Below, one piece after another: positions 1-64,000 of a stretch of 64,000 nt of DNA (the stretch's first letter is position 1; each line of letters starts with the position of its first letter). Source of the DNA: Rudanella lutea DSM 19387. Its GTDB lineage: Bacteria > Bacteroidota > Bacteroidia > Cytophagales > Spirosomataceae. The DNA lies in contig NZ_KB913013.1 of the NCBI RefSeq assembly GCF_000383955.1, forward strand, positions 2,400,694-2,464,693, in the 5' to 3' direction. Below the pieces are notes generated by a model that saw only the letters and a list, made by a program, of their open reading frames with translations, ran no database searches and had not been told where the DNA came from. The position numbers and the translations under genes are program-made.

Positions 1-987
1 CTCAAAATCAATCTCGATCAGATAATCGGGCTGTTTCAGCAACAGGGCGCTACGAGCCTGCCACAGCAACTCATCGACCCGCACGGGCTGATAGTTCAGC
101 GTGACCGAGTCGGAGTTGGCACGCACCAGTTCGAGCAGGCCGTTTACCAGCCCCATCATGTTTTTAACCGAGTCGAGCAATTCGCTTAATGAGGCTTCGT
201 ATTCAACCGTTGACCGCTGTTGCATAAGCGCCACGTCGATCTGACTCATCATAACCGCCAGGGGGGTACGTAGCTCGTGCGAGGCATGCGACACAAAACT
301 TTTCTGGGTCACAAAGGCCTCTTCGAGCCGTTGTAGCATCTCATTAAACGTGAGTGCCAGCTGCGCCAGCTCATCGCGTTGGCGGCCTACCCGCAGCCGC
401 CGGTGAATATTCGTTCCCGAAATAGCCTTGGCCTGCTCAATCAGTTCGGATACAGGCCGGAGGGCATCGCTGGAAAAAAGCCAGCCCGCAACGGCAACAA
501 CCATCAAACTAAACAGCCAGCCGAAAAACAGAATTTCGCGGAGCCGGTCAAGCTTGCTGAAGCCAAACCGGTCGTACCCTGAGGCTACCATGACGTAATC
601 CTGCTTGTGCGTCGGCGAGTAGTAATGCATCACTACGGCTTCCAGGGTATCAACCCGAATCCGAATTGAGCCTCCTTTACGAGCCTGCCGACGCACCTCC
701 GGCGTAATCTCAAACACGGGGTTTGTCTGGTTACTCCGGTAAACTTCCTTATCCTGATTATTGTACACAGACACCTGCTCTGCGACCATGGTAGTCAGGT
801 CATCTTTAGAGGTCTGCCCCACGTCGTCCAGCAGCCGGGCGGCCGTCATGGCTTTATCCTCCAGACGTTGTTGAAACTCGTTTTCGCGAAATTGATTGTA
901 CAAATAGTAAATCGACAGCGAAAACAGCAGCATGATGGAAGCCACCAGCAACGTAAACAACAGCGTCAGACGGGTGCGGATGTTCAT
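1..987 (-). CDS. Sensor histidine kinase, C-terminus cut by window edge
   Basis: Membrane sensor kinase of a two-component system; 329 residues are visible. The protein starts with a hydrophobic segment (about residues 7-30), followed by a periplasmic sensor stretch of about 120 residues and a second hydrophobic segment near 155-175. A HAMP-like linker and the HisKA motif SHASHELRTPL follow, with the phospho-acceptor His at about residue 237. The HATPase domain lies beyond the left edge. The ATG at 987 overlaps the regulator stop as ATGA, so the two genes are translationally coupled. The signal sensed cannot be read from the sequence. Family assignment is firm. Confidence 0.93.
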   Translation of the reverse strand, partial: MNIRTRLTLLFTLLVASIMLLFSLSIYYLYNQFRENEFQQRLEDKAMTAARLLDDVGQTSKDDLTTMVAEQVSVYNNQDKEVYRSNQTNPVFEITPEVRRQARKGGSIRIRVDTLEAVVMHYYSPTHKQDYVMVASGYDRFGFSKLDRLREILFFGWLFSLMVVAVAGWLFSSDALRPVSELIEQAKAISGTNIHRRLRVGRQRDELAQLALTFNEMLQRLEEAFVTQKSFVSHASHELRTPLAVMMSQIDVALMQQRSTVEYEASLSELLDSVKNMMGLVNGLLELVRANSDSVTLNYQPVRVDELLWQARSALLLKQPDYLIEIDFE

Positions 988-1661
988 TCCTCTTTCAGCA
1001 TGTAGCCCATCCCGATCACCGTATGGATCAGTTTGGGCGCGAACTCTTTATCTACTTTTTTACGAAGGAAATTGACATACACATCAATCACATTGGTGCC
1101 GGTATCGAAATGAATATCCCACACTTTTTCGGCAATGTCGACCCTTGACACCACCCGTCCCCGGTTGCGCATCAGGTATTCCAGCAAGCCAAACTCCTTG
1201 GCGGTCAGCTCAATGCGCTTTCCCTGCCGGCGAGCCACCTTCTCGTTCAGATCGAGTTCCAGATCGGCCACCTTCAGTACGTTGGGCTGCGGGCCGGTAT
1301 CGTGGCCTCGTTTGTACAAGGCTTTCAACCGCGCCATCAGCTCCCGAAACTCAAACGGCTTCACCAGGTAATCGTCGGCCCCCGATTCAAAGCCCGTGAG
1401 CTTATCATCGACCGACCCCATGGCTGTCAGCATGAGTACGGGCGTTTTGATGTCTTCCTGCCGAATGGACTGTACCACATCAAACCCATTCATTTTAGGC
1501 AGGTTCACATCCATAATGATCACGTCGTACGCATTACTCAGCGCCATCGTCCGACCGATTTGACCGTCGTATGCCATTTCGACTTCACACTGCTGCTCTT
1601 CTAATCCTTTCTTGACGAATGAGGCCAATTTTGGCTCGTCTTCTACTACAAGTACCTTCAT
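984..1661 (-). CDS. OmpR/PhoB-type response regulator
   Basis: DNA-binding response regulator of 225 residues, normal for the family. The receiver domain spans residues 1-120, with acidic residues E7-D8, phospho-acceptor D51 (in VIIMDVNLPKMNGF) and conserved K101. A winged-helix domain spans about 130-225 (ELTAKEFGLLEYLMRNRGRVVSR and following). It precedes and overlaps the kinase gene, so the two form one operon. Upstream on the same strand lie two small RNA genes. One of these has three TTAA-type repeats at exact 11-base spacing, the arrangement OmpR-family dimers bind, so this regulator may control that RNA. That link is inference. Confidence 0.95.
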   Translation of the reverse strand: MKVLVVEDEPKLASFVKKGLEEQQCEVEMAYDGQIGRTMALSNAYDVIIMDVNLPKMNGFDVVQSIRQEDIKTPVLMLTAMGSVDDKLTGFESGADDYLVKPFEFRELMARLKALYKRGHDTGPQPNVLKVADLELDLNEKVARRQGKRIELTAKEFGLLEYLMRNRGRVVSRVDIAEKVWDIHFDTGTNVIDVYVNFLRKKVDKEFAPKLIHTVIGMGYMLKEE

Positions 1662-1770
1662 AAACGAAACTTACGGGTCAATTGGGCTTTTTACAAGAAA
1701 CGTCCTAACTACTTATTTACCGCTTCGTTTCGAGATACGAATTATTCGCCATATTTCCGCAACAGGCAAC

Positions 1771-1941
1771 AAAAAAACCGTTGAAGAGTCTCCAACGGTT
1801 TTCCGCTTCTATCCACACCATTTCAAGGCTATCGCGCTAACGCGAGTAAACCTTGATGTTCAACCTTCCCTTTGTAAAGGATCTTTATGCTTACAGCAAA
1901 TACTTATGTTCGAAACCGACTTCGTTGTTCTGTCTGGTTTG
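1771..1941 (-). ncRNA. Putative small RNA 1 (paralogue of the RNA at 2019-2171)
   Basis: No credible ORF fills this gap, but the minus strand has the parts of a free small RNA. A box CATCTTTG (1948-1955) is one base from the Bacteroidota -7 consensus. A stem CAAGG/CCTTG lies inside the transcript, followed by the single-stranded linker AAATGGTGTGGATA (complement of 1810-1823). The end is an intrinsic terminator, stem AACCGTTG/CAACGGTT (1776-1783 with 1793-1800), with a run of seven U (1771-1777). The same linker-plus-terminator layout recurs in the neighbouring RNA. Ends are estimates. I do not recognise the family. Confidence 0.6.
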
Positions 1942-1947
1942 GTGATA

Positions 1948-1955
1948 CAAAGATG
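1948..1955 (-). promoter_or_regulatory. Candidate -7 box of small RNA 1
   Basis: Reads CATCTTTG on the minus strand, against the Bacteroidota consensus TAnnTTTG. The mismatch and the lack of a clear -33 TTG fit a promoter that needs an activator. Confidence 0.4.
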
Positions 1956-1965
1956 ACAGAGCCGG

Positions 1966-1992
1966 ATTAAACAGGTGTTAAGCAGGCGTTAA
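1966..1992 (-). promoter_or_regulatory. Three direct repeats with 11-base period, candidate OmpR-family binding site
   Basis: On the plus strand ATTAA (1966-1970), GTTAA (1977-1981) and GTTAA (1988-1992) recur at exactly 11 bases. The bases between them are also similar (GG..TTAA..CA). On the minus strand this places TTAAC half-sites about 25-50 bases upstream of the predicted start of small RNA 1. PhoP/OmpR-type regulators are known to bind such tandem 11-base half-sites as side-by-side dimers. An OmpR-type regulator gene lies about 0.3 kb downstream on the same strand. The pairing of site and regulator is inference. Confidence 0.45.
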
Positions 1993-2018
1993 AATTCATT
2001 TAATACTTAAGTAAAGGC

Positions 2019-2171
2019 AAAAAAAAGCTATTCAGGATCTCCCAAATAGCTTTCCGACTATATCCACACCATTTAAAAACAGCCAAATAATTGACTGTTT
2101 GCCTTCGCACCAGTTTCCTAGTACTAATATCTATGTAACGTACAGCGCGTTGCTGACCTATATTCTCTTTC
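2019..2171 (-). ncRNA. Putative small RNA 2 (paralogue of the RNA at 1771-1941)
   Basis: Minus-strand transcript predicted from a perfect -7 box TATATTTG (2178-2185) and an intrinsic terminator with stem AAAGCTATT/AATAGCTTT (2024-2032 with 2045-2053) and an eight-base U-run (2019-2026). An internal stem AAACAG/CTGTTT precedes the linker AAATGGTGTGGATA (complement of 2061-2074), which is identical to that in the downstream copy. The stem bases differ between the copies but still pair, and the terminator loops are alike (GGAGA and TC kept). That covariation argues for a real RNA family. It lies divergent from susC, whose start is about 400 bases away. Confidence 0.62.
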
Positions 2172-2177
2172 TGTCCG

Positions 2178-2185
2178 CAAATATA
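2178..2185 (-). promoter_or_regulatory. -7 promoter box TATATTTG of small RNA 2
   Basis: Perfect match to TAnnTTTG on the minus strand. A T-rich stretch about 20 bases further upstream could serve as the -33 element. Confidence 0.55.
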
Positions 2186-2319
2186 ATAAATCAGACTTAG
2201 TAAAAATTATTTCATTTCCGTACGGCCCCTGGCGATAATCTCAAATTAACCGAAACCCAGTGGTTTTCTTACACAACGTATAGGGCTTGTACCTAACTAA
2301 GCAAAAACACTTACACGCC

Positions 2320-2335
2320 AGTACTTGCAAGCACT
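2320..2335. promoter_or_regulatory. 16-base near-palindrome upstream of susC
   Basis: AGTACTTGCAAGCACT matches its own reverse complement at 14 of 16 positions around a CTTGCAAG core. It lies about 245 bases before susC, in the AT-rich gap shared with small RNA 2. It may be an operator, but no regulator is identified. Confidence 0.3.
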
Positions 2336-2373
2336 AGTCTATTTTAAGTACATCAAGACCGCGTATTTTTTGT

Positions 2374-2392
2374 GTTAGTTAGACAAACTAAC
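2374..2392. promoter_or_regulatory. Inverted repeat GTTAGTT/AACTAAC upstream of susC
   Basis: Seven-base perfect arms separated by five bases in the susC leader region. The rest of 2186-2579 is AT-rich, with no ORF and no -7 box I can call with confidence. Confidence 0.3.
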
Positions 2393-2579
2393 GCTAAATG
2401 GCAGGCTATAATTATTAAACGTCAGCCTTTTGTTCATTTATATATACCAAAGAGGGATAAATACTTATTTGCATTTATAAAATTATTAAATTCATGCTAA
2501 ATCGTTGATTTAGGTAAGCCAATGCCCGACTTTTGGCCCCTGAGTTGTCCAACTTAATCTTTAACCAATTAAATTAATC

Positions 2580-5500
2580 ATGAAACAAAATTACCCGAAC
2601 GCAGGGCGTTGGCTATCTATGCTTACGCTTTGCGTTTTCTGCTGTTTTATGGCTGTCTCAGCGATAGCTCAGGACCGTAAAATTACCGGTCGAGTTACAG
2701 ACGCGAGCGAAAATGCAGGGCTGCCCGGTGTGAACATTGTTGTTACAGGCACGCAAACGGGAGTAGTAACAGACGCTAATGGCGATTATACCCTCAACGT
2801 ACCCGTCAACCGGGATCGTCTGACGGTATCTGCTATCGGTTTTGAATCCCAGGAGGTAACTATTGGCAACAAAACCCAGATTAATATTCAGCTTCGGCCC
2901 GATATTAAGACCTTAAGCGAGGTAGTTGTAACTGGGTACGGTGCCCAATCGAAGCGCGACATTACCGGGGCCGTTGCCACCGTTGATACGAAGCAGCTTC
3001 TGTCGGTACCCGCTACTAACCTCGGGCAGGCTCTACAGGGTCGGGTATCGGGGGTGCAGGTCGGTAACGACAACTCGCCGGGTGGTGGTGTGATGGTACG
3101 TATACGCGGGTTCGGTACCATCAATGATAACTCGCCCCTGTACGTAATCGACGGCGTACCGACCAAAGGGAATCTGAACACCCTCAACCTAAACGATATC
3201 GAGTCGATGCAGATTCTGAAAGATGCATCAGCCTCATCTATCTACGGATCGCGGGCCGGCAACGGGGTGGTGATCATCACAACCAAGAAAGGCAAAGCCG
3301 GTAAGCCCAAGTTTACCTACGACACCTACTACGGCTCGCAGCGGCACGGCAAACTGCTCGACATGCTCAACACCAAAGAGTACGCCGACCTGGTTTGGGA
3401 ATCGCGGAAAAACGCCGGGGCTGTAGCGGCCAACGGCAACCCCGTTCACTCGCAGTTTGGCAATGGGGCCACACCCGTTATTCCTGATTATGTATTTCCG
3501 AGCGGTGCGTTTGAAGGCGATCCACGCGTAGCCCGCGATGCCAGCGGCAATTACATCAACTACGGAAACAACATTGACGGGGCCGATTTCAACAAGACCA
3601 AATGGCTCATTACCAAGGCGAATAAAGAAGGTACCAACTGGCTCGAAGAAGTATTCGGCCGGGTAGCCCCGATTCAGAACCATCAGCTGGGGGTATCGGG
3701 CGGTAACGAATCGGGCCGGTACGCAATGGGCCTGAACTACTTCAACCAGCAGGGAATTATGCAGTACACCGGCTACAAGCGGTACTCCCTGCGGGCCAAT
3801 ACCGAGTTTAACGTGACCAAGCGGGTGCGCGTGGGCGAAAACTTCCAGGTAGCCTATGGCGAGCGTATCGGGCAGCCCAACGGCAACAACGCCGAAAGTA
3901 ACCCGATTTCATTTGCCTACCGGATTCAGCCCATTATTCCGGTGTACGACGTAACCGGGGCCTTTGCCGGTACACGCGGGGGCGACCTCGACAATGCCAA
4001 CAACCCGGTAGCGCTGCTGTATCGGAACCGCAACAACGTGCAGAAGGAAATCCGGCTTTTCGGGAATGCCTTTGCCGAAGTTGATGTGGCCAAGAACCTG
4101 ACCGCCCGTACCAGCTTCGGTATTGATTACAACATCTTCAACCTGCGCAACTACACGATTCGGGATATCGAATCGGCCGAAGCCCGGGGGTCAAACCTGC
4201 TTCAGACGAGCAACAACTACGACTGGACCTGGACCTGGTACAACACCCTGACGTACAACGTAGACCTGGGGAGCCTGCACCGGCTCAACATTATTGCTGG
4301 TACAGAGGCCATCAAGAGCTACTTCGAGACCTTCGACGCCAGCCGGACTAACTTCGCCGTCGACGATCTGGACAACCGCTACCTGAGCGCCGGTACGGGG
4401 GTTCAAACCAACAACGGAACAGCCTCAAACTGGAGCCTCGCGTCGGAGTTCGCTAAAGTCAACTACGCCTTTAACGACCGCTACCTGCTCGACTTAACTC
4501 TGCGCCGTGACCGCTCGTCACGCTTTGCCCGCGACTTCCGAACGGCTTATTTCCCGGCTGTCAGTGCGGGCTGGCGCTTCTCGCAGGAGGGCTTCCTGAA
4601 AGATGTATCGTGGCTCGACGATGCCAAGCTGCGCGTTGGCTACGGCCAAACGGGTAACCAGGAAATTGGTAACTACAACTCGTTTACCCAGTTTGGTACC
4701 AACCCAATCACGTCGTTTTATGACCTCAACGGCTCGCGCACTAACGCCGTGCCGGGCTACGAACTTACCCAGTTCGGTAACGCAAAGGCCAAATGGGAAA
4801 CCACAACCAGCACCAACATCGGTATCGATGCTTCGATGTTTAAAAACCGCCTGACGGTGGCCCTCGACTGGTACACCCGCCAAACGAGCGATATGCTGTT
4901 CCCAGTGGCGGCTCCGCTCACGCAGGGCGTAGCCTCAGTGCCATTCCAGAACATCGGTAAGATGAGCAACAAGGGTATCGACCTCGCCATTACGTACAAT
5001 GGCCGTACTGCCCTCCGCGACCTAACCTACGACATCTCGGCCAACTTCAGCACGTATCGCAACGAGGTAACCAAAACGAATGGCGACCCTAATACGCAGT
5101 ACTTCGGTATCAACGATGAGCGGATTCAGAACTTCGTGGTAACCCAGCAGGGCCACCCTATTTCGTCGTTCTTCGGGTATATTGTTGATGGTATTTTCCA
5201 AACCAACGAAGAAGCCAAGGCGCACCCGGTGCAGTTTGGCAATGCCACCACAGAAAACGTAGCCGGCCGGTTCAAGTTCCGCGATGTGAACAACGACGGG
5301 GTAATCAACACCAAAGATCAGACTATCATTGGTAACCCGCACCCCGGCTTCACGTATGGCTTGAACCTGGGCGTAAACTACCGTACATTCTCGCTTACCC
5401 TGTTTGGTCAGGGCGTTCAGGGCAACCAGATTTTCAACTACACAAAATACTGGACCGACTTCCCGACGTTTGGCGGTAACCGCTCTACCCGGATGCTCTA

Positions 5501-5852
5501 CCAGTCGTGGCGGCCCGGTGCGACCGATGCCATTCTGCCCCGCCTGACCTCAAGCGATCAGGTGAGTATTCAGCCCTCGACGTACTACCTCGAATCGGGT
5601 TCGTACTTCCGGCTGAAAAACATTCAGCTTACGTACCGGCTACCCCAGGCCCTGCTCAACAAGCTTCAGGTGGGTGGTCTGTCGGTATATATCCAGGGCC
5701 AGAACATGCTGACGTTTACCAAGTACTCAGGTATGGACCCAGAAATCAACCTGCGGAACTACTCAGCCGGCAACGACCGCCAGATCGGTGTCGACGGTGG
5801 TGCGTACCCGGTTGCTAAAACTGTATTACTCGGCCTTAACCTTTCTTTCTAA
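2580..5852 (+). CDS. SusC-family TonB-dependent outer-membrane transporter
   Basis: Large outer-membrane pore of 1090 residues that imports oligomers with a SusD lid and TonB energy. A signal peptide ends near AIAQ (residue 31). A carboxypeptidase-regulatory-like beta-sandwich follows (ITGRVTDASENAGLPGVNI, about 35-110). The plug domain starts at SEVVVTGYG and contains GVQVGNDNSPGG and a PLYVIDGVP motif. The remainder is the 22-strand barrel, ending in an aromatic C-terminal residue (GLNLSF). SusD starts one base after its stop. No glycoside hydrolase, protease or anti-sigma gene is adjacent, so the substrate is unknown. The nearby small RNAs are candidate regulators because sRNA control of susC genes is known in Bacteroides; the link here is inference. 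Confidence 0.97.
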   Translation: MKQNYPNAGRWLSMLTLCVFCCFMAVSAIAQDRKITGRVTDASENAGLPGVNIVVTGTQTGVVTDANGDYTLNVPVNRDRLTVSAIGFESQEVTIGNKTQINIQLRPDIKTLSEVVVTGYGAQSKRDITGAVATVDTKQLLSVPATNLGQALQGRVSGVQVGNDNSPGGGVMVRIRGFGTINDNSPLYVIDGVPTKGNLNTLNLNDIESMQILKDASASSIYGSRAGNGVVIITTKKGKAGKPKFTYDTYYGSQRHGKLLDMLNTKEYADLVWESRKNAGAVAANGNPVHSQFGNGATPVIPDYVFPSGAFEGDPRVARDASGNYINYGNNIDGADFNKTKWLITKANKEGTNWLEEVFGRVAPIQNHQLGVSGGNESGRYAMGLNYFNQQGIMQYTGYKRYSLRANTEFNVTKRVRVGENFQVAYGERIGQPNGNNAESNPISFAYRIQPIIPVYDVTGAFAGTRGGDLDNANNPVALLYRNRNNVQKEIRLFGNAFAEVDVAKNLTARTSFGIDYNIFNLRNYTIRDIESAEARGSNLLQTSNNYDWTWTWYNTLTYNVDLGSLHRLNIIAGTEAIKSYFETFDASRTNFAVDDLDNRYLSAGTGVQTNNGTASNWSLASEFAKVNYAFNDRYLLDLTLRRDRSSRFARDFRTAYFPAVSAGWRFSQEGFLKDVSWLDDAKLRVGYGQTGNQEIGNYNSFTQFGTNPITSFYDLNGSRTNAVPGYELTQFGNAKAKWETTTSTNIGIDASMFKNRLTVALDWYTRQTSDMLFPVAAPLTQGVASVPFQNIGKMSNKGIDLAITYNGRTALRDLTYDISANFSTYRNEVTKTNGDPNTQYFGINDERIQNFVVTQQGHPISSFFGYIVDGIFQTNEEAKAHPVQFGNATTENVAGRFKFRDVNNDGVINTKDQTIIGNPHPGFTYGLNLGVNYRTFSLTLFGQGVQGNQIFNYTKYWTDFPTFGGNRSTRMLYQSWRPGATDAILPRLTSSDQVSIQPSTYYLESGSYFRLKNIQLTYRLPQALLNKLQVGGLSVYIQGQNMLTFTKYSGMDPEINLRNYSAGNDRQIGVDGGAYPVAKTVLLGLNLSF

Positions 5853-5853
5853 G

Positions 5854-7581
5854 ATGAAACGCATTACCTCCATCCTATTCATATTCTGTCTGGTAGCGGC
5901 TTCGTCCTGCTCCGATAAATTTTTAGATGTGCAGCCCAAAGCCGCCCTGTCGGCCACGGCGTTGCAAAACAAAGCGGGTGTCAACGCCCTGCTGACGGGT
6001 GCCTACGCCCTGCTCGACGGCTGGGCCACGCCCGAAGGAGCCTACCGCTCGTATCAGGTTGGCGCCGACAACTGGGTGTACGGCAGTGTAGCCTCCGACG
6101 ATGCCTACAAAGGAACAATTGCCGGTGACCAGCCGCCTATTTCGCTCATCGAGCAGGCCAACATCCAGTCGGACAATATCTATTTCCGGGGCAAATGGCG
6201 GGGTATGTACGATGGTATTGCGCGGGTAAACGATGCCCTGCAGGCATTGACCGGTGCCAAAGACATGACCGATGCCGAAAAAGCTCTTGTAACGGCGGAG
6301 GCCCGGTTTTTGCGCGGCCACTTTCACTTCGAGTTGAAAAAAATGTATAACAAGGTGGTGTACATCGACGAGAAGATGTACGACCCCAACAACCTCGAAA
6401 GTGCCAAGCTGACCAATACGGCCGACATCTGGCCCAAAATTGTAGAAGACCTCAATGCGGCTTACACGGCTCTGCCTGCCAAACAAACCCAGGCTGGGCG
6501 GCCTACCAAGTGGGCGGCTGCGGCTACGTTGGCCAAAGCGTATCTGTTCCAGAAAAAATACGCCGAAGCCAAAACCCTGCTAGAGGGTATTGTTGCCAGC
6601 AACCAATATCGGCTGATGGATCGGTACCACGATAACTTCCGGGCTGTAACCAACAACAACGCGGAGTCGATTTTTGAGGTGCAGTACTCGGTCAACGACG
6701 GCGCGTCGGGCGGTGAAAACGGCAATGCCGGCTCAACCCTGAACTATCCGTACGGGGGTGGGGGCGTCACAACCTGCTGTGGGTTCTTCCAGCCTTCGCA
6801 AAACCTCGTTAACGCGTTCAAGACCGACGCCAGTGGCCTGCCTCTGATCGATACATTTAACGACAACGACGTAAAAAGCGACCAGGGCATTGAGTCGACA
6901 GCTCCATTTACGCCCGAAACCCGCACGCTCGACCCTCGTCTCGACTGGACGGTGGGCCGCCGGGGCGTTCCGTACCTCGACTGGGGCGTTCACCCCGGTA
7001 AAGCCTACGTGCGCGATCAGGCCTACGGTGGCCCCTACTCGCCCAAGAAGCACGTCATGTATCGTTCGGATGTGGGTACCAACACCTTTGCAGGCAACCC
7101 CCGTCTGAACGCCAACAACTACCGCATGATCCGGTATAGCCACGTACTGCTGTGGCTGGCCGAAATCGAAGCCGAAATCGGCGATCTCGAAAAAGCGCGC
7201 GATTACGTCAACCGGATTCGGAAGCGGGCCGCCAACCCCGATGGTTTTGTGAAAAACGCCGACGGAACGCCAGCCGCCAACTATCTCATTAAGGAGTACG
7301 CAACCGCCTGGACCGACCGCGCCGTGGCCCGCAAAGCGGTGCAGTTTGAGCAGCGTCTGGAGTTTGCGATGGAAGGCCACCGCCGGTTTGATCTGGTACG
7401 CTGGGGCATTGCCGACGAGGTGCTGAACAAATACTACGCGGCCGAGAGCGCCAAGCGCAGCTACCTCAGAGGGGTACAGTTTGTGAAAGGTAAGCACGAG
7501 TACTTCCCGATTCCGTTGCAGGAAATTCTGAACAGCCAGAAAGACGGAAAACCCACGCTAGAGCAAAATCCGGGTTACTAA
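5854..7581 (+). CDS. SusD/RagB-family surface nutrient-binding lipoprotein
   Basis: Cell-surface lipoprotein of 575 residues that caps the SusC pore. The start at 5854 (MKRITSILFIF) is chosen over an in-frame start at 5788 because it gives a proper lipoprotein signal with lipobox SSC and follows the susC stop by one base. The mature N-terminus CSDKFLDVQPK is typical of the family. The TPR-like helical region follows (GMYDGIARVNDAL, AEARFLRGHFHFEL), and the C-terminal part has FEQRLEFAMEGHRRFDLVRWG. The pair is transcribed together and probably ends at the strong hairpin at 7604-7649. Confidence 0.97.
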   Translation: MKRITSILFIFCLVAASSCSDKFLDVQPKAALSATALQNKAGVNALLTGAYALLDGWATPEGAYRSYQVGADNWVYGSVASDDAYKGTIAGDQPPISLIEQANIQSDNIYFRGKWRGMYDGIARVNDALQALTGAKDMTDAEKALVTAEARFLRGHFHFELKKMYNKVVYIDEKMYDPNNLESAKLTNTADIWPKIVEDLNAAYTALPAKQTQAGRPTKWAAAATLAKAYLFQKKYAEAKTLLEGIVASNQYRLMDRYHDNFRAVTNNNAESIFEVQYSVNDGASGGENGNAGSTLNYPYGGGGVTTCCGFFQPSQNLVNAFKTDASGLPLIDTFNDNDVKSDQGIESTAPFTPETRTLDPRLDWTVGRRGVPYLDWGVHPGKAYVRDQAYGGPYSPKKHVMYRSDVGTNTFAGNPRLNANNYRMIRYSHVLLWLAEIEAEIGDLEKARDYVNRIRKRAANPDGFVKNADGTPAANYLIKEYATAWTDRAVARKAVQFEQRLEFAMEGHRRFDLVRWGIADEVLNKYYAAESAKRSYLRGVQFVKGKHEYFPIPLQEILNSQKDGKPTLEQNPGY

Positions 7582-7603
7582 ACCGCTCCTGTTACAAACG
7601 CCA

Positions 7604-7649
7604 GAAAGTCGGCCTGTGCATACGTCTGCGTGTGTACAGGCCGACTTTC
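7604..7649 (+). terminator. Long hairpin after susD
   Basis: Perfect 14-base stem GAAAGTCGGCCTGT/ACAGGCCGACTTTC (7604-7617 with 7636-7649) around an 18-base loop, 23 bases after the susD stop. It has only a weak downstream T-run (ATTTT). It probably ends or protects the susCD mRNA. Confidence 0.7.
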
Positions 7650-7774
7650 GGCATTTTACCCACTCTCCCTTTGTCTGCATTGAGCCCGCAGCTCATCGGG
7701 CAGCGGGTATAATCGGGCCAGCTGCCTACAGCCCGGAAAGTAACCGACCGGTCGGGTAGCAGCTTGAAAAATCG

Positions 7775-7782
7775 TATCTTCG
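7775..7782 (+). promoter_or_regulatory. Candidate -7 box TATCTTCG of tsaE
   Basis: One base from TAnnTTTG, ending 20 bases before the ATG. The same TATCTTCG box precedes the nupC and acyl-CoA ligase genes in this window, which supports it as a working variant. Confidence 0.45.
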
Positions 7783-7801
7783 TGACGTTATTAGGGACGC
7801 T

Positions 7802-8215
7802 ATGACACTTCACTTCAAATCGCTGGACGAATTAGATGAGGTTGCCAACCGGTTGCTCAGCGAGGCCGGGCCGCATCGGGTCTGGCTATTCGAGGGCGAT
7901 ATGGGTGCCGGGAAAACCACGCTCATTAAAGCCCTGTGCCGGGCCCTAAACGTGGTCAGCGTGGTACAGAGCCCCACGTTCGGGATCGTCAATGAATACA
8001 CCACCCAGAGCGGAGACCCGATTTATCATTTCGATTGTTACCGGCTCCGTAACGAAGCCGAAGCACTCGATATTGGTCTGGAAGAGTATTTTGACTCGGG
8101 CAACTACTGCTTTGTCGAATGGCCCGAACGCATTGAAGCCCTCTGGCCAACCCCGCATTTTCGGGTACAGCTTACGGCCGATCCCACCGGTAAGCGCACT
8201 GTAAATATAAGTTAA
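7802..8215 (+). CDS. tsaE: tRNA threonylcarbamoyladenosine biosynthesis ATPase TsaE
   Basis: Small cytoplasmic P-loop ATPase (137 residues) that works with TsaB and TsaD to attach threonylcarbamoyl to A37 of ANN-decoding tRNAs. The Walker A motif GDMGAGKTT is at residues 32-40. The family signatures SPTFGIVNEY, HFDCYRL and FVEWPERI follow in the usual order. The length is normal. The stop codon is followed after one base by a foldback repeat that fills most of the gap to the next gene. Confidence 0.95.
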   Translation: MTLHFKSLDELDEVANRLLSEAGPHRVWLFEGDMGAGKTTLIKALCRALNVVSVVQSPTFGIVNEYTTQSGDPIYHFDCYRLRNEAEALDIGLEEYFDSGNYCFVEWPERIEALWPTPHFRVQLTADPTGKRTVNIS

Positions 8216-8216
8216 C

Positions 8217-8290
8217 GATGAGTGATGAGCGATAAACGATGAGCCCTTAAAGCTTCTCGTTCATCACTCATCACTTATAACTCATCACTT
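8217..8290. repeat. Intergenic foldback repeat A (GATGAGT word)
   Basis: Left arm 8217-8243 iterates GATGAGTGATGAGCGA; right arm 8256-8290 is made of the complement (CATCACTCATCACTTATAA). The arms pair imperfectly around a 12-base loop. It starts one base after the tsaE stop and ends six bases before the next start codon. Its word family recurs in the repeat at 42767-42873. Confidence 0.7.
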
Positions 8291-8296
8291 AAAGAA

Positions 8297-9505
8297 GTGA
8301 CTGGATTCGAGGAATTAGCCAAGCAAACGGCTTTGTACCCTAAAGAAGCCCCGGCGGCCGTCAGAACGGATAAGCACAGCCTTCAGATTGGCCTGCCCAA
8401 AGAGGTTTCGTTTCAGGAAAACCGCATCGCCCTCACACCCGAGGCCGTCGCGATTCTGGTACGCCATGGTCACCGGGTGGTGGTCGAAACGGCGGCCGGC
8501 ACCGGGGCCAAGTTCAGCGACAACGACTACAGCGAAGCCGGGGCTCAGATTGTGTATTCACCCGAAGAAGTGTTCGACTCGAACGTGATTCTGAAAGTAG
8601 AGCCGCTGGTCGATCATGAGTTTGCCTACCTGAAGTCGGGCAGTACCCTGATTTCGGCGCTCAACCTGCCCTCGCACGAGCGTCGGTACTTCGAGCGGCT
8701 CAACGAAAAACAGATTACCGGTATCGGGTACGAGTACATCGAAGATCCCGGCGGAGGGCTCCCCGTGATCCGAACCATGAGCGAAATTGCGGGCAGTACC
8801 GTCATGCTTATTGCGGGCGAGTACCTCAGCAGTGTCAACGGGCGGGGCGTCATTCTGGGCGGCATCACGGGCGTACCTCCCACCAAAGTGGTGATTCTGG
8901 GCGCGGGCACCGTGGCCGAATACGCGATCCGGGCGGCCCACGGTATGGGCGTTGACATTAAAGTATTCGACCGGCACCTCTACAAACTGCAACGCCTGAA
9001 ATACGCCGTTGGGCAACCTATTTACACCGCCATTATCGACTCCGACACCCTGGCTGAGGCCATCGAACGGGCCGATGTGGTGATTGGAGCCATCCGGGGC
9101 GACGATGGGCACAGCCCCGTGGTTGTAACCGACGAGATGGTGTCACGAATGCGGCCCGAAGCCGTCATTGTCGACGTAGCCATTGATCAGGGCGGCAACT
9201 TTGAGTCGTCGCGCATGACCTCGCACAAAAACCCCACGTTTCAGCACCACGGCATCATTCACTACTGCGTGCCCAACATTGCATCGCGCGTAGCCCACAC
9301 GGCGAGCATGGCTTTGAGCAACATCTTTTTGCCGTTTTTGCTCGAAACCGGCACCATTGGCGGCATCGAAGAAATGATGTACAAGAACCGCTGGTTCATG
9401 AAAGGTGTTTACTCCCACAAAGGCACATTGACCAATGCCTACATTGCCCGCAAGTTCAGTATGCGATTTAAGGATTTGCAGCTCTTGCTGGCCGCACGGT
9501 TTTAA
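8297..9505 (+). CDS. Alanine dehydrogenase / PNT family protein
   Basis: NAD-dependent dehydrogenase of 402 residues with a GTG start, slightly longer than classical alanine dehydrogenase (about 370) because of an N-terminal extension. Family motifs are clear: PKEVSFQENRIALTP (R43), VILKVEPL (K100), nucleotide loop VILGAGTVAEYA, VDVAIDQGG and HYCVPNIASRVAHTAS. At the place where alanine dehydrogenases carry the catalytic His (the LHLA segment), this protein reads ALNLPS, with Asn at 123. The reaction of alanine to pyruvate and ammonia is therefore uncertain, although family membership is firm. The stop is followed directly by foldback repeat B. Confidence 0.85.
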   Translation: MTGFEELAKQTALYPKEAPAAVRTDKHSLQIGLPKEVSFQENRIALTPEAVAILVRHGHRVVVETAAGTGAKFSDNDYSEAGAQIVYSPEEVFDSNVILKVEPLVDHEFAYLKSGSTLISALNLPSHERRYFERLNEKQITGIGYEYIEDPGGGLPVIRTMSEIAGSTVMLIAGEYLSSVNGRGVILGGITGVPPTKVVILGAGTVAEYAIRAAHGMGVDIKVFDRHLYKLQRLKYAVGQPIYTAIIDSDTLAEAIERADVVIGAIRGDDGHSPVVVTDEMVSRMRPEAVIVDVAIDQGGNFESSRMTSHKNPTFQHHGIIHYCVPNIASRVAHTASMALSNIFLPFLLETGTIGGIEEMMYKNRWFMKGVYSHKGTLTNAYIARKFSMRFKDLQLLLAARF

Positions 9506-9598
9506 CAACGAACAACGAACAACCAACAGTGAACAACCAATAGTCTGATAGTACCTTTCGTGGTTCACTGTTGGTTGCTCGTTGTTAACTGTTCACTG
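9506..9598. repeat. Intergenic foldback repeat B (GAACAAC word)
   Basis: Left arm 9506-9543 and right arm 9561-9598 pair over about 26 of 29 bases in the core. The left arm begins at the first base after a stop codon, and the right arm ends two bases before the next ATG, so the repeat is the whole intergenic region. Bases 9511-9537 are identical, in inverted orientation, to 49744-49770 in repeat J. Confidence 0.8.
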
Positions 9599-9600
9599 AC

Positions 9601-10005
9601 ATGATACACCATAGTAACGAAAACGTCCTGCTGGACGACGCGAACTCACCCGACATCAACAAACGATTGATGGGGTTGATTTCAGCCGATTTTGTGCTGG
9701 TGGCCGATCAGCTCAAAGAGGCTTCGTACCAAATCCGGAAGCGTGGCTTTTCGGATTATCCCATTTTTGTGGCCTCTCAACGTCCCCTGGAACTGGGTCA
9801 GTTGCTGATTGGGGCCAAAGAGCTGGCTAATACGTGGGACTACAAAGCCACGTTTGTGGACGAGTTTGTGCAACGGCAGCTCATCGGGCCGGAGTCGGTC
9901 GAGCTGTTCAAGGAGCATTACAAAAACCCCGATGAATACTGCTGCTTGTTTGTAGTGCACAACGAGTTTGCGGGGTTTGTGTACATCCCGTTTCCAGAAG
10001 ACTGA
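9601..10005 (+). CDS. Conserved-looking hypothetical protein, 134 residues
   Basis: I do not recognise a named domain. The protein is acidic and soluble, with no signal peptide or membrane segment. It contains the phrases ADQLKEASYQIRKRGFSDYP, FVASQRPLELGQLLIGAKEL and an ending FVYIPFPED that look like a compact alpha/beta fold. Codon use matches the neighbours, and the ORF is bounded by a foldback repeat upstream and a terminator downstream. It lies ahead of gyrB but is separated from it by 330 bases, so a shared role is not implied. Confidence 0.8.
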   Translation: MIHHSNENVLLDDANSPDINKRLMGLISADFVLVADQLKEASYQIRKRGFSDYPIFVASQRPLELGQLLIGAKELANTWDYKATFVDEFVQRQLIGPESVELFKEHYKNPDEYCCLFVVHNEFAGFVYIPFPED

Positions 10006-10168
10006 CCCCCTCTGTGCTCATACAATCGGTTGCAGTAAATTAATAAGATTTTTCCCAGAACGTTGGCGCAAATCCGACCATCGGCTTACCCGAATGTTGG
10101 CCACCCGGTCAGGGGCGGTCGAAATGACACTAAAGACCACGTTTTAAGGGCAAAAACACGTTTTTGGG

Positions 10169-10198
10169 CGTGGTTCTCTGCAAGGACCACGTTTTTTT
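10169..10198 (+). terminator. Intrinsic terminator before gyrB
   Basis: Stem CGTGGT/ACCACG (10169-10174 with 10186-10191) followed by seven T. It is preceded by related fragments (ACCACGTTTT at 10135 and ACACGTTTTT at 10156) that could form alternative pairings. It closes transcription of the 134-residue gene. The rest of the 10006-10335 gap holds no ORF. Confidence 0.7.
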
Positions 10199-10267
10199 AT
10201 GCATTCAGTCAATCTTGGAGCAGATCGTAGGAAATGACGAATGTTTTTTGTATTTTTACCATCTGAT

Positions 10268-10289
10268 AACGCCTATTTATAGCGTTTTT
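10268..10289 (+). terminator. Weak hairpin with T-run in the gyrB leader
   Basis: Short stem AACGC/GCGTT (10268-10272 with 10282-10286) running into TTTTT, about 46 bases before the gyrB start. It could be an attenuator or part of the promoter region. No function is demonstrated. Confidence 0.25.
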
Positions 10290-10335
10290 CCAGACCCCTG
10301 ACAAAACCGATTCGCTGATATTCTACGAGCATACT

Positions 10336-12345
10336 ATGACAAACGAATTGATCGAAACCGACGTTCTGACCAATACCGCCGACTCGGCCCCCCTGGGGGA
10401 GTACGGAGCCGACAACATCCAGGTTCTTGAAGGATTGGAGGCTGTGCGCAAGCGCCCGGCCATGTATATTGGCGACGTTGGGATCAAAGGATTACACCAC
10501 CTGATTTGGGAGGTGGTCGATAACTCTATCGACGAAGCACTGGCCGGTTACTGCGACACCATACACGTCACTATTAATGCCGACAACTCCATCACCGTGC
10601 GCGACAACGGCCGGGGTATCCCAACGGGTATCAATACCAAAATGGGCAAGTCGGCCCTCGAAATTGCCATGACCGTGCTTCATGCCGGTGGTAAGTTCGA
10701 CAAAGACACCTACAAAGTGTCGGGTGGTTTGCACGGCGTGGGGGTATCCTGCGTGAACGCCCTCTCGACCGATGTCCGCGTGGAGGTTCACCGCGAAGGC
10801 AAAATCTTTGAGCAGGAATACAAAATCGGGATCCCGCAGTACGACGTTCGCGTGATTGGCGAAGCTGACGATACCGGGACCATTACCCACTTCAAACCCG
10901 ACGGCAGCATTTTCACCGAAACCGTGTATCGGTACGACACCGTAGCGGGCCGTCTGCGCGAGTTGGCTTACCTCAACAAAGGCATCCGGATTTTCCTGAA
11001 GGACATGCGGGAGCTCGACGAAACCGGCGAGCCTATCAATCAGACCGAGTTTTTCTCAGAAGGTGGCCTGGTTGAGTTTGTAAAATACCTCGACGAAACC
11101 CGGCCTTCGCTGGACGGCATGGCCCCCGTGTACATGGAGAGCACCAAAGGCTCTACGCCCGTGCAGGTGGCCCTGGTGTACAACTACGAGGCCTCGGAAA
11201 ACGTCTTGTCGTACGTAAACAACATCAACACCCACGAGGGCGGCACGCACGTGCAGGGCTTCCGCTCGGCCCTCACGCGGGTACTGAAGCAATACGCCGA
11301 CAAGAACGCCGATAAGTTCAAGAATCTGGGGAAGCTCACCTTTACGGGCGAAGATTTCCGCAAGGGGCTTACGGCCGTTATTTCGGTGAAGGTGCAGGAG
11401 CCTCAGTTTGAAGGGCAAACCAAAACCAAACTGGGCAATCAGGAGGTGGTGAAGGCCGTGAGTCAGGCAATGGACGAACTGCTCGAAACCTGGCTGGAAG
11501 AAAACCCCAAAACGGCGCAGGGCATCGTGAAAAAAGTGCTCGTGTCGGCTCAGGCCCGCATTGCTGCCGAACAGGCGTACAAGCGGATCATGGCCGACCG
11601 TAAAGACTTTATGGGGGGAGCCGGCCTGCCGGGTAAACTCGCCGACTGCTCAGATACCGACCCCGAACGCTGCGAGCTTTACCTCGTGGAAGGGGACTCG
11701 GCCGGTGGAACGGCCAAACAAGGCCGTAACCGGGCGTTTCAGGCCATTTTACCCCTCCGTGGTAAGATTCTGAACGTAGAGAAGGCCCTTGAGCATAAAA
11801 TCTACGAAAACGAAGAAATCAAGAATATCTGGACGGCCCTCGGCGTTCGACTCGAAAAGAAAGACGACGAGACGGTCATGAACCTCGAAAAACTTCGGTA
11901 TCACAAGGTCATCATTATGACCGATGCCGACGTCGACGGGTCGCACATCCGGACGCTCATTCTGACGTTGTTCTACCGCAACATGAAGGCGCTTATCGAC
12001 AACGGTTACGTGTACATTGCGCAGCCTCCCCTGTACCTCGTGAAAAAGGGGAAGGAAGAGCGTTACTGCTGGACCGAGCAACAGCGCGAACAGGCCGTGC
12101 GTGAGCTGGCCGGTTCGGGCCGGGAAGAGAACGTAAACGTGCAGCGTTACAAGGGTCTGGGTGAGATGAACGCCGAACAGCTCTGGAGCACCACGATGGA
12201 CCCCGAGCGCCGGAGCCTCAAGAAAGTAACGATTGAGTCGGCCGCCGACGCTGATCACGTCTTTTCAACGCTCATGGGCGACGAGGTGGCGCCCCGCCGA
12301 GAGTTTATCGAACGGAACGCTAAATACGCCCGAGTGGACGTTTAA
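10336..12345 (+). CDS. gyrB: DNA gyrase subunit B
   Basis: ATP-driven subunit of the type II topoisomerase that introduces negative supercoils; 669 residues, usual for the family. The GHKL ATPase region has EVVDNSIDEALAGYC, DNGRGIP and GGLHGVGVSCVNALS. The transducer domain follows, then the TOPRIM domain with ELYLVEGDSAGGTAKQGR and MTDADVDGSHI. The C-terminal tail QRYKGLGEMN...MDPERRSLKKV...LMGDEVAPRREFIE is the GyrB rather than ParE form. gyrA is not in the window. An intrinsic terminator lies 19 bases after the stop, so the gene is probably monocistronic. Confidence 0.97.
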   Translation: MTNELIETDVLTNTADSAPLGEYGADNIQVLEGLEAVRKRPAMYIGDVGIKGLHHLIWEVVDNSIDEALAGYCDTIHVTINADNSITVRDNGRGIPTGINTKMGKSALEIAMTVLHAGGKFDKDTYKVSGGLHGVGVSCVNALSTDVRVEVHREGKIFEQEYKIGIPQYDVRVIGEADDTGTITHFKPDGSIFTETVYRYDTVAGRLRELAYLNKGIRIFLKDMRELDETGEPINQTEFFSEGGLVEFVKYLDETRPSLDGMAPVYMESTKGSTPVQVALVYNYEASENVLSYVNNINTHEGGTHVQGFRSALTRVLKQYADKNADKFKNLGKLTFTGEDFRKGLTAVISVKVQEPQFEGQTKTKLGNQEVVKAVSQAMDELLETWLEENPKTAQGIVKKVLVSAQARIAAEQAYKRIMADRKDFMGGAGLPGKLADCSDTDPERCELYLVEGDSAGGTAKQGRNRAFQAILPLRGKILNVEKALEHKIYENEEIKNIWTALGVRLEKKDDETVMNLEKLRYHKVIIMTDADVDGSHIRTLILTLFYRNMKALIDNGYVYIAQPPLYLVKKGKEERYCWTEQQREQAVRELAGSGREENVNVQRYKGLGEMNAEQLWSTTMDPERRSLKKVTIESAADADHVFSTLMGDEVAPRREFIERNAKYARVDV

Positions 12346-12364
12346 GTATAAAAACAGTTGCGAA

Positions 12365-12389
12365 AGCGGGCAGAACAGCCCGCTTTTTT
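12365..12389 (+). terminator. Intrinsic terminator of gyrB
   Basis: Stem AGCGGGC/GCCCGCT (12365-12371 with 12378-12384) and six T. Its presence argues against an in-frame TTG start for ppk1 at 12358. Confidence 0.85.
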
Positions 12390-12432
12390 GTTTTACTTTG
12401 ACAGACAGCCCACACAAGAACGATCTGAACCC

Positions 12433-14730
12433 ATGTTGAAACAATTCATCAATAAACTGACGAACCCTAAGCATTCCTCAGCGGGGGAACCTGGTCATAT
12501 GGCTAAAGTCAGCGAAAAAGTAAGCAGTGTTATTGATCAGAGCGACTACCTCAGTCGTGATCTGAGTTGGTTGAAATTTAACGAACGGGTACTCGATCAG
12601 GCGCGTAGCCCCGAACGAACCCTGATGGAACGGCTTAAGTTTCTGGCCATTACGGCATCGAATCTGGATGAGTTCTTTACCATTCGGGTGGGTAGTCTGT
12701 ACAATTATCTTGATTACCACAAACAGCGGGTCGACTATTCGGGTCTGCGCGAAATTCCGTTTCGCAAAGCCCTGTTCACGGCCGCGCAGCAGTTCAGTCA
12801 GGAGCAACAGGCCGTGTACCAGAACGAACTCCTGCCCCTATTTCAGAAAAACGAGCTGCGTATTGTTCAGATAGCCGACCTTACCCGGCACGAACAAAGT
12901 CAGGCCAACGATTATTTCGACCGGACGATCTACCCGACGCTCACCCCCATGATCTACGACTACACGCATACCTTCCCGGTATTGCTGGCTAAAGTCCTGA
13001 TCTTCGGGGTCGTGACCCAAAACACCGACGTGGCCGACGGCCGCAAGATTCTGTCGGGCGATGAAGACGACCGGCAGCGGCTGTCGTTTGTGCAGATTCC
13101 GGCCAACCTGCCCCGCTTCATGACATTTGAGCGGCAAAGCGAGACCCTGTTTCTACCCATTGAGGAAATTGTGCGGCACAACATCAAAAAGTTGTACCGC
13201 AACGTCGAGATCCTGGCCGTAAACCTGTTTCGGATTACGCGCAACGGCGATTTCACGCTCGAAGAAAGCGACGATGCCGAGGTGGATTTCATCGACGAGG
13301 TAAAGCAGAAAATCAAGAACCGACGACTCGGGCGGGTGGTGCGTGTTGAAACCCAAACGGTTGACTACGGCGAGCCCAGTGTTGAGTGGATGATCAAGCT
13401 GGTGAAAAAACGGTGGGAAATCGACGATTATAACCTCTTTGAAGCAGCCTCACTTATCGACTTCACCAGCCTGTGGCAGATCATCAAATACCCTGATTTT
13501 AAGGATGATATGCCCGTGCCACATCCGCCGGTCCCCCCACTGGGCCTGAACCGCGAGAAGGTAGCCGACATTTTCGAGACCATCCGGGAGCGCGACCTGT
13601 TTCTGCATCATCCGTTCAATAATTTTGAACCGGTACTTCAGCTGCTCGAACAGGCTGCCGAGGACCCTACGGTGCTGGCCATCAAGCTGACTATTTACCG
13701 GTTGGCTAAGCATTCGCGCGTGACCGAAGCCCTGCTCAAAGCCGCCGAAAACGGTAAACACGTATCGGTACTGTTTGAGGTAAAAGCGCGTTTCGACGAA
13801 GAAAACAACATTCGGGAAGCTCAGCGCCTGCAAAAAGCGGGTTGCTTCGTGATTTACGGCATCAGCAAGTTTAAAACCCATACCAAGCTGCTGCTGGTAG
13901 TGCGTAACGAAGGCGACCGCGTAGTGCAATACGCGCACCTGTCGAGCGGTAACTACAACGAAGAAACCTCGAAAATGTACACCGACATTGGCCTGCTCAC
14001 GGCCAATGAAATTATCACGCGCGACATTGCCGAGTTTTTCAACGTTATCACGGGGCACTCGCTGCCCAACCGGTACCAGTACCTGATTACGGCCCCGCGC
14101 AACATGCGCAACCAGCTAATCGAGTTAATTCAGGCCGAAGCCGAAAACGCCCGGCAGGGGGTTCCGAGCGGTATCTGCATCAAAATCAATTCGCTCGAAG
14201 ACAAAGCCGTGATCGATGAGCTGTATCAGGCTTCACAAGCGGGTGTGCCGATCCGGCTCATTGTCAGGGGTATTTGCTGTCTGCGGCCAAAACGCGAGGG
14301 CTTAAGTGGGAATATTACCGTTCGCTCGGTTGTAGGCGACTACCTGGAACACACCCGGATATTCTATTTTCACAACAATGGCAAACCCAAGGTTTACGGC
14401 GGTAGTGCCGACATCATGGTGCGGAGCCTCGACCGGCGGATCGAATCGCTGTTTCTGCTGGCCGACGACCGGGTAAAACAGCAGGCCATCCATATTCTGA
14501 GCTACAACCTGCGCGACAACGTGAACGCCTACGAACTGGCCGAAGACGGTACGTACCAGAAATGCCAGGTTGCCGAAGGCGAAGAGCCGTTTAATATTCA
14601 CCAGCGCTTTTTCGACGTCAACTGGTCGGATGTGATGCAGGCCCGGCTCTTCGAGGGTGAGCATATGGACAAACCGGCGCCTGAAATTCATCTCGACGAA
14701 AGCGAGGAACACGCCATCGCTAACCTGTAA
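12433..14730 (+). CDS. ppk1: Polyphosphate kinase 1
   Basis: Reversibly transfers the gamma-phosphate of ATP to polyphosphate; 765 residues from the ATG at 12433. A TTG at 12358 would put the start inside the gyrB terminator, and MAKV at 12499 is a possible alternative. The N-terminal and head domains carry YLSRDLSWLKFNERVLDQA and ASNLDEFFTIRVGSLYN. The catalytic PLD-like domains carry FKTHTKLLLVVR, containing the His that is phosphorylated, and VYGGSADIMVRSLDRRIE. The protein acts in phosphate storage and stress response. No ppx or pho gene is adjacent. It is convergent with a sigma-factor gene, with a foldback repeat and a strong bidirectional hairpin between. Confidence 0.96.
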   Translation: MLKQFINKLTNPKHSSAGEPGHMAKVSEKVSSVIDQSDYLSRDLSWLKFNERVLDQARSPERTLMERLKFLAITASNLDEFFTIRVGSLYNYLDYHKQRVDYSGLREIPFRKALFTAAQQFSQEQQAVYQNELLPLFQKNELRIVQIADLTRHEQSQANDYFDRTIYPTLTPMIYDYTHTFPVLLAKVLIFGVVTQNTDVADGRKILSGDEDDRQRLSFVQIPANLPRFMTFERQSETLFLPIEEIVRHNIKKLYRNVEILAVNLFRITRNGDFTLEESDDAEVDFIDEVKQKIKNRRLGRVVRVETQTVDYGEPSVEWMIKLVKKRWEIDDYNLFEAASLIDFTSLWQIIKYPDFKDDMPVPHPPVPPLGLNREKVADIFETIRERDLFLHHPFNNFEPVLQLLEQAAEDPTVLAIKLTIYRLAKHSRVTEALLKAAENGKHVSVLFEVKARFDEENNIREAQRLQKAGCFVIYGISKFKTHTKLLLVVRNEGDRVVQYAHLSSGNYNEETSKMYTDIGLLTANEIITRDIAEFFNVITGHSLPNRYQYLITAPRNMRNQLIELIQAEAENARQGVPSGICIKINSLEDKAVIDELYQASQAGVPIRLIVRGICCLRPKREGLSGNITVRSVVGDYLEHTRIFYFHNNGKPKVYGGSADIMVRSLDRRIESLFLLADDRVKQQAIHILSYNLRDNVNAYELAEDGTYQKCQVAEGEEPFNIHQRFFDVNWSDVMQARLFEGEHMDKPAPEIHLDESEEHAIANL

Positions 14731-14734
14731 ATTA

Positions 14735-14824
14735 AACGTAGAATGGACAGTGTAGAATGAATAACGAGCAAGCTCATAAACAGCAGGATGAGTCATTCTC
14801 CATTGTGCATTGTTCATTCACGTA
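14735..14824. repeat. Intergenic foldback repeat D (GAATGA/GGACAGTG word)
   Basis: Left arm about 14735-14771 and right arm 14788-14824 are imperfect complements (ACGTAGAATGGACAGTG against CATTGTGCATTGTTCATTCACGT). It begins four bases after the ppk1 stop and sits just before a separate terminator. Confidence 0.6.
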
Positions 14825-14835
14825 CAAAGACAAAA

Positions 14836-14874
14836 GCAAACGGCCGGATCAAAACGATTGATCCGGCCGTTTGC
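14836..14874. terminator. Bidirectional terminator between ppk1 and the sigma-factor gene
   Basis: Perfect 15-base stem (14836-14850 with 14860-14874) starting GCAAACGGCCGG around a nine-base loop between convergent genes. Confidence 0.8.
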
Positions 14875-14892
14875 CTAAATGCGCCTTCCTTT

Positions 14893-15441
14893 TTAACATA
14901 CTGCCACCTGATACAATCGTTTGGCCCGCTCGCGCGAACGTTTCAGCCGCATCTTCACGGCACTATCATTAATATTTAGCTGACTCGCAATCTGCCGAAT
15001 ATCTAACCCTTCCTGGTATTTCAACCGTAACAGTCGGGCCTCGTTGTCAGGCATGGTTTTCATCACCTTCGAGAGCAGTTGCAGATTGTATTCGTACCCG
15101 TCGGCCTCCTCGGTCGTGTACGAGTGGTAATCCGTTTGGGTATCCAGAGCCGTCATCATCAAGCGCTTATCGGCCCGAAGCTGATCAATGCAGTAGTTGT
15201 ACGAAATAGAATAAAGCCAGGTTGCAAAGCTCGACCGCTCCTGAAACCGATCGAGCCGGGCGAAGATGCGGATAAAAATGTCGTGCGTGTAGTCCTGGGC
15301 TTTGTTTGTGTCTCGTATCACCGCCATACAGCGCTGGTACACCTTAGTCGAATAGCGATTGTACAAAGCCTCCAGACAGGTATTCGTTCCGGAATGCAAA
15401 TACTGCCGAATCAGCTCTTCATCGGTCATGAGGGTTCTCAT
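14893..15441 (-). CDS. ECF-like RNA polymerase sigma factor
   Basis: Sigma-70 family factor of 182 residues with only regions 2 and 4, as in ECF sigma factors. Region 2 covers about residues 22-95 (YDYTHDIFIRIFARL-like segment and FATWLYSISYNYCIDQLR). Region 4 covers 128-180 (EARLLRLKYQEGLDIRQIA, then helix-turn-helix INDSAVKMRLKRSRERAK). An inner Met at residue 5 (MTDEEL) is an alternative start. No anti-sigma gene is adjacent, which is common for the Bacteroidota group that works without one or with a distant partner. Target genes are unknown. The gene is divergent from the H-NOX module with 223 bases between. Confidence 0.93.
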   Translation of the reverse strand: MRTLMTDEELIRQYLHSGTNTCLEALYNRYSTKVYQRCMAVIRDTNKAQDYTHDIFIRIFARLDRFQERSSFATWLYSISYNYCIDQLRADKRLMMTALDTQTDYHSYTTEEADGYEYNLQLLSKVMKTMPDNEARLLRLKYQEGLDIRQIASQLNINDSAVKMRLKRSRERAKRLYQVAVC

Positions 15442-15635
15442 ACAGTTTGTTTTATCACATGGGTTTTGTCAGAATGAAAAGATCCCTCTCCCCTCTCTGG
15501 CTTGCAAAAATGTATATACTATAATTCATGGGTCTTTGGATTTCGATGAACTGCATTTTTTACCCCTTTTTCGGTAATAACCACTTTTTAACATACCCCA
15601 TTTATATGTTTTATTTTCTATATGTATAACTTTAC

Positions 15636-15663
15636 GTACTTAACCTACCGGTTAGCTAAGTAC
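15636..15663. promoter_or_regulatory. 28-base interrupted palindrome directly before the H-NOX start
   Basis: The arms begin GTACTTA and end TAAGTAC around an ACCGGT centre; 22 of 28 positions are self-complementary. It ends one base before the ATG of the H-NOX gene, so as DNA it could be an operator and as RNA it could mask the translation start. Confidence 0.45.
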
Positions 15664-15664
15664 G

Positions 15665-16204
15665 ATGAAAGGACTTGTATTCACAGAGTTTCTGGAGATG
15701 GTCGAAGAGCGGTTTGGATACGACATTGTCGACCAAATCCTTACGACATCAGACCTGCCTTCGGGTGGAATTTATGCGGCTGTAGGCACCTATAACCACA
15801 GCGAAATGATTACGCTCGTTGAACAGGTAAGCCAGCGTACTAACCAATCAGTACCTGAACTGCTACGGTCGTACGGGCAATACATGTTCAACATATTTAC
15901 CCGGAGCTACCGCCAGCTGTTAGACCGTAGTGATTCAGCGTTTAGCCTTTTCCATTTTATCCAGGAATACCATTCTGTAGAAGTGCGTAAACTTTATCCT
16001 GATGCCGAGCTGCCCCATTTTTCCGTTGAGCAGCCCGCCCCCGATCACCTGACCATGCACTACACGTCGGAGCGTAAACTTTCCGATTTTGCCCACGGTC
16101 TAATTGAGGGGTGTCTGGAGCATTTTGGCGAGCAGGCAACAGTGACCAAAACAGACCTTACCGACGATGGAAGTCAGGTCTTATTCGATATCGTAAAGCG
16201 CTAA
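15665..16204 (+). CDS. H-NOX (haem nitric oxide/oxygen binding) sensor protein
   Basis: Stand-alone gas sensor of 179 residues, the usual H-NOX length. It starts MKGLVFTEFLEMVEE like its family. The haem-ligating His is H103 within EYHSVEVRKLYPDAELP, and the porphyrin-propionate clamp YxSxR is Y133-S135-R137 (HYTSERKLSDFAHG). Stand-alone H-NOX proteins of facultative or aerobic bacteria bind NO and regulate a neighbouring kinase or cyclic-di-GMP enzyme. Here the next gene, five bases downstream, is a hybrid histidine kinase, the classical partner. Whether it excludes oxygen depends on a distal-pocket tyrosine I cannot place with confidence. Confidence 0.95.
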   Translation: MKGLVFTEFLEMVEERFGYDIVDQILTTSDLPSGGIYAAVGTYNHSEMITLVEQVSQRTNQSVPELLRSYGQYMFNIFTRSYRQLLDRSDSAFSLFHFIQEYHSVEVRKLYPDAELPHFSVEQPAPDHLTMHYTSERKLSDFAHGLIEGCLEHFGEQATVTKTDLTDDGSQVLFDIVKR

Positions 16205-16208
16205 CCAT

Positions 16209-19061
16209 ATGGACGACATCGAATTACTAAAACGGCGGCTGGCCCGCGAACAGGCCGCCCGTCGGCAGGCTGAGGCTATTCTGGAGCAGAAGGCGCTTGA
16301 ACTGTACGACGTCAACACCCGACTCCAGCACCTGAATGAAAATCTGGAGCTTGAAATCCAGAATAAACTAACCGAACTCCAGGAAAGTGAGCAACGGCAT
16401 CGCCAACTCATCGAGTCGATTGAAGATATTATCTATAAAATTTCGCCCGATGGCTATTTCACCTATATCAGCCCGGTAGCCGAAAAGTTGCTGGGCTACA
16501 AAGAGCACGAGTTTGTTGGCAAACACGCGAGTTACTTTGTTGAGCAGGGCTACAAGGGCGCACTCATTACCTACTACCAGCGCGTGCTGGAAGAACGTAA
16601 AAGCAGCACTTACTACGAACTACCTATTCTTACCAAAGATGGCCGGACGGTCTGGATTGGGCAAACCGTTCGGATTATTGAGCAGAACAATGAAGTCGTT
16701 GAAATGGTGGCTGTAGCCCGGGACGTGACTGCCCGGAAAACCGCCGAGCTAGCCCTACAAACCACTCAGATTCAGCTAACGGCCCTCATCTCCAGTTTGC
16801 AGTCGGGTGTGCTGCTCGAAACGCAGGACCGCCGGATCATTTTGGCCAACGGACTATTCTGCGACCTGTTTGGTATATCCGTCAGCGCCCAACAGTTAAC
16901 AGGCCTCTGTCATACGGAGCTCGACGCACTGACGGGTAACCCTGTGGATGACCCACAAGGCTTCAAAGCCCGAACCGACGCTTTGCTCGCCTGTAGGCAG
17001 GCATCAGTCGGCACCGAAATCCGGCTAAACAACGGACGTATCCTGGAACAGGATTACATCCCGATTCTGATGGATGGCATGTGCCTGGGTCACCTATGGC
17101 AATACACCGACGTTACGAAGAAAAATACCACGCGCGAACGCATCCGCCGGAGCGAGGAAAAATACCGGGGTATCATGAACAACATGGAACTCGGATTACT
17201 CGAAGTAGACAATGACCAGACGATTTTGCGGGCCTACGACCGGTTCTGCAAAATGATTGGTTACCGCGAAGACGAGCTGGTTGGTCAGAATGCAGCCAAC
17301 ATGCTGGTACCACCCGAGTTTATTCCCGTGCTGAGTGAGCAACAACAGCAACGCCGACTCGGCACGGCCGGTTCGTACGAGTTGCAGCTGATGCGAAAAG
17401 ATGGGTCCCGAATCTGGGTACTGGTCAGCGGGGTACCCATTCAGGACGAACATGGCGCACAGGTAGGCTCTATGGGTATTCACTACGACCTTACCGCCCG
17501 CAAACAACTGGAACAGGAACTGGCAACGGCCAAGCACCTGGCCGACGAGGCCCGGCAGGCAGAGAAGCAGTTTCTGGCCAATATGAGCCACGAAATCCGA
17601 ACCCCGCTGAATGCCATCATCGGCATGTCGCACCTGCTGTTTGATACCCGCCCGACGGCCCAGCAACAGGAGTACATCGAGATTTTGCAGACCTCAGCCG
17701 ACTTTTTGCACAGTCTGATTTCTGACCTGCTCGATATGACCAAAATTGAGGCCGGCCGCATTGAGGTTCAGTCGCGCCCGTTTGATCTGGCAGGCCTGAT
17801 GCGCGGCACGCAGAAAGTATTCGAGATGAAACTGCAAGGGCGACCCATCAACATCGACGTGATGCTCGACGCCCGGATCAACGGTGATTTCATCGGCGAC
17901 GATGTGATGCTCAACCAGATTCTGACCAACCTGGTGGGCAATGCCGATAAGTTTACCGAAGAAGGCAGCATCCAGATTTCGGCCCGGATTCGGAAAGAGG
18001 AACAGAACCAGTGCTGGATTGAGTTTTCGGTGGCCGACACGGGGGTGGGCATTCCGACCGAAAAACTTGGACTGGTGTTTCAGAAGTTCAAACAGGTAAA
18101 TCCGCAGGGGCACAAACACAAGGGTACGGGCCTGGGCCTGGCCATCACCAAAGAACTCGTTGAAATTCAAGGCGGTACAATTCAGGTCAAAAGCCGGGTT
18201 GGTGAGGGGAGCGTGTTTACATTTATTCTACCATTTACCCGTTCGGCTACGCAGTCGGCACCGGCACCGGTGCCGGTGCTTAGCCCGGTGCCGATGATGG
18301 AGTGGCGGCTGGGCCATGTGCTGGTTGTGGAAGACAACACCATGAATCAGAAGTACATCGGCAGTCTGCTCAACAAATGGGGGATCTCGTACACACTCGC
18401 CCCCGATGGTATGCAGGCCATTGAGGTATGCCGGCAACATAAGTTCGACCTGATTCTGATGGATATTCAGATGCCCGTACTCGACGGCTACGAGGCTACG
18501 GTGGCCATTCGGAGCACGCGCAACCCCAATCAGCACGTACCTATTATTGCGCTGACAGCGTCGGCCATGCTCGACCATAAGAATATTGCTCTGGCCGCCG
18601 GCATGGACGATTTTCTAACCAAGCCCTTCGACCCACCCAAGTTGCTGGCTCTGCTTCGGCAATATACCCCCGCCGAGTTGCCCGATGCGAATCCGTCTGT
18701 CCCAATCGACTCAGGACTTGATTGGCGGCATCTGCACGATATGTACGGCCCCGACCTGAGTACCGCTTCCGAAATGTTCGAATTGTTCCTGAACGAGATT
18801 GTCCCGGAAATCAACCGGCTCAACGACCTCTGCACCGAGCGTAACTGGGCAGAGGTAGCCCGGCTGGCCCACAAACTGAAACCCACCTTTAGCATGGTCG
18901 GGCTGACAGAACTGGAGACCAAAATGGCTCAGATTGAGCGTAGCGCCAGTCAGAATAGCAACAACGAGCTGGTGGCCGTTTACTGCAACGATATTATCAA
19001 GCATACAAATGAGGCCATTCCATTGCTAAAAAACGAGCTACAAAAGCTAGCTCAGCCGTGA
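16209..19061 (+). CDS. Hybrid histidine kinase, probable H-NOX-associated kinase
   Basis: Cytoplasmic multi-domain kinase of 950 residues without membrane segments. The order is: coiled coil (about 1-62); three PAS-like domains (about 63-178, 185-305 and 315-432); HisKA with phospho-acceptor H461 in NMSHEIRTPLNA; HATPase with N-box NLVGNADKF, DTGVGIP and GTGLGLAI; a Pro/Ala-rich linker; a receiver domain with D752 (LILMDIQMPVLDG); and an HPt domain with H888 in LAHKLKPTF. All phosphorelay residues are present. It starts five bases after the H-NOX stop, so the two are co-expressed and NO-bound H-NOX probably controls its activity. The HPt domain would pass phosphate to a separate regulator, plausibly the LytTR protein downstream. 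Confidence 0.95.
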   Translation: MDDIELLKRRLAREQAARRQAEAILEQKALELYDVNTRLQHLNENLELEIQNKLTELQESEQRHRQLIESIEDIIYKISPDGYFTYISPVAEKLLGYKEHEFVGKHASYFVEQGYKGALITYYQRVLEERKSSTYYELPILTKDGRTVWIGQTVRIIEQNNEVVEMVAVARDVTARKTAELALQTTQIQLTALISSLQSGVLLETQDRRIILANGLFCDLFGISVSAQQLTGLCHTELDALTGNPVDDPQGFKARTDALLACRQASVGTEIRLNNGRILEQDYIPILMDGMCLGHLWQYTDVTKKNTTRERIRRSEEKYRGIMNNMELGLLEVDNDQTILRAYDRFCKMIGYREDELVGQNAANMLVPPEFIPVLSEQQQQRRLGTAGSYELQLMRKDGSRIWVLVSGVPIQDEHGAQVGSMGIHYDLTARKQLEQELATAKHLADEARQAEKQFLANMSHEIRTPLNAIIGMSHLLFDTRPTAQQQEYIEILQTSADFLHSLISDLLDMTKIEAGRIEVQSRPFDLAGLMRGTQKVFEMKLQGRPINIDVMLDARINGDFIGDDVMLNQILTNLVGNADKFTEEGSIQISARIRKEEQNQCWIEFSVADTGVGIPTEKLGLVFQKFKQVNPQGHKHKGTGLGLAITKELVEIQGGTIQVKSRVGEGSVFTFILPFTRSATQSAPAPVPVLSPVPMMEWRLGHVLVVEDNTMNQKYIGSLLNKWGISYTLAPDGMQAIEVCRQHKFDLILMDIQMPVLDGYEATVAIRSTRNPNQHVPIIALTASAMLDHKNIALAAGMDDFLTKPFDPPKLLALLRQYTPAELPDANPSVPIDSGLDWRHLHDMYGPDLSTASEMFELFLNEIVPEINRLNDLCTERNWAEVARLAHKLKPTFSMVGLTELETKMAQIERSASQNSNNELVAVYCNDIIKHTNEAIPLLKNELQKLAQP

Positions 19062-19143
19062 ATAATTGAGAGAGGAGCGAGAGGCATTTATCGCGCATCA
19101 CACGACATCTACATATCCTCCATTTAATCCGATCTGAGTACGT

Positions 19144-19842
19144 ATGTCTCTTACTTGTATTATTGTTGAAGACGAGCTGATGTCCCGCAAATCGTTGCAA
19201 CGATTTTGCGAACAACATCAGTCCATGGAATTACTGGCCACATTCGACAACGCCCAAAAGGCGCTGGATTTTCTGTCTGAGCAATCCGTCGACTTAATCT
19301 GGCTTGATGTTGAAATGCCCGACCTCACGGGTTTTGATCTGCTGGAGAAGCTCTCATCGACCCCGTACGTCATCCTGACAACGAGCAAGACCGAGTATGC
19401 CTACGATGCCTTTCAGTATCAGGTGACCGATTACGTGAAGAAGCCGGTCACACTGCCGCGCTTCAATCTGGCAGTTGAGAAGGTAATCGACCTGGCCGCG
19501 CGGGCCAAAGCTACTGCATCAACAGGGCCCGAACGGCAGGAAATTTACATCAAAACCGACGGGCGCTACATCCGGCTACCCTTCGAGGTAATCTCGTACA
19601 TTGAAAATACCGGCGACTATGTAAAAATTTTTACGGCTACCCAGACCCACATTATCTACGCGACCATGAAGTACCTGGAAGAAAAACTGGGCTCTCAGTT
19701 TATGCGGGTACACCGGTCGTATATCGTTCATCTGGACAAAATTGTCGATATAGAAGAAAATACGCTGGTAGTAGCGAACAAGGTGATTCCGATCAGCCGG
19801 GCCAACAAAGCCGAGTTGATGAACCGGCTAAATCTGCTGTGA
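19144..19842 (+). CDS. LytTR-type DNA-binding response regulator
   Basis: 232 residues. The receiver domain has E9-D10, phospho-acceptor D55 (LIWLDVEMPDLTGF) and the conserved Lys in DYVKKPV. A LytTR DNA-binding domain spans about 130-232 (KTDGRYIRLPFEVISYIENTG, then FMRVHRSYIVHLDKI). The gene lies 82 bases after the hybrid kinase on the same strand and is the likely acceptor of its HPt phosphate. That assignment is inference from position. LytTR proteins bind direct repeats near promoters; no target site was identified. Confidence 0.94.
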   Translation: MSLTCIIVEDELMSRKSLQRFCEQHQSMELLATFDNAQKALDFLSEQSVDLIWLDVEMPDLTGFDLLEKLSSTPYVILTTSKTEYAYDAFQYQVTDYVKKPVTLPRFNLAVEKVIDLAARAKATASTGPERQEIYIKTDGRYIRLPFEVISYIENTGDYVKIFTATQTHIIYATMKYLEEKLGSQFMRVHRSYIVHLDKIVDIEENTLVVANKVIPISRANKAELMNRLNLL

Positions 19843-19887
19843 GTCAGGTTGCCCGGCGCAGGTAGTGTATTAGTCGGGTTCAAGCTG

Positions 19888-19895
19888 TATCTTCG
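19888..19895 (+). promoter_or_regulatory. Candidate -7 box TATCTTCG of nupC
   Basis: Variant Bacteroidota -7 box 38 bases before the ATG, identical to the boxes before tsaE and the acyl-CoA ligase gene. Confidence 0.4.
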
Positions 19896-19933
19896 CGGGC
19901 TTTCGAGCCAAACCGTAATCAGAGATTCACCGC

Positions 19934-21175
19934 ATGGAGCGTTTTACCGGGCTAATCGGGATAGTCCTCATTTTGGGCATTGCCTACGCAATGTCGAACA
20001 ATCGTAAAGCCATTAATTACCGAACCGTTGGCGTTGGGCTGGCCCTTCAGTTTGGGCTGGCTGTGTTTGTCCTTAAAACCGAGCTTGGGCAGCAAATTTT
20101 CCAGACCATCGGGTACTACGTTGAGCGGCTGCTGGGCAAGGCAGGCAAAGGGGCCGAATTTGTGTTTTCGCCCCTCGTTAAGCCCGACGTACTGAGTAAG
20201 GCGTTCGGGCCGGGCAACAACTTTATCTTCTTTTTCTCGATCATTCCTACCATCATTTTTGTGGCGGTGCTTGTCAACATTCTCTACCATTTGGGAATCA
20301 TGCAGCGCGTAGTGGCCGTGATGGCCCGCGGTATGAAATGGCTGATGGGTGTGAGCGGAGCCGAGGCCCTCTCCAACGTTGCCAGTACGTTTGTGGGTCA
20401 GGTAGAAGCACAGATCATGGTGAAGCCCTACCTCAAAAATATGACCAACTCCGAGTTGCTGGCCTCTATGTCGGGCAGTTTTGCCTGTATTGCGGGCGGG
20501 GTGTTGGCCGTGTACGTATCGCTGGGGGTACCGGCTCCGTATCTGCTGGCTGCCAGTATTATGGCGGCTCCGGGCGCGCTGGTCATCAGCAAAATCGTCT
20601 TTCCTGAGACCGAAGTATCGGAAACACAGGGCGTCGTAAAGCTGGACATCAAGAAAAGCCACGCTAACCTGCTCGACGCCATTGCCGCCGGGGCCAGCGA
20701 GGGCCTCAAAGTTGGTTTTAACGTAGTAGCCATGCTCATTGGCTTCATTGCGCTCATTGCCCTGCTCGACAGCATCCTGTTCCGTATTGGGTTTTACATC
20801 TTCGGTACGTCAGAGCTGAGTCTCAACTACCTGTTGGGTGGTCTGTTCTCCGTGTTTGCCTGGGCCATGGGTGTTCCGACCAAAGATGTGCAGGCAGCCG
20901 GGGCCCTGATGGGTACCAAGATGGTGGTCAATGAGTTTGTAGCCTACCTCGATCTGGTGAAGGTAAAGGGCACCCTCGACCCCAAAACGGTGGCTATCGT
21001 GAGTTTCGCCCTGTGCGGATTTGCCAATTTTTCATCGATTGCCATTCAGGTGGGAGGTATCAGCGAGCTGGCCCCCAACCGCCGGAGCGACCTGGCCCGG
21101 TTGGGCTTTAAAGCCTTGATTTGCGGCACGTTGGCGAGTTATATGTCGGCTACTTTGGCCGGACTTTTGCTATAA
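19934..21175 (+). CDS. nupC: NupC/CNT-family nucleoside cotransporter
   Basis: Inner-membrane concentrative nucleoside transporter of 413 residues with many hydrophobic helices. The N-terminal Nucleos_tra2_N segment is followed by the gate region (FFFSIIPTIIFVAVLVNILYH), then the core with GSFACIAGGVLAVYVSLGVP, APGALVISKI and the family motif PTKDVQAAGALMGTKMVVNEF. The C-terminus has FALCGFANFSSIAIQ. It imports nucleosides with Na+ or H+; the ion cannot be told from sequence. It is single, with its own candidate promoter and a strong terminator, and is unrelated to the neighbouring clusters. Confidence 0.94.
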   Translation: MERFTGLIGIVLILGIAYAMSNNRKAINYRTVGVGLALQFGLAVFVLKTELGQQIFQTIGYYVERLLGKAGKGAEFVFSPLVKPDVLSKAFGPGNNFIFFFSIIPTIIFVAVLVNILYHLGIMQRVVAVMARGMKWLMGVSGAEALSNVASTFVGQVEAQIMVKPYLKNMTNSELLASMSGSFACIAGGVLAVYVSLGVPAPYLLAASIMAAPGALVISKIVFPETEVSETQGVVKLDIKKSHANLLDAIAAGASEGLKVGFNVVAMLIGFIALIALLDSILFRIGFYIFGTSELSLNYLLGGLFSVFAWAMGVPTKDVQAAGALMGTKMVVNEFVAYLDLVKVKGTLDPKTVAIVSFALCGFANFSSIAIQVGGISELAPNRRSDLARLGFKALICGTLASYMSATLAGLLL

Positions 21176-21203
21176 GTAACCCAACGTTACCATCAGACAT
21201 TCA

Positions 21204-21245
21204 GGGGAGAAGGGCGGATAAACCAGACCTTCTCCCCTCTTTTTT
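21204..21245 (+). terminator. Intrinsic terminator of nupC
   Basis: Stem GGGGAGAAGG/CCTTCTCCCC (21204-21213 with 21228-21237) followed by a T-rich run. Confidence 0.85.
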
Positions 21246-21369
21246 GTCATTTTTCTTTCGGCAATACCGAGGAAAGTAGGTGAAAGTTTTGCTTTACTGT
21301 CGACATACTTTTGATATACCGGACCGTTATACGTCCTTCTAATCCGTCTCTGACTCGACTCGTACCAGT

Positions 21370-23505
21370 ATGCTTACCCAAGCCAACACCTATCAACCCT
21401 CATCGTTCAAACACGTGAGCTACCTTTGGGACGATGCCAAAGCTGCCGCGCTGGAAGGCGATGAAGTAGGGCTTCTTATTTACCGATCCAACCTGCTCGG
21501 GGCCGACCTCCGGCTGACCAACTACGGCGGGGGCAATACGTCGTGCAAAGTGACGTCGCCTGACCCACTCACCGGCGATCCAACCGAAGTCATGTGGGTA
21601 AAAGGCTCCGGGGGCGATATTGGTACGCTCAAGAAAAGCGGCCTGGCGGCTCTGTACCTCAACCGGCTCCATGCCCTCAAAAAGCGGTACCGCGGGCTGG
21701 CGTTTGAAGATGAAATGGTTGAACTGTTCAACTACTGCATCTACGACCTCAACTCCAAAGCGCCGTCGATTGATACGCCCCTGCACGCGTTTCTGCCCTT
21801 CAAACACGTCGATCACCTGCACCCCGATGCGGCCATCGCCATTGCTGCGGCCAAAGACGGCAAGCGCATCACGCAGGAGCTCTTCAACGGGCAAATTGGC
21901 TGGGTCGACTGGCAACGGCCGGGCTTCGACCTGGGTCTGCAACTGGAGCAGTGCCTTGCCGACAATCCGGGCATCCGGGGCATCATGCTCGGCTCGCACG
22001 GGTTGTTTACCTGGGGCGACACCGCCTACGAAAGCTACGTAAATACGCTCGAAGTGATTGAGCGCTGCGCCGAATATCTGGAAGACAATTTCGGCAAAAA
22101 CCGGTCTGTATTTGGTGGAGCCATCCGGCAGAGCTTACCCGCCGAGAACCGAACCGCCCAGGCAGCCGCATTAGCGCCTGTTCTGCGCGGCCTCTGCTCA
22201 GGCCACACCCGCATGATCGGCCATTTTACCGATGATGAGCGCGTGCTGGAGTTCACCAACTCCGCCGATCTGAGCCGACTGGCTCCGCTGGGCACCTCCT
22301 GCCCCGACCACTTCCTGCGCACCAAAATCAGCCCGCTCGTACTCGACCTGCCCGCCGACGCCGATGTGAGCGATAGCGGGGCAATCAAGGCCGGCCTCGA
22401 ACCTGCCTTTGCGGCCTACCGGGCTATGTATGCCGAGTACTACGAAAGCTGCAAGCACCCTAATAGCCCCGCCATGCGCGACCCCAACCCGGTGGTCATT
22501 CTGTGGCCGGGTGTGGGTATGTTTACGTTTGCCAAAGACAAGCAAACGGCCCGGGTAGCGGCTGAGTTTTACATCAACGCCATCAACGTGATGAAGGGCG
22601 CCGAGGCCGTGTCGGAATACACCTCGCTGCCCCGTCAGGAAGCATTTGATATTGAATACTGGCTCCTCGAAGAAGCCAAGCTTCAGCGGATGCCGAAGCC
22701 CAAACCCCTGTCGGGCAAAATTGCGCTCGTAACCGGCAGCGCCGGAGGCATTGGCAAGGCCATTGCCCGTAAGTTTGCCAACGAGGGAGCCTGTGTGATT
22801 ATCAACGATATGGACGCCGACCGGCTGAGCAGCGCCGATGCGGAGTTTAAAGCGCAGTACGGTCGCGATACCCACACAACGGCCCTCCTCGACGTAACCA
22901 GCGCCGAGGCTATTCAGAAAGCATTCGAGAAAGCAGCCCTGGCGTTTGGCGGAGTCGACATTGTGGTCAACTGCGCGGGTCTGTCTATTTCGAAGCCCAT
23001 TGAAGAACATACCGAGAAAGACTGGGACCTGCTGTACGACGTACTGGTAAAAGGTCAGTTTCTGGTCACGCAGCACGGCGTAGCTATTATGCGCAAGCAG
23101 AACCTCGGGGGCGATGTGCTGAACATTGTGAGCAAAAACGCCCTCGTATCGGGGCCAAACAATGCCGGCTACGGATCGGCCAAAGCCGCACAAATGCACC
23201 TGAGCCGCCTGAATGCCGCCGAACTCGGCAAAGACCGGATTCGGGTCAACGTAGTGAACCCCGATGCCGTGATTGCCGACTCCAAAATCTGGGCGGGCGA
23301 GTGGGCCGAGGGCCGCGCCAAAGCCTACGGGGTGAGTGTGGAAGAGCTACCCGCTTACTACGCCAAGCGCACCCTGCTCAATGAAGTCATTCTGCCCGAT
23401 GATATTGCCAATGCCTGCTTCGCCTACGTGGGGGGGCTACTCGACAAATCGACCGGCAACGTGCTGAACGTCGACGGCGGGGTGGCCATGGCTTTTGTTC
23501 GGTAA
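21370..23505 (+). CDS. Bifunctional rhamnulose-1-phosphate aldolase / lactaldehyde dehydrogenase
   Basis: Fusion of 711 residues. The N-terminal half (about 1-430) is a class II aldolase with likely metal-binding histidines in FKHVDHLHPDAA and LGSHGLFTWGDT. It splits L-rhamnulose-1-phosphate to dihydroxyacetone phosphate and L-lactaldehyde. The C-terminal half (about 450-711) is a short-chain dehydrogenase with nucleotide loop VTGSAGGIGKAIA and catalytic YGSAK, which oxidises lactaldehyde to lactate. This fusion (RhaE-RhaW type, YuxG-like) is established in several phyla. It is the first gene of the rhamnose cluster, although a terminator-like hairpin separates it from the isomerase gene. Substrate assignment rests on the neighbouring isomerase, kinase and RhaT genes. 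Confidence 0.92.
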   Translation: MLTQANTYQPSSFKHVSYLWDDAKAAALEGDEVGLLIYRSNLLGADLRLTNYGGGNTSCKVTSPDPLTGDPTEVMWVKGSGGDIGTLKKSGLAALYLNRLHALKKRYRGLAFEDEMVELFNYCIYDLNSKAPSIDTPLHAFLPFKHVDHLHPDAAIAIAAAKDGKRITQELFNGQIGWVDWQRPGFDLGLQLEQCLADNPGIRGIMLGSHGLFTWGDTAYESYVNTLEVIERCAEYLEDNFGKNRSVFGGAIRQSLPAENRTAQAAALAPVLRGLCSGHTRMIGHFTDDERVLEFTNSADLSRLAPLGTSCPDHFLRTKISPLVLDLPADADVSDSGAIKAGLEPAFAAYRAMYAEYYESCKHPNSPAMRDPNPVVILWPGVGMFTFAKDKQTARVAAEFYINAINVMKGAEAVSEYTSLPRQEAFDIEYWLLEEAKLQRMPKPKPLSGKIALVTGSAGGIGKAIARKFANEGACVIINDMDADRLSSADAEFKAQYGRDTHTTALLDVTSAEAIQKAFEKAALAFGGVDIVVNCAGLSISKPIEEHTEKDWDLLYDVLVKGQFLVTQHGVAIMRKQNLGGDVLNIVSKNALVSGPNNAGYGSAKAAQMHLSRLNAAELGKDRIRVNVVNPDAVIADSKIWAGEWAEGRAKAYGVSVEELPAYYAKRTLLNEVILPDDIANACFAYVGGLLDKSTGNVLNVDGGVAMAFVR

Positions 23506-23536
23506 ATTATTTAATCAGACGTATCGTAACCCGTTG

Positions 23537-23582
23537 AAAAGGAACAAGGAAAGCTGCCCCATCAGTCCCTTGTTCCTTTTTT
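23537..23582 (+). terminator. Terminator inside the rhamnose cluster
   Basis: Stem AAAAGGAACAAGG pairs with CCTTGTTCCTTTT (23537-23549 with 23568-23580), then TTT. It implies that the aldolase/dehydrogenase mRNA mostly ends here and that downstream genes are made by read-through or their own promoter. It also makes an in-frame TTG start for the next gene at 23581 unlikely. Confidence 0.8.
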
Positions 23583-23613
23583 GTTTACTTCGTGTTCCAA
23601 TCGTATTACCTGT

Positions 23614-24903
23614 ATGCTCCTGAACCCTCAATACATTGCCGACCATAATCAGCTCCGGTCCGATTTGCACCGGAGCAAGCTCTCTTACTGGGCCAACGAG
23701 GTCGAGAAAGCAGAGTTTGTCATTCAGAAACTAATTGATTTTCAGATTGCCATTCCCAGTTGGGCACTCGGTACGGGCGGCACCCGGTTCGGGCGGTTTT
23801 CGGGAGGTGGAGAGCCCCGCAGTCTGGAAGAAAAAATTGATGATGTAGGCCTGCTGCACGCGCTCAACCGCAGCAGCGGGGCCATTTCGTTACATATTCC
23901 GTGGGATATCCCCAGGGATGTAGCCGCTATTCGGCAACAGGCCGGTAGTCACGGCCTAGCTTTCGACGCGGTTAACTCGAATACGTTTCAGGATCAGCCC
24001 GATCAGCGGCTGAGTTACAAGTTTGGGTCGCTGCAACACGTTGACAAAGCCGTGCGGCAACAAGCCATCGACCACAACATTGAGGTAATCCGGCACGGCG
24101 AAGCCCTCGGCTCCCAGGCCCTTACCGTTTGGCTTTCCGACGGTTCCTGCTTTCCGGGGCAGCTTAACTTCCGCAAAGCCTTTGAGCGCACGCTTGAGAG
24201 CCTGCACGAAATTTATGCCGCCCTCCCACCCGACAGCGATACGGCCCGCTGGAAGATGTTTGTCGAATACAAAGCCTTTGAACCCAACTTTTATTCGATG
24301 ACCGTAGGCGACTGGGGCAGCAGTTTCCTGTACGCCAGCAAACTCGGCCCGAAGGCCTACACCCTTGTCGACCTGGGGCACCACCTGCCCAATGCCAATA
24401 TTGAGCAGATTGTGGCTATTCTGTTGCAGGAAGGCAAACTCGGAGGCTTCCATTTCAACGACTCCAAATACGGCGACGATGACCTGACCGCCGGTAGCAT
24501 CAAACCCTACCAGCTCTTCCTGATTTTCAACGAGCTGGTCGACGGGATGGATGCCCACGGCATGAACCACGCCACCGATCTGGGCTGGATGATCGATGCC
24601 AGCCACAACGTAAAAGACCCTCTCGAAGACCTGCTTCAGAGCGTCGAAGCCATTCAGATTGCCTACGCACAGGCTCTGCTCGTCGACCGGGTGGCCCTCG
24701 AAGAAGCCCGCGAAGCCAACGATGTGGTACAGGCCCAGGAGTTATTGCAGGATGTGTTCCGGTCCGATGTACGCCCGCTCGTAGCCGAAGCCCGTCGGCG
24801 GGCTGGGGGCGCCCTCGACCCGCTCGCCTTGTTCCGGCAACTCAACGTGCGCGACAGCCTGATTCGGGAGCGTGGCGCCAAAACGGTTGCCACTGGTCTC
24901 TAA
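23614..24903 (+). CDS. rhaI: L-rhamnose isomerase
   Basis: Converts L-rhamnose to L-rhamnulose. 429 residues from the ATG at 23614 (MLLNPQYIADHN); the in-frame TTG at 23581 lies in a terminator. It is a TIM-barrel sugar isomerase of the RhaI (Pseudomonas stutzeri) type rather than E. coli RhaA. Motifs include WALGTGGTRFGRF, SLHIPWD, VWLSDGSCFPGQ, MFVEYKAFEPNFY, LVDLGHHLPNANIEQI and GGFHFNDSKYGDDDLT, with several of these acidic and His residues expected to hold the two metal ions. The kinase gene follows after 15 bases. Confidence 0.93.
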   Translation: MLLNPQYIADHNQLRSDLHRSKLSYWANEVEKAEFVIQKLIDFQIAIPSWALGTGGTRFGRFSGGGEPRSLEEKIDDVGLLHALNRSSGAISLHIPWDIPRDVAAIRQQAGSHGLAFDAVNSNTFQDQPDQRLSYKFGSLQHVDKAVRQQAIDHNIEVIRHGEALGSQALTVWLSDGSCFPGQLNFRKAFERTLESLHEIYAALPPDSDTARWKMFVEYKAFEPNFYSMTVGDWGSSFLYASKLGPKAYTLVDLGHHLPNANIEQIVAILLQEGKLGGFHFNDSKYGDDDLTAGSIKPYQLFLIFNELVDGMDAHGMNHATDLGWMIDASHNVKDPLEDLLQSVEAIQIAYAQALLVDRVALEEAREANDVVQAQELLQDVFRSDVRPLVAEARRRAGGALDPLALFRQLNVRDSLIRERGAKTVATGL

Positions 24904-24918
24904 CCCTTCTTTATTCCG

Positions 24919-26355
24919 ATGCCTACTCCTGTTATCGCCATTTTCGACGTCGGCAAGACGAACAAAAAGGTCTTTCTGTTTGATGAACAATACCAGATCG
25001 TCTGGGAAACGTCGACTTCAATGGACGAAATTACCGACGAAGATGGCGACCCCTGCGAGGACCTCCACGCTCTGATGGCCTGGCTAAACCAGGCTTTAGG
25101 GGAAATCATGGCCCTACCCCAGTTTGATATTAAGGCGATCAATTTTTCGGGGTACGGTGCCAGTCTGGTTTACATCGACGAACAGGGGAATCCCATCGGG
25201 CCGCTTTCCAATTACCTGAAACCTTACCCGGCCAACCTGCGCCAACAGTTTTACACCGATTACGGTCCTGAGGGATCTATTTCGGTCCAGACGGCCTCGC
25301 CCGCGCTCGACAGCCTCAACTCCGGCCTGCAACTGTACCGGCTCAAACACGAGTACCCAGAGCGGTTTGCTCAGCTCAAATACGCCCTGCACCTGCCGCA
25401 GTTTCTGAGCTTTCTGATTAGTCGGCGGGCCGTAGCCGACCTCACCAGCGTAGGTTGCCACACACTGCTCTGGGATTTTACCCAACAGCAGTATCACCAT
25501 TGGGTGATTGCGGAGCAACTCGACCGGTATCAGGCTCCGCTTGTCCCTTCCGACTCGGCCCAGCCGGTACAGATCGGCCAACGGTCGGTACCGGTGGGCG
25601 TGGGCCTGCACGACAGTTCGGCCGCTCTGATTCCCTACCTCGCCAGTTTTGAGGAGGGCAGCGACTACCGGCCGTTTGTGCTCATCTCGACGGGCACCTG
25701 GTGCGTGAGCATGAATCCGTTTAACCACCAACCCCTCACCGCCGAAGAGTTGCAGTACGATTGCCTGTGTTATATGCACTACAAAGGACAGCCCGTGAAA
25801 GCGAGCCGGCTCTTTGCGGGCTACGAGCACGAGTCGCAGGTGAAACGGCTGGCCACCCACTTCAACGTTCCTGTTGACCACTACAAGCAGGTAACATACC
25901 AGGCCGACCTTATCCGGCAATTGCAGGAAGCCGATACGGGTATCGACCCCGCGCCTGAGCACGAAGGCGGCATGGTTGCGCCTAAACTACTCCCCTCGCT
26001 GGCCGAAACCCGGTTCCGGCAACGCGACCTGACCTCGTTTGCCACGTACGACGAAGCGTACCACCAACTAATGCTCGATCTGGTGGCACAGCAACTCGTA
26101 TCAACGGCCCTGGTGCTGCCTACCGGCCAAACGGCGGGTGAGTATCCGCTCAAAAATCTGTATGTCGATGGCGGCTTTGGCAAGAACCCCATTTACATGC
26201 ACCTGCTGGCTGCCGCCTTCCCCGATGTAGCGGTTTATGCCGCATCGGTACCGCAGGCAAGTTCGCTGGGAGCTGCGTTGGCTATTCACCCGTACTGGAA
26301 TTCGCAGCCCGTTCGGGCAGGGCTGGTATCACTACGGCGCTACGAATCCAAATAA
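24919..26355 (+). CDS. rhaB: FGGY-family carbohydrate kinase, probable L-rhamnulokinase
   Basis: ATP-dependent sugar kinase of 478 residues, the normal FGGY length. The N-terminal actin-like domain has the phosphate loop FDVGKTNKKVFLFD. The C-terminal domain has ISTGTWCVSMNP and the adenosine motif LYVDGGFGKNPIYMHLLAAA. It lies between rhamnose isomerase and the regulator and is the only kinase in the cluster, so phosphorylation of L-rhamnulose at O1 is the likely reaction. Similarity to E. coli RhaB is only at family level, so the specificity is inferred from context. Confidence 0.88.
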   Translation: MPTPVIAIFDVGKTNKKVFLFDEQYQIVWETSTSMDEITDEDGDPCEDLHALMAWLNQALGEIMALPQFDIKAINFSGYGASLVYIDEQGNPIGPLSNYLKPYPANLRQQFYTDYGPEGSISVQTASPALDSLNSGLQLYRLKHEYPERFAQLKYALHLPQFLSFLISRRAVADLTSVGCHTLLWDFTQQQYHHWVIAEQLDRYQAPLVPSDSAQPVQIGQRSVPVGVGLHDSSAALIPYLASFEEGSDYRPFVLISTGTWCVSMNPFNHQPLTAEELQYDCLCYMHYKGQPVKASRLFAGYEHESQVKRLATHFNVPVDHYKQVTYQADLIRQLQEADTGIDPAPEHEGGMVAPKLLPSLAETRFRQRDLTSFATYDEAYHQLMLDLVAQQLVSTALVLPTGQTAGEYPLKNLYVDGGFGKNPIYMHLLAAAFPDVAVYAASVPQASSLGAALAIHPYWNSQPVRAGLVSLRRYESK

Positions 26356-26425
26356 AGCGTTATCGGATGTCAGTAGTTTACCCGGCTCCTGACCATTTAG
26401 CCATGAGGGCCGGACCACTTTTTGT

Positions 26426-27442
26426 ATGCTGAACCAGATTGCAATCAACGATTTTTCGAGCACGCCCAAATACCTGCAGATTGTTAATTCGATTATCGAG
26501 GGCATTGAGCAAAACGACATACTCCCCGGCGACAAACTGCCATCGATTTACGAAATGTGCGCGCATTTTGAAATTAGCAAGCGCACTGTAGAACGGGCCT
26601 ACGAGGTTCTGAAAGAAAAGGAGCTGATTGGTGGGGTACAGGGTAAGGGGTTTTACATTCAGCACACCAAGTTTGGCCGCACCCAGAAGATCTTCCTTCT
26701 GTTCAACAAGCTCAGCCCGCATAAAAAAATCATTTACGACGCCTTTGTGGAGCGTTTAGGCTCCGACGTGGCCATTGATTTTTTTATTTACAACAACGAC
26801 TTCCGGCTGTTCAAGAACCTGTTGCTCGGCCACGCACATGGCTATACGCATTACGTGATTATCCCGCATTTTCTGGACCAAAGCGAGCGGGCTGTCGACC
26901 TGATCAATCAGTTGCCCAAGCATAAGCTGATTGTTCTCGATAAAGCTATTGATGGTCTTACGGGTCAGTACGGGTCGGTGGTGCAGAATTTCGAGAAAGA
27001 CTTGACACAAGCCCTCACCGACGCCCTACCCCTGCTCCGTAAGTACTCCACGCTCAACATTCTGTTTCCGGCCTATAGCTATTACGACAAAGGGATTTTG
27101 AACGGATTTTACGCGTTTTGCCACGCCTACGGGTTCAATGCGCGGGTGGTACACGAAGTAAACGAGCTGGTGGTACAACCTGACTGTGCGTATATCAACC
27201 TGATGGAAGAGGATCTGGTTACGCTCATCAAAAAGACCAAGGATACCGCCTATGAGGTAGGCAAAGAAGTCGGAATCCTGTCATACAATGAGAGTCCTCT
27301 CAAAGAAGTCCTGCTCGACGGAATCACCGTAATCTCGACCGATCATGCTCACATGGGCCGTACAGCCGCCGACCTCATCCTGAGCGACCGGCACGAACAC
27401 ATCGAAAACCCATTTCGGCTTATTGTACGCCGATCACTGTAA
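26426..27442 (+). CDS. GntR-type regulator with LacI-like sensor domain
   Basis: 338 residues. The N-terminal winged helix (about 10-85) has DKLPSIYEMCAHFEISKRTV and ERAYEVLKEKELIGGVQGKG. The C-terminal part (about 90-338) resembles a periplasmic-binding-protein fold as in LacI/AraR regulators (IIYDAFVERLGSDVAIDFF, GRTAADLILSDRHEHIENP). Such hybrids repress sugar operons and are released by the sugar. Its place between kinase and transporter makes it the likely local rhamnose regulator. No operator shared by the cluster gaps stood out. E. coli uses AraC-type RhaS/RhaR instead, so the control differs. Confidence 0.9.
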   Translation: MLNQIAINDFSSTPKYLQIVNSIIEGIEQNDILPGDKLPSIYEMCAHFEISKRTVERAYEVLKEKELIGGVQGKGFYIQHTKFGRTQKIFLLFNKLSPHKKIIYDAFVERLGSDVAIDFFIYNNDFRLFKNLLLGHAHGYTHYVIIPHFLDQSERAVDLINQLPKHKLIVLDKAIDGLTGQYGSVVQNFEKDLTQALTDALPLLRKYSTLNILFPAYSYYDKGILNGFYAFCHAYGFNARVVHEVNELVVQPDCAYINLMEEDLVTLIKKTKDTAYEVGKEVGILSYNESPLKEVLLDGITVISTDHAHMGRTAADLILSDRHEHIENPFRLIVRRSL

Positions 27443-27490
27443 CCAACCTTTGACGATTATTCTGTACTTAACTAAGCCCCAATACCCTGT

Positions 27491-28525
27491 ATGTCTTCCA
27501 TTTTAGGTGTCTTTTTTCACGCACTGGGCGGGTACGCGTCCGGCAGTTTTTATATTCCGTTCCGTCGGGTACGCGAGTGGGCCTGGGAAAGTGCCTGGAT
27601 CGTAGGGGGAGTGGCTTCCTGGATTCTGGTCCCCTGGCTCATGAGCTGGCTCACTGTCAGCAATCCGCTTGAATCCATTACCAATGCCGACCAATCGACC
27701 CTGTGGTGGACGTACTTTTTCGGGGTTCTTTGGGGCATTGGTGGCCTCACCTTCGGCCTCAGTATGCGGTATCTGGGCATTTCGCTCGGGATGGCCGTAG
27801 CCCTCGGGTACTGCTCGGCCTTCGGAACGCTTGTTCCCCCAATATGGGACGGCAAATTCAACGACCTTATCACCACCCGTACGGGCCAGTTTACGCTTGC
27901 CGGGGTGCTGGTATGCCTTATTGGCATTGGAATCTGTGGCATTGCGGGGGTTCGTAAAGAAAAAGAGCTAAACCCCGAGGAGCAGAAAGCCACGGTAGCC
28001 GAGTTTAACCTGCGGAAGGGAATCGTGGTAGCTACCGTGTCAGGGATTCTGAGTGCCTGTTTCAACTTTGGCCTCACCGCCGGTAAACCCATTGCCGAAC
28101 TCGCCCTGCAAGGTGGTACCAACCCACTTTTTCAGAACAACGCCGTGTACCCCGTACTGCTTCTGGGTGGCTTTACCACCAATTTTATCTGGTGCATGGC
28201 CCTGAACCGGCGCAACAAGAGTTTCGGCGACTATCTGGCCAAAGACAAACCCCTGGCCAACAATTACCTCTGGGCTATTCTGGCAGGCACCACCTGGTAC
28301 TTTCAGTTCTTTTTCTACGGTATGGGCGATGCGTATCTACCCGCCGAGTTCCGGTATGCCGGCTGGACCATGCACATGGCCTTCATCATCACGTTCAGCA
28401 CCTTGTGGGGTTTGTACCTCAAAGAATGGAAAGGGGCCAGCCCGGCCACGTATCGAGTCGTGTACACCGGACTGGCCCTCATTGTGCTGTCTACGATTCT
28501 GATCGGAATGGGCAGTCAGCTCTGA
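27491..28525 (+). CDS. rhaT: L-rhamnose/H+ symporter RhaT
   Basis: Inner-membrane sugar-proton symporter of 344 residues, the same length as E. coli RhaT, with about ten hydrophobic helices. It begins MSSILGVFFHALGGYASGSF and contains PFRRVREWAWESAW, GVLWGIGGLTFGLSMRYLG, SGILSACFNFGLTAG and WGLYLKEWKG, all recognisable RhaT segments. It completes the cluster: uptake, isomerisation, phosphorylation, cleavage and lactaldehyde oxidation. No mutarotase or rhamnosidase is nearby. Its stop is two bases from the stop of the convergent protease gene. Confidence 0.94.
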   Translation: MSSILGVFFHALGGYASGSFYIPFRRVREWAWESAWIVGGVASWILVPWLMSWLTVSNPLESITNADQSTLWWTYFFGVLWGIGGLTFGLSMRYLGISLGMAVALGYCSAFGTLVPPIWDGKFNDLITTRTGQFTLAGVLVCLIGIGICGIAGVRKEKELNPEEQKATVAEFNLRKGIVVATVSGILSACFNFGLTAGKPIAELALQGGTNPLFQNNAVYPVLLLGGFTTNFIWCMALNRRNKSFGDYLAKDKPLANNYLWAILAGTTWYFQFFFYGMGDAYLPAEFRYAGWTMHMAFIITFSTLWGLYLKEWKGASPATYRVVYTGLALIVLSTILIGMGSQL

Positions 28526-28527
28526 TA

Positions 28528-29376
28528 CTAGGGGTACATTTGCCGAACCGTAGCAATGTCGGTTGGCGAGAGGCCGTCGCGCTGAATAGAAAACAACGAA
28601 CCATCTTTCCGGGTGATGGTCGGCTGCCCGTTCTTCGAGAATGTGTAAGGCCCATACATCATGATTGAGCCAAAATCGAGGGTCGACCCAAAGTCAAAGC
28701 CATCGTAATTGGTCTGAATGTAGGTTTTAAAGTCGTTCTCGTAGCCCGTCTGAATATTTTGGGTGTTGATTGTAATGTGCGCGTCGCGGTCGGCGCGGCT
28801 TTGCTCATGCCACAACCCCACGGTATGCCCAATTTCGTGAATGATGTTTCCAACCGAGCAAGCTGAGGATAACGTGATGTACTGAAGCGAACCGATGCGC
28901 CCAACATTGGATGAACAGCCACTCCCTCCCCGAAACAGCACATAGGCGCGTTCGGTAGTCCGCCGAACGAACCGGATGGGGGTAACAGCCTGCCAATGCG
29001 CAATGGCCTGATCGACCCACTGCGGATTCGGTACCGAAGGATCTACCTGATACACGATTGTATTGTTAGGCCACTTGGCCGTCGACCGGGTCCGCCCGGT
29101 CGATTCGGTTTGGGGTAGTCTATGCTCCGATAACTCATCCGGATGGATAACAATATCACCGTCTACGATAGCCTCGCCATTTACCGATCGGTACCCAACC
29201 TCCTGCTCATGCCAAAAGCCTTTTTGGGCAACCCCAATCTGACCAGGGTAAGCCTGTTCAATCGTGACCGTTTCTTTGGGGGTCAGAAACATGGAGGTTG
29301 AGTCATCCTGCAGCGTACAGCTTGCCAGGAAACAGAGTGAAAAAAGTGCAGTTGAAGTAGAAAACGTCTTTCTCAT
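28528..29376 (-). CDS. Astacin-family (M12A) zinc metalloprotease, lipoprotein
   Basis: Secreted protease of 282 residues. The signal peptide ends in a lipobox LASC (about residue 21), so it is a lipoprotein. After a short propeptide (about 25-95), the catalytic domain shows VYQVDPSVPNPQWVDQAIAHW, the zinc site HEIGHTVGLWHEQSRADRD with three His ligands and a catalytic Glu, and the Met-turn SIMMYGPYTF with its Tyr. All active-site elements are present. Astacins are best known from animals but occur in Bacteroidota. The substrate is unknown. It is convergent with rhaT, and codon use does not look foreign. Confidence 0.94.
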   Translation of the reverse strand: MRKTFSTSTALFSLCFLASCTLQDDSTSMFLTPKETVTIEQAYPGQIGVAQKGFWHEQEVGYRSVNGEAIVDGDIVIHPDELSEHRLPQTESTGRTRSTAKWPNNTIVYQVDPSVPNPQWVDQAIAHWQAVTPIRFVRRTTERAYVLFRGGSGCSSNVGRIGSLQYITLSSACSVGNIIHEIGHTVGLWHEQSRADRDAHITINTQNIQTGYENDFKTYIQTNYDGFDFGSTLDFGSIMMYGPYTFSKNGQPTITRKDGSLFSIQRDGLSPTDIATVRQMYP

Positions 29377-29708
29377 ATTAACAAATTAATTATGAGCCAT
29401 ATTTAATCAATAATTTTCTCTTTTAAAACAGGCTCTTCTCCATTTTGTGTATCAGCAGTTATTAAATTGATTTATGTAAATAAAAACAGGTATATACCCA
29501 CAAAATAGCCGACTTAAGACGCCCTAAATCGATATAGGTAACAGGGTTATAATCTGCAAGTAAGACCTGCCGTGCGACGGATAATCTTTATTTACACAGT
29601 GATTAACTGCCTTGGGGTATTTTACGGATTTGTGCTTAAGGTGGATTCCTCATACGTACATTTTTAGAGTAATCTTATTTTTTATGCAACTTTCCCTTCT
29701 TCTGTAAA

Positions 29709-29731
29709 TTAATAAGTAAACTACTTATTAA
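29709..29731. promoter_or_regulatory. Perfect inverted repeat, candidate operator
   Basis: TTAATAAGTA and TACTTATTAA are exact complements around AAC. It lies about 150 bases upstream of the ligase promoter box. Size and symmetry fit a dimeric repressor site; the regulator is unknown. Confidence 0.4.
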
Positions 29732-29858
29732 ATAATAGCCACCAGAGAAGTGAACCCCACAAAAACATGGCTGGAAACGTACTTAAGTAGGTTCATAGCA
29801 AACACAGGGCCAAATAAAAGTTATTGCCCCAAAATCGTGTCGAGGAACGAGACAATTA

Positions 29859-29866
29859 TATCTTCG
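29859..29866 (+). promoter_or_regulatory. Candidate -7 box TATCTTCG of the acyl-CoA ligase gene
   Basis: Same variant -7 box as at 7775 and 19888, 22 bases before the ATG. Confidence 0.45.
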
Positions 29867-29888
29867 CAAAAGGCAATACGAATTCATC

Positions 29889-31568
29889 ATGTCAACAACG
29901 AAACTAATTCCCCGTACGTCCTCAGCTCAGGAGCCACCCTTACTGATAAAAACTCTGTTGGCGCAGTCGCTTAAGTACGAACCCGGCCGTGAAATCGTGT
30001 ATCGCGATCTGTTCCGTATGAATTACCACACCTTCAACAGCCGGGTACGGCAGCTGGCCAACCTGCTGGGTAAACTGGGGGTTGGTGCAGGCGATACCGT
30101 AGCCGTGTTGGACTGGGACAGCCACCGTTATCTGGAGTGTTTTTTTGCAGTACCGGGTATCGGGGCCATTCTGCACACAATCAACATCCGATTGTCGCCC
30201 GCTCAGATTCTTTACACCATGAATCACGCGGAGGATAAAATTGTCCTCGTACACGAAGACTTCTTACCCATTATTGAAGCTCTCAAAGGGCAGTTGAGTA
30301 CCGTTGAGACCTACGTCGTTATTTCCGACAAAGCCTATACCGACCCATCGGCCGTTACGGTGCCCAACGGTTTTGCGGGCGAGTACGAATCGTTGCTGGC
30401 GCAGGAATCAGATACGTACGAGTTTCCAGACCTCGACGAAAACAGTTGGGCCACCACGTTCTACACCACAGGTACTACGGGCAACCCAAAGGGCGTTTAT
30501 TTCTCGCAACGCCAGCTATTCATGCACACCATGGGTCTCATGGCTTGTGTATCGGCGTATGAATTCGTGTCTTTCAAGTCGGCAAAGGATGTATACATGC
30601 CTATCACGCCGATGTTTCACGTACACGCGTGGGGGTTCCCGTTTCTGGCAACGATGTTTTCGGCCAAGCAGGTGTACCCCGGCCGGTACGAACCCGAAAT
30701 GCTGCTGAAGCTATTACTCAAAGAAGGCGTCACGTTCTCCCACTGCGTACCAACCATCATGACCATGCTTGTAAACAGCCCGGCCGCCCGGCAGTTTCAG
30801 GCGCAGCTGAGTCGATGGCGGGTTATTATCGGCGGGTCGGCTCTGACCAAAGGCTTGGCCAAAGCAGCAGCCGATCTCGGCATTGAGCTGTATCAGGGAT
30901 ATGGTATGTCGGAGACGGCACCCATTATGAGCCTGACTTACCTCAACGAAAAGGAACGGCAGTTACTACCCGATGAACAGGTAGAGTTTCGGACCCGGGC
31001 GGGCCGCATTGCTCCCTTCGTCGAGATTCGGCTGATGGACGACGAAGGTAACTTTGTCCCGCACGATGGGCAGTCGCTGGGCGAGGTAGTGGCGCGGGGG
31101 CCGTGGATGACCCAGGGTTACTACAAAGAGCCTGAGCGGAGTGAAGAACTGTGGCGCGGGGGCTGGTTGCATACCGGCGATGTTGCCAGCATCACACCCG
31201 ACCACTGGCTGATGATTGCCGACCGCACCAAAGATGTTATTAAAACCGGGGGCGAATGGATTTCGTCGCTTGAAATTGAAGACCTGCTCTCTCAACAGGA
31301 GGGCGTAGGCGAGGCCGCCGTTGTGGGCTTACCCGACGAGAAGTGGGGCGAACGCCCGTACGCACTGGTTGTGCCTAAAGCGGGTATGAGCCCCTCAACC
31401 GATGCCATTCGGGAAGCGCTGCAAGCCAAAGCCGAGCGGGGTGAGTTAAACAAATGGTATGTTCCCGACCGCATTGTAATCGTACCCGAAATTCCGAAAA
31501 CAAGCGTCGGTAAAATTGACAAGAAACGGATTCGCTCTGAGATGAAAGACCTGCTCATGGGCGGCTGA
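29889..31568 (+). CDS. Medium/long-chain fatty acid-CoA ligase (AlkK-like)
   Basis: Adenylate-forming enzyme of 559 residues that activates fatty acids with ATP and CoA. The adenylation motif [16 protein letters not shown] is at about residues 190-206. [11 protein letters not shown], a TGDVA motif and the C-terminal hinge [18 protein letters not shown] follow, then the catalytic Lys region [15 protein letters not shown]-terminal phrases such as [20 protein letters not shown] and [10 protein letters not shown] match AlkK-type medium-chain ligases. Chain-length preference cannot be read from the sequence. It is followed 20 bases later by a phosphoesterase gene, so the two may share a transcript without an obvious pathway link. 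Confidence 0.93.
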
Positions 31569-31588
31569 ACCAACCCAACGTGCGCTTT

Positions 31589-32095
31589 ATGACCCGTATT
31601 GGCTTACTCTCCGACACCCACAGCTACCTCGATGAGCAGGTGTTCACCCACTTTGATTCCTGCGACGAGCTGTGGCACGCGGGCGACATTGGCTCGCCCG
31701 ATGTCATCGACCGACTGCGGGCGCGTTGGCCGGTGCGGGTTGTGTGCGGTAACATCGACAACGAATCGGTAGAGTGGCCTGCCAATCAGCGGTTTGAACT
31801 GGAAGGGCTCACGATCTGGATGACGCATATTGGCGGCAAGCCTCCGCGGTATAATCCGGTGGTGCGGCCAATTTTACAGCGCAACCCACCCGATGTCTTT
31901 ATCTGTGGGCATTCGCACATTCTGAGTGTCATGCGCGACCCAGTCCTGCGCGGGCACTACACCGAGCGGCTGCTGTATATGAACCCGGGGGCTTGTGGCC
32001 GAACGGGCTTTCATCAGATACGCACTTGCCTGCGTTTCACGCTCGACAGTGGCCATATTCGCGATATGCAGGTTATTGAACTGGGTAAGCGCTGA
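31589..32095 (+). CDS. YfcE/MJ0936-type metallophosphoesterase
   Basis: Small calcineurin-like phosphoesterase of 168 residues from the ATG at 31589; an in-frame GTG at 31580 is possible but adds only three residues. The metal-binding motifs are in order: GLLSDTHSYL, HAGDIGS, VVCGNIDNE, MTHIGGK and ICGHSH. Such enzymes hydrolyse phosphodiesters in vitro, but the cellular substrate is generally unknown. A bidirectional terminator separates it from the convergent cold-shock gene. Confidence 0.92.
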   Translation: MTRIGLLSDTHSYLDEQVFTHFDSCDELWHAGDIGSPDVIDRLRARWPVRVVCGNIDNESVEWPANQRFELEGLTIWMTHIGGKPPRYNPVVRPILQRNPPDVFICGHSHILSVMRDPVLRGHYTERLLYMNPGACGRTGFHQIRTCLRFTLDSGHIRDMQVIELGKR

Positions 32096-32205
32096 TGTAC
32101 AGTTGTGGTTTTTAGTTTATCGTTTCTGGTTCAATCTTGTTCATGTTCAAGCCAAGTTATCAGCACCGGAACAGAGCATACCCTGAGCAAAACCCTACAT
32201 AAAAC

Positions 32206-32233
32206 AAAAAAGCCCGCGGTTGCGGGCTTTTTT
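32206..32233. terminator. Bidirectional intrinsic terminator
   Basis: Stem AGCCCGC/GCGGGCT (32211-32217 with 32222-32228), GGTT loop, flanked by A-run and T-run, so it works for both convergent genes. Confidence 0.9.
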
Positions 32234-32253
32234 GTTATGTCTTCAGAGCAGAC

Positions 32254-32448
32254 TTATGCTTTCTTTACGTTTTCTGCGCTCAATCCTTTGCGACCTTCTA
32301 CTACGTCGAACGTTACGACGTCATTCTCATTGATCTGGTCAATCAGACCCGTAGCGTGAACGAACACGTCGGGACCACCCGCATCAGGCTTGATAAAACC
32401 AAACCCTTTTGACTCATTGTAAAACTTAACTTTGCCGGTCTGTGCCAT
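32254..32448 (-). CDS. Cold-shock domain protein
   Basis: Single cold-shock domain of 64 residues that binds single-stranded RNA/DNA as a chaperone. RNP1 KGFGFIKP and RNP2 VFVHATGL are intact, and the start MAQTGKVKFYNESKG is typical. The gap to the bioB end is 219 bases, so a long 5' leader as in other csp mRNAs is plausible. A weak -7-like box CGTCTTTG lies near 32562-32569 on the minus strand. Which Csp paralogue it is cannot be told. Confidence 0.95.
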   Translation of the reverse strand: MAQTGKVKFYNESKGFGFIKPDAGGPDVFVHATGLIDQINENDVVTFDVVEGRKGLSAENVKKA

Positions 32449-32667
32449 TAGAAATTAACTTGTTAATTAAAAAAACTTGTACGCTTCATTCTGTAACAGA
32501 CCTAACGCCATTGCCGTTCACTACTGAACCTATGCGACGAGAATTCCCTTATTAGTCGGTTGTCAAAGACGCTGAAATAAGCTACTCTGCCTGTTTTTTT
32601 GGTAAAGTACTGATTTTTAAATGAAAAAATTTCAGTTTTGGGCAAAAAAGTTGGCAACTATGCTGGA

Positions 32668-33705
32668 TTAGAGCGGAATCTGCTCAAATTTTACCGCGGC
32701 CTGCCCCGTCGATTCGTTTTTGAAGGCTTCCCGCGGCCGAATATTAAGCGTCTGGAACAACTGCCCATCGGCATCATCGCCGGGGTTTGGTGTAGTCAAC
32801 AGTTTATCGCCGGCAAAAATAGAGTTGGCCCCGGCCAGAAAACACAGAGCCTGCTCTTCGGTGCTCATGCGCACGCGCCCCGCCGAGAGCCGGACCATCG
32901 CTTTGGGCATGATGATACGAGCGGTGGCAATCATCCGAACCATTTCCCAAACCGATACCCGCTCCTGATCTTCGAGCGGGGTACCTTCTACCGGCACCAG
33001 CGCATTAACCGGCACCGACTCCGGATGCTCGGGCAGGGTAGACAGGGTGTGCAGCATTCCGATCCGGTCATTGTGCGATTCGCCCATGCCGATGATACCA
33101 CCCGAACAAACCGAAATACCCGCCTGACGAACGTGACCCAGCGTTTCGAGCCGGTCATCGTACGTACGGGTCGAAATAATGTCCCCGTAGTATTCTTCGC
33201 TCGTATCGAGGTTATGATTGTAGGCATACAGACCCGCATCTTTCAGCTTCTGCGCCTGGCTATCGGTCAGCATGCCGAGGGTACAGCATACTTCCATACC
33301 CATGGCATTAACGCCCCGCACCATATCGAGCACTTTGTCGAAGTCTTTATTGTCGCGCACCTCGCGCCAGGCAGCCCCCATACAAAAACGCGAACTACCC
33401 GAGGCTTTGGCCCGGCTGGCGGCTTCGAGCACCTCGCCTACTTCGAGGAGCTTGTGTACCTTCACGTTGGTGTGGTACCGGGCTGCCTGCGGGCAATACG
33501 CGCAGTCTTCGGGGCATCCGCCCGTTTTGACCGACAACAACGTACAGACTTGTACCTCCTGCGGGTCATGGTGTTGCCGATGTACGGTAGCGGCCCGGTA
33601 AATCAGGTCCAGAACAGGGGAGTTGTAGATCGCACCAATCTCGTCGCGGGTCCAGTCATTGCGGAGTTCCTGAGCAACGTCAAGAGTCGGCAGGTTTGAG
33701 GTCAT
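32668..33705 (-). CDS. bioB: Biotin synthase
   Basis: Radical-SAM enzyme of 345 residues that inserts sulfur into dethiobiotin. The 4Fe-4S site is C64-x3-C68-x2-C71 ([12 protein letters not shown]). Further conserved segments are [39 protein letters not shown] and [15 protein letters not shown], covering the 2Fe-2S ligands. The length is normal. A perfect -7 box lies 23 bases upstream of the start in the gap to the GH130 gene, so it is transcribed on its own. The rest of the biotin pathway is not in the window. Confidence 0.97.
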
Positions 33706-33727
33706 AATGAATAAGCGAATGAATACC

Positions 33728-33735
33728 CAAAGATA
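33728..33735 (-). promoter_or_regulatory. -7 promoter box TATCTTTG of bioB
   Basis: Perfect TAnnTTTG match on the minus strand, 23 bases upstream of the ATG and just after the preceding GH130 stop. Confidence 0.6.
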
Positions 33736-33741
33736 TGGAGT

Positions 33742-34779
33742 TTAGCGCCATTCCAATGCACAAACACCCACGCCCGAATCGGCCGCGCCGTAATAAACCA
33801 ACACCGAGCCATCGGGTTGCGGTACCCAGCCGTTGGTGAATACTACATTCGGGAAAAACCCGTTCTGCTCCCAATCAAGCTCGGGCGTAAGCAACGGAGC
33901 ATCGGTTCGGTAGAGTACCCGCGAGGGGGTATCGAGGTCGAGCAAGGCCAGCCCCAGCCCATAGCGGTGCGTTGGGTCAGAGCCGTGATAACACACCAGC
34001 CAGCCCTCAGGTGTTCGCAGGGGCTCAGGCCCGGCACCAATCTTCATTGATTCCCAACTGTGTGTAGTGGGGCCAAACACAAACTGGTGGCCTCCCCAGT
34101 GTACGCCATCGAGCGACTCGGCCAGCCATACCGAAGGTTTACCAATTTCAGACACCATCGGTCGGTGCAGCATCTGGTACTTGCCGTTGATGCGTTCGGG
34201 AAAAAGGACCACATCTTTGTTGGGCGGTGGTAATACCAGCCCAACCCGTTCGACATGGACAAAATCGGTGGTTTTGGCGAGGCCCACCGCGGGTCCATGC
34301 GCCGACACGGCCGTGTAGGTAATCCAGTAAGTACCTTCCAGAAACGTAATGCGGGCATCTTCGATACCGAATGCCTCATCGGCACGGGCCGGGAACAGAA
34401 ACGGCTTCGGGTCAATCTGAAAATGAATTCCATCGCGGCTGCGGGCTACGCGCAGGTGACTTATCGAGGTAAGGTACACGGTTCCTTCGAGCGTTACCAC
34501 ACGCGGATCGTACGGAGTGGAGGGCTCATGGAACCGTTTGACCACCAATTGCGGGAATCCGTCCGCATCTTCGAGAACCGGAATATGCAGCCAGCCCGGC
34601 TCAATCTGCTCGGCTACGGGGCCTTCGGCTACCCGCAGTAGCAAAATGATTTCGTCGTTGAAACGGCAGGCTGCCGGGTTGAAAGCACCCAGCACCTGAA
34701 AGCCCGGCATAGAAGGCCGAACATCAGCCGTACGGATAATAGGCTGGTCAGAAAGTCGTCGTAAGGTGTAGTTTTTCAT
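33742..34779 (-). CDS. GH130-family glycoside phosphorylase/hydrolase
   Basis: Five-bladed beta-propeller enzyme of 345 residues. GH130 members act on beta-mannosides, mostly as phosphorylases (mannosylglucose or mannooligosaccharide phosphorylase). Visible family segments are MPGFQVLGAFNPAACRF, TPYDPRVVTLEG, the FGIEDARITFLEG motif with the catalytic Asp region, PPNKDVVLFPE, HRPMVSEIGKPSVW and VYYGAADSGVGVCALEW. There is no signal peptide, so it is cytoplasmic. No mannan-degrading partners or transporter are nearby. Phosphorylase or hydrolase activity cannot be decided from what I can see. Confidence 0.9.
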   Translation of the reverse strand: MKNYTLRRLSDQPIIRTADVRPSMPGFQVLGAFNPAACRFNDEIILLLRVAEGPVAEQIEPGWLHIPVLEDADGFPQLVVKRFHEPSTPYDPRVVTLEGTVYLTSISHLRVARSRDGIHFQIDPKPFLFPARADEAFGIEDARITFLEGTYWITYTAVSAHGPAVGLAKTTDFVHVERVGLVLPPPNKDVVLFPERINGKYQMLHRPMVSEIGKPSVWLAESLDGVHWGGHQFVFGPTTHSWESMKIGAGPEPLRTPEGWLVCYHGSDPTHRYGLGLALLDLDTPSRVLYRTDAPLLTPELDWEQNGFFPNVVFTNGWVPQPDGSVLVYYGAADSGVGVCALEWR

Positions 34780-34884
34780 CGTTGGGCCATTCCCTCAGTT
34801 CTTGCAACGGGGCTCGATCAGCGGGGTTATTTGGCTACAAGCACACACTTACCCGTTTTGTTCAACAAAAACTAACAACGCAGT

Positions 34885-35139
34885 ATGAACTACCAACCAA
34901 ATACCGACGAGGTGCTGGCCATAACATCCCAGGGGGGCGGAGCGGAATACGACGATCTGGGTTCAGGGTCGACGGCCGGCTATGGCGCTACCGATGCCGA
35001 TGCCGTAGGTCGGGGCGACGATATGGACGACGACGAGCTTCTGGATGAAGAAGATGATGACAATACCGACCCGCTGGGCGACGAGCTGGAGGAAGATTTC
35101 GACAATGATACGACTTCGACCGGTCGGTCAGATTTCTAA
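34885..35139 (+). CDS. Small, very acidic protein of unknown function
   Basis: 84 residues. The C-terminal half is dominated by Asp and Glu (DDMDDDELLDEEDDDN, then GDELEEDFDNDT). There is no signal peptide or membrane segment. The protein looks intrinsically disordered. Codon use is like that of real genes here, and a second small hydrophilic ORF follows after 44 bases, so the two may be an operon. I do not recognise a family. Confidence 0.65.
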   Translation: MNYQPNTDEVLAITSQGGGAEYDDLGSGSTAGYGATDADAVGRGDDMDDDELLDEEDDDNTDPLGDELEEDFDNDTTSTGRSDF

Positions 35140-35183
35140 ACCGGATAGGTACTCAAGACGCTATCCAACACCAAACAACCGAT

Positions 35184-35330
35184 ATGCAACCGAACGAACA
35201 AAATCAGCAGGATAACAATAACAGCACGGCACCCGACAGCGAAACGCAGTCGTCGGCAGCCAGCTCATACGGCGACCGGACCACCGAAGAGGGCTCTAAG
35301 GCGCCGGATATGCCCGCAGAGGGGGAGTGA
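35184..35330 (+). CDS. Small hydrophilic ORF, 48 residues
   Basis: Starts MQPNEQNQQDNNNSTAPDSE and ends APDMPAEGE. It is rich in Asn, Gln, Ser and Glu and predicted disordered. Like the preceding 84-residue protein it is low-complexity and hydrophilic. A perfect foldback repeat begins two bases after its stop, the same placement seen after other genes here, which supports it as a translated gene. No family is recognised. Confidence 0.5.
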   Translation: MQPNEQNQQDNNNSTAPDSETQSSAASSYGDRTTEEGSKAPDMPAEGE

Positions 35331-35332
35331 TA

Positions 35333-35419
35333 AATGTATAATGAAGAATGCGTAATGAATAATGGGGTAAACAGGAGTCTATCCTACCATTATTCATTAC
35401 GCATTCTTCATTATACATT
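35333..35419. repeat. Intergenic foldback repeat E (AATGAA word), perfect arms
   Basis: The arms 35333-35365 and 35387-35419 are complementary at all 33 positions around a 21-base loop. The word AATG recurs within the arm. It starts two bases after one stop codon and ends 17 bases before the stop of the convergent mutase gene, so it could terminate both. Confidence 0.9.
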
Positions 35420-35435
35420 ATTATGCATTGCGTAC

Positions 35436-37190
35436 TTATTTCAAGTTCATATCCTCGATTACGCGCTGCACTTTAGCTTTGAGCGACGCGTACACCGTAT
35501 CGAACTCTTCTTTGCTGTTGAGCGGCTCATTGACCGATACGTAGAACTTAATTTTAGGCTCCGTTCCCGAGGGCCGAGCCGATATTTTGGTACCGTCGGC
35601 GGTGAAGAACTGTAATACGTTCGATGATTCGATGCCCATTTTACCGGCTTCAATCGGGCTGGTTTGGCCGTTTTCGGTTCGGGTGAGGGCTTTATAATCA
35701 TCAATCCGCACGACTTCCGAACCGGCGATCTGCTTCGGCGGATTAGCGCGAAAATCGGCCATCATCTGCTGAATTTCTTCGGAACCCGACTTCCCTTTCT
35801 TGGTCAGCGACACGAGACCTTCGTAGTAGAAGCCGTTTTCCTGATACATTTCCATCAGCAGATCAAACAGGCTAAGGCCCTGATCTTTGGCGTAGGCAGT
35901 CAGCTCGGCAATGATCGCGCAGGAAGCAATGGCATCTTTATCGCGCACAAAGTCACCGATAAGGTAGCCGTAACTTTCTTCGCCCCCACCAATAAACTGC
36001 TGCTGCCCTTCCAGCTCCCGAATCACCTGAGCAATGTATTTGAAGCCCGTCAGTGTATTGTAACAAGGCACCCCGGCCCGCTCGCACATGCGGTCGATGA
36101 GGTCGGTGGTCACGATGGTTTTGGCCACAAATTCGTTACCGGTCAGTTTACCGGCATCGCGCCAGGCCCGCAGCAGGTAGAAAATAATAAGGCTGGCCAT
36201 CTGGTTGCCATTAAGCAACTCAAACTCACCATGGTGATTCCGGGCACCTGCCCCCACTCGGTCGGCATCGGGGTCGGTAGCCATCACCAGATCCGCGTTT
36301 TGCGACAGCGCCTGATCGAGCGCGAGTTGCATGGCTGCCCGCTCTTCGGGGTTGGGCGATTTTACGGTCGGGAAGTTCCCATCGGGGGTTGCCTGGGCCT
36401 CTACGACGCTTACATTCTTGAAGCCGAGAGCATCGAGCACGCGGGGCACAAGCGTAATACCAGTACCGTGAATCGGCGTAAACACAATGTTCAGGTCCGA
36501 CTGCCGGGCAATCACATCGGGGTTAACGGCGTTGGTCTTGATACGCTCCACGTAGGGCGCATCCACCTCTTCGTCGATCAGCTTAATTTTTGCCGGGTCT
36601 CCACCAAACTTGATATCTTCTACCGACTGTACTTTTTCGACCTCAGCAATAATATTCTTGTCGTGTGGGGCTACTACCTGCGCACCGTCGTTCCAGTACA
36701 CTTTGTAGCCGTTGTACTCGGGCGGGTTGTGCGAGGCCGTCACCACAATCCCACTCTGGCAACCCAGCTGCCGAATAGCGAAGGAGAGTTCGGGCGTGGG
36801 GCGCAGACTACTGAACAAATAGACCGTAATGCCATTGGCGGCAAACACATCGGCCGCGAGCCGGGCAAATTCGGGGCTCATCCGGCGGCTATCATGGGCA
36901 ATGGCTACACTGACGTCCTGTCCAGGGAAAGCGGTATTGATATAGTTGGCCAGCCCCTGCGTAGCGGCCCCAACGGTGTAACGGTTCATGCGGTTAGAGC
37001 CTACCCCAATCACGCCCCGCAACCCACCGGTACCAAACTCCAGCGAGCGGTAAAATGAGTCGGTCAGTTCTGTCGTGTTTCCCTCAGCCTGAAGCTGGCG
37101 GATAGCGGCTTTGGTGTCGTCGTCGTAGGGGCCGGTGAGCCAGCGGTCAATCTCGATTTGTGCGGCTGGGTCAATGGTTGCAGTGGTCAT
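35436..37190 (-). CDS. Phosphoglucomutase/phosphomannomutase family phosphosugar mutase
   Basis: Cytoplasmic alpha-D-phosphohexomutase of 584 residues with four domains, interconverting hexose-1- and hexose-6-phosphates. The N-terminal part has GTGGLRGVIGVGSNRMN. The active-site phosphoserine loop is TASHNPPEYNGYKVYW, the metal-binding loop is ATDPDADRVG, the sugar-binding loop is GGEESYGYLIGD, and the phosphate-binding site is ARPSGTEPKIKFYV. All catalytic loops are intact. The length and the GEESYGY motif fit the PgcA-type enzyme of Firmicutes and Bacteroidota. Glucose versus mannose preference is not readable. Confidence 0.95.
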   Translation of the reverse strand: MTTATIDPAAQIEIDRWLTGPYDDDTKAAIRQLQAEGNTTELTDSFYRSLEFGTGGLRGVIGVGSNRMNRYTVGAATQGLANYINTAFPGQDVSVAIAHDSRRMSPEFARLAADVFAANGITVYLFSSLRPTPELSFAIRQLGCQSGIVVTASHNPPEYNGYKVYWNDGAQVVAPHDKNIIAEVEKVQSVEDIKFGGDPAKIKLIDEEVDAPYVERIKTNAVNPDVIARQSDLNIVFTPIHGTGITLVPRVLDALGFKNVSVVEAQATPDGNFPTVKSPNPEERAAMQLALDQALSQNADLVMATDPDADRVGAGARNHHGEFELLNGNQMASLIIFYLLRAWRDAGKLTGNEFVAKTIVTTDLIDRMCERAGVPCYNTLTGFKYIAQVIRELEGQQQFIGGGEESYGYLIGDFVRDKDAIASCAIIAELTAYAKDQGLSLFDLLMEMYQENGFYYEGLVSLTKKGKSGSEEIQQMMADFRANPPKQIAGSEVVRIDDYKALTRTENGQTSPIEAGKMGIESSNVLQFFTADGTKISARPSGTEPKIKFYVSVNEPLNSKEEFDTVYASLKAKVQRVIEDMNLK

Positions 37191-37217
37191 ACTTTTGATT
37201 TATCTTGAAAAACAGGT

Positions 37218-37457
37218 TTATGGTCGGGAGTACGTTAAAAAACCATTGGCCGACAAGTCTTCGTTTAGTTCGTCCCAACGGATAGCGTAACCGTCTCCCA
37301 CCAATTCATAATGATTCCGCTGTTGGGGCGTAGCTTTATCCAGCAACGGGAACCAGTGTAGAGGACTTCCCACGATTCGTCCATCGTTCAGTTCAACAAA
37401 AATACGTTCCTCGTCAAACCAGACTCGCCTGGCGGTAAAATGCGGTTGGTTATTCAT
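37218..37457 (-). CDS. DUF2442 protein
   Basis: 79 residues from the ATG at 37457 (MNNQPHFTARRVWFDEERI). A longer start at 37496 would overlap the preceding gene and is less likely. The pattern VELNDGRIVGSPLHWFPLL followed by GYAIRWDELNEDLS is typical of DUF2442. It starts four bases after the DUF4160 stop. Such pairs are widespread, often scattered by transfer, and have been suggested to act as toxin-antitoxin-like modules. The function is not established. Confidence 0.85.
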   Translation of the reverse strand: MNNQPHFTARRVWFDEERIFVELNDGRIVGSPLHWFPLLDKATPQQRNHYELVGDGYAIRWDELNEDLSANGFLTYSRP

Positions 37458-37461
37458 TACA

Positions 37462-37695
37462 TTACTGATTGAAAAATTCTTTCCAACGTTGCTCAATTAT
37501 ATCCTCGTTTTCCTCCACTAACCCTTCTGCAACTTTCAAATCTTTTGACTTCATTCCTTTGCTCTCTAGCAAACGTACAGGTTTAATAGCAAATCTGGCT
37601 TCTCCGTCGCCATTCCGAACATGAATGTGAACAGGTAAATGGTCGTTGCTGTAAAAAAGGAAGCGAAAACCAAACACGCGAAAGATTTCAGGCAT
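37462..37695 (-). CDS. DUF4160 protein
   Basis: 77 residues from the ATG at 37695 (MPEIFRVFGFRFLFYSNDH). The motif HLPVHIHVRNGDGEARF is the DUF4160 hallmark; a start at 37770 would add 25 atypical residues. It is the first gene of a two-gene unit with DUF2442. Its base composition is AT-richer than its neighbours, which may point to recent acquisition. The role is unknown. Confidence 0.85.
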   Translation of the reverse strand: MPEIFRVFGFRFLFYSNDHLPVHIHVRNGDGEARFAIKPVRLLESKGMKSKDLKVAEGLVEENEDIIEQRWKEFFNQ

Positions 37696-37868
37696 AGAAA
37701 GTGGAACTTTTTGGCCCGGCAAGATACGGTGTTGGGGTATGTAGTGCAATGCCTTCGGTAAATGCCCCAAAAAAGAGCCCCGGTCTCTGACCCGAATGAA
37801 TCAAAAACCAAGGCTATAGAGACTGCTAACGATGACACATGCCAACCCATAAGTTAGCCGGGTTACGC

Positions 37869-38870
37869 TTACCGGAACCGCTGAATGGTATAGCTTGAGG
37901 CTGTCAGGCTGGCCGGATTACCCGCCATGGCAGCAGCGCCTACTTCGCCAATTCGGCCGTTAAGCGTGTAAATCTGCCCATTGTAGGCGGCATTGGTGGT
38001 AGCCCCCTCGTACCCGGCCTCATCCACCTTCACGGTGCTGGCCGTAGCCCAATTGTCGCTGCTACGGAGCTGGGTGACCCGATTTCGATTGTTCACCACG
38101 TACAGGTCGGTACCAACCAGAGTCATGCCATCAGCCCCGGTCAGGGTGGGCAAGCCGGTGATCTCGGTGATGGCGTTGTTGCTGGCCAGGTTAATCTTGT
38201 ACAACTGCCCGGTAGCTGCTTTGGCCACAATCAGGAAATTACCGGGGTGGTATACAATGCCGTTGAGCCCAAACTGCCCCGTGGGCGGAGCCAACACCGG
38301 GTCGTTGACCAGCACACTTGCCTGCCCGTCGGCCCCAACCCGATACACCACCGGTACAAACGAGTCGGTCACGTACGCTACACCCTGCGGGTCGAGGGCT
38401 ACATCGTTGGCAAAGTGTTGACTGTTGGGAAGCAAAGCCGCGAGGTCGACTCGGCGTTCAACCTGATTGGTGGCCAGGTTGTACACAAACAAACCGGCTG
38501 TTCGGAGCCGACTTTGAGCTGTACTCTTGCTCGACACGCCCTGGTCGCCGTTGCAAACATAAATTTTACCGCCAAACTCTTTGATGCCAATGGCGCTGAT
38601 CAGTTGCACGTCAGAGAACAGGTCCATGTACTCGCCGTCATCGTCGACAGTACCCACTTTCCCCTGCGTGATCGACGTGACCAGAAATCGGTTGAGTACC
38701 GGCGAAAAGGTAATGCCCTCGGGGTACTGGCGGGCACTCATAAACGTGATCCGGTCGCCGAAATCGGGGGCCAGTAAGTTGGGGTCGGGGTTGTTGCAGG
38801 CCGTTAATCCGAACCATGCACTCAATAGCAGGGCCGAAACCCGCCCGAGTCGGCAAACGAATGCATTCAT
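37869..38870 (-). CDS. SMP-30/gluconolactonase-like beta-propeller lipoprotein
   Basis: 333 residues. The signal peptide ends in a lipobox LTAC (about residue 25), so the protein is membrane-anchored outside the cytoplasm. The rest shows repeated beta-propeller blades: FSPVLNRFLVTSI, GKIYVCNGDQG, NDVALDPQGVAYVTDS, NGIVYHPGNFLIVAK and GADGMTLVGTDLYVVNNRN. These match the SMP-30/LRE-like superfamily. The enzyme activity, if any, is unknown. It is not in an operon with an obvious partner. Confidence 0.85.
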   Translation of the reverse strand: MNAFVCRLGRVSALLLSAWFGLTACNNPDPNLLAPDFGDRITFMSARQYPEGITFSPVLNRFLVTSITQGKVGTVDDDGEYMDLFSDVQLISAIGIKEFGGKIYVCNGDQGVSSKSTAQSRLRTAGLFVYNLATNQVERRVDLAALLPNSQHFANDVALDPQGVAYVTDSFVPVVYRVGADGQASVLVNDPVLAPPTGQFGLNGIVYHPGNFLIVAKAATGQLYKINLASNNAITEITGLPTLTGADGMTLVGTDLYVVNNRNRVTQLRSSDNWATASTVKVDEAGYEGATTNAAYNGQIYTLNGRIGEVGAAAMAGNPASLTASSYTIQRFR

Positions 38871-38928
38871 TTTGATAGGGGTCTAGTCCTATCACTTATC
38901 TATTCTTTTTGCGAATTGTTTTATTTAC

Positions 38929-39390
38929 TTATCCAAGTCCAACCCGGCTCCGGCCTTCGGCAGTCAGGGCACCTTTGGGGTCACGCGTCATTTTTTTCAC
39001 GAACCCAACCCGCCGGAACCGCAAGGCCGACCAGTCGTCGTTGACCGCCACCATCCGAACCGGCTCAAAGCCAGCCGCCCCCATCGAGGCCCAGCCAGTA
39101 TCTCGGTTAAAGGCACAAGTGTAGTTTTTGGATGATTGCTTCGGATACACGAGCCACACAACCGCATCGCCCTCGGTATGCAAGGCTACCCAGTTGGCCA
39201 TCTGCTCAACCTGATTCAGTTGTTGTACAAACGCCATCACAAACTGCGCATTTTCGGTGGATTCGAGCTGTTGCGCAACCGACGTACGAGCACCCAAAGC
39301 GGCCGTCAAGTCGGCGAGTTCGGTTGGCACATTGAGCAACAGGGCCGTTGCCTGATTGGTGAAGTTCAGCTTTTTGATGAGGGCTTCCAT
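38929..39390 (-). CDS. Hypothetical protein, 153 residues
   Basis: I do not recognise a named domain. The protein starts MEALIKKLNFTNQATALLLN and continues ALGARTSVAQQLE, WVALHTEGDAVVWLVYPKQS and RDTGWASMGAAGFEPVRMVAV, a soluble alpha/beta-looking sequence without signal peptide. Its ending RRVGFVKKMTRDPKG is basic. The codon pattern fits the genome. Foldback repeat L lies 29 bases upstream of the start, between this gene and the Ddl-like gene. Confidence 0.8.
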   Translation of the reverse strand: MEALIKKLNFTNQATALLLNVPTELADLTAALGARTSVAQQLESTENAQFVMAFVQQLNQVEQMANWVALHTEGDAVVWLVYPKQSSKNYTCAFNRDTGWASMGAAGFEPVRMVAVNDDWSALRFRRVGFVKKMTRDPKGALTAEGRSRVGLG

Positions 39391-39418
39391 ACATTTGAGG
39401 CCGCTGACACGACTGGGA

Positions 39419-39529
39419 ATGGGAACGCGGATTGAACAGATTTGGCGGATTTACACGAATTTCCCGACTCATTCCAATAGTCCAAAAACCGGTTTACCTC
39501 TGTCAAATCCGTTCAACCCGTGTTCCCAT
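39419..39529. repeat. Intergenic foldback repeat L (GGATTGAACGGATTT word)
   Basis: Left arm 39419-39455 and right arm 39493-39529 are imperfect complements built on GGGAACNCGG, TTGAAC and GGATTT. The right arm ends four bases from the stop codon of the Ddl-like gene. Confidence 0.65.
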
Positions 39530-39532
39530 CAA

Positions 39533-41176
39533 CTACATTAAATACCGTTCTGTAACGCTGCGGGCCCGCTCGGCCGTTTCAACCAGCAGGGGGTGCCGGG
39601 GCGTAGTCAACGCCATATCGAGATCGGCAATGGTATCTTTGAAAAGCAGATTCACCGGAATCTCGTGCGTTTCGGTAGCACTCTTCTGGTACACGAGTAC
39701 GGGTCGTTCGGCACCAAAGGCAGCCGTACGGTGGTATTCGGCGCGGGCTTTGGTCCAGGCATCATCCGACGGGCCAAACAAAATGGTTTTTTCGGGAGCC
39801 GGGTTGGCTTTCCGCTCGGCGAGCCGGTCGTCGAGGTCGAGCAGGAGTTGCTTGAGCCGGAACGTGTCTTTGCCCGTACGGATACGCTCCCGCAACGACT
39901 GCCGAATCAGGTACGTAAGCGAGTCGGTGAAGTTCATCCCGATTTCGGCCATCTGCTTAAAAATAAGCGAGGCCGGCGACATGCCCGGAATGGTATTCGG
40001 ATCGTGCAGCAACACCCGGTCGTCTGGGGTCAGGAATCCGTCGATCCGTGAATACACGTTAATCCCCAACCGCTTAAACACAGCCGCTACCGACTCCTGA
40101 ATAAGCCGGTTGTTTTCGAGCGAGGTACCCACCGGAATCCGCTTCCGGGCTACGTTGGTTTTGTACTTGGTCTGGAAATCGAAAGCCTCGGCATTATAAA
40201 TTTCGGTGGGCGGGAGCGCAATGGCCGTGCCATCGTCGTCCTGAATGACCCCGCACGAAAACTCCTGCCCGGCAATAAACTCTTCAAACAGGAGGTCGTC
40301 TTCGGCATTGACCGACGCAAACACCATGGTTGAGTCGGGGGCCTCTTCGGCCAGCGAGTCGAGCATACCCACAAGTTCCACGGGGCTCAGAATATAATCA
40401 CCGGTATCTTCTAGCACCAGCGGGTAACCAATCCCCGAATCCAGATTGGCAATATCCTGCGCGTATTTGTCCTTGTCTTTATCGCTCATATCGAGCCACA
40501 CACCCGCGGGCATGCTCACCGTAAAGAAGCATTTATCAACGGCCTCACAGAACGCATCCAGATCATACGTCCGGATAATCGACACGCCGATCGACGAGCC
40601 CTGATGCGGGGCTTTGACCACCACAGGCAAGCCCAGATGCTCCACCAGTGAAGCAAAAAAGGCGGCTTTATCGGTCTGCTCCCAGTCGTCGCGGCTGATG
40701 GTCGCCGTTTTTTTCTGTTGCCCCGTCACGAGGGCAATCAGCTCGTTCTGCAAAATCTTGTTGATCCCGATAGCCGAGCCAACCAGCCCCGGCCCGGTGT
40801 ACGGAATTTTGTGCCACTCAAGCAAGCCCTGAATGGCACCGTCTTCGCAGTCGGGGCCGTGCATGGCCAGAAACGCCATGTCGAAATGCTCTTCGAACCA
40901 ATCGGGCTCGATAGCCTCCATACCGACTTCGGTGAAGATATCGTCTTCAAACGATTCGTCATACACCGCAAACCCGTCGAGGGTAGGCAAGCTACTGCGG
41001 ATCGACTCCTGCTGCAAAAAGTCGGGCTCTACTTTGTAAAACCGCCCCCAGCCGCTGACAAACACCAGCACGGGTTCGAACAACGACTTGTCAATGCTTT
41101 CGTAGGCTGTGCGGCCTCCCATAAATGACACCTCACGCTCGCGCGAGGGGCCACCGAAAAATATTCCGATTCTCAC
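39533..41176 (-). CDS. Enlarged D-alanine-D-alanine ligase-like ATP-grasp enzyme
   Basis: ATP-grasp ligase of 547 residues from a GTG start at 41176 (MRIGIFFGGPSREREVSF). The 36 residues upstream in the same frame lack another start and are low in conservation. Typical Ddl proteins have 300-380 residues. Here family motifs HGPDCEDGAIQGLLEW, VVVKAPHQGSSIGVS, EEFIAGQEFSCGV and PNTIPGMSPASLIF are kept. There is an insertion of roughly 70 residues in the central domain and a C-terminal extension of about 120. The usual GED loop reads CED, and the metal-binding Glu-x-Asn reads Asp-Pro-Asn. Peptidoglycan precursor synthesis is possible, but another dipeptide-ligase role should be considered. Confidence 0.85.
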   Translation of the reverse strand: MRIGIFFGGPSREREVSFMGGRTAYESIDKSLFEPVLVFVSGWGRFYKVEPDFLQQESIRSSLPTLDGFAVYDESFEDDIFTEVGMEAIEPDWFEEHFDMAFLAMHGPDCEDGAIQGLLEWHKIPYTGPGLVGSAIGINKILQNELIALVTGQQKKTATISRDDWEQTDKAAFFASLVEHLGLPVVVKAPHQGSSIGVSIIRTYDLDAFCEAVDKCFFTVSMPAGVWLDMSDKDKDKYAQDIANLDSGIGYPLVLEDTGDYILSPVELVGMLDSLAEEAPDSTMVFASVNAEDDLLFEEFIAGQEFSCGVIQDDDGTAIALPPTEIYNAEAFDFQTKYKTNVARKRIPVGTSLENNRLIQESVAAVFKRLGINVYSRIDGFLTPDDRVLLHDPNTIPGMSPASLIFKQMAEIGMNFTDSLTYLIRQSLRERIRTGKDTFRLKQLLLDLDDRLAERKANPAPEKTILFGPSDDAWTKARAEYHRTAAFGAERPVLVYQKSATETHEIPVNLLFKDTIADLDMALTTPRHPLLVETAERARSVTERYLM

Positions 41177-41260
41177 TGTATGGCTCTGGTTGTAACGGGA
41201 AAATGGGGTATCGGTTGATGGGCCACCGAACGGGGCCCGCCTAAACTGACGCAAAGAAAC

Positions 41261-41292
41261 AAAAAAGCCGCCTGTTGCGAACAAGCGGCTTT
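41261..41292 (-). terminator. Intrinsic terminator of the NifU-like gene
   Basis: On the minus strand, stem AAAGCCGC/GCGGCTTT (41285-41292 with 41264-41271) followed by T-run. Confidence 0.85.
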
Positions 41293-41327
41293 GTCAGGAT
41301 GGTTGCTAAGGGGCTAACCCGCAACCG

Positions 41328-41594
41328 TTATGCAAACGCTGTGATGTTTACAGCTTCTACTTTCTTTACTTCGGGAACAGCCCGCAGAATGGCATCTTCG
41401 AGGCCTCCTTTAAACGTCATGGCCGACATGGGGCACGAGCCGCACGAGCCCAGCAATTCGAGCCGGGCCAGGCCCTCGTCGGTCACTTCCAGCACTTTCA
41501 CGTTTCCGCCATCGGCTTCCAGATAGGGCCGCATAGCGTCCAGTGCCCGCTCAACGCGTTCCTTCAGTTCATCATTGGTGTTTGTCGCCGTCAT
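41328..41594 (-). CDS. NifU-like C-terminal domain Fe-S scaffold protein
   Basis: 88 residues comprising just the Nfu domain that carries or transfers a 4Fe-4S cluster. The CxxC site is in LLGSCGSCPMSAMTFKGGLE, preceded by MRPYLEADGGNVKVLEV. The length is that of stand-alone Nfu proteins. The mrp gene for another Fe-S carrier lies 55 bases upstream on the same strand, so both probably serve cluster delivery. A promoter box overlaps the mrp 3' end, so separate transcription is also possible. Confidence 0.95.
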   Translation of the reverse strand: MTATNTNDELKERVERALDAMRPYLEADGGNVKVLEVTDEGLARLELLGSCGSCPMSAMTFKGGLEDAILRAVPEVKKVEAVNITAFA

Positions 41595-41644
41595 TCGTTT
41601 GGTTCTCGTTGATAGGTAAAATTACGGGACATCGAAGAAAAAGC

Positions 41645-41652
41645 CAAAATTA
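41645..41652 (-). promoter_or_regulatory. -7 box TAATTTTG upstream of the NifU-like gene
   Basis: Matches TAnnTTTG on the minus strand about 50 bases before the start and overlaps the mrp stop region. Confidence 0.45.
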
Positions 41653-42759
41653 CGCCCGCTGAATCTCAACCCGCTGCGTTTGGTCGAGGCTGGCGTTCCG
41701 AATAGCCACCTGTTGCGCCAGGGCCTCGGCCGCCGACCGGAAAGCCTCAGCTGCAATGGGCTCCCCGCTAATCACAACGGGCTGGCCTTCGTCGCCGGCT
41801 TCGCGGATACCCTGCACGAGCGGGATCTGCCCCAGCATGGGTACGCTGAATTTGTCGGCCAGTTGCTGCCCGCCCCCCTGCCCGAAAATCGGGTACCGAT
41901 GGGTGGGCAATTCGGCCGGGGTAAACCAGGCCATGTTTTCGACAACACCCAGTACGGGTACATTGATTTGCGGCTGCCGGAACATAGCCAAGCCCTTGAT
42001 GGCGTCGGCCAGAGCTACCTTCTGCGGGGTTGTTACAATCACGGCCCCGGTTACGGGCACGGTTTGCACCAGTGTCAGGTGAATATCGCTCGTGCCGGGC
42101 GGCAGGTCGATAAGCAGGTAATCGAGTTCACCCCAGTTGGTATCGGCAAAAAACTGACGCAACGCCTGACTTGCCATCGGCCCACGCCATACCACGGCGC
42201 TATCGGGTGGGGTCAGGAAACCAATTGACATGAGCTTCACACCATACTGCTGGATGGGTTGAAGCATATTTTTCCCGTCGATCTGCGAAACACCGGGCTG
42301 CAAATCTTCGGCTCCAAACATCACCGGCACCGACGGGCCGTAGATGTCGGCATCGATAATACCGACTTTAGCGCCCGAGCGGTGTAGAGCTACGGCGAGG
42401 TTGGCCGTTACCGTTGACTTACCCACGCCCCCTTTGCCCGAAGCCACAGCGATGATATTCTTCACACCCGGCAACACGGGAGCGGCCATCCGGGTCGAGG
42501 TCACATCGGCGGTCATATTGACTTTCACCTCGATGGTGGGGCCAATGTGGGTATGAATGGCATCTTCGCACCGCTTCCGAATCACTTCTTTCAGCGGGCA
42601 GGCGGGGGTGGTCAGTACGACCGTAAACATGACCTGGTCAATGCCCAGTTCAATATCTTTAACCATGTTCAGCGACACAATGTCGCGCTTCAGGTCCGGC
42701 TCTTCGACGTGGCCGAGAGCCTCCAACACGGATTCTTTAGATAGCTTGTAGTCAGACAT
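41650..42759 (-). CDS. mrp: Mrp/ApbC (NBP35-type) P-loop iron-sulfur carrier
   Basis: 369 residues from the ATG at 42759 (MSDYKLSKESV); an upstream in-frame start at 42822 is unlikely because it falls in a repeat-filled gap. The N-terminal MIP18/DUF59 domain (about 1-95) has HVEEPDLKRDIVSL and TTPACPLKEVIRK. The deviant Walker A ASGKGGVGKSTVTANLA and the Mrp signature DIYGPSVPVMFG, then IDLPPGTSDIHLTL, follow. The usual CxxC for cluster binding is not evident: the region reads VENMAWFTPAELP, as in several Bacteroidota relatives. It delivers Fe-S clusters to apoproteins with ATP. The partner Nfu gene follows. Confidence 0.95.
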   Translation of the reverse strand: MSDYKLSKESVLEALGHVEEPDLKRDIVSLNMVKDIELGIDQVMFTVVLTTPACPLKEVIRKRCEDAIHTHIGPTIEVKVNMTADVTSTRMAAPVLPGVKNIIAVASGKGGVGKSTVTANLAVALHRSGAKVGIIDADIYGPSVPVMFGAEDLQPGVSQIDGKNMLQPIQQYGVKLMSIGFLTPPDSAVVWRGPMASQALRQFFADTNWGELDYLLIDLPPGTSDIHLTLVQTVPVTGAVIVTTPQKVALADAIKGLAMFRQPQINVPVLGVVENMAWFTPAELPTHRYPIFGQGGGQQLADKFSVPMLGQIPLVQGIREAGDEGQPVVISGEPIAAEAFRSAAEALAQQVAIRNASLDQTQRVEIQRA

Positions 42760-42766
42760 GTTAGGC

Positions 42767-42873
42767 GAGATGAATGGTAGGTGATGAGCGACGAACAAGG
42801 CTGTTTTGCCATTTACCGACAAATGGCCCTACACGCTCAACACGCATTACTCATCGTTCATCACTCATCATTA
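42767..42873. repeat. Intergenic foldback repeat F (GATGAGT word)
   Basis: Left arm about 42767-42796 and right arm 42844-42873 are imperfect complements. An inner perfect hairpin GCCATTT/AAATGGC sits near 42808-42827. The right arm overlaps the stop codon and last codons of the GSCFA gene, and the left arm ends eight bases before the mrp start. Shares CGTTCATCACTCATCA with repeat A. Confidence 0.6.
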
Positions 42874-43852
42874 TGTGTTTTGTCAACCGCTCGCGCACGT
42901 CTGCAAGTTCCGCCGAGACGTCAATTCCTGCGGGGAGCGCCTGCAACCGGGCAAGGGTTTGCACCAGAAAATGCCGGTGAGCGTCGGTATAGCCCTGCAA
43001 CGGTCGGTGTGCCAATGCTTTCTGAATCCCCGACCACTCCCCGATAAAGCGGCAAAGTTCCTCATCAAATGCGCTTTGGGCAAACTTTTCATAAATGTAT
43101 GCCTGCGCCTGCGCATTGGGATGAATCAGGTCGGCCTCGTAAAAGCGGTAATCGCGGAGGTCGTCCTGCATGATTTCATAGCTCGGAAAATAATACACGC
43201 TTTCGTGCCAAACCGTCAGCTCGTGGGCCAACAGCCGCAAGGTAGCCTTACTCGCCGAATTGAGCGGCAGGGTATCACGGGTGTGCCGCACCGGGCTTAC
43301 CGTGAGCAGCACGTTCAGCTGGGGATTATGCTTCCGAAGGGTTTTCAGCAGCCGGTTGTATTCGGCCCGCAGATGATCGAGCTGGTACAAATACTTGTCG
43401 AATTGCGTACCGGGCACCTTATGGCAATTGGCCACTACCTGATCGGTAGCGCGGTGCCGGTACACCAAAGCCGAGCCGAACGTCAGAAACAGCCAATCGG
43501 CCTGCCGGAGGGCGTCGGCGGTTTCAGCAAGTACCACCATCAGGCGGTTTTTGAGGCCCTCGCGGGTAGTGGCCCAGTGGCTTGAGTGAAAATCGTGGTG
43601 AAACCAGATACCATCGCGCTGCACGTACAAGGCCTCGTCGGGCATCTGATCCCGCAGGGCCATGGTCAGGAGCTTGCTGATGGAAATAGGGTTGAAAACC
43701 GTACCAAACGGGTTGTTGGTCACGGTCATTTTATGGTCAGTCAATTGCCCGCCCATTACCTGCGCAAAACAGGAACCAACAGTCACGATCCGGTCGTGAA
43801 GACCAATCGAAACGGGCAGTTTATCGGGGGTAAGTTCTGTGTGAAAGTGCAT
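42851..43852 (-). CDS. GSCFA-domain protein
   Basis: 333 residues; GSCFA family (SGNH/GDSL-hydrolase-like fold). The name-giving motif is visible in VTVGSCFAQVMGG, and NNPFGTVFNPIS, a family hallmark, follows. Further segments are WLFLTFGSALVYRH, VSPVRHTRDTLPLNSASKA and YYFPSYEIMQDDLRDYRFY with LIHPN, which are consistent with a hydrolase-like catalytic Asp-His. The substrate is unknown. The last residues (HIMMSDER) are encoded by the arm of foldback repeat F, so the coding end and the repeat overlap. Confidence 0.92.
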   Translation of the reverse strand: MHFHTELTPDKLPVSIGLHDRIVTVGSCFAQVMGGQLTDHKMTVTNNPFGTVFNPISISKLLTMALRDQMPDEALYVQRDGIWFHHDFHSSHWATTREGLKNRLMVVLAETADALRQADWLFLTFGSALVYRHRATDQVVANCHKVPGTQFDKYLYQLDHLRAEYNRLLKTLRKHNPQLNVLLTVSPVRHTRDTLPLNSASKATLRLLAHELTVWHESVYYFPSYEIMQDDLRDYRFYEADLIHPNAQAQAYIYEKFAQSAFDEELCRFIGEWSGIQKALAHRPLQGYTDAHRHFLVQTLARLQALPAGIDVSAELADVRERLTKHIMMSDER

Positions 43853-43863
43853 ACTTTTTAAAC

Positions 43864-43892
43864 AAAAAAACGGTCTCTAAAAGTCCGTTTTT
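43864..43892 (-). terminator. Intrinsic terminator of the Uma2-family gene
   Basis: On the minus strand, stem AAAAACGG/CCGTTTTT (43885-43892 with 43866-43873) followed by T-run. Confidence 0.75.
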
Positions 43893-43931
43893 GTCAATTA
43901 TTTCACTTAACCAAACCTCTGATTTATAGAC

Positions 43932-44591
43932 TTATAACAACGAAATAAGAGTCTCTAGACTAATCCGTTCATCGAACATAGCCTGTACCGGAATGCGGAA
44001 GTCTCTAATTTGTCTACTCACTATAAAATCTGCACCCGCAAACGTACCAGCCAGCTCATACTCTTCCATCTCGGGGTCGAGCGTATATTGTTCTACAGTT
44101 TGTTTACCGGGGTTTACCAGCCAATATTCGCCTACACCATGCGCGGCATAATCCGTGAATTTTACGCCCCGGTCGCGCTTGGCGGTTCCTTTCGACAATA
44201 CCTCAACAATAAAGTCGGGAGCCGGGTACTGCATCTGTTCGCTCGTAAAGGTGTCGGCTTTTTCGGCTTTCCAGAAACAGATGTCAGGTTCGTAATCGTT
44301 ACGGGTCAAGGTAATCATGGCTTTTTCTGACGCTACCCTTCCCAGTTTATGCTTGATGGCGTACGCACTCAGAAGCCTGTACAGATTACCGACGGCTGTC
44401 CAGTGCCGTTCTTTCACCGGCGAGTGCATAATCACTTCACCGTTGATAAACTCTGCTTTCTGATCTTCAGTAATGGTATTGTAAAAAATCTGCCGTTTCT
44501 GTGCCTCGGCCCGCAAGGCAGCCTGTGCCTCTTCAATCAGAATAGGCAGGTTGGGCGCTTCCATAAGTTGGTCTAACTGAAGAGAGGCCAT
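43932..44591 (-). CDS. Uma2/DUF820-family PD-(D/E)xK nuclease-like protein
   Basis: 219 residues from the ATG at 44591 (MASLQLDQLMEAP); an in-frame ATG at 44621 lies upstream of the -7 box and is less likely. The restriction-endonuclease-like core is seen in YEPDICFWK, DFIVEVLSKGTAKRDRG and VGEYWLVNPGKQTVEQY, with D and ExK in place. The N-terminal part has KAEFINGEVIMHSPVKERH. Uma2 proteins are abundant in cyanobacteria and Bacteroidota, often in many copies; their biological role is unknown. It has its own promoter box and terminator. Confidence 0.92.
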   Translation of the reverse strand: MASLQLDQLMEAPNLPILIEEAQAALRAEAQKRQIFYNTITEDQKAEFINGEVIMHSPVKERHWTAVGNLYRLLSAYAIKHKLGRVASEKAMITLTRNDYEPDICFWKAEKADTFTSEQMQYPAPDFIVEVLSKGTAKRDRGVKFTDYAAHGVGEYWLVNPGKQTVEQYTLDPEMEEYELAGTFAGADFIVSRQIRDFRIPVQAMFDERISLETLISLL

Positions 44592-44610
44592 ATCGGCAGA
44601 TGTATTTAAA

Positions 44611-44618
44611 CAAATATA
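44611..44618 (-). promoter_or_regulatory. -7 promoter box TATATTTG of the Uma2-family gene
   Basis: Perfect consensus on the minus strand, 20 bases upstream of the chosen ATG and immediately after the rplI terminator. Confidence 0.6.
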
Positions 44619-44621
44619 CAC

Positions 44622-44653
44622 AAAAAGCCCGGCTACCTGAGGGCAGCCGGGCT
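44622..44653 (-). terminator. Intrinsic terminator of rplI
   Basis: Stem AGCCCGGCT/AGCCGGGCT (44645-44653 with 44626-44634) on the minus strand, followed by TTTT. Ends the S6-S18-L9 gene group. Confidence 0.85.
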
Positions 44654-44684
44654 CGTATCTATTGGTGTCGCGTGGGCGTGTCGC

Positions 44685-45128
44685 TTACTCAGCGGCTACA
44701 ACCTCAACGTTTACTTTGTGCTTCACCTCTTTGTGCAGGTCAAGCGACGCCTGATACGTACCGAGCGTCTTCACATCGTCGATGGTGATTTTCTTCCGGT
44801 CGATGTCGAATCCTTTTTCGCGCAGGGCATCAGCAATCTGAATGCTTGTAACGCGACCAAAGATTTTACCGCTTTCACCCGCTTTGGCAGGAATCGTCAG
44901 TACGGTCTCGCCGATCTGATCAGCCAACGCCTGTGCGTCGTTCTTGATCTTTTCAGCTTTGTGAGCAGCCTGACGAATGTTTTCGGCGATCATCTTCTTG
45001 TTTGATTCACTCGCCATCATCGCATATCCCTGAGGAATCAGGTAGTTGCGGCCGTAGCCCGGCTTCACCGTCACGATGTCGTTCTTGTAGCCCAGGCCGG
45101 CAATATCGGTTTTGAGAATGATGTCCAT
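44685..45128 (-). CDS. rplI: 50S ribosomal protein L9
   Basis: 147 residues. The N-terminal rRNA-binding domain reads MDIILKTDIAGLGYKNDIV and VKPGYGRNYLIPQGYA, the universal L9 signature. A long connecting helix (about 42-75) and the C-terminal domain (IFGRVTSIQIADALREKG) follow. The length is normal. It follows rpsR in the conserved order rpsF-rpsR-rplI, but here a 110-base gap with foldback repeat G lies between. Confidence 0.98.
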   Translation of the reverse strand: MDIILKTDIAGLGYKNDIVTVKPGYGRNYLIPQGYAMMASESNKKMIAENIRQAAHKAEKIKNDAQALADQIGETVLTIPAKAGESGKIFGRVTSIQIADALREKGFDIDRKKITIDDVKTLGTYQASLDLHKEVKHKVNVEVVAAE

Positions 45129-45135
45129 TTTTCTG

Positions 45136-45238
45136 AAAGTTTTCAGTCTTCAGTTTTCAGTTTTCAGTTGTGCAAGGCGGCTTTGCCAATCTGCATCGAC
45201 CAAAAACTGCAAACTGCAAACTGTAAACTGCAAACTTT
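45136..45238. repeat. Intergenic foldback repeat G (CAGTTTT word) between rpsR and rplI
   Basis: Arms 45136-45170 and 45204-45238, each 35 bases, are complementary at about 28 positions. One arm abuts the rpsR stop codon, and the other ends eight bases before the rplI start. Unlike most copies, the first arm in the mRNA sense (AAAGTTTGCAGTTTACAG) is not purine-rich. Confidence 0.75.
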
Positions 45239-45490
45239 TTATTTGAGTGAATCAGCTACGTACGGTAAGATGGCGATATGGCGGGCCCGCTTTACGGCCT
45301 GACCCACTTTGCGCTGGTACTTCAGGCTGGTGCCTGTCAGACGCCGGGGCAGAATCTTGCCTTGCTCGTTGAGCAGCTTCAGCAAAAAGTTTGCGTCTTT
45401 GTAGTCGATGTACTTGATGCCTGACTTCTTGAAGCGGCAGTATTTTTTGCGGTTCTCGGTTTTCGAGACGGATTCGTTCTGTAAGCTCAT
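45239..45490 (-). CDS. rpsR: 30S ribosomal protein S18
   Basis: 83 residues. Family segments are [40 protein letters not shown] and [19 protein letters not shown]18 pairs with S6 on the 30S platform. The gene follows rpsF with only two bases between stop and start. Its stop codon abuts repeat G. Confidence 0.98.
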
Positions 45491-45492
45491 GA

Positions 45493-45864
45493 TTATTTGG
45501 CCTCCTCGGTTTCAGCTTGTTTTTTCTTACCTACTAAACCTTTGCGCTTCCGCTCGTTGTAGTCAACGGCGTGCTTGTCGAGCGCAATTACTAAGTGACG
45601 CAGTACGCGCTCATCACGCAGATACTCGGTGTTCAGAGCAGCTACAATCGTACCGGGAGCCTTGAACTCAAACAGATAATAGTAACCCGTGTTCTTGTGC
45701 TGGATCGGGTAAGCCAGCTTACGCAGGCCCATGTTGTCTTCATGAACAAGTTCCGCCCCGTTGTCGGTCAGCACTTTGCGGAACTTATCAACGGCGTCCT
45801 TCATCTGAGCTTCAGATAAAACGGGAGTTAAAATGAACACCGTTTCGTAGTTCTTTGGGAACAT
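45493..45864 (-). CDS. rpsF: 30S ribosomal protein S6
   Basis: 123 residues. The ferredoxin-like fold is recognised from [40 protein letters not shown] and [20 protein letters not shown]. The C-terminal tail is basic and low-complexity. It is the first gene of the S6-S18-L9 group, with a perfect -7 box 29 bases before its start. Confidence 0.98.
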
Positions 45865-45892
45865 TATTGGTAAACAGTTTAAAATGAGGGTG

Positions 45893-45900
45893 CAAAGGTA
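45893..45900 (-). promoter_or_regulatory. -7 promoter box TACCTTTG of rpsF
   Basis: Perfect TAnnTTTG on the minus strand, 29 bases before the rpsF start, immediately next to foldback repeat H. Confidence 0.6.
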
Positions 45901-45901
45901 A

Positions 45902-45989
45902 GAATAAAAGGAGAAAGGAGGAAGGGAGAAGGCAGAAAAATTCTGCGTCCCCTTTCCTCCTTTCCCCCTCTCCTGCTTTCCTCCTTTTA
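45902..45989. repeat. Intergenic foldback repeat H (AAGGAGG polypurine word)
   Basis: Left arm 45902-45937 is almost pure purine; right arm 45941-45989 almost pure pyrimidine. They pair imperfectly around a very short loop. The right arm ends two bases from the stop codon of the coiled-coil gene. Long polypurine/polypyrimidine tracts can also form triplex DNA. Confidence 0.65.
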
Positions 45990-45991
45990 TA

Positions 45992-46933
45992 CTATTTCAC
46001 CGTAAACTCGCCTTCTCCGATTTTGAAGCCCTCGGCGTACACCTCCACCACGTGTCGGCCTTCGTTGAAGCGTCCGTTGCCCCGGCCATACACAAAATCG
46101 ACCTGCTGACGGCTATTGGTGAACTGGATCGATTGCGCAGCGGTATAAATCATACCCTTACCGTTGTAGGTAAATTCGCCCGAACCCGTTGCCATATCCG
46201 ACAGAATAGCCCCGCTGGGGTCGAGTACCCGGATGTAAATGGTTTTTTCGTTTTGCTGCGCCAGGCTGTTTTCGGCTAACCGGAACGATACCTTGATTTT
46301 ATCGAGCTGCCGGGCGCGGTAACTGCCGCCGTCACGCTCCTTGCCCCGCGTATTGAGCGAATTGACCATGATATTCTCCGCCCTGAGGGCCGATGCAATG
46401 GTGACTTTTTGCTCCAGCTCGCGGTTACGAACCGAGTACGTCGATACCGAATCCGACAGAGCGGCTCGCTCTCCACGCAGGCCCGCGTTCTCTTCCGACA
46501 AGGTTCGGTTTTGAGCCGCCAAAACCCCGTTCTCCTCCCGAAGCCGGGCAATCTCCTGATCTTTCTGGGCCAGCAGTGATTCGTACTGACTGACGCGCTG
46601 TGCATACTTTTTGTTGTCGAAGTTGTTGACGTTGCGGAGGTTACGCTTGTCGGCCTCCAGTTGATCTTTCACCCGCAGGAGCGAATCGACGTTGCCGCCC
46701 AGCCGCTGAATTTCCGTAATTTTCAGATCAAGCTGGGCCGAAATGGAATCCAGCTTGGTTTTCGTTGCCAATACCTCCTCGGTTTTGGCCGCAATGGTAA
46801 CATCTTTTGTTTTTCCCATCTCCCGTTCCTGATACCAGAAATAGAGCTGGAGTACGTTGAGGGCCACCAGTACCAGTAAAGCAGCAATAAGATAATTCCG
46901 ACCGTTGTTTCGTTTTTCGGAGCGAGCTTCCAT
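45992..46933 (-). CDS. Membrane-anchored coiled-coil protein of unknown function
   Basis: 313 residues from the ATG at 46933 (MEARSEKRNNGRNYL), chosen because a perfect -7 box lies about 40 bases upstream, inside the longer ORF. One transmembrane helix (about 14-34: LIAALLVLVALNVLQLYFW) is followed by a long heptad-rich coiled coil (about 45-200: QKDQEIARLREENGVLAAQN and similar). A beta-rich C-terminal domain follows (VSFRLAENSLAQQNEKTIYI, then HVVEVYAEGFKIGEGEF). I do not recognise the C-terminal family. It faces the periplasm or is cytosolic depending on topology. Divergent from yggS. Confidence 0.85.
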   Translation of the reverse strand: MEARSEKRNNGRNYLIAALLVLVALNVLQLYFWYQEREMGKTKDVTIAAKTEEVLATKTKLDSISAQLDLKITEIQRLGGNVDSLLRVKDQLEADKRNLRNVNNFDNKKYAQRVSQYESLLAQKDQEIARLREENGVLAAQNRTLSEENAGLRGERAALSDSVSTYSVRNRELEQKVTIASALRAENIMVNSLNTRGKERDGGSYRARQLDKIKVSFRLAENSLAQQNEKTIYIRVLDPSGAILSDMATGSGEFTYNGKGMIYTAAQSIQFTNSRQQVDFVYGRGNGRFNEGRHVVEVYAEGFKIGEGEFTVK

Positions 46934-46974
46934 AGGCGTTAAAAATAGCAACAGGGCGACTATCGGGCCCGGCG

Positions 46975-46982
46975 CAAAGGTA
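46975..46982 (-). promoter_or_regulatory. -7 promoter box TACCTTTG of the coiled-coil gene
   Basis: Perfect consensus on the minus strand; gives a short leader of about 35 bases and decides the start at 46933. Confidence 0.6.
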
Positions 46983-47103
46983 CAACCCCTGACCTGACCA
47001 CCGACCTCTCCCCTATTCAATACAAACGTTTGACGCTGGATGTTTACCCTCTCCAACGCTCATTTTGGCGAAAAACTACTCGATTCGCTACACAACTCAA
47101 ACC

Positions 47104-47111
47104 TATCTTTG
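47104..47111 (+). promoter_or_regulatory. -7 promoter box TATCTTTG of yggS
   Basis: Perfect consensus on the plus strand, about 85 bases before the chosen ATG at 47196, in the divergent gap. It supports the later start, since the longer ORF begins upstream of it. Confidence 0.55.
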
Positions 47112-47195
47112 CTAATTCTTCTTTGTAGGAGTAGGCTGCCGTATGTACGTACAGCCCCTGTCCGATGGATTTTGCCTTGTTCCGCTACTTCACGC

Positions 47196-47858
47196 ATGAC
47201 AACTATTCAGGATAATATCGCCCGGCTCGAACAAACGATCCGGGGGCGCGCCCGGCTGATCGCCGTAACGAAAACCAAACCCGTTCCGATGCTCCAGGAA
47301 GCCTACGACGCGGGCTGCCGCGACTTTGGCGAAAACCGGGTACAGGAGATGGTCGAGAAGTACCCGCAGCTCCCGGCCGATATTCGGTGGCATCAGATCG
47401 GCCACCTTCAGAGCAACAAGGTGAAATACATTGCGCCCTTTGTAGCCCTGATTCACTCGGTAGATAGCCCGGCGTTGCTGAAAGAGATTAACAAACAGGC
47501 CGCTAAAAACAACCGGGTGATCGACTGTCTGCTCCAGATTTTTATTGCGCAGGAAGACACCAAGTTCGGCCTCGACCCCGCCGAAGCCCGCGCGCTGCTG
47601 CAAAGCCCTGACCTTGACGCCCTCACGCACGTGCGGCTGGTGGGCCTCATGGGCCTGGCGACCAACACTGACGACGAAGAACAGGTACGACAGGAGTTCA
47701 GAAGCCTGAAAAAACTGTACGACGAACTGGCCTCGATTCAACGGCCCAACGTGGCCTTCTCGGAGCTGTCGATGGGAATGAGTGGTGATTACGAGCTGGC
47801 GATTGCCGAAGGCAGCACAATGGTTCGGGTGGGGAGTGCTATTTTTGGATCACGATGA
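47196..47858 (+). CDS. YggS-family PLP homeostasis protein
   Basis: 220 residues from the ATG at 47196 (MTTIQDNIARLEQTI). Single-domain alanine-racemase-like TIM barrel that binds pyridoxal phosphate and balances vitamin B6 and amino-acid pools. The PLP lysine is in LIAVTKTKPVPML. Further conserved segments are FGENRVQEMVEKY, WHQIGHLQSNKVKYIAP, LGLATNTDDEEQ-like LMGLATNTD, and ELSMGMSGDYELAIAEGSTMVRVGSAIFG. The stop overlaps the start of the DUF423 gene as ATGA, so the two are co-translated. Confidence 0.96.
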   Translation: MTTIQDNIARLEQTIRGRARLIAVTKTKPVPMLQEAYDAGCRDFGENRVQEMVEKYPQLPADIRWHQIGHLQSNKVKYIAPFVALIHSVDSPALLKEINKQAAKNNRVIDCLLQIFIAQEDTKFGLDPAEARALLQSPDLDALTHVRLVGLMGLATNTDDEEQVRQEFRSLKKLYDELASIQRPNVAFSELSMGMSGDYELAIAEGSTMVRVGSAIFGSR

Positions 47859-48232
47859 AATTCTTTATTCAAACCGGGGCTCTGCTGGGCCTGCTGGGCG
47901 TAGGGCTGGGAGCCTTTGGCGCTCATGCGTTACGCAAAATGCTCGACGAAACGGGCCGGGCGGCTACGTTCGAAACGGCCGTTAAATACCAGTTTTACCA
48001 TGCGTTGGCGTTAGTGCTGGTCGGTGTACTGATGCAGCTCATGAGCCAAAATCCAATGGCCCTGAAGTGGCTCAACTACGCTGGGTTGTCGTTTCTGGGT
48101 GGAGTGCTTATTTTCTCAGGCTCGCTGTATATCCTGTGTTTCTCCGGAATCACCTGGCTGGGGGCCATCACGCCTATCGGCGGAGTGCTCATGATTCTGG
48201 GGTGGGCGCTGCTGTTCTGGGCCGTGAAATAA
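47855..48232 (+). CDS. DUF423 (YgdD-type) small membrane protein
   Basis: 125 residues with four hydrophobic helices. It begins MKFFIQTGALLGLLGVGLGAF and has the family motif GAFGAHALRKML, then FETAVKYQFYHALALVLVG and ITPIGGVLMILGWALLFW. DUF423 proteins are widespread inner-membrane proteins of unknown function. Overlaps yggS by four bases. Its stop codon is followed without gap by foldback repeat I. Confidence 0.93.
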   Translation: MKFFIQTGALLGLLGVGLGAFGAHALRKMLDETGRAATFETAVKYQFYHALALVLVGVLMQLMSQNPMALKWLNYAGLSFLGGVLIFSGSLYILCFSGITWLGAITPIGGVLMILGWALLFWAVK

Positions 48233-48361
48233 ATGAGTGAAAGAGCGAAAGAGTGGCTGACGCGTATTACTCGTGCGTCCGTTACTCTTTCGCTCTTTCA
48301 CTCTTTCACTCTTTCACTCTTTCACTCTTTCACTCTTTCACTCTTTCGCTCTTTCACTCAT
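48233..48361. repeat. Foldback repeat I with a nine-unit tandem array of CTCTTTCA
   Basis: Left arm 48233-48254 is a perfect 22-base complement of 48340-48361. Between them lies a tandem array of the 8-mer CTCTTTCA (48285-48356, nine units, two with G for A at the last base). The left arm starts right after the DUF423 stop, and the right arm contains the rodA stop codon. Exact tandem copies suggest slippage, so the unit number may vary among strains. Confidence 0.9.
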
Positions 48362-49635
48362 CGTGTAAACATCCCGGCCCGGCGCGAGTCGAGCTTGAGG
48401 AAAATAAAGAGCAGAATAGAGAACGACCACAACGACGATCCGCCGTAGCTGAAAAACGGCAATGGAATACCAATTACGGGCATCAGGCCGATGGTCATAC
48501 CGATATTGACCATAAAGTGGAAAAAGAAAATACCAGCCACGCAGTAGCCATACACCCGGTTGAACTTACTCCGCTGTTTTTCCGCCAAAATCACAATCCG
48601 AGACAACAGCCCCAAAAACAGGGCAATCACGACGGCACTGCCAATAAAGCCGTGTTCTTCGCCGATCGTGCAGAAAATAAAATCGGTGCTCTGTTCGGGT
48701 ACAAAGTCAAATTTGGTCTGGGTGCCTTCCAGAAATCCCTTACCCTGCAAACGTCCTGACCCAATAGCAATTTTGGCCTGTGTCACGTTCCAGCCTACCC
48801 CCAACGGGTCGATGTTGGGATTTACGAGCACCTTGATGCGGTTGCGCTGGTGTTTCTGCAACACATTGTTCACGAAGAAGTCGACGCCCGTCACGAAGAC
48901 CATCATCCCGGCAATCACAACGCCCATGCTGATAAAGTTGCGCGTTGTACGGTTGTAACGGGGCATCAGAAACGCAAACGCCACCGCCACCGCCACCAGC
49001 CCGAAGAATATATACAGCTTTGGAAAAACGAGGGCCAGAACAAACAGGGCCGCCAGAGCAATGCCAGCTGCCGGAATCCAGCCCGGCAATCCCTCGCGAT
49101 AGAGCATAATCACAAAGGCCGCAAATACCAGGGTAGACCCCGTTTCGTTGGAGGCAATAATGAGCAGGGCTGGCAAGCCAATAATTCCCGCAATAGGCAG
49201 CAAATCTTTGTAGCGACTCAGGTTGATACCCGGCACATCGAGGTACTTGGCCAGGGCCAGGCTCGTGGCCACTTTGGTAAATTCGGCCGGCTGAATGGAG
49301 AACGCGCCAAATTTAAACCACGACCTCGACCCGTTGATGTTGGAACCAGCAACGAGTACCAGCAGCAACATCAGAATCATGAAGCCGTAAAAAATATAGG
49401 CAAACGAGTCGTAAAACTTGTGGTGAATGGCCAGTACACAGATCACCAGAATCACGGTGGTACCAATCCACATGAGTTGTTTACCGGCATTGGTCGACAA
49501 GTCGAACAGGCTCGTCTGATCTTCGGGGCTGTACACCGCAGCGTACACATTGAACCAACCCATCATTACACAGCCTATGTACAGTGCAACGGTGAGCAGG
49601 TCTATATTTTGGGAAAACGGATCGTTACGGGACAT
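48358..49635 (-). CDS. rodA: SEDS-family peptidoglycan glycosyltransferase RodA
   Basis: Integral membrane enzyme of 425 residues with about ten helices that polymerises lipid II during cell elongation together with PBP2. Conserved segments are NINGSRSWFKFGAFSIQPAEFTK split over the third extracellular region, SNETGSTLVFAAF, EGTQTKFDFVPEQSTDFIF with the essential acidic region, and PVIGIPLPFFSYGGSSLWSF. The start MSRNDPFSQNID is followed by the first helix. The mrdA gene lies upstream on the same strand, separated by foldback repeat J of about 150 bases. Its stop codon lies inside repeat I. Confidence 0.96.
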   Translation of the reverse strand: MSRNDPFSQNIDLLTVALYIGCVMMGWFNVYAAVYSPEDQTSLFDLSTNAGKQLMWIGTTVILVICVLAIHHKFYDSFAYIFYGFMILMLLLVLVAGSNINGSRSWFKFGAFSIQPAEFTKVATSLALAKYLDVPGINLSRYKDLLPIAGIIGLPALLIIASNETGSTLVFAAFVIMLYREGLPGWIPAAGIALAALFVLALVFPKLYIFFGLVAVAVAFAFLMPRYNRTTRNFISMGVVIAGMMVFVTGVDFFVNNVLQKHQRNRIKVLVNPNIDPLGVGWNVTQAKIAIGSGRLQGKGFLEGTQTKFDFVPEQSTDFIFCTIGEEHGFIGSAVVIALFLGLLSRIVILAEKQRSKFNRVYGYCVAGIFFFHFMVNIGMTIGLMPVIGIPLPFFSYGGSSLWSFSILLFIFLKLDSRRAGMFTR

Positions 49636-49644
49636 GATTTTTTA

Positions 49645-49782
49645 CAGTGAACAACGAGCAACTAACAACGATCTGTGAGAATGGGCCCGGCAAGTTTTGG
49701 CTGTCAGGTTTTGCAACTGCTCACTGTTTACTGTTAGTTGCACGTTGTTCACTGTTGGTTGTTCGTTGTTAATTGTTCACTG
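49645..49782. repeat. Intergenic foldback repeat J (GAACAAC word) between mrdA and rodA
   Basis: Left arm 49645-49679 and the long right arm 49719-49782; CAGTGAACAACG at the left pairs with the complement near 49740-49754 at 21 of 22 positions. The right arm abuts the mrdA stop codon, and the left arm lies ten bases before the rodA start. Bases 49744-49770 match 9511-9537 of repeat B exactly in inverted orientation. Confidence 0.8.
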
Positions 49783-51732
49783 CTACTCGCCACTATTACT
49801 GGCCATCATGGGCTTGAGTTTTTCTACCTTGCGGCCGGTATCCTTGCGCATCGAATCGGGCTTACGGATCTGCGGGGCCTGTTTGGGGCCTTTGTAGCCC
49901 GGCAGCATCGACACCGGGGGCAGCAGATACTGCTTTTTCACGTGCTCGTCGAGCTTGGTGGCTTCGGTTTTACGTTTCAGATACCGCTCAGCAATGAGAG
50001 CCGCCACCGGAGCAGCCGCTGACCCACCCCAGCCGCCGTATTCCACAAACACGGCAATGGCAATTTTGGGGTTGTTCATGGGCGCAAACCCGATAAAAAT
50101 AGAGTGGTCGTACTTGTGACCAAACTTGTTGTTCTGGGCCGTACCGGTTTTGCCGCACAGGTCAATGCCCGGAATATCGGCCATCTTGTTTACGGTACCA
50201 GCCGCAACGGCCATCCGCATACCCTCGATCACGGGCAGGTAATGCTGATACGCAATATCGGTTTCGTGCCGTTTGAGGTACTCCTGCGGCACGCCCTCAC
50301 CCACCCGGCCAACGCCTTTTACGTAGTGTGGCGTAATGTACCAGCCTCGGTTGGCAATCGTAGCCGCCAGATTCACCAGCTTGAGGGGGTTCACCAGCAA
50401 CTCGCCTTCACCGATACTGAGCGAGTAAATATTCGAAAACTTCCAGGTGTTTTTGCCCCGGTACAGCTTGTCGTAGGTTTCAACATCGGGCAGGCTACCT
50501 TTCAACTCTGTAGGCAAATCGACACCCAGTTTCTGACCGATTCCGAACTTCTCTACCGCATCGTGCCACTGCCGCAAGCCAATCGCCGACGCTTTAAACG
50601 TATTCGACTCACCGTTGTGGTAGATCATCTTGCGGAACACGTTGTAGAAGTACGGGTTGCACGAAAACCGCACAGCCCCACGCAGGTTGTTACCACCATG
50701 ACAGTGGCAGCGCATCGGCGACCCACCATGCCCATACACCATATTGGGTGTGAGCGTGCCCTGCTGTTGCGCAATCAGGGCCTGAATCAGCTTAAACGTA
50801 GAGCCCGGCCGGTAACTCGCCATAATCGGGCGGTTGATGAGCGGCTTGTACGGGTCACGCAGCAGCTTGACGTAATTTTTGGAGAAGTGTCGGCTCGACA
50901 GCAGGTTGGGGTCGTAGGTCGGGGCGGATACTGACACCAGAATTTCGCCGGTCGAGGGTTCCACCGCAATCACACTACCAATCCGATTCTGCATAAGGCT
51001 GTCGGCGTATTTCTGCACTTCCACATCAATGCCGGTATAGAGGTTTTTACCGGCAACGGCGGCCGTATCGTACAGGCCATTCTTAAACGACCCTTTGGCT
51101 ACCCCCCGCACGTTTTGCATCACAAACTTGACCCCCCGCTTTCCGCGCAGCACCTCTTCGTACTGCTCTTCAAGCCCGTTGTGGCCAATGTAATCGCCCT
51201 GCCGGTAGTAGGGAATCTCCTGATTTTCGAGCTGCTTTTTGCTTATTTCCGACACATACCCGAGCGCATTCGACAGGGTACGGGCCGGGTATGTCCGCAT
51301 GGAGCTCATACGCGGCTCGAAACCCCGGTAATCGACGAGGGCATCCTGAATACGGGCAAAATCTTCTTTGGAAAGCTGACGAACAAACAGCGACGGCTTC
51401 ACGGGCGAGTACTCCTTGGCCAGGTTCATGATGCTATCGAACTCAGCACGAGTCATTTCCATCATCCGGCAAAAGGCCGTCGTGTCCGGAATGCGTACCT
51501 GCTTCGGCGTCACGTACAGGTCGTACACGGGCGTGTTGTACACAATGAGTTTCCCATTTCGATCGTAAACCTGTCCCCGGTACGGAATTTCAATGACCCG
51601 TTTGATGGAGTTGTTCGACGATTCGAGCGAGTAACTGTCGTCTAAAATCTGGAGATAAAACAAGCGGGACAGATATATCAGCCCGACGAGGCAGAAAGCG
51701 CCGATGATGATATACTTACGATTCTCTAACAT
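49783..51732 (-). CDS. mrdA: Penicillin-binding protein 2 (elongation transpeptidase)
   Basis: 649 residues. One N-terminal membrane helix (about 8-27: IIIGAFCLVGLIYLSRLF), a dimerisation/pedestal domain (about 50-230: VIEIPYRGQVYDRNGKLIVYN), then the transpeptidase domain. Catalytic motifs are intact: GSTFKLIQA with the nucleophile Ser and Lys, SCN in RFSCNPYFYN, and CGKTGTAQN. It cross-links peptidoglycan along the side wall as partner of RodA, encoded downstream. The mreBCD genes that often accompany this pair are not in the window. The C-terminal tail is Lys-rich. Confidence 0.97.
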   Translation of the reverse strand: MLENRKYIIIGAFCLVGLIYLSRLFYLQILDDSYSLESSNNSIKRVIEIPYRGQVYDRNGKLIVYNTPVYDLYVTPKQVRIPDTTAFCRMMEMTRAEFDSIMNLAKEYSPVKPSLFVRQLSKEDFARIQDALVDYRGFEPRMSSMRTYPARTLSNALGYVSEISKKQLENQEIPYYRQGDYIGHNGLEEQYEEVLRGKRGVKFVMQNVRGVAKGSFKNGLYDTAAVAGKNLYTGIDVEVQKYADSLMQNRIGSVIAVEPSTGEILVSVSAPTYDPNLLSSRHFSKNYVKLLRDPYKPLINRPIMASYRPGSTFKLIQALIAQQQGTLTPNMVYGHGGSPMRCHCHGGNNLRGAVRFSCNPYFYNVFRKMIYHNGESNTFKASAIGLRQWHDAVEKFGIGQKLGVDLPTELKGSLPDVETYDKLYRGKNTWKFSNIYSLSIGEGELLVNPLKLVNLAATIANRGWYITPHYVKGVGRVGEGVPQEYLKRHETDIAYQHYLPVIEGMRMAVAAGTVNKMADIPGIDLCGKTGTAQNNKFGHKYDHSIFIGFAPMNNPKIAIAVFVEYGGWGGSAAAPVAALIAERYLKRKTEATKLDEHVKKQYLLPPVSMLPGYKGPKQAPQIRKPDSMRKDTGRKVEKLKPMMASNSGE

Positions 51733-51785
51733 GAGACAAAATTCCGGAAATCCGAGCTACGCGATTCAAACCCACTACAAAGTTA

Positions 51786-51865
51786 GAGCATAAGAAATGG
51801 ATAAGGAAGAGTACGTAATAATAATACGCCGTTTCCCTCCCTTGTCCTTTCCTCCCTTCTCCTTC
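51786..51865. repeat. Intergenic foldback repeat K (polypurine word), degenerate
   Basis: Arm near 51790-51812 (AAGAAATGGATAAGGAAGA) and pyrimidine-rich arm 51831-51865 pair only partly. The right arm ends at the base before the stop codon of the SMP-30-like gene. It is the weakest member of the series but has the same placement and strand bias. Confidence 0.45.
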
Positions 51866-52882
51866 TTACCACCCCCGCGCCGTCGTTCTGATCCGGCACA
51901 GATACCCGTCGGCGGTGATGTAGAGCGTACGGCCGTCGGCGTCGCCCCAGCCGCAGTTGGCCGTAGCCTGCCCGGTATCAATTCGACCCAGCAACGTACC
52001 GTCGGGGGCAATCACGAGCACCCCACCGGGGCCTGTACTCCACACGTTGCCGTCGCGGTCGGTTTTGAGGCCGTCGGGCAGGCCGGGCAGGTTTTGTTTC
52101 AGCAACGCCGAAGCATCGAAAAACACCCGCCCTTTCCCGACCGAGCCATCGGGTTGCATGGGGTACGCCATAATAACGGGCCGGTTCGGGTCCGACTGGG
52201 CGATGTACAGGGTTTTCTCGTCGGGCGAGAACGTGATCCCGTTGGGGCGGGTCAGGTCGTCGATCAGTAACGACACCCGGCCGGGTTTACCGGCTTCGGC
52301 CAGGGTAGCCCGGTACACGCCAAACAGGGGCGTTTCGCGGGTGGGGTCATTTTCTTTGCCAGCCAATCCGTAGGGCGGATCGGTAAAGTAATAGCTCCCA
52401 TTGCTGTGCACGACCACATCGTTGGGCGCATTGAACCGCTTGCCCTCGTAGTGGTCGGCCACGGTGCGTTTGCCGCCCCCACTCAGCGGCATCACCGACA
52501 CCCGCCGGTCGCCATGTTCGCAGAGCACGAGCCGCCCCTGCGCGTCGAGGGTCAGCCCGTTGGAGCCCGGTTCGTCGCTGTACACGCCGGTGCCGGTGTA
52601 GCCCGACGGTTTGAGGAACGTCGACAGCCCCTCTTTCTCCGACCACTTAAACACAGTATTCTGGGGCACATCAGAAAACAGCAAATAATTGCCCTGCTTC
52701 ACCCAAATCGGCCCTTCGGCCCAGGTAAATCCACTCGCGAGTACGTCGATCTGCGCGTCTTTGGGAACGAGTTTATCCAGCCGGGGGTCTAACCGAACCA
52801 CCTTACCGAGGGTTGGCAACGGCTGAGCCTGCGCCGTAGTCAGAGCGCCCAACAATAGGGCTATGCTAAGCGATGTTTTCAT
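51866..52882 (-). CDS. Secreted SMP-30/gluconolactonase-family protein
   Basis: 338 residues with a signal peptide ending at AQAQ (about residue 20), so exported. The six-bladed propeller family is seen from WAEGPIWVKQGNYLLFSDVP, GSNGLTLDAQGRLVLCEHGD, FNAPNDVVVHSNGSYYFTDPPYG split around residue 150, TRPNGITFSPDEKTLYIAQS and LPDGLKTDRDGNVWSTGPGG. Metal-binding Glu, Asn and Asp positions appear present. Such proteins hydrolyse sugar lactones or other lactones; the substrate here is unknown. No sugar-acid pathway genes are adjacent. Confidence 0.93.
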   Translation of the reverse strand: MKTSLSIALLLGALTTAQAQPLPTLGKVVRLDPRLDKLVPKDAQIDVLASGFTWAEGPIWVKQGNYLLFSDVPQNTVFKWSEKEGLSTFLKPSGYTGTGVYSDEPGSNGLTLDAQGRLVLCEHGDRRVSVMPLSGGGKRTVADHYEGKRFNAPNDVVVHSNGSYYFTDPPYGLAGKENDPTRETPLFGVYRATLAEAGKPGRVSLLIDDLTRPNGITFSPDEKTLYIAQSDPNRPVIMAYPMQPDGSVGKGRVFFDASALLKQNLPGLPDGLKTDRDGNVWSTGPGGVLVIAPDGTLLGRIDTGQATANCGWGDADGRTLYITADGYLCRIRTTARGW

Positions 52883-52963
52883 GGTAGTGACATTTCATGT
52901 ACAAGTTTACACAATTCATGCAGGAAAGCGACAAGACGGTATAAACGTGAGTTTTCCGTTATT

Positions 52964-52971
52964 TACTTTTG
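52964..52971 (+). promoter_or_regulatory. -7 promoter box TACTTTTG of the DUF5916 gene
   Basis: Perfect TAnnTTTG, 20 bases before the ATG at 52992; it supports that start over an upstream in-frame ATG at 52863. Confidence 0.6.
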
Positions 52972-52991
52972 CGGCTCGCTTTGCAAACCGT

Positions 52992-55265
52992 ATGGCTTAC
53001 CGCTACCTCTACTTACTTCTTACTCTGTTTGTTACAACCCCGATTCTGGCCCAAACCGACGCCCAGATCTTCGCGCCCGACTCGGTTCGGCGACTCCTGA
53101 AAGCCACGCCAACACCTGTACCGATCCGGGTAGACGGGCGGCTCGACGATGCCGCCTGGCAACGGGCCACCCGCGCCAACAACTTTGTGATGGTGGAGCC
53201 GGTACAGGGCAACCGGGCTACCCACGATACCGAGGTTCGGGTGCTGTTCAACGCCCAATACCTGTACGTAGGGGCTTTTTGCCGCGATTCGGCCGGCCGC
53301 CGGAGCATCCGGGCTACCGATTTTCGGCGCGACTTCAGTCAGCGGGCGCACGACTTTTTCGCTATTGCCATCGACGGGTTCAACGACCGGCGCAATGCCA
53401 TGATGCTCGCCACCAACCCCTACGGCACCCAACATGACCTGCTTTCGTTCGACGATTTGCTGTACGATACCGACTGGGATGGGCTGTGGCGCGTACGAAC
53501 CATGCGCACCGACTCGGGCTGGACAGCCGAATTTGCCATTCCGTGGCAAACCCTCCGCTACCCCAAAACCGCTGACTCAACCCAGACCTGGGGCATCAAT
53601 TTTTTCCGTAACCGACGCATGACCAACGAGCAGTCGGGCTGGTCGCGGTACCCGCGGGCTTTCTCGGCCCTGCGTATGGACTACGCCGGGCAGGTTACGG
53701 GACTTACCCCGCCCCCACCCGCCACCAACATTCGGGTGCAGCCGTACCTGCTCACCTCCTTCGACCGGTACCGCAGTACCGAACCGGGCTCGGGCCAAAG
53801 CCGTACGCTACACGACGAAACCGTGAAGCTGGGGGGCGAAATCAAGTGGGCTATCAACCCCAACACCGTACTCGACCTGACCGTAAACACCGACTTTGCC
53901 CAGGCCGACGCCGACCGGCAGGTAAACAACGTGACCCGGTTTTCGGTGTTTTTTCCGGAACGGCGGCAGTTTTTCCTCGAAAACGCCAGCTTGTTCGGCA
54001 CGGGTGTAGGCCCAGGCGACGACCTGTCGGGCGGGGCTATGCGAATTCAGCCCTTTTTCAGCCGCCGGATTGGCCTCGACGATGCGGGCAACCCGATTCC
54101 GATTGATGCCGGAGCCCGGCTCGTGTACCGCTCGCTCAAACGCAACTACGGAGGGCTGCTCATGCGGCAACGGGGCACCGACCAAAGCCCCACCACGACC
54201 TTTGCCGTGGGCCGGTATTCGCAGAATATTGGTAAGCAAAGCCGGTTGGGCGGACTGATGACCGTGAAGCAACAAAGTGAGCTAACCCTTAGCCCCGACT
54301 CCACCCGCCCCGGCGTGACGAATCTGGTGGGGGCAATCGACGGGTTTTTCCGGATCAACGAGTCACACTCGCTCAGTACGATGGTGATGCAGTCGGCCTC
54401 CACCGACGGACGCGACCGGGGCGTGGCCGCCTACGCGCAGTACTATTACACCACCAACCAGGTAAAATTCTGGTGGACTCAGTCGGTGGTCACCAAAAAC
54501 TTCAATCCGGGCGTGGGGTTTGTATCACGCAGCGACGTAATCGCTACCACGCCGGGGGTATTCTGGTACTACCGGGGCAAGTACCTGCCCGCCCGGCGGC
54601 TCATTCGGGCGTTTGAACCGGGGATCTGGGCCGAATTTTACCATCAGGCCTCAACCGGGCGGCTCACCGAACGCCAGTTTGTGATCAATCCGGTCTGGTT
54701 TAACTTTCAGCGCGGGGGCTTTTTCGGGGTGGTCGTGACGCCTACCCAGCAACACCTGACGGAAGAATTTGTCCCTCTTGGCGTGCGGATTGGGCCGGGT
54801 GTGTACAATTACACCCGCTACCAGATGTACCTTGGCAGCGATGCCTCGCGCAAACTGTCGGTATCGACCAACTATGAGCTGGGCCGCTACTACAACGGTC
54901 GGCTGGGCACATTCGATCTGGCAGTGCGGTACGCTCCGCTCCCCAACCTGTCGTTGGCAGGTCGCTGGGTGGGCAACCGGTTTCATGAAGTCGGCGAAAA
55001 CCTGTCCAATACGGTGGTCGATCTATACTCGATAGAAGGGCGGCTTGCCCTGAACCCACGCCTGCAACTGATTGGTTTTTACCAGCAAAACATCACCAAC
55101 CGGCAGCGGCTGGGTGCCCGCGACACGTACAATATTCGGTTATCGTGGGAGTACCGCCCGTTGTCGTTTCTGTACGTGGTATTCAATCGGCGGGTTCAGG
55201 ACGGTATCACGCGGCAGAACGAACAGCATGTGATTGCTAAACTGAGCTATCTGAAGCAGTTTTGA
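52992..55265 (+). CDS. DUF5916 protein with CBM9-like N-terminal domain, outer membrane
   Basis: 757 residues from the ATG at 52992, which gives a clean signal peptide (MAYRYLYLLLTLFVTTPILAQ). The N-terminal DOMON/CBM9-like domain (about 40-240) has VPIRVDGRLDDAAWQRA, LFNAQYLYVGAFCRDS and WTAEFAIPWQTLRYP. The rest is DUF5916, a barrel-like region rich in aromatic beta-strands (RFSVFFPERRQFFLENASLFG is the family hallmark). It probably sits in the outer membrane. DUF5916 proteins are common in Bacteroidota and often linked to protease or sugar uptake, but no function is established. Convergent with the next gene across a perfect hairpin. Confidence 0.93.
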   Translation: MAYRYLYLLLTLFVTTPILAQTDAQIFAPDSVRRLLKATPTPVPIRVDGRLDDAAWQRATRANNFVMVEPVQGNRATHDTEVRVLFNAQYLYVGAFCRDSAGRRSIRATDFRRDFSQRAHDFFAIAIDGFNDRRNAMMLATNPYGTQHDLLSFDDLLYDTDWDGLWRVRTMRTDSGWTAEFAIPWQTLRYPKTADSTQTWGINFFRNRRMTNEQSGWSRYPRAFSALRMDYAGQVTGLTPPPPATNIRVQPYLLTSFDRYRSTEPGSGQSRTLHDETVKLGGEIKWAINPNTVLDLTVNTDFAQADADRQVNNVTRFSVFFPERRQFFLENASLFGTGVGPGDDLSGGAMRIQPFFSRRIGLDDAGNPIPIDAGARLVYRSLKRNYGGLLMRQRGTDQSPTTTFAVGRYSQNIGKQSRLGGLMTVKQQSELTLSPDSTRPGVTNLVGAIDGFFRINESHSLSTMVMQSASTDGRDRGVAAYAQYYYTTNQVKFWWTQSVVTKNFNPGVGFVSRSDVIATTPGVFWYYRGKYLPARRLIRAFEPGIWAEFYHQASTGRLTERQFVINPVWFNFQRGGFFGVVVTPTQQHLTEEFVPLGVRIGPGVYNYTRYQMYLGSDASRKLSVSTNYELGRYYNGRLGTFDLAVRYAPLPNLSLAGRWVGNRFHEVGENLSNTVVDLYSIEGRLALNPRLQLIGFYQQNITNRQRLGARDTYNIRLSWEYRPLSFLYVVFNRRVQDGITRQNEQHVIAKLSYLKQF

Positions 55266-55280
55266 GCCACAAACACACAA

Positions 55281-55309
55281 AAGGGCCACTGCTCCATGCA
55301 GTGGCCCTT
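55281..55309. terminator. Bidirectional terminator hairpin
   Basis: Perfect 12-base stem AAGGGCCACTGC/GCAGTGGCCCTT (55281-55292 with 55298-55309), five-base loop, between convergent genes. Confidence 0.8.
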
Positions 55310-55356
55310 GTCATGATTGGTGAGATTGGGCACGCAAGCCGCCGTAGCGGTTATTT

Positions 55357-55896
55357 TCAATAGCCCGGATACCCCGGCCGACGATACGGCCCGTTGCCCC
55401 GGTTGCCGTACTGATCCCGGTAGGGCTGCACCCGATTGAGTACGATAGCCCGCTGACGGGGCGTCATCACACTCAGCATATCGCCGAATTTCTGCCGTTG
55501 CATCTGCCGGAAACGGGGGTCGCGCGGGTTCACCCGGAAGCGGTCGTAATAGGCGTCGATCCGCTCCATTTCGCGCCGTTGGGCCCGGTTCAGGTCCAGC
55601 TCATCGCGCCAGCGCCCGCGCCAAAACTCGTGATCGAACTGAAACGCATCGGGTCCGTAACCATCCCAGTTTCGCCGACGCCAATCGTCGCCGTAGTAGC
55701 CCCGGTCATAGCCATAGTCGCGGTCGCGATCCCAGTCCCTATCCCGGTAATCGGGTCGGCCATACGGGGGTTGCCCGTACGAATTAGGATTGCGGTGATA
55801 CGACTGCGCGGGGGCGTCGGTGGGGGTTTGGGCCGAAACGGTCGTGAGTGTGATCAGACCGAAGGCAAGTACCGAAAATAAGCGTGTGTAGTTCAT
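55357..55896 (-). CDS. Secreted Arg/Asp/Tyr-rich protein with Spy/CpxP-like helical part
   Basis: 179 residues with a signal peptide ending at VSAQ (about residue 22). Residues about 30-90 are low-complexity, dominated by Arg, Asp, Tyr and Gly (YGRPDYRDRDWDRDRDYG). The C-terminal part (about 100-160) is helical: ELDLNRAQRREMERIDAYYD, then VMTPRQRAIVLNRVQP. This resembles the paired LTxxQ-type helices of Spy/CpxP periplasmic chaperones, but the match is loose. Function unknown; the low-complexity region is probably disordered. Confidence 0.75.
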   Translation of the reverse strand: MNYTRLFSVLAFGLITLTTVSAQTPTDAPAQSYHRNPNSYGQPPYGRPDYRDRDWDRDRDYGYDRGYYGDDWRRRNWDGYGPDAFQFDHEFWRGRWRDELDLNRAQRREMERIDAYYDRFRVNPRDPRFRQMQRQKFGDMLSVMTPRQRAIVLNRVQPYRDQYGNRGNGPYRRPGYPGY

Positions 55897-55994
55897 GGCG
55901 GATTTGTTGTTTACTGGTCAAATCTGCCGGTTGGATAAGGCTTGCCGAAAAAGGTTTAACGGGGCAGAAAAAGATCCTCCCCCAATACGCCTGC

Positions 55995-58493
55995 TTACTC
56001 AACCCTTACCTCTACCTTACTCGTCCCGACTTTGCCGCTCAACGTAGCGCCTTCAGCTACGAGCCGGAGTTTCGTTTTGGCGTCGGAGGCATAGAAGGTC
56101 ACGCGCGCTTTCCCATCGGGGCCGGTCTTCACCATTGGGGCCCAGTGCAGCGTCGCCCGGAAATCAGGACGGGACCCGCCATCGGCCGCCCGCGGCCGGG
56201 CCGCGTTGTCGTACCTGGGGGCGTAGAACTCCCGCACGGGGGTGTAGCCCATCAGGCGGGTAGCGAGCGTGCCGGGAGTTGGCGTTTTGCTGTAATCATA
56301 ATCGGGCGAGCCACGCCGGGTCAATACATTGATAACCCCACCAGCCCCGTTGGAGCCCGCCATAATGGTGGCCCCTCCGCCCGTTAATACATCAACGGCT
56401 TCGATGTCGGAAACCGGAATATTAATCACCGCATCTTTGCTGATCGGCATACCGTCTAAGAAAAACGCGGGTTCAATGGGGCCACTAAAGTTAGCCGCCC
56501 CCCGAATCTGCACGCGGGCATCGAACCCCGAACCCGTCACCTGCACGCCGGGCACTCGGCTCCGCACCACGTCCAGAAACGTCAGAGCCCCGCTCCGGTT
56601 CATATCGTCGAATTTCACCGTGCGGTCGGGGGTCGAATACAGCATCCGGCGCGAATCGGGTTTCTCGCGTTTGGCCTTCACGGTTACGGCTTCCAGCAGC
56701 ACCTCCTTGTTGCGCCAAATCTGCCGCTCAATCTCCAAATACTCGTTGGTACGTTTCAGAAACTCCTCAATGGCGTCGGGGCCAAGCAAAAACGGGTTAT
56801 AAGGCACCTTAGTGATCCGTACCGTTGGTTTGAGCACCTGATCGAGCGTTATCAGATACCCCCGATTGTTGCCTCGTTCGCCCAAGGCCTGAATAAACAC
56901 ACCGGTAGAATCGTACAGGTCGAGGCCGCCCGTCACGAAACGGCCTTTCTCGTCGGCCTGTCCCATCAGCACCTCGCGGGTACTGTCTTTTTTGGCGAGC
57001 ATAAACATCAGGTTTGCCTTTTCGGCGGGTTTGCTATTGGCACGGCTGATCTGCCCCGTCAGCGTAATTCCTTCTTCGAGCGGGTACCGAATGGGGGGAA
57101 TCGTACCCGCCAGCACGTCGGTCCAGGTGAACCGACGCCAGCCCTGCGTCATCATCAGCTGATCGGCCTGCATAGCCCGGTCTGGGTTGGCTTCGTCGGT
57201 GTACAGGCCCGGTTCTTCCACCGTTCCGACCAGATCGGAGGTGAGCAGCAGGTGCGACACAATCGAGGCCGGGTTACTCACCATCGAGGGAGCCATATTG
57301 AGGTCGGTAGCGGCCAACGACAGGGTTGCCTGGGCGGGCTTACCGTCGGGGTCGGTCACGGTCACGTCGACCTCAACAGCCTCGCGGGGCCGCACGGTCG
57401 CTTTGGTGGGTGTAAGGGCCACCCGCAGCCGGTCGCGCCGATCAATGAAAATAAGCCGTTCGCACACGGGCGTATTTTTTTCATCGAATAAGGTCAGTTG
57501 CGTAATCCCGTCGGGCAGTTTATCGCGCGGAATCTGAATCAGGAGCGATTTTCGGCTCAACGGCCCCTCGGCCGCATGGACCACCACACCCCGGGTCTGG
57601 GCTACGAGCGTAATGCGCCCGGCAGCCGCATCAGGCGGTACGGTTTTGTTATGCTGCACAAACACCTTTACTACGTTGGGGTTGCTGAGGTTGTCGACAG
57701 TCATCACAAATCCAAGGGGCTGCACCACGGGCAGCAGATACGGGTAGTACGTTTTGGCCGGATCGCCGACGGCCCGCACAAACGCCGTGTAGGTCTGGTT
57801 AGGCTCAGGCTGTAGCGCAAAATTGCCCATACCCCGGTGCAGGCTCGAAAACCCCATCACGGTATCTTTGGCGGTATTGAGCACGAAGCCCTCCACATCG
57901 AGCCCCTTACCCGTTGTGCTGACCGCTTTGAAGCCCACCCGCCCCGACAGCCCCAACACCAGATTACCACCTTCGGGCAAAAACTGCACATCCGGCTTGA
58001 GATTGGGCCCGGCCGCGTTTGCCGTCGTTGGCTTGTTGTCGGACCGGATGAGGGTCAGCGTTTTGGAGAAATAGTACTCAGCCGGAAAGTTGCGCATCCA
58101 GCTCGTGTAGGCGTGCAGGAGGTAGGTGCCGGTCGGGAGCGAATCGGGCAGGGCCAGTTGGCCGGGTGCCTGCCCCCCACTGGCTTTCAGTTTGATCTGT
58201 TGCACTACCTCGCTTTTCCGGGCATCGATCAGGTCGACGTACAGCACCCGGCTCACCGAGTCTACGTTGTGCAGGATTCCATCGAACAGATACCCCTTGA
58301 GCCAGATTGTCTCGCCGGGCACATACACGTCGCGGTCGGTTTGCAGATACACTTTTTCGCGCGGGTACTGCCCGTTGTACGCCTTCAGCTTTTCAATCAG
58401 GGTGTTCACAAACGCTTCGTCGACCCAACGAAATGCAGTTACACTTACACAAATACAAAGAAAAATGACCCGAACAGGTAAAGTCCTAAACAT
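55995..58493 (-). CDS. MG2-like protein with TonB-receptor plug domain but no barrel
   Basis: 832 residues with an N-terminal signal sequence. The first part has macroglobulin-like beta-domains: KVYLQTDRDVYVPGETIWLKG split near residue 50, then GTYLLHAYTSWMRN and, near 360-430, VRPREAVEVDVTVTDPDGKP. A TonB-receptor plug domain lies at about 610-730 (VTVKAKREKPDSRRM, DVVRSRVPGVQVTGSGFD, FLDGMPISKDA, IMAGSNGAGGVINVLTRRG). Only about 100 residues follow, ending in a further MG-like segment (LHWAPMVKTGPDGKARVTFY), so there is no room for a beta-barrel. The family recurs in Bacteroidota; its task is not known. It may bind a protein partner in the periplasm. Confidence 0.88.
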   Translation of the reverse strand: MFRTLPVRVIFLCICVSVTAFRWVDEAFVNTLIEKLKAYNGQYPREKVYLQTDRDVYVPGETIWLKGYLFDGILHNVDSVSRVLYVDLIDARKSEVVQQIKLKASGGQAPGQLALPDSLPTGTYLLHAYTSWMRNFPAEYYFSKTLTLIRSDNKPTTANAAGPNLKPDVQFLPEGGNLVLGLSGRVGFKAVSTTGKGLDVEGFVLNTAKDTVMGFSSLHRGMGNFALQPEPNQTYTAFVRAVGDPAKTYYPYLLPVVQPLGFVMTVDNLSNPNVVKVFVQHNKTVPPDAAAGRITLVAQTRGVVVHAAEGPLSRKSLLIQIPRDKLPDGITQLTLFDEKNTPVCERLIFIDRRDRLRVALTPTKATVRPREAVEVDVTVTDPDGKPAQATLSLAATDLNMAPSMVSNPASIVSHLLLTSDLVGTVEEPGLYTDEANPDRAMQADQLMMTQGWRRFTWTDVLAGTIPPIRYPLEEGITLTGQISRANSKPAEKANLMFMLAKKDSTREVLMGQADEKGRFVTGGLDLYDSTGVFIQALGERGNNRGYLITLDQVLKPTVRITKVPYNPFLLGPDAIEEFLKRTNEYLEIERQIWRNKEVLLEAVTVKAKREKPDSRRMLYSTPDRTVKFDDMNRSGALTFLDVVRSRVPGVQVTGSGFDARVQIRGAANFSGPIEPAFFLDGMPISKDAVINIPVSDIEAVDVLTGGGATIMAGSNGAGGVINVLTRRGSPDYDYSKTPTPGTLATRLMGYTPVREFYAPRYDNAARPRAADGGSRPDFRATLHWAPMVKTGPDGKARVTFYASDAKTKLRLVAEGATLSGKVGTSKVEVRVE

Positions 58494-58575
58494 GTGGATA
58501 TAGAGTAGGTTTTAGGGGGAATGGGTTTGTATAAAAATTATCGCCTATAATTTAGCCAAAAAACAGTAACCCGAT

Positions 58576-59226
58576 ATGACTTCCTCTTCATCTAAAACAG
58601 CGTTAGTCATTGGGGCTACGGGGCTGATCGGTACTCATCTCACGCAACAGCTCTGCCAGTCGGGCTATTACGAGCGCGTTAAAATACTGGTTCGTAAGCC
58701 GTTCAGTTTCCAGCACCCCCGTCTTCAGGAAATACAATTTGACTTCGACCACCCGAACGGTTTGCTCACGCAGGCCGACGATATTTTTTGCTGCCTCGGC
58801 ACCACCATGAAACAGGCAGGTTCGAAAGAGGCATTCCGGCGAGTCGACTATGACTACCCCATGACCATTGCCCGGCTTGGGCGCGAGCAGGGCGCCCGGC
58901 AGTTTTCTATTGTGACGGCGATGGGGGCCGATGTGAGCTCGCTGTTTTTTTACAACCGGGTCAAAGGTGAGGTTGAGCGCGACCTGGCTAAGCTGGGCTA
59001 CCCGACGCTGCTTATTTACCGGCCCTCACTCCTGCTCGGCGACCGTACGGAAGCCCGGCTGGGCGAAAAAATTGGCGAGGGGGTCATGAGGACGTTGAAC
59101 CCGCTGATCCCCTCGAAGTATAAAGCTATTGCTGGTGAAAAAGTAGCCCGGGCCATGTGTAGCACCGCCCAAAATGGCCTCACCGGACTGCATGTGTTCG
59201 ACTCGGCCGCCATGCAGGCTTACTGA
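58576..59226 (+). CDS. NAD(P)-binding Rossmann protein, atypical SDR (HTATIP2/YbjT-like)
   Basis: 216 residues. The nucleotide loop is LVIGATGLIGTHLTQQL, followed by VKILVRKPFSF, DIFCCLGTTMKQAGSKEAFR with VDYDYPMTIARLG, and FSIVTAMGADVSSLFFYNRVKG with the active-site Tyr-x3-Lys-like YNRVK. The C-terminal IYRPSLLLGDRTE is typical of the HTATIP2/Tip30-type oxidoreductases. Substrate unknown. Its stop overlaps the stop of the convergent FG-GAP gene by seven bases, so there is no room for a terminator between them. Confidence 0.92.
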   Translation: MTSSSSKTALVIGATGLIGTHLTQQLCQSGYYERVKILVRKPFSFQHPRLQEIQFDFDHPNGLLTQADDIFCCLGTTMKQAGSKEAFRRVDYDYPMTIARLGREQGARQFSIVTAMGADVSSLFFYNRVKGEVERDLAKLGYPTLLIYRPSLLLGDRTEARLGEKIGEGVMRTLNPLIPSKYKAIAGEKVARAMCSTAQNGLTGLHVFDSAAMQAY

Positions 59227-60764
59227 ACTGGGTGGGCGGCTTTCCGCAACGTATTTTCCAAGACCACCACACCCGTTTGTGCTTTGGCCCAGCTATCGGC
59301 CCAGTACACGGGCGTGGGCGACACCGACTTGTAAAACGATCCCAGCACAATGTCGTCGTCGCCATCGCCGTCCATATCGCCGGCATCCATCACCAGCCAC
59401 CGGCCCGTATCGGCACCGGGCCAGGTACGGGGCTTAAACGTCAGATTACCCGTATTTTCGAGGTACACAAATACCTGAGCGGGTTTCTTGCCGGTATCGT
59501 CGAGCACCGGAAAAAACGAAATAGCCGCCAGGTCCACGTCGCCATCGCGGTCAAAATCGCGGGCCACCACCTGCTGGGCACCCGGCATGGGATAGAACAT
59601 GGCTTCTTTCCTGAAACCAAACTTCCCGTCGTTCAGGTACACCCGAATACCGTGAAAGGGCTTGTGTACTTTTGAGTAGTCGGCATTGTCGCCGTTGGTA
59701 CACACCAGATCGAGGTGGCCGTCGCGGTTCATATCCACCAGTTCGACGTACGACGAGCCGTACACCGGCGGCATTCGCAACACGGTCTCTTTGCGAAACC
59801 GGCCGTTGCGGTCATTATAAAACACAGCGATCTGTTCGTCGCCCTGCGCGAGCAAGGCCACCACATCGGGCCACCCGTCGTTATCAATGTCGCGCACGAG
59901 TGTCCGGCGGGCGCCGGGTACCGCATCGAGCACCACCTCGCGGTACGTATTTCCTTCGTTGAGGTAGGCACTCAACCGGCCCACGTTATGCCCAAACTCC
60001 GACACAATCCAGTCGGGTTTACCGTTGCGGTCAAGGTCGGCAGTGGTCAGCTGCACGGGTCGGCGGAGTGTATCGACCACGGCTTTACCTCCCAGCCAGA
60101 GTTTACCCACGGCCCGGTCGTTGGGGTCCATGATGCCCATGAGCAGGTACGCATAGTCGGACCGGCCGGGCACACGCACGGCATCGGAGGGCGGGCTGGG
60201 CAGGTGCATGGAGTCGGTGCGGGCAAGCCCGGCATCGAGCGTAATAAGGTCGCCCCGGCGGTTACCCACCCGCAGCGAGCGGCTCATCGAATCGATGCGA
60301 ACAAACGTGGTAAAAGGCGGTAGGGGCTGTTTAGGCACTTTGGGCGTAAACAGGCTCAGCCCGGCCGGAGCCGCCGGGTTGGGCAGCGTGAGTTTGGCCG
60401 GGGCTTTGGTCAGGTAGAAATCGACAATTTTGAGCCAGTTTTCGCGCGAGATGGTTGGCTGGGCGGGGTAATAGCCCAACCGGATGCCCTCGTTCAGCTC
60501 TTCGACCTGCGCGCCGTAACGGCCTACCGATGCCGTATCGGAGAGGTAACCCATTCGGAGGGCCATCTGGGGCAGTACGCCGTTTTGCCACGTATCTTTG
60601 TCCAGAACACTCGGGTCGGTGTAGAGGTGGCAACTGCCGCAATAGGCTACGGCCAGTTCTTCGCCGGTGGGTTGGGTACGGGTGCAACCAGCGGGCGCCC
60701 ACACGAGCATGGCCGCCCCAACGAGCCAGAAACCAATTAGTTGGATATTGAAACTTACCTTCAT
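59220..60764 (-). CDS. FG-GAP/VCBS-repeat lipoprotein with a single haem-binding motif
   Basis: 514 residues from the ATG at 60764 (MKVSFNIQLIGF); an upstream in-frame start at 60803 is less likely. The signal ends in lipobox PAGC, so it is an exported lipoprotein. A single CGSCH haem c motif follows at about residue 42 (VAYCGSCHLYTDPS), with a possible Met ligand in PQMALRMGY. The rest is a beta-propeller of FG-GAP repeats with calcium-type loops DLDRNGKPD, DIDNDGWPD, DMNRDGHLD, DFDRDGDVD and DMDGDGDDD. Propeller-plus-cytochrome proteins are found in Bacteroidota and Planctomycetota; the electron partner and ligand are unknown. Confidence 0.9.
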   Translation of the reverse strand: MKVSFNIQLIGFWLVGAAMLVWAPAGCTRTQPTGEELAVAYCGSCHLYTDPSVLDKDTWQNGVLPQMALRMGYLSDTASVGRYGAQVEELNEGIRLGYYPAQPTISRENWLKIVDFYLTKAPAKLTLPNPAAPAGLSLFTPKVPKQPLPPFTTFVRIDSMSRSLRVGNRRGDLITLDAGLARTDSMHLPSPPSDAVRVPGRSDYAYLLMGIMDPNDRAVGKLWLGGKAVVDTLRRPVQLTTADLDRNGKPDWIVSEFGHNVGRLSAYLNEGNTYREVVLDAVPGARRTLVRDIDNDGWPDVVALLAQGDEQIAVFYNDRNGRFRKETVLRMPPVYGSSYVELVDMNRDGHLDLVCTNGDNADYSKVHKPFHGIRVYLNDGKFGFRKEAMFYPMPGAQQVVARDFDRDGDVDLAAISFFPVLDDTGKKPAQVFVYLENTGNLTFKPRTWPGADTGRWLVMDAGDMDGDGDDDIVLGSFYKSVSPTPVYWADSWAKAQTGVVVLENTLRKAAHPVQ

Positions 60765-60919
60765 GTAAAAAAATAGACAATTTTTGGTGGTTTCGTCTGT
60801 CATCTTCAGCAGGCCAAAAACGGCAAACTACGCCCCAATTGGGTGGGTCTGTTAGGCGAAACTTTTTTGCACCACAAACCAAAAACGAAAAACCCTAAAC
60901 CCCAAACTCTACCCCCTTC

Positions 60920-61942
60920 ATGCCACTCATCAGCAAGAAAAAACCGGTATATCGTATAGGCGACGCCCTACGTGATTACCTCGTTCAGTACAGCCGCGAA
61001 CTGGCCCTGCCAATTCAGTATTCCGATCTGCTGCGGTACGATAACTCCATCTCGCTCTACGACCGCAGCGGCCACGATACCCTCTGGGAAACGGTGTTTT
61101 ATCCAGCCTCCGACGTCGATGAGATTCTGCTGGCCCTTAAAACCATTTACGCCGAGCTGAAAGCCGACGGCGACATGTCGGTGACGGGCCACCTCACCAT
61201 CGACCGGGTCGACCTCTGCACCTACGGCAATACCAAGCCGTTTCGGATTCGGGTGCGTAACCAGGTAAACGACAACTTCGACTATTTCTACATCAAACGG
61301 GCCGATGCCTCGCGGGTGTACGGGCTCGAACTGGAGCACATTCTGTCGCCCAACCGCATCAGCTACCTCACCAGCAGCCAAACACTCATTGAAGAACACA
61401 TTGCCGGGATTCCGGGCGACGGTTTTTTCGACCGCGACCTATACGACCCCGCCACTAACCCCATCCGACTCTGCAAAGAGTTTGTGAAGTTTAACGAACG
61501 TTGCTTTGTGCGGCTGCTGGGCGATATGCATTCGAGCAATTTTGTGGTCGATGTGACCCCCGACTTCGACGAGGTGTATTACCGGATTCGGGCTATCGAC
61601 TTCGATCAGCAATCGTACGAAGGGCGCAAATCGGTGTATCTGCCCCAGTATTACATTCAGAATCGCCCCATTATCGAGCTCGGCATGAAGTACATGACCC
61701 CTGAGAGTGTACGGCAGTATCAGATTGAAGAGCGGTCGCTGATTGCGGGGCGGCTACGGGTCGAGAAAACCCGTTTCAACGACCTGATGACCGCCATGCG
61801 CCCCGACCCCATCTCAACGCCCGAAAACGTAGGCCAGCTGCGGGAGTCATTGGCCCGGCATCACCGCTCGCGCGAGTTTTTGCGGGCGCAAACCATGGGT
61901 GATTTGGTCTGGACAAGCCTCGAAGTGGGGGGACTGCACTAA
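60920..61942 (+). CDS. Hypothetical protein with cryptic protein-kinase-like (APH/HipA-type) motifs
   Basis: 340 residues, soluble, not named by any domain I recall. Several segments line up in the order of the kinase-like fold: YFYIKRADASRVYG with K126 as a candidate ATP-binding Lys; TLIEEHIAGIPGDGFF (about 155-170), resembling a hinge; RLLGDMHSSNFVV with D202, H204 and N207, like the catalytic loop of aminoglycoside phosphotransferases; and RAIDFDQQSYEG with D227 and D229, like the metal-binding Asp motif. Kinase fold is inference from motif order and spacing. The neighbours (FG-GAP protein, esterase) give no hint of a substrate. Confidence 0.7.
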   Translation: MPLISKKKPVYRIGDALRDYLVQYSRELALPIQYSDLLRYDNSISLYDRSGHDTLWETVFYPASDVDEILLALKTIYAELKADGDMSVTGHLTIDRVDLCTYGNTKPFRIRVRNQVNDNFDYFYIKRADASRVYGLELEHILSPNRISYLTSSQTLIEEHIAGIPGDGFFDRDLYDPATNPIRLCKEFVKFNERCFVRLLGDMHSSNFVVDVTPDFDEVYYRIRAIDFDQQSYEGRKSVYLPQYYIQNRPIIELGMKYMTPESVRQYQIEERSLIAGRLRVEKTRFNDLMTAMRPDPISTPENVGQLRESLARHHRSREFLRAQTMGDLVWTSLEVGGLH

Positions 61943-62098
61943 CTATTATTGACCTTCCCAGACAACGAAGCCCACACAGATCGTTTATGAATGAACACCC
62001 TCTACCCCGGCCGGATTTTTCCTGGGAGGTTCGAGGTTGTTCTGTACTGCCTTACCGACCGATACTACGCCCAAACCAATAAACTATTCCCTGCGGCT

Positions 62099-63049
62099 AT
62101 GCCAACCTATCGCGTTTTCCTGCTCTGGGGCCTGTTTATGGCCTTTCTGACTACCGCCGACGCCCAGAACCGGCGCCGAACCACCCAGCCATCAGCCGCC
62201 AATAACGGCCCGATTCCGGTGGTTACGGCTCCGCAAACGCGCCTTATCGAGAGCATAAACTTCAACAGCACGCTGCTCAATCAGGCCGTGCGCTACTCAG
62301 TGTACCTGCCCCCCGATTATTACACCTCTAACCGGCGCTACCCGGTGGTGTATCTGCTGCATGGGTATGGCGACGACGAAACGGGCTGGATTCAGTTTGG
62401 TGGTGTCGATCAGGTGGCCGACGCTGGGATTCGGTCGGGCGAGCTGCCGCCCATGATTATTGTGATGCCCAACGGCGGCAGTAGCTGGTACATCAACGAT
62501 TACCAGAACAAGGTACGCTACGAGGATATGTTTGTGCAGGAATTTATTGCCCATATCGACTCCACGTTCCGAACCCGCCCCAAACGCGATTTTCGGGGCA
62601 TTGCGGGCCTGTCGATGGGGGGGCTCGGGGCACTGGTGCTCGCCATGCACCACCCCGACCTGTTTGGCGCGAGCGCGGCCCTGAGCGCGTCGGCCCGCAC
62701 CGACGAGATGTTTACCGCCATCCCCGACGAACGCTACTCGACCGTGTTTGCGCCGGTGTTCAGCGGGCCAGCTACGGGGCAAGACCGCCTGACAACCACC
62801 TGGAAACGCAACAGCCCCATTACATTGGCCCGGTCGGCACCGGAGGGCGACCTGAAACGGGTTCGCTGGTTCATTGATTGTGGCGACGATGACGCCCTGT
62901 CGGCCGGTAACGCCATGCTGCATATCGAGCTGACCAATCGGCAGATCCCGCACGAATACCGGGTTCGCAACGGGGCGCATACCTGGGAATACTGGCGGGC
63001 GAGTTTGCCCGACGCCCTGAAATTTATAGCCGCCGGGTTTGTGAATTAA
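62099..63049 (+). CDS. Secreted esterase of the esterase D / mycolyltransferase-like alpha/beta-hydrolase family
   Basis: 316 residues from the ATG at 62099, which gives a signal peptide (MPTYRVFLLWGLFMAFLTTA, cleaved near ADAQ). The alpha/beta-hydrolase core has SVYLPPDYYTSNRRYPVVYL, LLHGYGDDETGWIQ, the nucleophile elbow GLSMGGLGALVLA with the catalytic Ser, an acidic residue in IDCGDDDAL, and the catalytic His in NGAHTWEYW. Such enzymes include feruloyl and acetyl-xylan esterases; the substrate cannot be read. It lies upstream of coaX on the same strand with 133 bases between. Confidence 0.92.
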   Translation: MPTYRVFLLWGLFMAFLTTADAQNRRRTTQPSAANNGPIPVVTAPQTRLIESINFNSTLLNQAVRYSVYLPPDYYTSNRRYPVVYLLHGYGDDETGWIQFGGVDQVADAGIRSGELPPMIIVMPNGGSSWYINDYQNKVRYEDMFVQEFIAHIDSTFRTRPKRDFRGIAGLSMGGLGALVLAMHHPDLFGASAALSASARTDEMFTAIPDERYSTVFAPVFSGPATGQDRLTTTWKRNSPITLARSAPEGDLKRVRWFIDCGDDDALSAGNAMLHIELTNRQIPHEYRVRNGAHTWEYWRASLPDALKFIAAGFVN

Positions 63050-63182
63050 GGCCCGATGGCACCGAAACAGCGAACAATTCTCCAAATTGCAGCGGGTTTG
63101 GGGCCGGGCGGTTGCATCTGTACCCGGCCAACCCCCACCCGGCTGGTGGGCCAGCCGTTATGAACAACCAGTTTCTACAGCA

Positions 63183-63980
63183 ATGACTCTTGCGATCGAC
63201 ACGGGTAATACCGACGCCGTTTTCGGACTGTTTGAACACGATACGCTCCTGCATATCTGGCGGACACCCGCTCAACCCGAAGCCTCGTCGGCGCATTTCG
63301 AAGCAAAGCTGCGCCTGTGGCTGCTGGAAGCGGGCATTCCCCTGAGCGCGGTGCGGCAAACGGTGCTGTGCAGCGTGGTGCCGATGCTTACGCCCACCCT
63401 GCGCGAGATGCTCACCGAACTGTTTGGCATGGAACCCGTGGTGGTAGGCCCCACCATTTACCCAGCTCTGCCCCTCCAGATTTTGCGGCCGCACGAAATC
63501 GGGGCCGACCTGGTAGCCAACGCCTTAGCCGCCTATACCCGCTACCAGCGCAACTGCGTAGTGGTCGATTTTGGTACGGCCCTGACGTTTACCACCGTCT
63601 CGGCCACGGGCCAAATGCTGGGTGTAGCTATTGCACCGGGCCTTAAAACGGCCATTCGGGCCTTGTTTTCCAACACGGCTCAGTTGCCCGAAGTACCGCT
63701 CGAACTGCCAACGTCGGCCCTCGGCCAAAACACCACGCACGCTATTCAGGCCGGGGTGGTGCTGGGGTACGAAGGGCTCGTACGCTCGATGATCAACCGC
63801 ATCCGAACGGAGCTAAACGGCGACTGCCTCGCCATCGGGACGGGTGGGCTTGTTCGCGCTATTTCGACCCTCCAGGCCGACTTCGACGATCTGGTACCGG
63901 GCCTCACCCTTACGGGCGTCAAGCTCGTGGGCGATACCGTGCGGGCCTACACCGGCACGCTCGTACCAAGCAGTCGCTGA
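63183..63980 (+). CDS. coaX: Type III pantothenate kinase
   Basis: 265 residues from the ATG at 63183 (MTLAIDTGNTDAVFGLFE); the longer ORF from 63087 adds unrelated residues. It phosphorylates pantothenate in the first step of coenzyme A synthesis. ASKHA-fold motifs are present: phosphate-1 loop AIDTGNT, the base-binding HEIGADLVANALAAYTRY, VVVDFGTALTFTTVSATGQ, and GVAIAPGLKTAIRALFSNTAQLPEV split around residue 175, then GTGGLVRAIS. The length is normal. The window ends 20 bases after its stop. Confidence 0.96.
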   Translation: MTLAIDTGNTDAVFGLFEHDTLLHIWRTPAQPEASSAHFEAKLRLWLLEAGIPLSAVRQTVLCSVVPMLTPTLREMLTELFGMEPVVVGPTIYPALPLQILRPHEIGADLVANALAAYTRYQRNCVVVDFGTALTFTTVSATGQMLGVAIAPGLKTAIRALFSNTAQLPEVPLELPTSALGQNTTHAIQAGVVLGYEGLVRSMINRIRTELNGDCLAIGTGGLVRAISTLQADFDDLVPGLTLTGVKLVGDTVRAYTGTLVPSSR

Positions 63981-64000
63981 GTTACCATCGCCCCAGCACT

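Follow-up and report, generated by a model that had tools for sequence, protein, structure and literature searches.

The window, a 64,000-nucleotide stretch of the Rudanella lutea DSM 19387 genome, raises the question of what produces and maintains long foldback repeats at the ends of bacterial genes. A preliminary description had listed eleven intergenic gaps in which a low-complexity arm is followed by its own complement, each beside a stop codon and each built from a different short word.

Foldback repeats in the window

The 11 gaps, and 300 dinucleotide shuffles of each, were scored with a finder of gapped inverted repeats (Table 1). This score was used instead of MFE stem length, which was rejected as a hairpin measure because it was far too permissive on shuffled gaps. 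Ten gaps outscored all of their shuffles (scores 34-99; p = 1/301), and gap 51786-51865 did not differ significantly from its own, so that the foldback observation was partly confirmed. An arm within 4 bases of a stop codon, claimed for all eleven sites, stood for the intervals as originally drawn, in one case only by way of a possible 48-aa ORF. With the best-scoring repeats, it held at 7 of the 11 (6 without this ORF) and failed at the rest. The first arm had been called purine-rich at ten sites, and indeed the 5' arm exceeded 50% purine at all but 45136. No match to Rfam was found in the window at gathering thresholds.

Table 1. Repeats and contrast cases in the window, with counterparts in R. 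paleaurantiibacter (G001) and a more distant genome (G002)
Feature (unit, bp)	Positions	Strand	Score	Relation to stop codon	Counterparts and remarks
Foldback repeat, GATGAGT (7)	8218..8278	.	46 (p=1/301)	2 nt past stop at 8215	G001: weak AGTTTTC hairpin (score 25); G002: single CCACTNA-type array, no hairpin
Foldback repeat, GAACAAC/AACAGTG (7)	9511..9586	.	69	5 nt past stop	G001: GGAGTGA word with GTTGCTGACGC core; G002: GAACAGC word kept
Foldback repeat, AATG-type (7)	14742..14811	.	36	11 nt past stop	G001: second arm eroded
Short non-periodic hairpin, same convergent gap as 14742..14811	14836..14874	.			Contrast case; conserved in G001
Ordinary short T-run terminator-like hairpin	32203..32236	.			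Contrast case; conserved in G001
Possible 48-aa ORF ending TGA TAA, from translation	35184..35330	+			Adjoins hairpin 35333..35419; not called by gene finder
Foldback repeat, AATGNNN (7)	35333..35419	.	99	2 nt only if the 48-aa ORF is real; 16 to next called gene	33/33 pairs; 33-nt arms identical; loop inverted relative to flanks in G001
Foldback repeat, GGATTGAAC (9)	39419..39529	.	58	3 nt from minus-strand gene's stop	Conserved in G001
Foldback repeat, GATGAG-type	42773..42872	.	34	Right arm runs into 3' end of gene at 42851 (22-nt overlap)	
Foldback repeat, CAGTTTT (7)	45136..45238	.	67	Reaches stop at 45239, distance 0	G001: AGTTTAT word; G002: gap 1 bp, no hairpin
Foldback repeat, AAGGAGG/AAGGGAG	45901..45993	.	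57	2-nt overlap	G001: GGAGATA word with GTTGCTGACGC core
Foldback repeat, GAGTGAAA (8), inner GGCTGACGC	48232..48306	.	68	1-nt overlap	Array continues to opposite stop at 48358; G001 words GAGTGAAT/GAGTGATT
Foldback repeat, CAGTGAACAACG (7)	49644..49755	.	66	Best repeat 27 nt from stop	Second period-7 array fills 49752-49782, so units reach the stop; G001: GCAGTNN word
Purine/pyrimidine-rich stretch, no significant inverted repeat	51793..51853	.	23 (p=0.086)	12 nt from stop	

Unit length, placement and word families

A sample of 1.19 Mb of the 6.55-Mb genome (18%) was surveyed, with a home-made gene finder whose stops are firm and whose starts are less so. The unit length of tandem arrays in gaps proved narrow: for periods 4 to 11 we counted 1, 0, 1, 80, 34, 5, 1 and 1 arrays, against at most 0.4 at each period in shuffled gaps. 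Among the 114 arrays of period 7 or 8, 87 overlapped the arm of an inverted repeat, and 27 stood single, outside any hairpin. Of 82 ungapped inverted repeats that scored at least 16 in a 724-kb sample, 81 were intergenic; at this score, real gaps held 70 and ten gap shuffles none. The 103 repeats scoring at least 14 in this sample amounted, per 10 kb of gap, to 36.8 in convergent, 8.6 and 9.9 in tandem and 2.7 in divergent gaps. Periodic hairpins lay a median of 3 nt from a stop codon, 63% of 65 lying within 5 nt, and 55 of 67 had a purine-rich 5' arm; about 6.5% of shuffled arms satisfy the periodic rule, so that some 11 of these 67 calls may be due to chance. The wider search thus found the repeats to be more complementary than shuffled DNA and concentrated at stop codons, as the preliminary description had expected.

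That every site has its own word was wrong in the strong sense. The words fall into about nine families, drawn up by eye, which recur across the genome (13 of the 78 own periodic hairpins belong to none of them). The idea of different words sharing one geometry was borne out, the arrays consisting almost exclusively of 7-8 bp units. By eye, AAGGGAG and GGAG were the only G-rich words. Of the loops of at least 14 nt in periodic hairpins, 52 of 62 had no second copy in the 1.19 Mb and 10 had one; loop uniqueness does not distinguish these hairpins, as 7 of 46 loops of other hairpins also had a copy.

Some families share more than a word. In the family with GGAG arms and a GTTGCTGACGC core, it is the core that was present in 7 of 291 Cytophagales genomes, from 3 genera. 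GTTGCTGACGC...GCGTCAGCAAC cores occur repeatedly in the own genome, in G001 and in two other genera; among the 12 own sites listed, 8 lie within GGAG arms and 2 within AATG arms. CGTC lies inside the GCTGACGC/GCGTCAGC cores, not at an end, and in some hairpins only. Family-specific loop motifs were rejected as a general feature, since both controls were passed only by the GAC family (p=0.009 against other families, 0.028 against shuffles). The AGTTT motif was significant against other families only (0.036; 0.195 against shuffles), GGCTGACGC in AATG loops against shuffles only, and the AATG, GGAG and GAGTGAA loop motifs against neither.

Concerning mobility, G001 carries a nested insertion at 2684927 and, at 2775330, an added palindrome resembling one that flanks a Y1_Tnp gene. 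RAYT-driven spread of the heptamer class was nevertheless rejected, as the flanks of four Y1_Tnp genes hold other repeats: no heptamer hairpin was found at their ends (about 1.5 kb inspected on either side). One of the four has an AAGGAG-type hairpin beyond the next gene. One empty site, in G002 at the 45136 gap, has A/T-rich edges and, by eye, no clear target-site duplication. Loss of SbcCD as the reason why palindromes are tolerated found no support in G001 and G002, where sbcD was found over positions 1-249 of 252; in the own genome an N stretch covers its front part.

Orthologous gaps and tests for an RNA signal

Among 328 own gaps of 30-800 bp in three segments, 256 gave a counterpart in G001, the close sister; counterparts below 20 bp were dropped in the first two segments, so that empty sites are under-counted there. 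An own periodic hairpin faced a G001 hairpin scoring at least 33 in 27 of 31 cases (15.4 in matched permutations, maximum 23). Over the 256 gaps, 19 were periodic in both species, against 5.3 in class- and length-matched permutations (maximum 12 of 5000). A hairpin is therefore retained at most orthologous gaps of the sister species, and its word drifts unit by unit or is swapped. Median hairpin identity was 0.68 (28 comparable pairs), with coding anchors at about 92% in segment C. Low identity alone was discarded as a sign of replacement, as it over-calls: several of the 10 pairs with identity below 0.56 were CAGTNNN unit drift or nested or added insertions. Clean swaps by eye were found at 2408909, 2410199, 2446558, 2481742 and 2759248, the first and last having a weak hairpin in one species. 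Among 24 hairpins whose arms were at least 0.7 identical, one had a clear loop inversion, between identical arms; a second, at 2778111, was borderline. Retention was poorer in G002. Counterparts there were obtained for 5 gaps only; at 4 gaps with a periodic hairpin in the own or G001 genome, the hairpin was strong in one, weak (33) in one and missing in two. Judging from these alignments, close sister species usually appear to keep the hairpin in its place and to differ in its letters.

We counted G.U and A.C mismatches in hairpins pooled from the own and G001 genomes, which are partly orthologous. A first count was biased for T-run hairpins because the T-run selects T in the outer arm, and the final count was made without the outer 8 positions. 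The ratio was 68:65 in 91 periodic tandem-gap hairpins and 42:10 in 78 T-run hairpins; T-run terminators thus displayed the G.U excess expected of selected RNA stems, and periodic hairpins did not. The test is not final, as selection may be blind to the small cost of a single pair in a 30-bp stem. In alignable hairpins (at least 0.7), compensated double versus single changes numbered 12 versus 123 in 28 periodic hairpins and 16 versus 27 in 22 T-run hairpins, the 12 comparing with 3.5 expected by chance. Of 78 gaps containing a periodic hairpin, 13 also had a T-run intrinsic terminator and 65 lacked one. Short convergent gaps had an ordinary terminator in 1 of 10 cases where a periodic hairpin was present, versus 26 of 46 otherwise (p=0.012); tandem gaps (p 0.41-1.0) and the longer convergent ones (p 0.57, 1.0) showed no such exclusivity. 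In 5' arms, 362 stop triplets were counted (dinucleotide shuffles: 288 ± 11), compared with 107 in 3' arms; 11 of 67 5' arms had none. The RNA roles proposed in the preliminary description were thus unsupported by the G.U versus A.C count, which works on T-run terminators of the same genomes, and by the few compensated changes. On this evidence from sequence, the repeats resemble a habit of DNA copying more than an RNA signal that is maintained with care.

Origin of the repeats and relation to known systems

We consider it moderately probable that 7-8 bp arrays at gene ends are folded back and renewed by template switching, with some palindromic mobile elements among them. Tandem arrays would build up immediately behind stop codons, slippage presumably adding units, and polymerase template switching on the foldback would make and renew the inverted second arm. 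Gene ends may tolerate such DNA, or arrays may be started there by transcription events at the 3' end. Some sites would also have received palindromic mobile elements (the GGAG/GTTGCTGACGC family and a RAYT-linked family), which would explain part of the abrupt changes, and any RNA effect of the hairpins would be secondary. A generating process rather than the spread of one element had been suggested before; the folded and single arrays, the loops without a second copy in the sample and the loop inversion agree with it, and at least one family, with GGAG arms and the GTTGCTGACGC core, is a dispersed element, so that this interpretation is partly supported. The copying account has its weak points. 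The loop inversion could also stem from recombination between the 33-nt arms, and the high retention in G001 could reflect selection. With so few compensated changes, there is little sign that the arms are corrected continually; renewal has to proceed by larger steps, none of which was observed directly. Nor does the account give any reason for the 7-8 bp ruler or the purine-rich 5' arm. A further reading is a directed copying activity at gene ends of Rudanella and its kin, possibly primed by the transcript 3' end, that would write 7-8 bp units purine-first past the stop and fold back for the second arm, the hairpins being perpetually rewritten in place with new words and the ruler being the enzyme footprint. 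We regard such an activity as quite improbable.

If the hairpins were RNA devices under selection, serving as transcription ends, as protection of mRNA 3' ends or as insulation between neighbouring genes, the hairpin would be kept and the word left free. The position at stops, the scarcity in divergent gaps, the retention at orthologous gaps and the fewer ordinary terminators in short convergent gaps all fit, but the G.U excess of the T-run control is missing, changes are mostly single and uncompensated, the exclusivity is confined to one gap class and could be mere crowding, and 27 arrays lie outside any hairpin; we judge this explanation rather unlikely. Dispersed palindromic mobile elements (REP/REPIN- or MITE-like) inserting behind stops, the word marking the element family, are an unlikely general explanation. 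The recurring cores, the GAC loop motif and the G001 insertions speak for them, as does the reported location of REPs near gene 3' ends (PMC3733652), and shared cores in some families indicate that part of the repeats does spread as elements. The loops, mostly single-copy in the 1.19 Mb, the Y1_Tnp flanks and the unit-by-unit drift at orthologous sites speak against them.

Stop triplets in the words might also halt run-on ribosomes in all frames, periods 7 and 8 not being multiples of 3. The excess of triplets in 5' arms favours such a translational backstop; however, these counts are far from independent because units repeat within an array, some 5' arms have no stop at all, AGTTT and AAGGGAG words carry few by eye, and a second arm would be unnecessary, making this very unlikely. 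The probability of chance complementarity of low-complexity DNA is close to negligible: it would suffice for one of the 11 window sites (51786), and is refuted as a general account by the shuffled gaps.

If the hairpins are made and renewed by DNA copying, the presence of a long paired stem at the end of a bacterial gene does not by itself imply an RNA function, and counting G.U against A.C mismatches would be a simple way to separate the two. Many words with one geometry in one genome, together with sister gaps with changed words, make the turnover measurable. Heptamer arrays near stops are on record from distant bacteria, in accounts that leave the unit length unexplained; the genus Rudanella makes the question of the narrow 7-8 bp unit testable.

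Template-switch evolution of hairpins, described for RNA genes and yeast coding genes, is reported to give arm homogenisation and spacer inversion as well as one-event hairpins (PMC8794818, PMC8604942). Unlike those described there, the Rudanella hairpins are associated with 7-8 bp arrays at the ends of bacterial genes, and only one clear inversion was found among them. GTAG- and CGTC-tagged REPs with their RAYT transposases (Di Nocera et al. 2013, PMC3733652) are likewise reported as palindromes near the 3' ends of genes, most of them in convergent and tandem gaps, with possible stop overlap. They are described as fixed families of 20-40 bp, whereas the Rudanella arms are 7-8 bp arrays with mostly single-copy loops in the sample and the RAYT-like genes are not flanked by heptamer hairpins. 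Intergenic TAACTGA heptamer arrays, also present in Bacteroidetes and Cyanobacteria (MacGregor 2015, PMC4679880), differ between two Cyanothece strains by indels that come mostly in multiples of 7. They share with Rudanella the heptamer arrays in gaps; unlike the Rudanella foldbacks, they are described as one word, mostly in direct repeats just before start codons, with one indirect repeat only in the BOGUAY genome.

The closest precedent among the reports consulted is provided by the heptameric repeats of Xanthomonas and Nostoc (GGGAATC / GGGGA(C/T)T; Rehm et al. 2015, PMC4692102), which form inverted pairs in 70 cases (of 186 repeats) and 75 (of 183). Features of that class, an intergenic unit of about 7 bp near or over the stop and few copies in divergent gaps, are found in the Rudanella arrays, and both have units with fixed and free positions. 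According to that report, the Xanthomonas and Nostoc repeats lie on the coding strand, and prominent repeats are at different genes in the two species. Their word is a single G-rich, quadruplex-forming one. Rudanella, on the other hand, has about nine words, its arrays are mostly folded back, and its close sister keeps the hairpin and changes the word.

Reality and placement of periodic hairpins

The preliminary description had listed eleven gaps of the window as foldback repeats at stop codons, each built from its own word. Ten of these surpassed all 300 dinucleotide shuffles, the exception being 51786-51865. In a 724-kb sample of the R. lutea genome (6.55 Mb; the window is G000:C1:2400694-2464693), 81 of 82 ungapped inverted repeats scoring at least 16 were intergenic and one was coding, and ten gap shuffles gave none. 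Gapped hairpins with scores of at least 39 were typed in 1.009 Mb of the same genome. The 192 hairpins comprised 67 periodic hairpins, with arms of short tandem units, 22 terminator-like T-run hairpins serving as a control, and 103 of neither kind (other hairpins); the rule defining periodicity was also passed by 6.5% of shuffled arms. The period was 7 in 51 of the periodic hairpins, 8 in 14 and 9 in 2.

Periodic hairpins lay at a median of 3 nt from a stop codon, with 63% of 65 within 5 nt; the corresponding shares were 5% for T-run hairpins (n=20) and 18% for other hairpins (n=99). Of 52 cases in tandem gaps, 63% came to 5 nt or less from the stop side (36% expected under uniform placement) and 13% from the start side. 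Hairpin density was lowest in divergent gaps.

Tandem arrays with periods of 4 to 11 numbered 1, 0, 1, 80, 34, 5, 1 and 1, respectively, in 155,663 gap bases, with at most 0.4 arrays per period in shuffled gaps. The corresponding counts in 1,024,026 bases of coding DNA (2, 2, 11, 6, 6, 15, 3 and 3) displayed no peak at 7-8. An inverted-repeat arm was overlapped by 87 of the 114 arrays of period 7/8, and 27 had no such overlap. In many cases the unit consists of about four constant bases and freer positions. We drew up nine word families by eye, with 13 of 78 R. lutea periodic hairpins outside all of them. The AATGNNN family had period 7 in 17/17 R. lutea cases and the GAGTGAAA family period 8 in 12/12; the remaining families are AACAGTG/AACAACG, AGTTTNN, GGAGNNN, GATGAGT, GGACNNN/AGACNNN, GCAGTNN and AAGGGAG.

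The 5' arm was more than half purine in 55/67 periodic hairpins, the exceptions being mostly AGTTT types as judged by eye, and this purine-first sense was common to the other hairpins (73/103) and T-run hairpins (17/22). Stop triplets numbered 362 in 5' arms, versus 288±11 in dinucleotide shuffles and 107 in 3' arms, repeated units making these counts non-independent. A possible 48-aa ORF ending in TGA TAA immediately precedes an AATG hairpin, and six unfolded single arrays of period 7 lay 0-10 bases from the right-hand gap edge (see table).

Tests for selection on RNA, and turnover between sister species

R. lutea was compared with its close sister G001, probably R. paleaurantiibacter, and a more distant member of the genus (G002). 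A 950-aa protein of the window matched an R. paleaurantiibacter protein at 96% in the best segment; DNA identity between the window and G001 was 88-95%, with colinearity, and G002 was 80% identical to R. lutea over one gene. An RNA stem of one sense under selection should carry more G.U than A.C mismatches; given neither such selection nor a mutational strand bias, the two should be equal. Mismatches were counted in pooled tandem gaps of R. lutea and G001, omitting the outer 8 positions. The 78 T-run hairpins contained 42 G.U versus 10 A.C (31 hairpins against 3), the 91 periodic hairpins 68 versus 65 (21 against 22) and the 114 other hairpins 88 versus 69 (30 against 25). The test works on the T-run control, and by it periodic hairpins carry no G.U excess; selection could escape it if weak and acting on long stems. 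In hairpins alignable between the two species at 0.7 or above, T-run hairpins had 16 compensated double changes to 27 single ones, with 0.8 doubles expected; the counts were 18 to 91 for other hairpins (3.0 expected) and 12 to 123 for periodic hairpins (3.5 expected). In short convergent gaps, a canonical terminator was found in 1/10 with a periodic hairpin versus 26/46 (p=0.012); tandem and longer convergent gaps displayed no avoidance between the two. Across all gap types, 13/78 gaps with a periodic hairpin also contained a canonical terminator.

Hairpins scoring at least 42 occurred in 58 (R. lutea) and 66 (G001) of 256 orthologous gaps, and in both species in 50, with 15 expected under independence. 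Nineteen gaps were periodic in both, where permutation confined to each gap class and length bin gave 5.3 (maximum 12 of 5000), and 27/31 R. lutea periodic hairpins faced a G001 hairpin scoring at least 33, versus 15.4 permuted (maximum 23). Median identity was 0.68 between periodic partners (28 pairs) and 0.82 between other hairpins (35 pairs); coding anchors in one segment (C), at about 92%, were above the periodic median. Some periodic partners were identical, many had drifted and a few were swapped outright. At window 35333 the arms were identical and the 21-nt loop was inverted. Five gaps had G002 counterparts, four of them periodic in R. lutea or G001; at these four G002 had one strong hairpin, one weak hairpin (33), one unfolded single array (8217) and nothing at 45136, where the flanking genes are 1 bp apart. 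As G002 keeps the AACA word at 9506, the swap probably occurred in the G001 line. The G001 gap orthologous to window 45902-45989 has about 60 nearly pure C beside a GGAG hairpin, which may be an assembly fault.

Features located in R. lutea and compared genomes (seven-digit positions without a genome name are R. lutea coordinates)
Feature	Word or change	Position
Identical periodic partners, R. lutea/G001		2755373, 2767495
Unit-by-unit drift	CAGTGAA to CAGTAGG	2775330, 2767909
Unit-by-unit drift	GAGTGAAA to GAGTGAAT	2448926
Outright swap	AACAACG to GGAGTGA with GTTGCTGACGC core	window 9506
Outright swap	AACAGTG to GGAGTGA	2481742
Outright swap	GATGAGT to weak AGTTTTC hairpin	window 8217
Short non-periodic hairpins, several terminator-type; stem changes compensated R. 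lutea/G001 (by eye)		2466839, 2511348, 4607747, 4611178
Possible 48-aa ORF		window 35184-35330
Unfolded single period-7 arrays	AAACC-type	C 129564, D 7770, D 93853, L052 9786, L054 1376, L088 5573
Non-periodic palindrome on both sides of one Y1_Tnp (RAYT-like) gene	GTACAGTGAAGCGGTGCTTCGCTG...	L148 1299-1414 and 2053-2168
Palindromes resembling the preceding (by eye)	GTACAGTGAAGCGGTGCTTCGCTG-like	L099 8894 (R. lutea 2380873), L065 6985, G001 at 2775330
Palindromes often joined to GCTGACGC end	TTCGACAGGCTCAG	R. lutea 4569206, L054 11394, G001 at 4532111 and 2684927
Nested insertion in G001		2684927
sbcD match near contig start		G001:C13:371, G040:C3:269, G053:C20:326, G197:C22:382, G312:C56:599

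Mobile palindromes and a proposed origin of the arrays

The GCTGACGC..GCGYCAGC pattern was present at 13 places in R. lutea (reversed control, 0); of 12 sites displayed, GGAG arms contained 8 and AATG arms 2, the other 2 lying outside both. The stricter GTTGCTGACGC core was found in 7/291 Cytophagales genomes and 3/116 genera, all of one family. This recurrence indicates that one family disperses as an element. The GTACAGTGAAGCGGTGCTTCGCTG palindrome is likely a RAYT-moved element, and TTCGACAGGCTCAG palindromes recur in several gaps of both sister species.

That periodic hairpins in general are mobile elements seems unlikely. Their loops had no second copy in 52/62 cases (1.19 Mb), and the 4 Y1_Tnp genes of R. 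lutea are flanked by repeats of other kinds. On the other hand, unique loops are no mark of the class, as 39/46 other hairpins also lacked a second copy, and hairpin retention was poorer in G002. These last two points slightly raise our confidence in mobility, which stays low, and slightly lower that in the most economical account, which is only somewhat above even. In this account array growth, foldback copying, decay and renewal or replacement combine, with some mobile palindromes added. Behind the stop codon, arrays would lengthen with a register of 7-8 bp, template switching would lead to foldback copying, and point mutation would drive decay; hairpins would be renewed or replaced in place, and some palindromic mobile elements may join in. 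The 7-8 bp unit, gene-end location and purine-first order lie beyond what this account explains.

Occurrence in other genomes and known repeats

Arrays of period 7/8 numbered 35 in G001 (28 in inverted repeats), 8 in G002 (7) and 11 in other genera of the family (7). Ten stretches from other Cytophagales families had 4, one in an inverted repeat (shuffles, 1), and 12 further loci, one labelled Cytophagales, had none (shuffles, 1). With 15-80 kb covered per genome, the typing rule identified periodic hairpins in 5/14 genomes of other genera. The sbcD match started less than 600 bases from the contig start in 5/41 genomes searched, and the front part of R. lutea sbcD is covered by an N stretch.

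Among the matches listed from the open literature (titles and abstract starts, subscription literature mostly lying outside), many-word heptamer foldbacks were not described in this group; with such limited coverage, this is no proof that they are unpublished. MacGregor (2015; PMC4679880) describes TAACTGA arrays. Rehm et al. (2015; PMC4692102) describe G-rich heptameric repeats of Xanthomonas that lie close to stop codons or overlap them; among 186 and 183 repeats, 70 and 75 cases of inverted pairs were reported.
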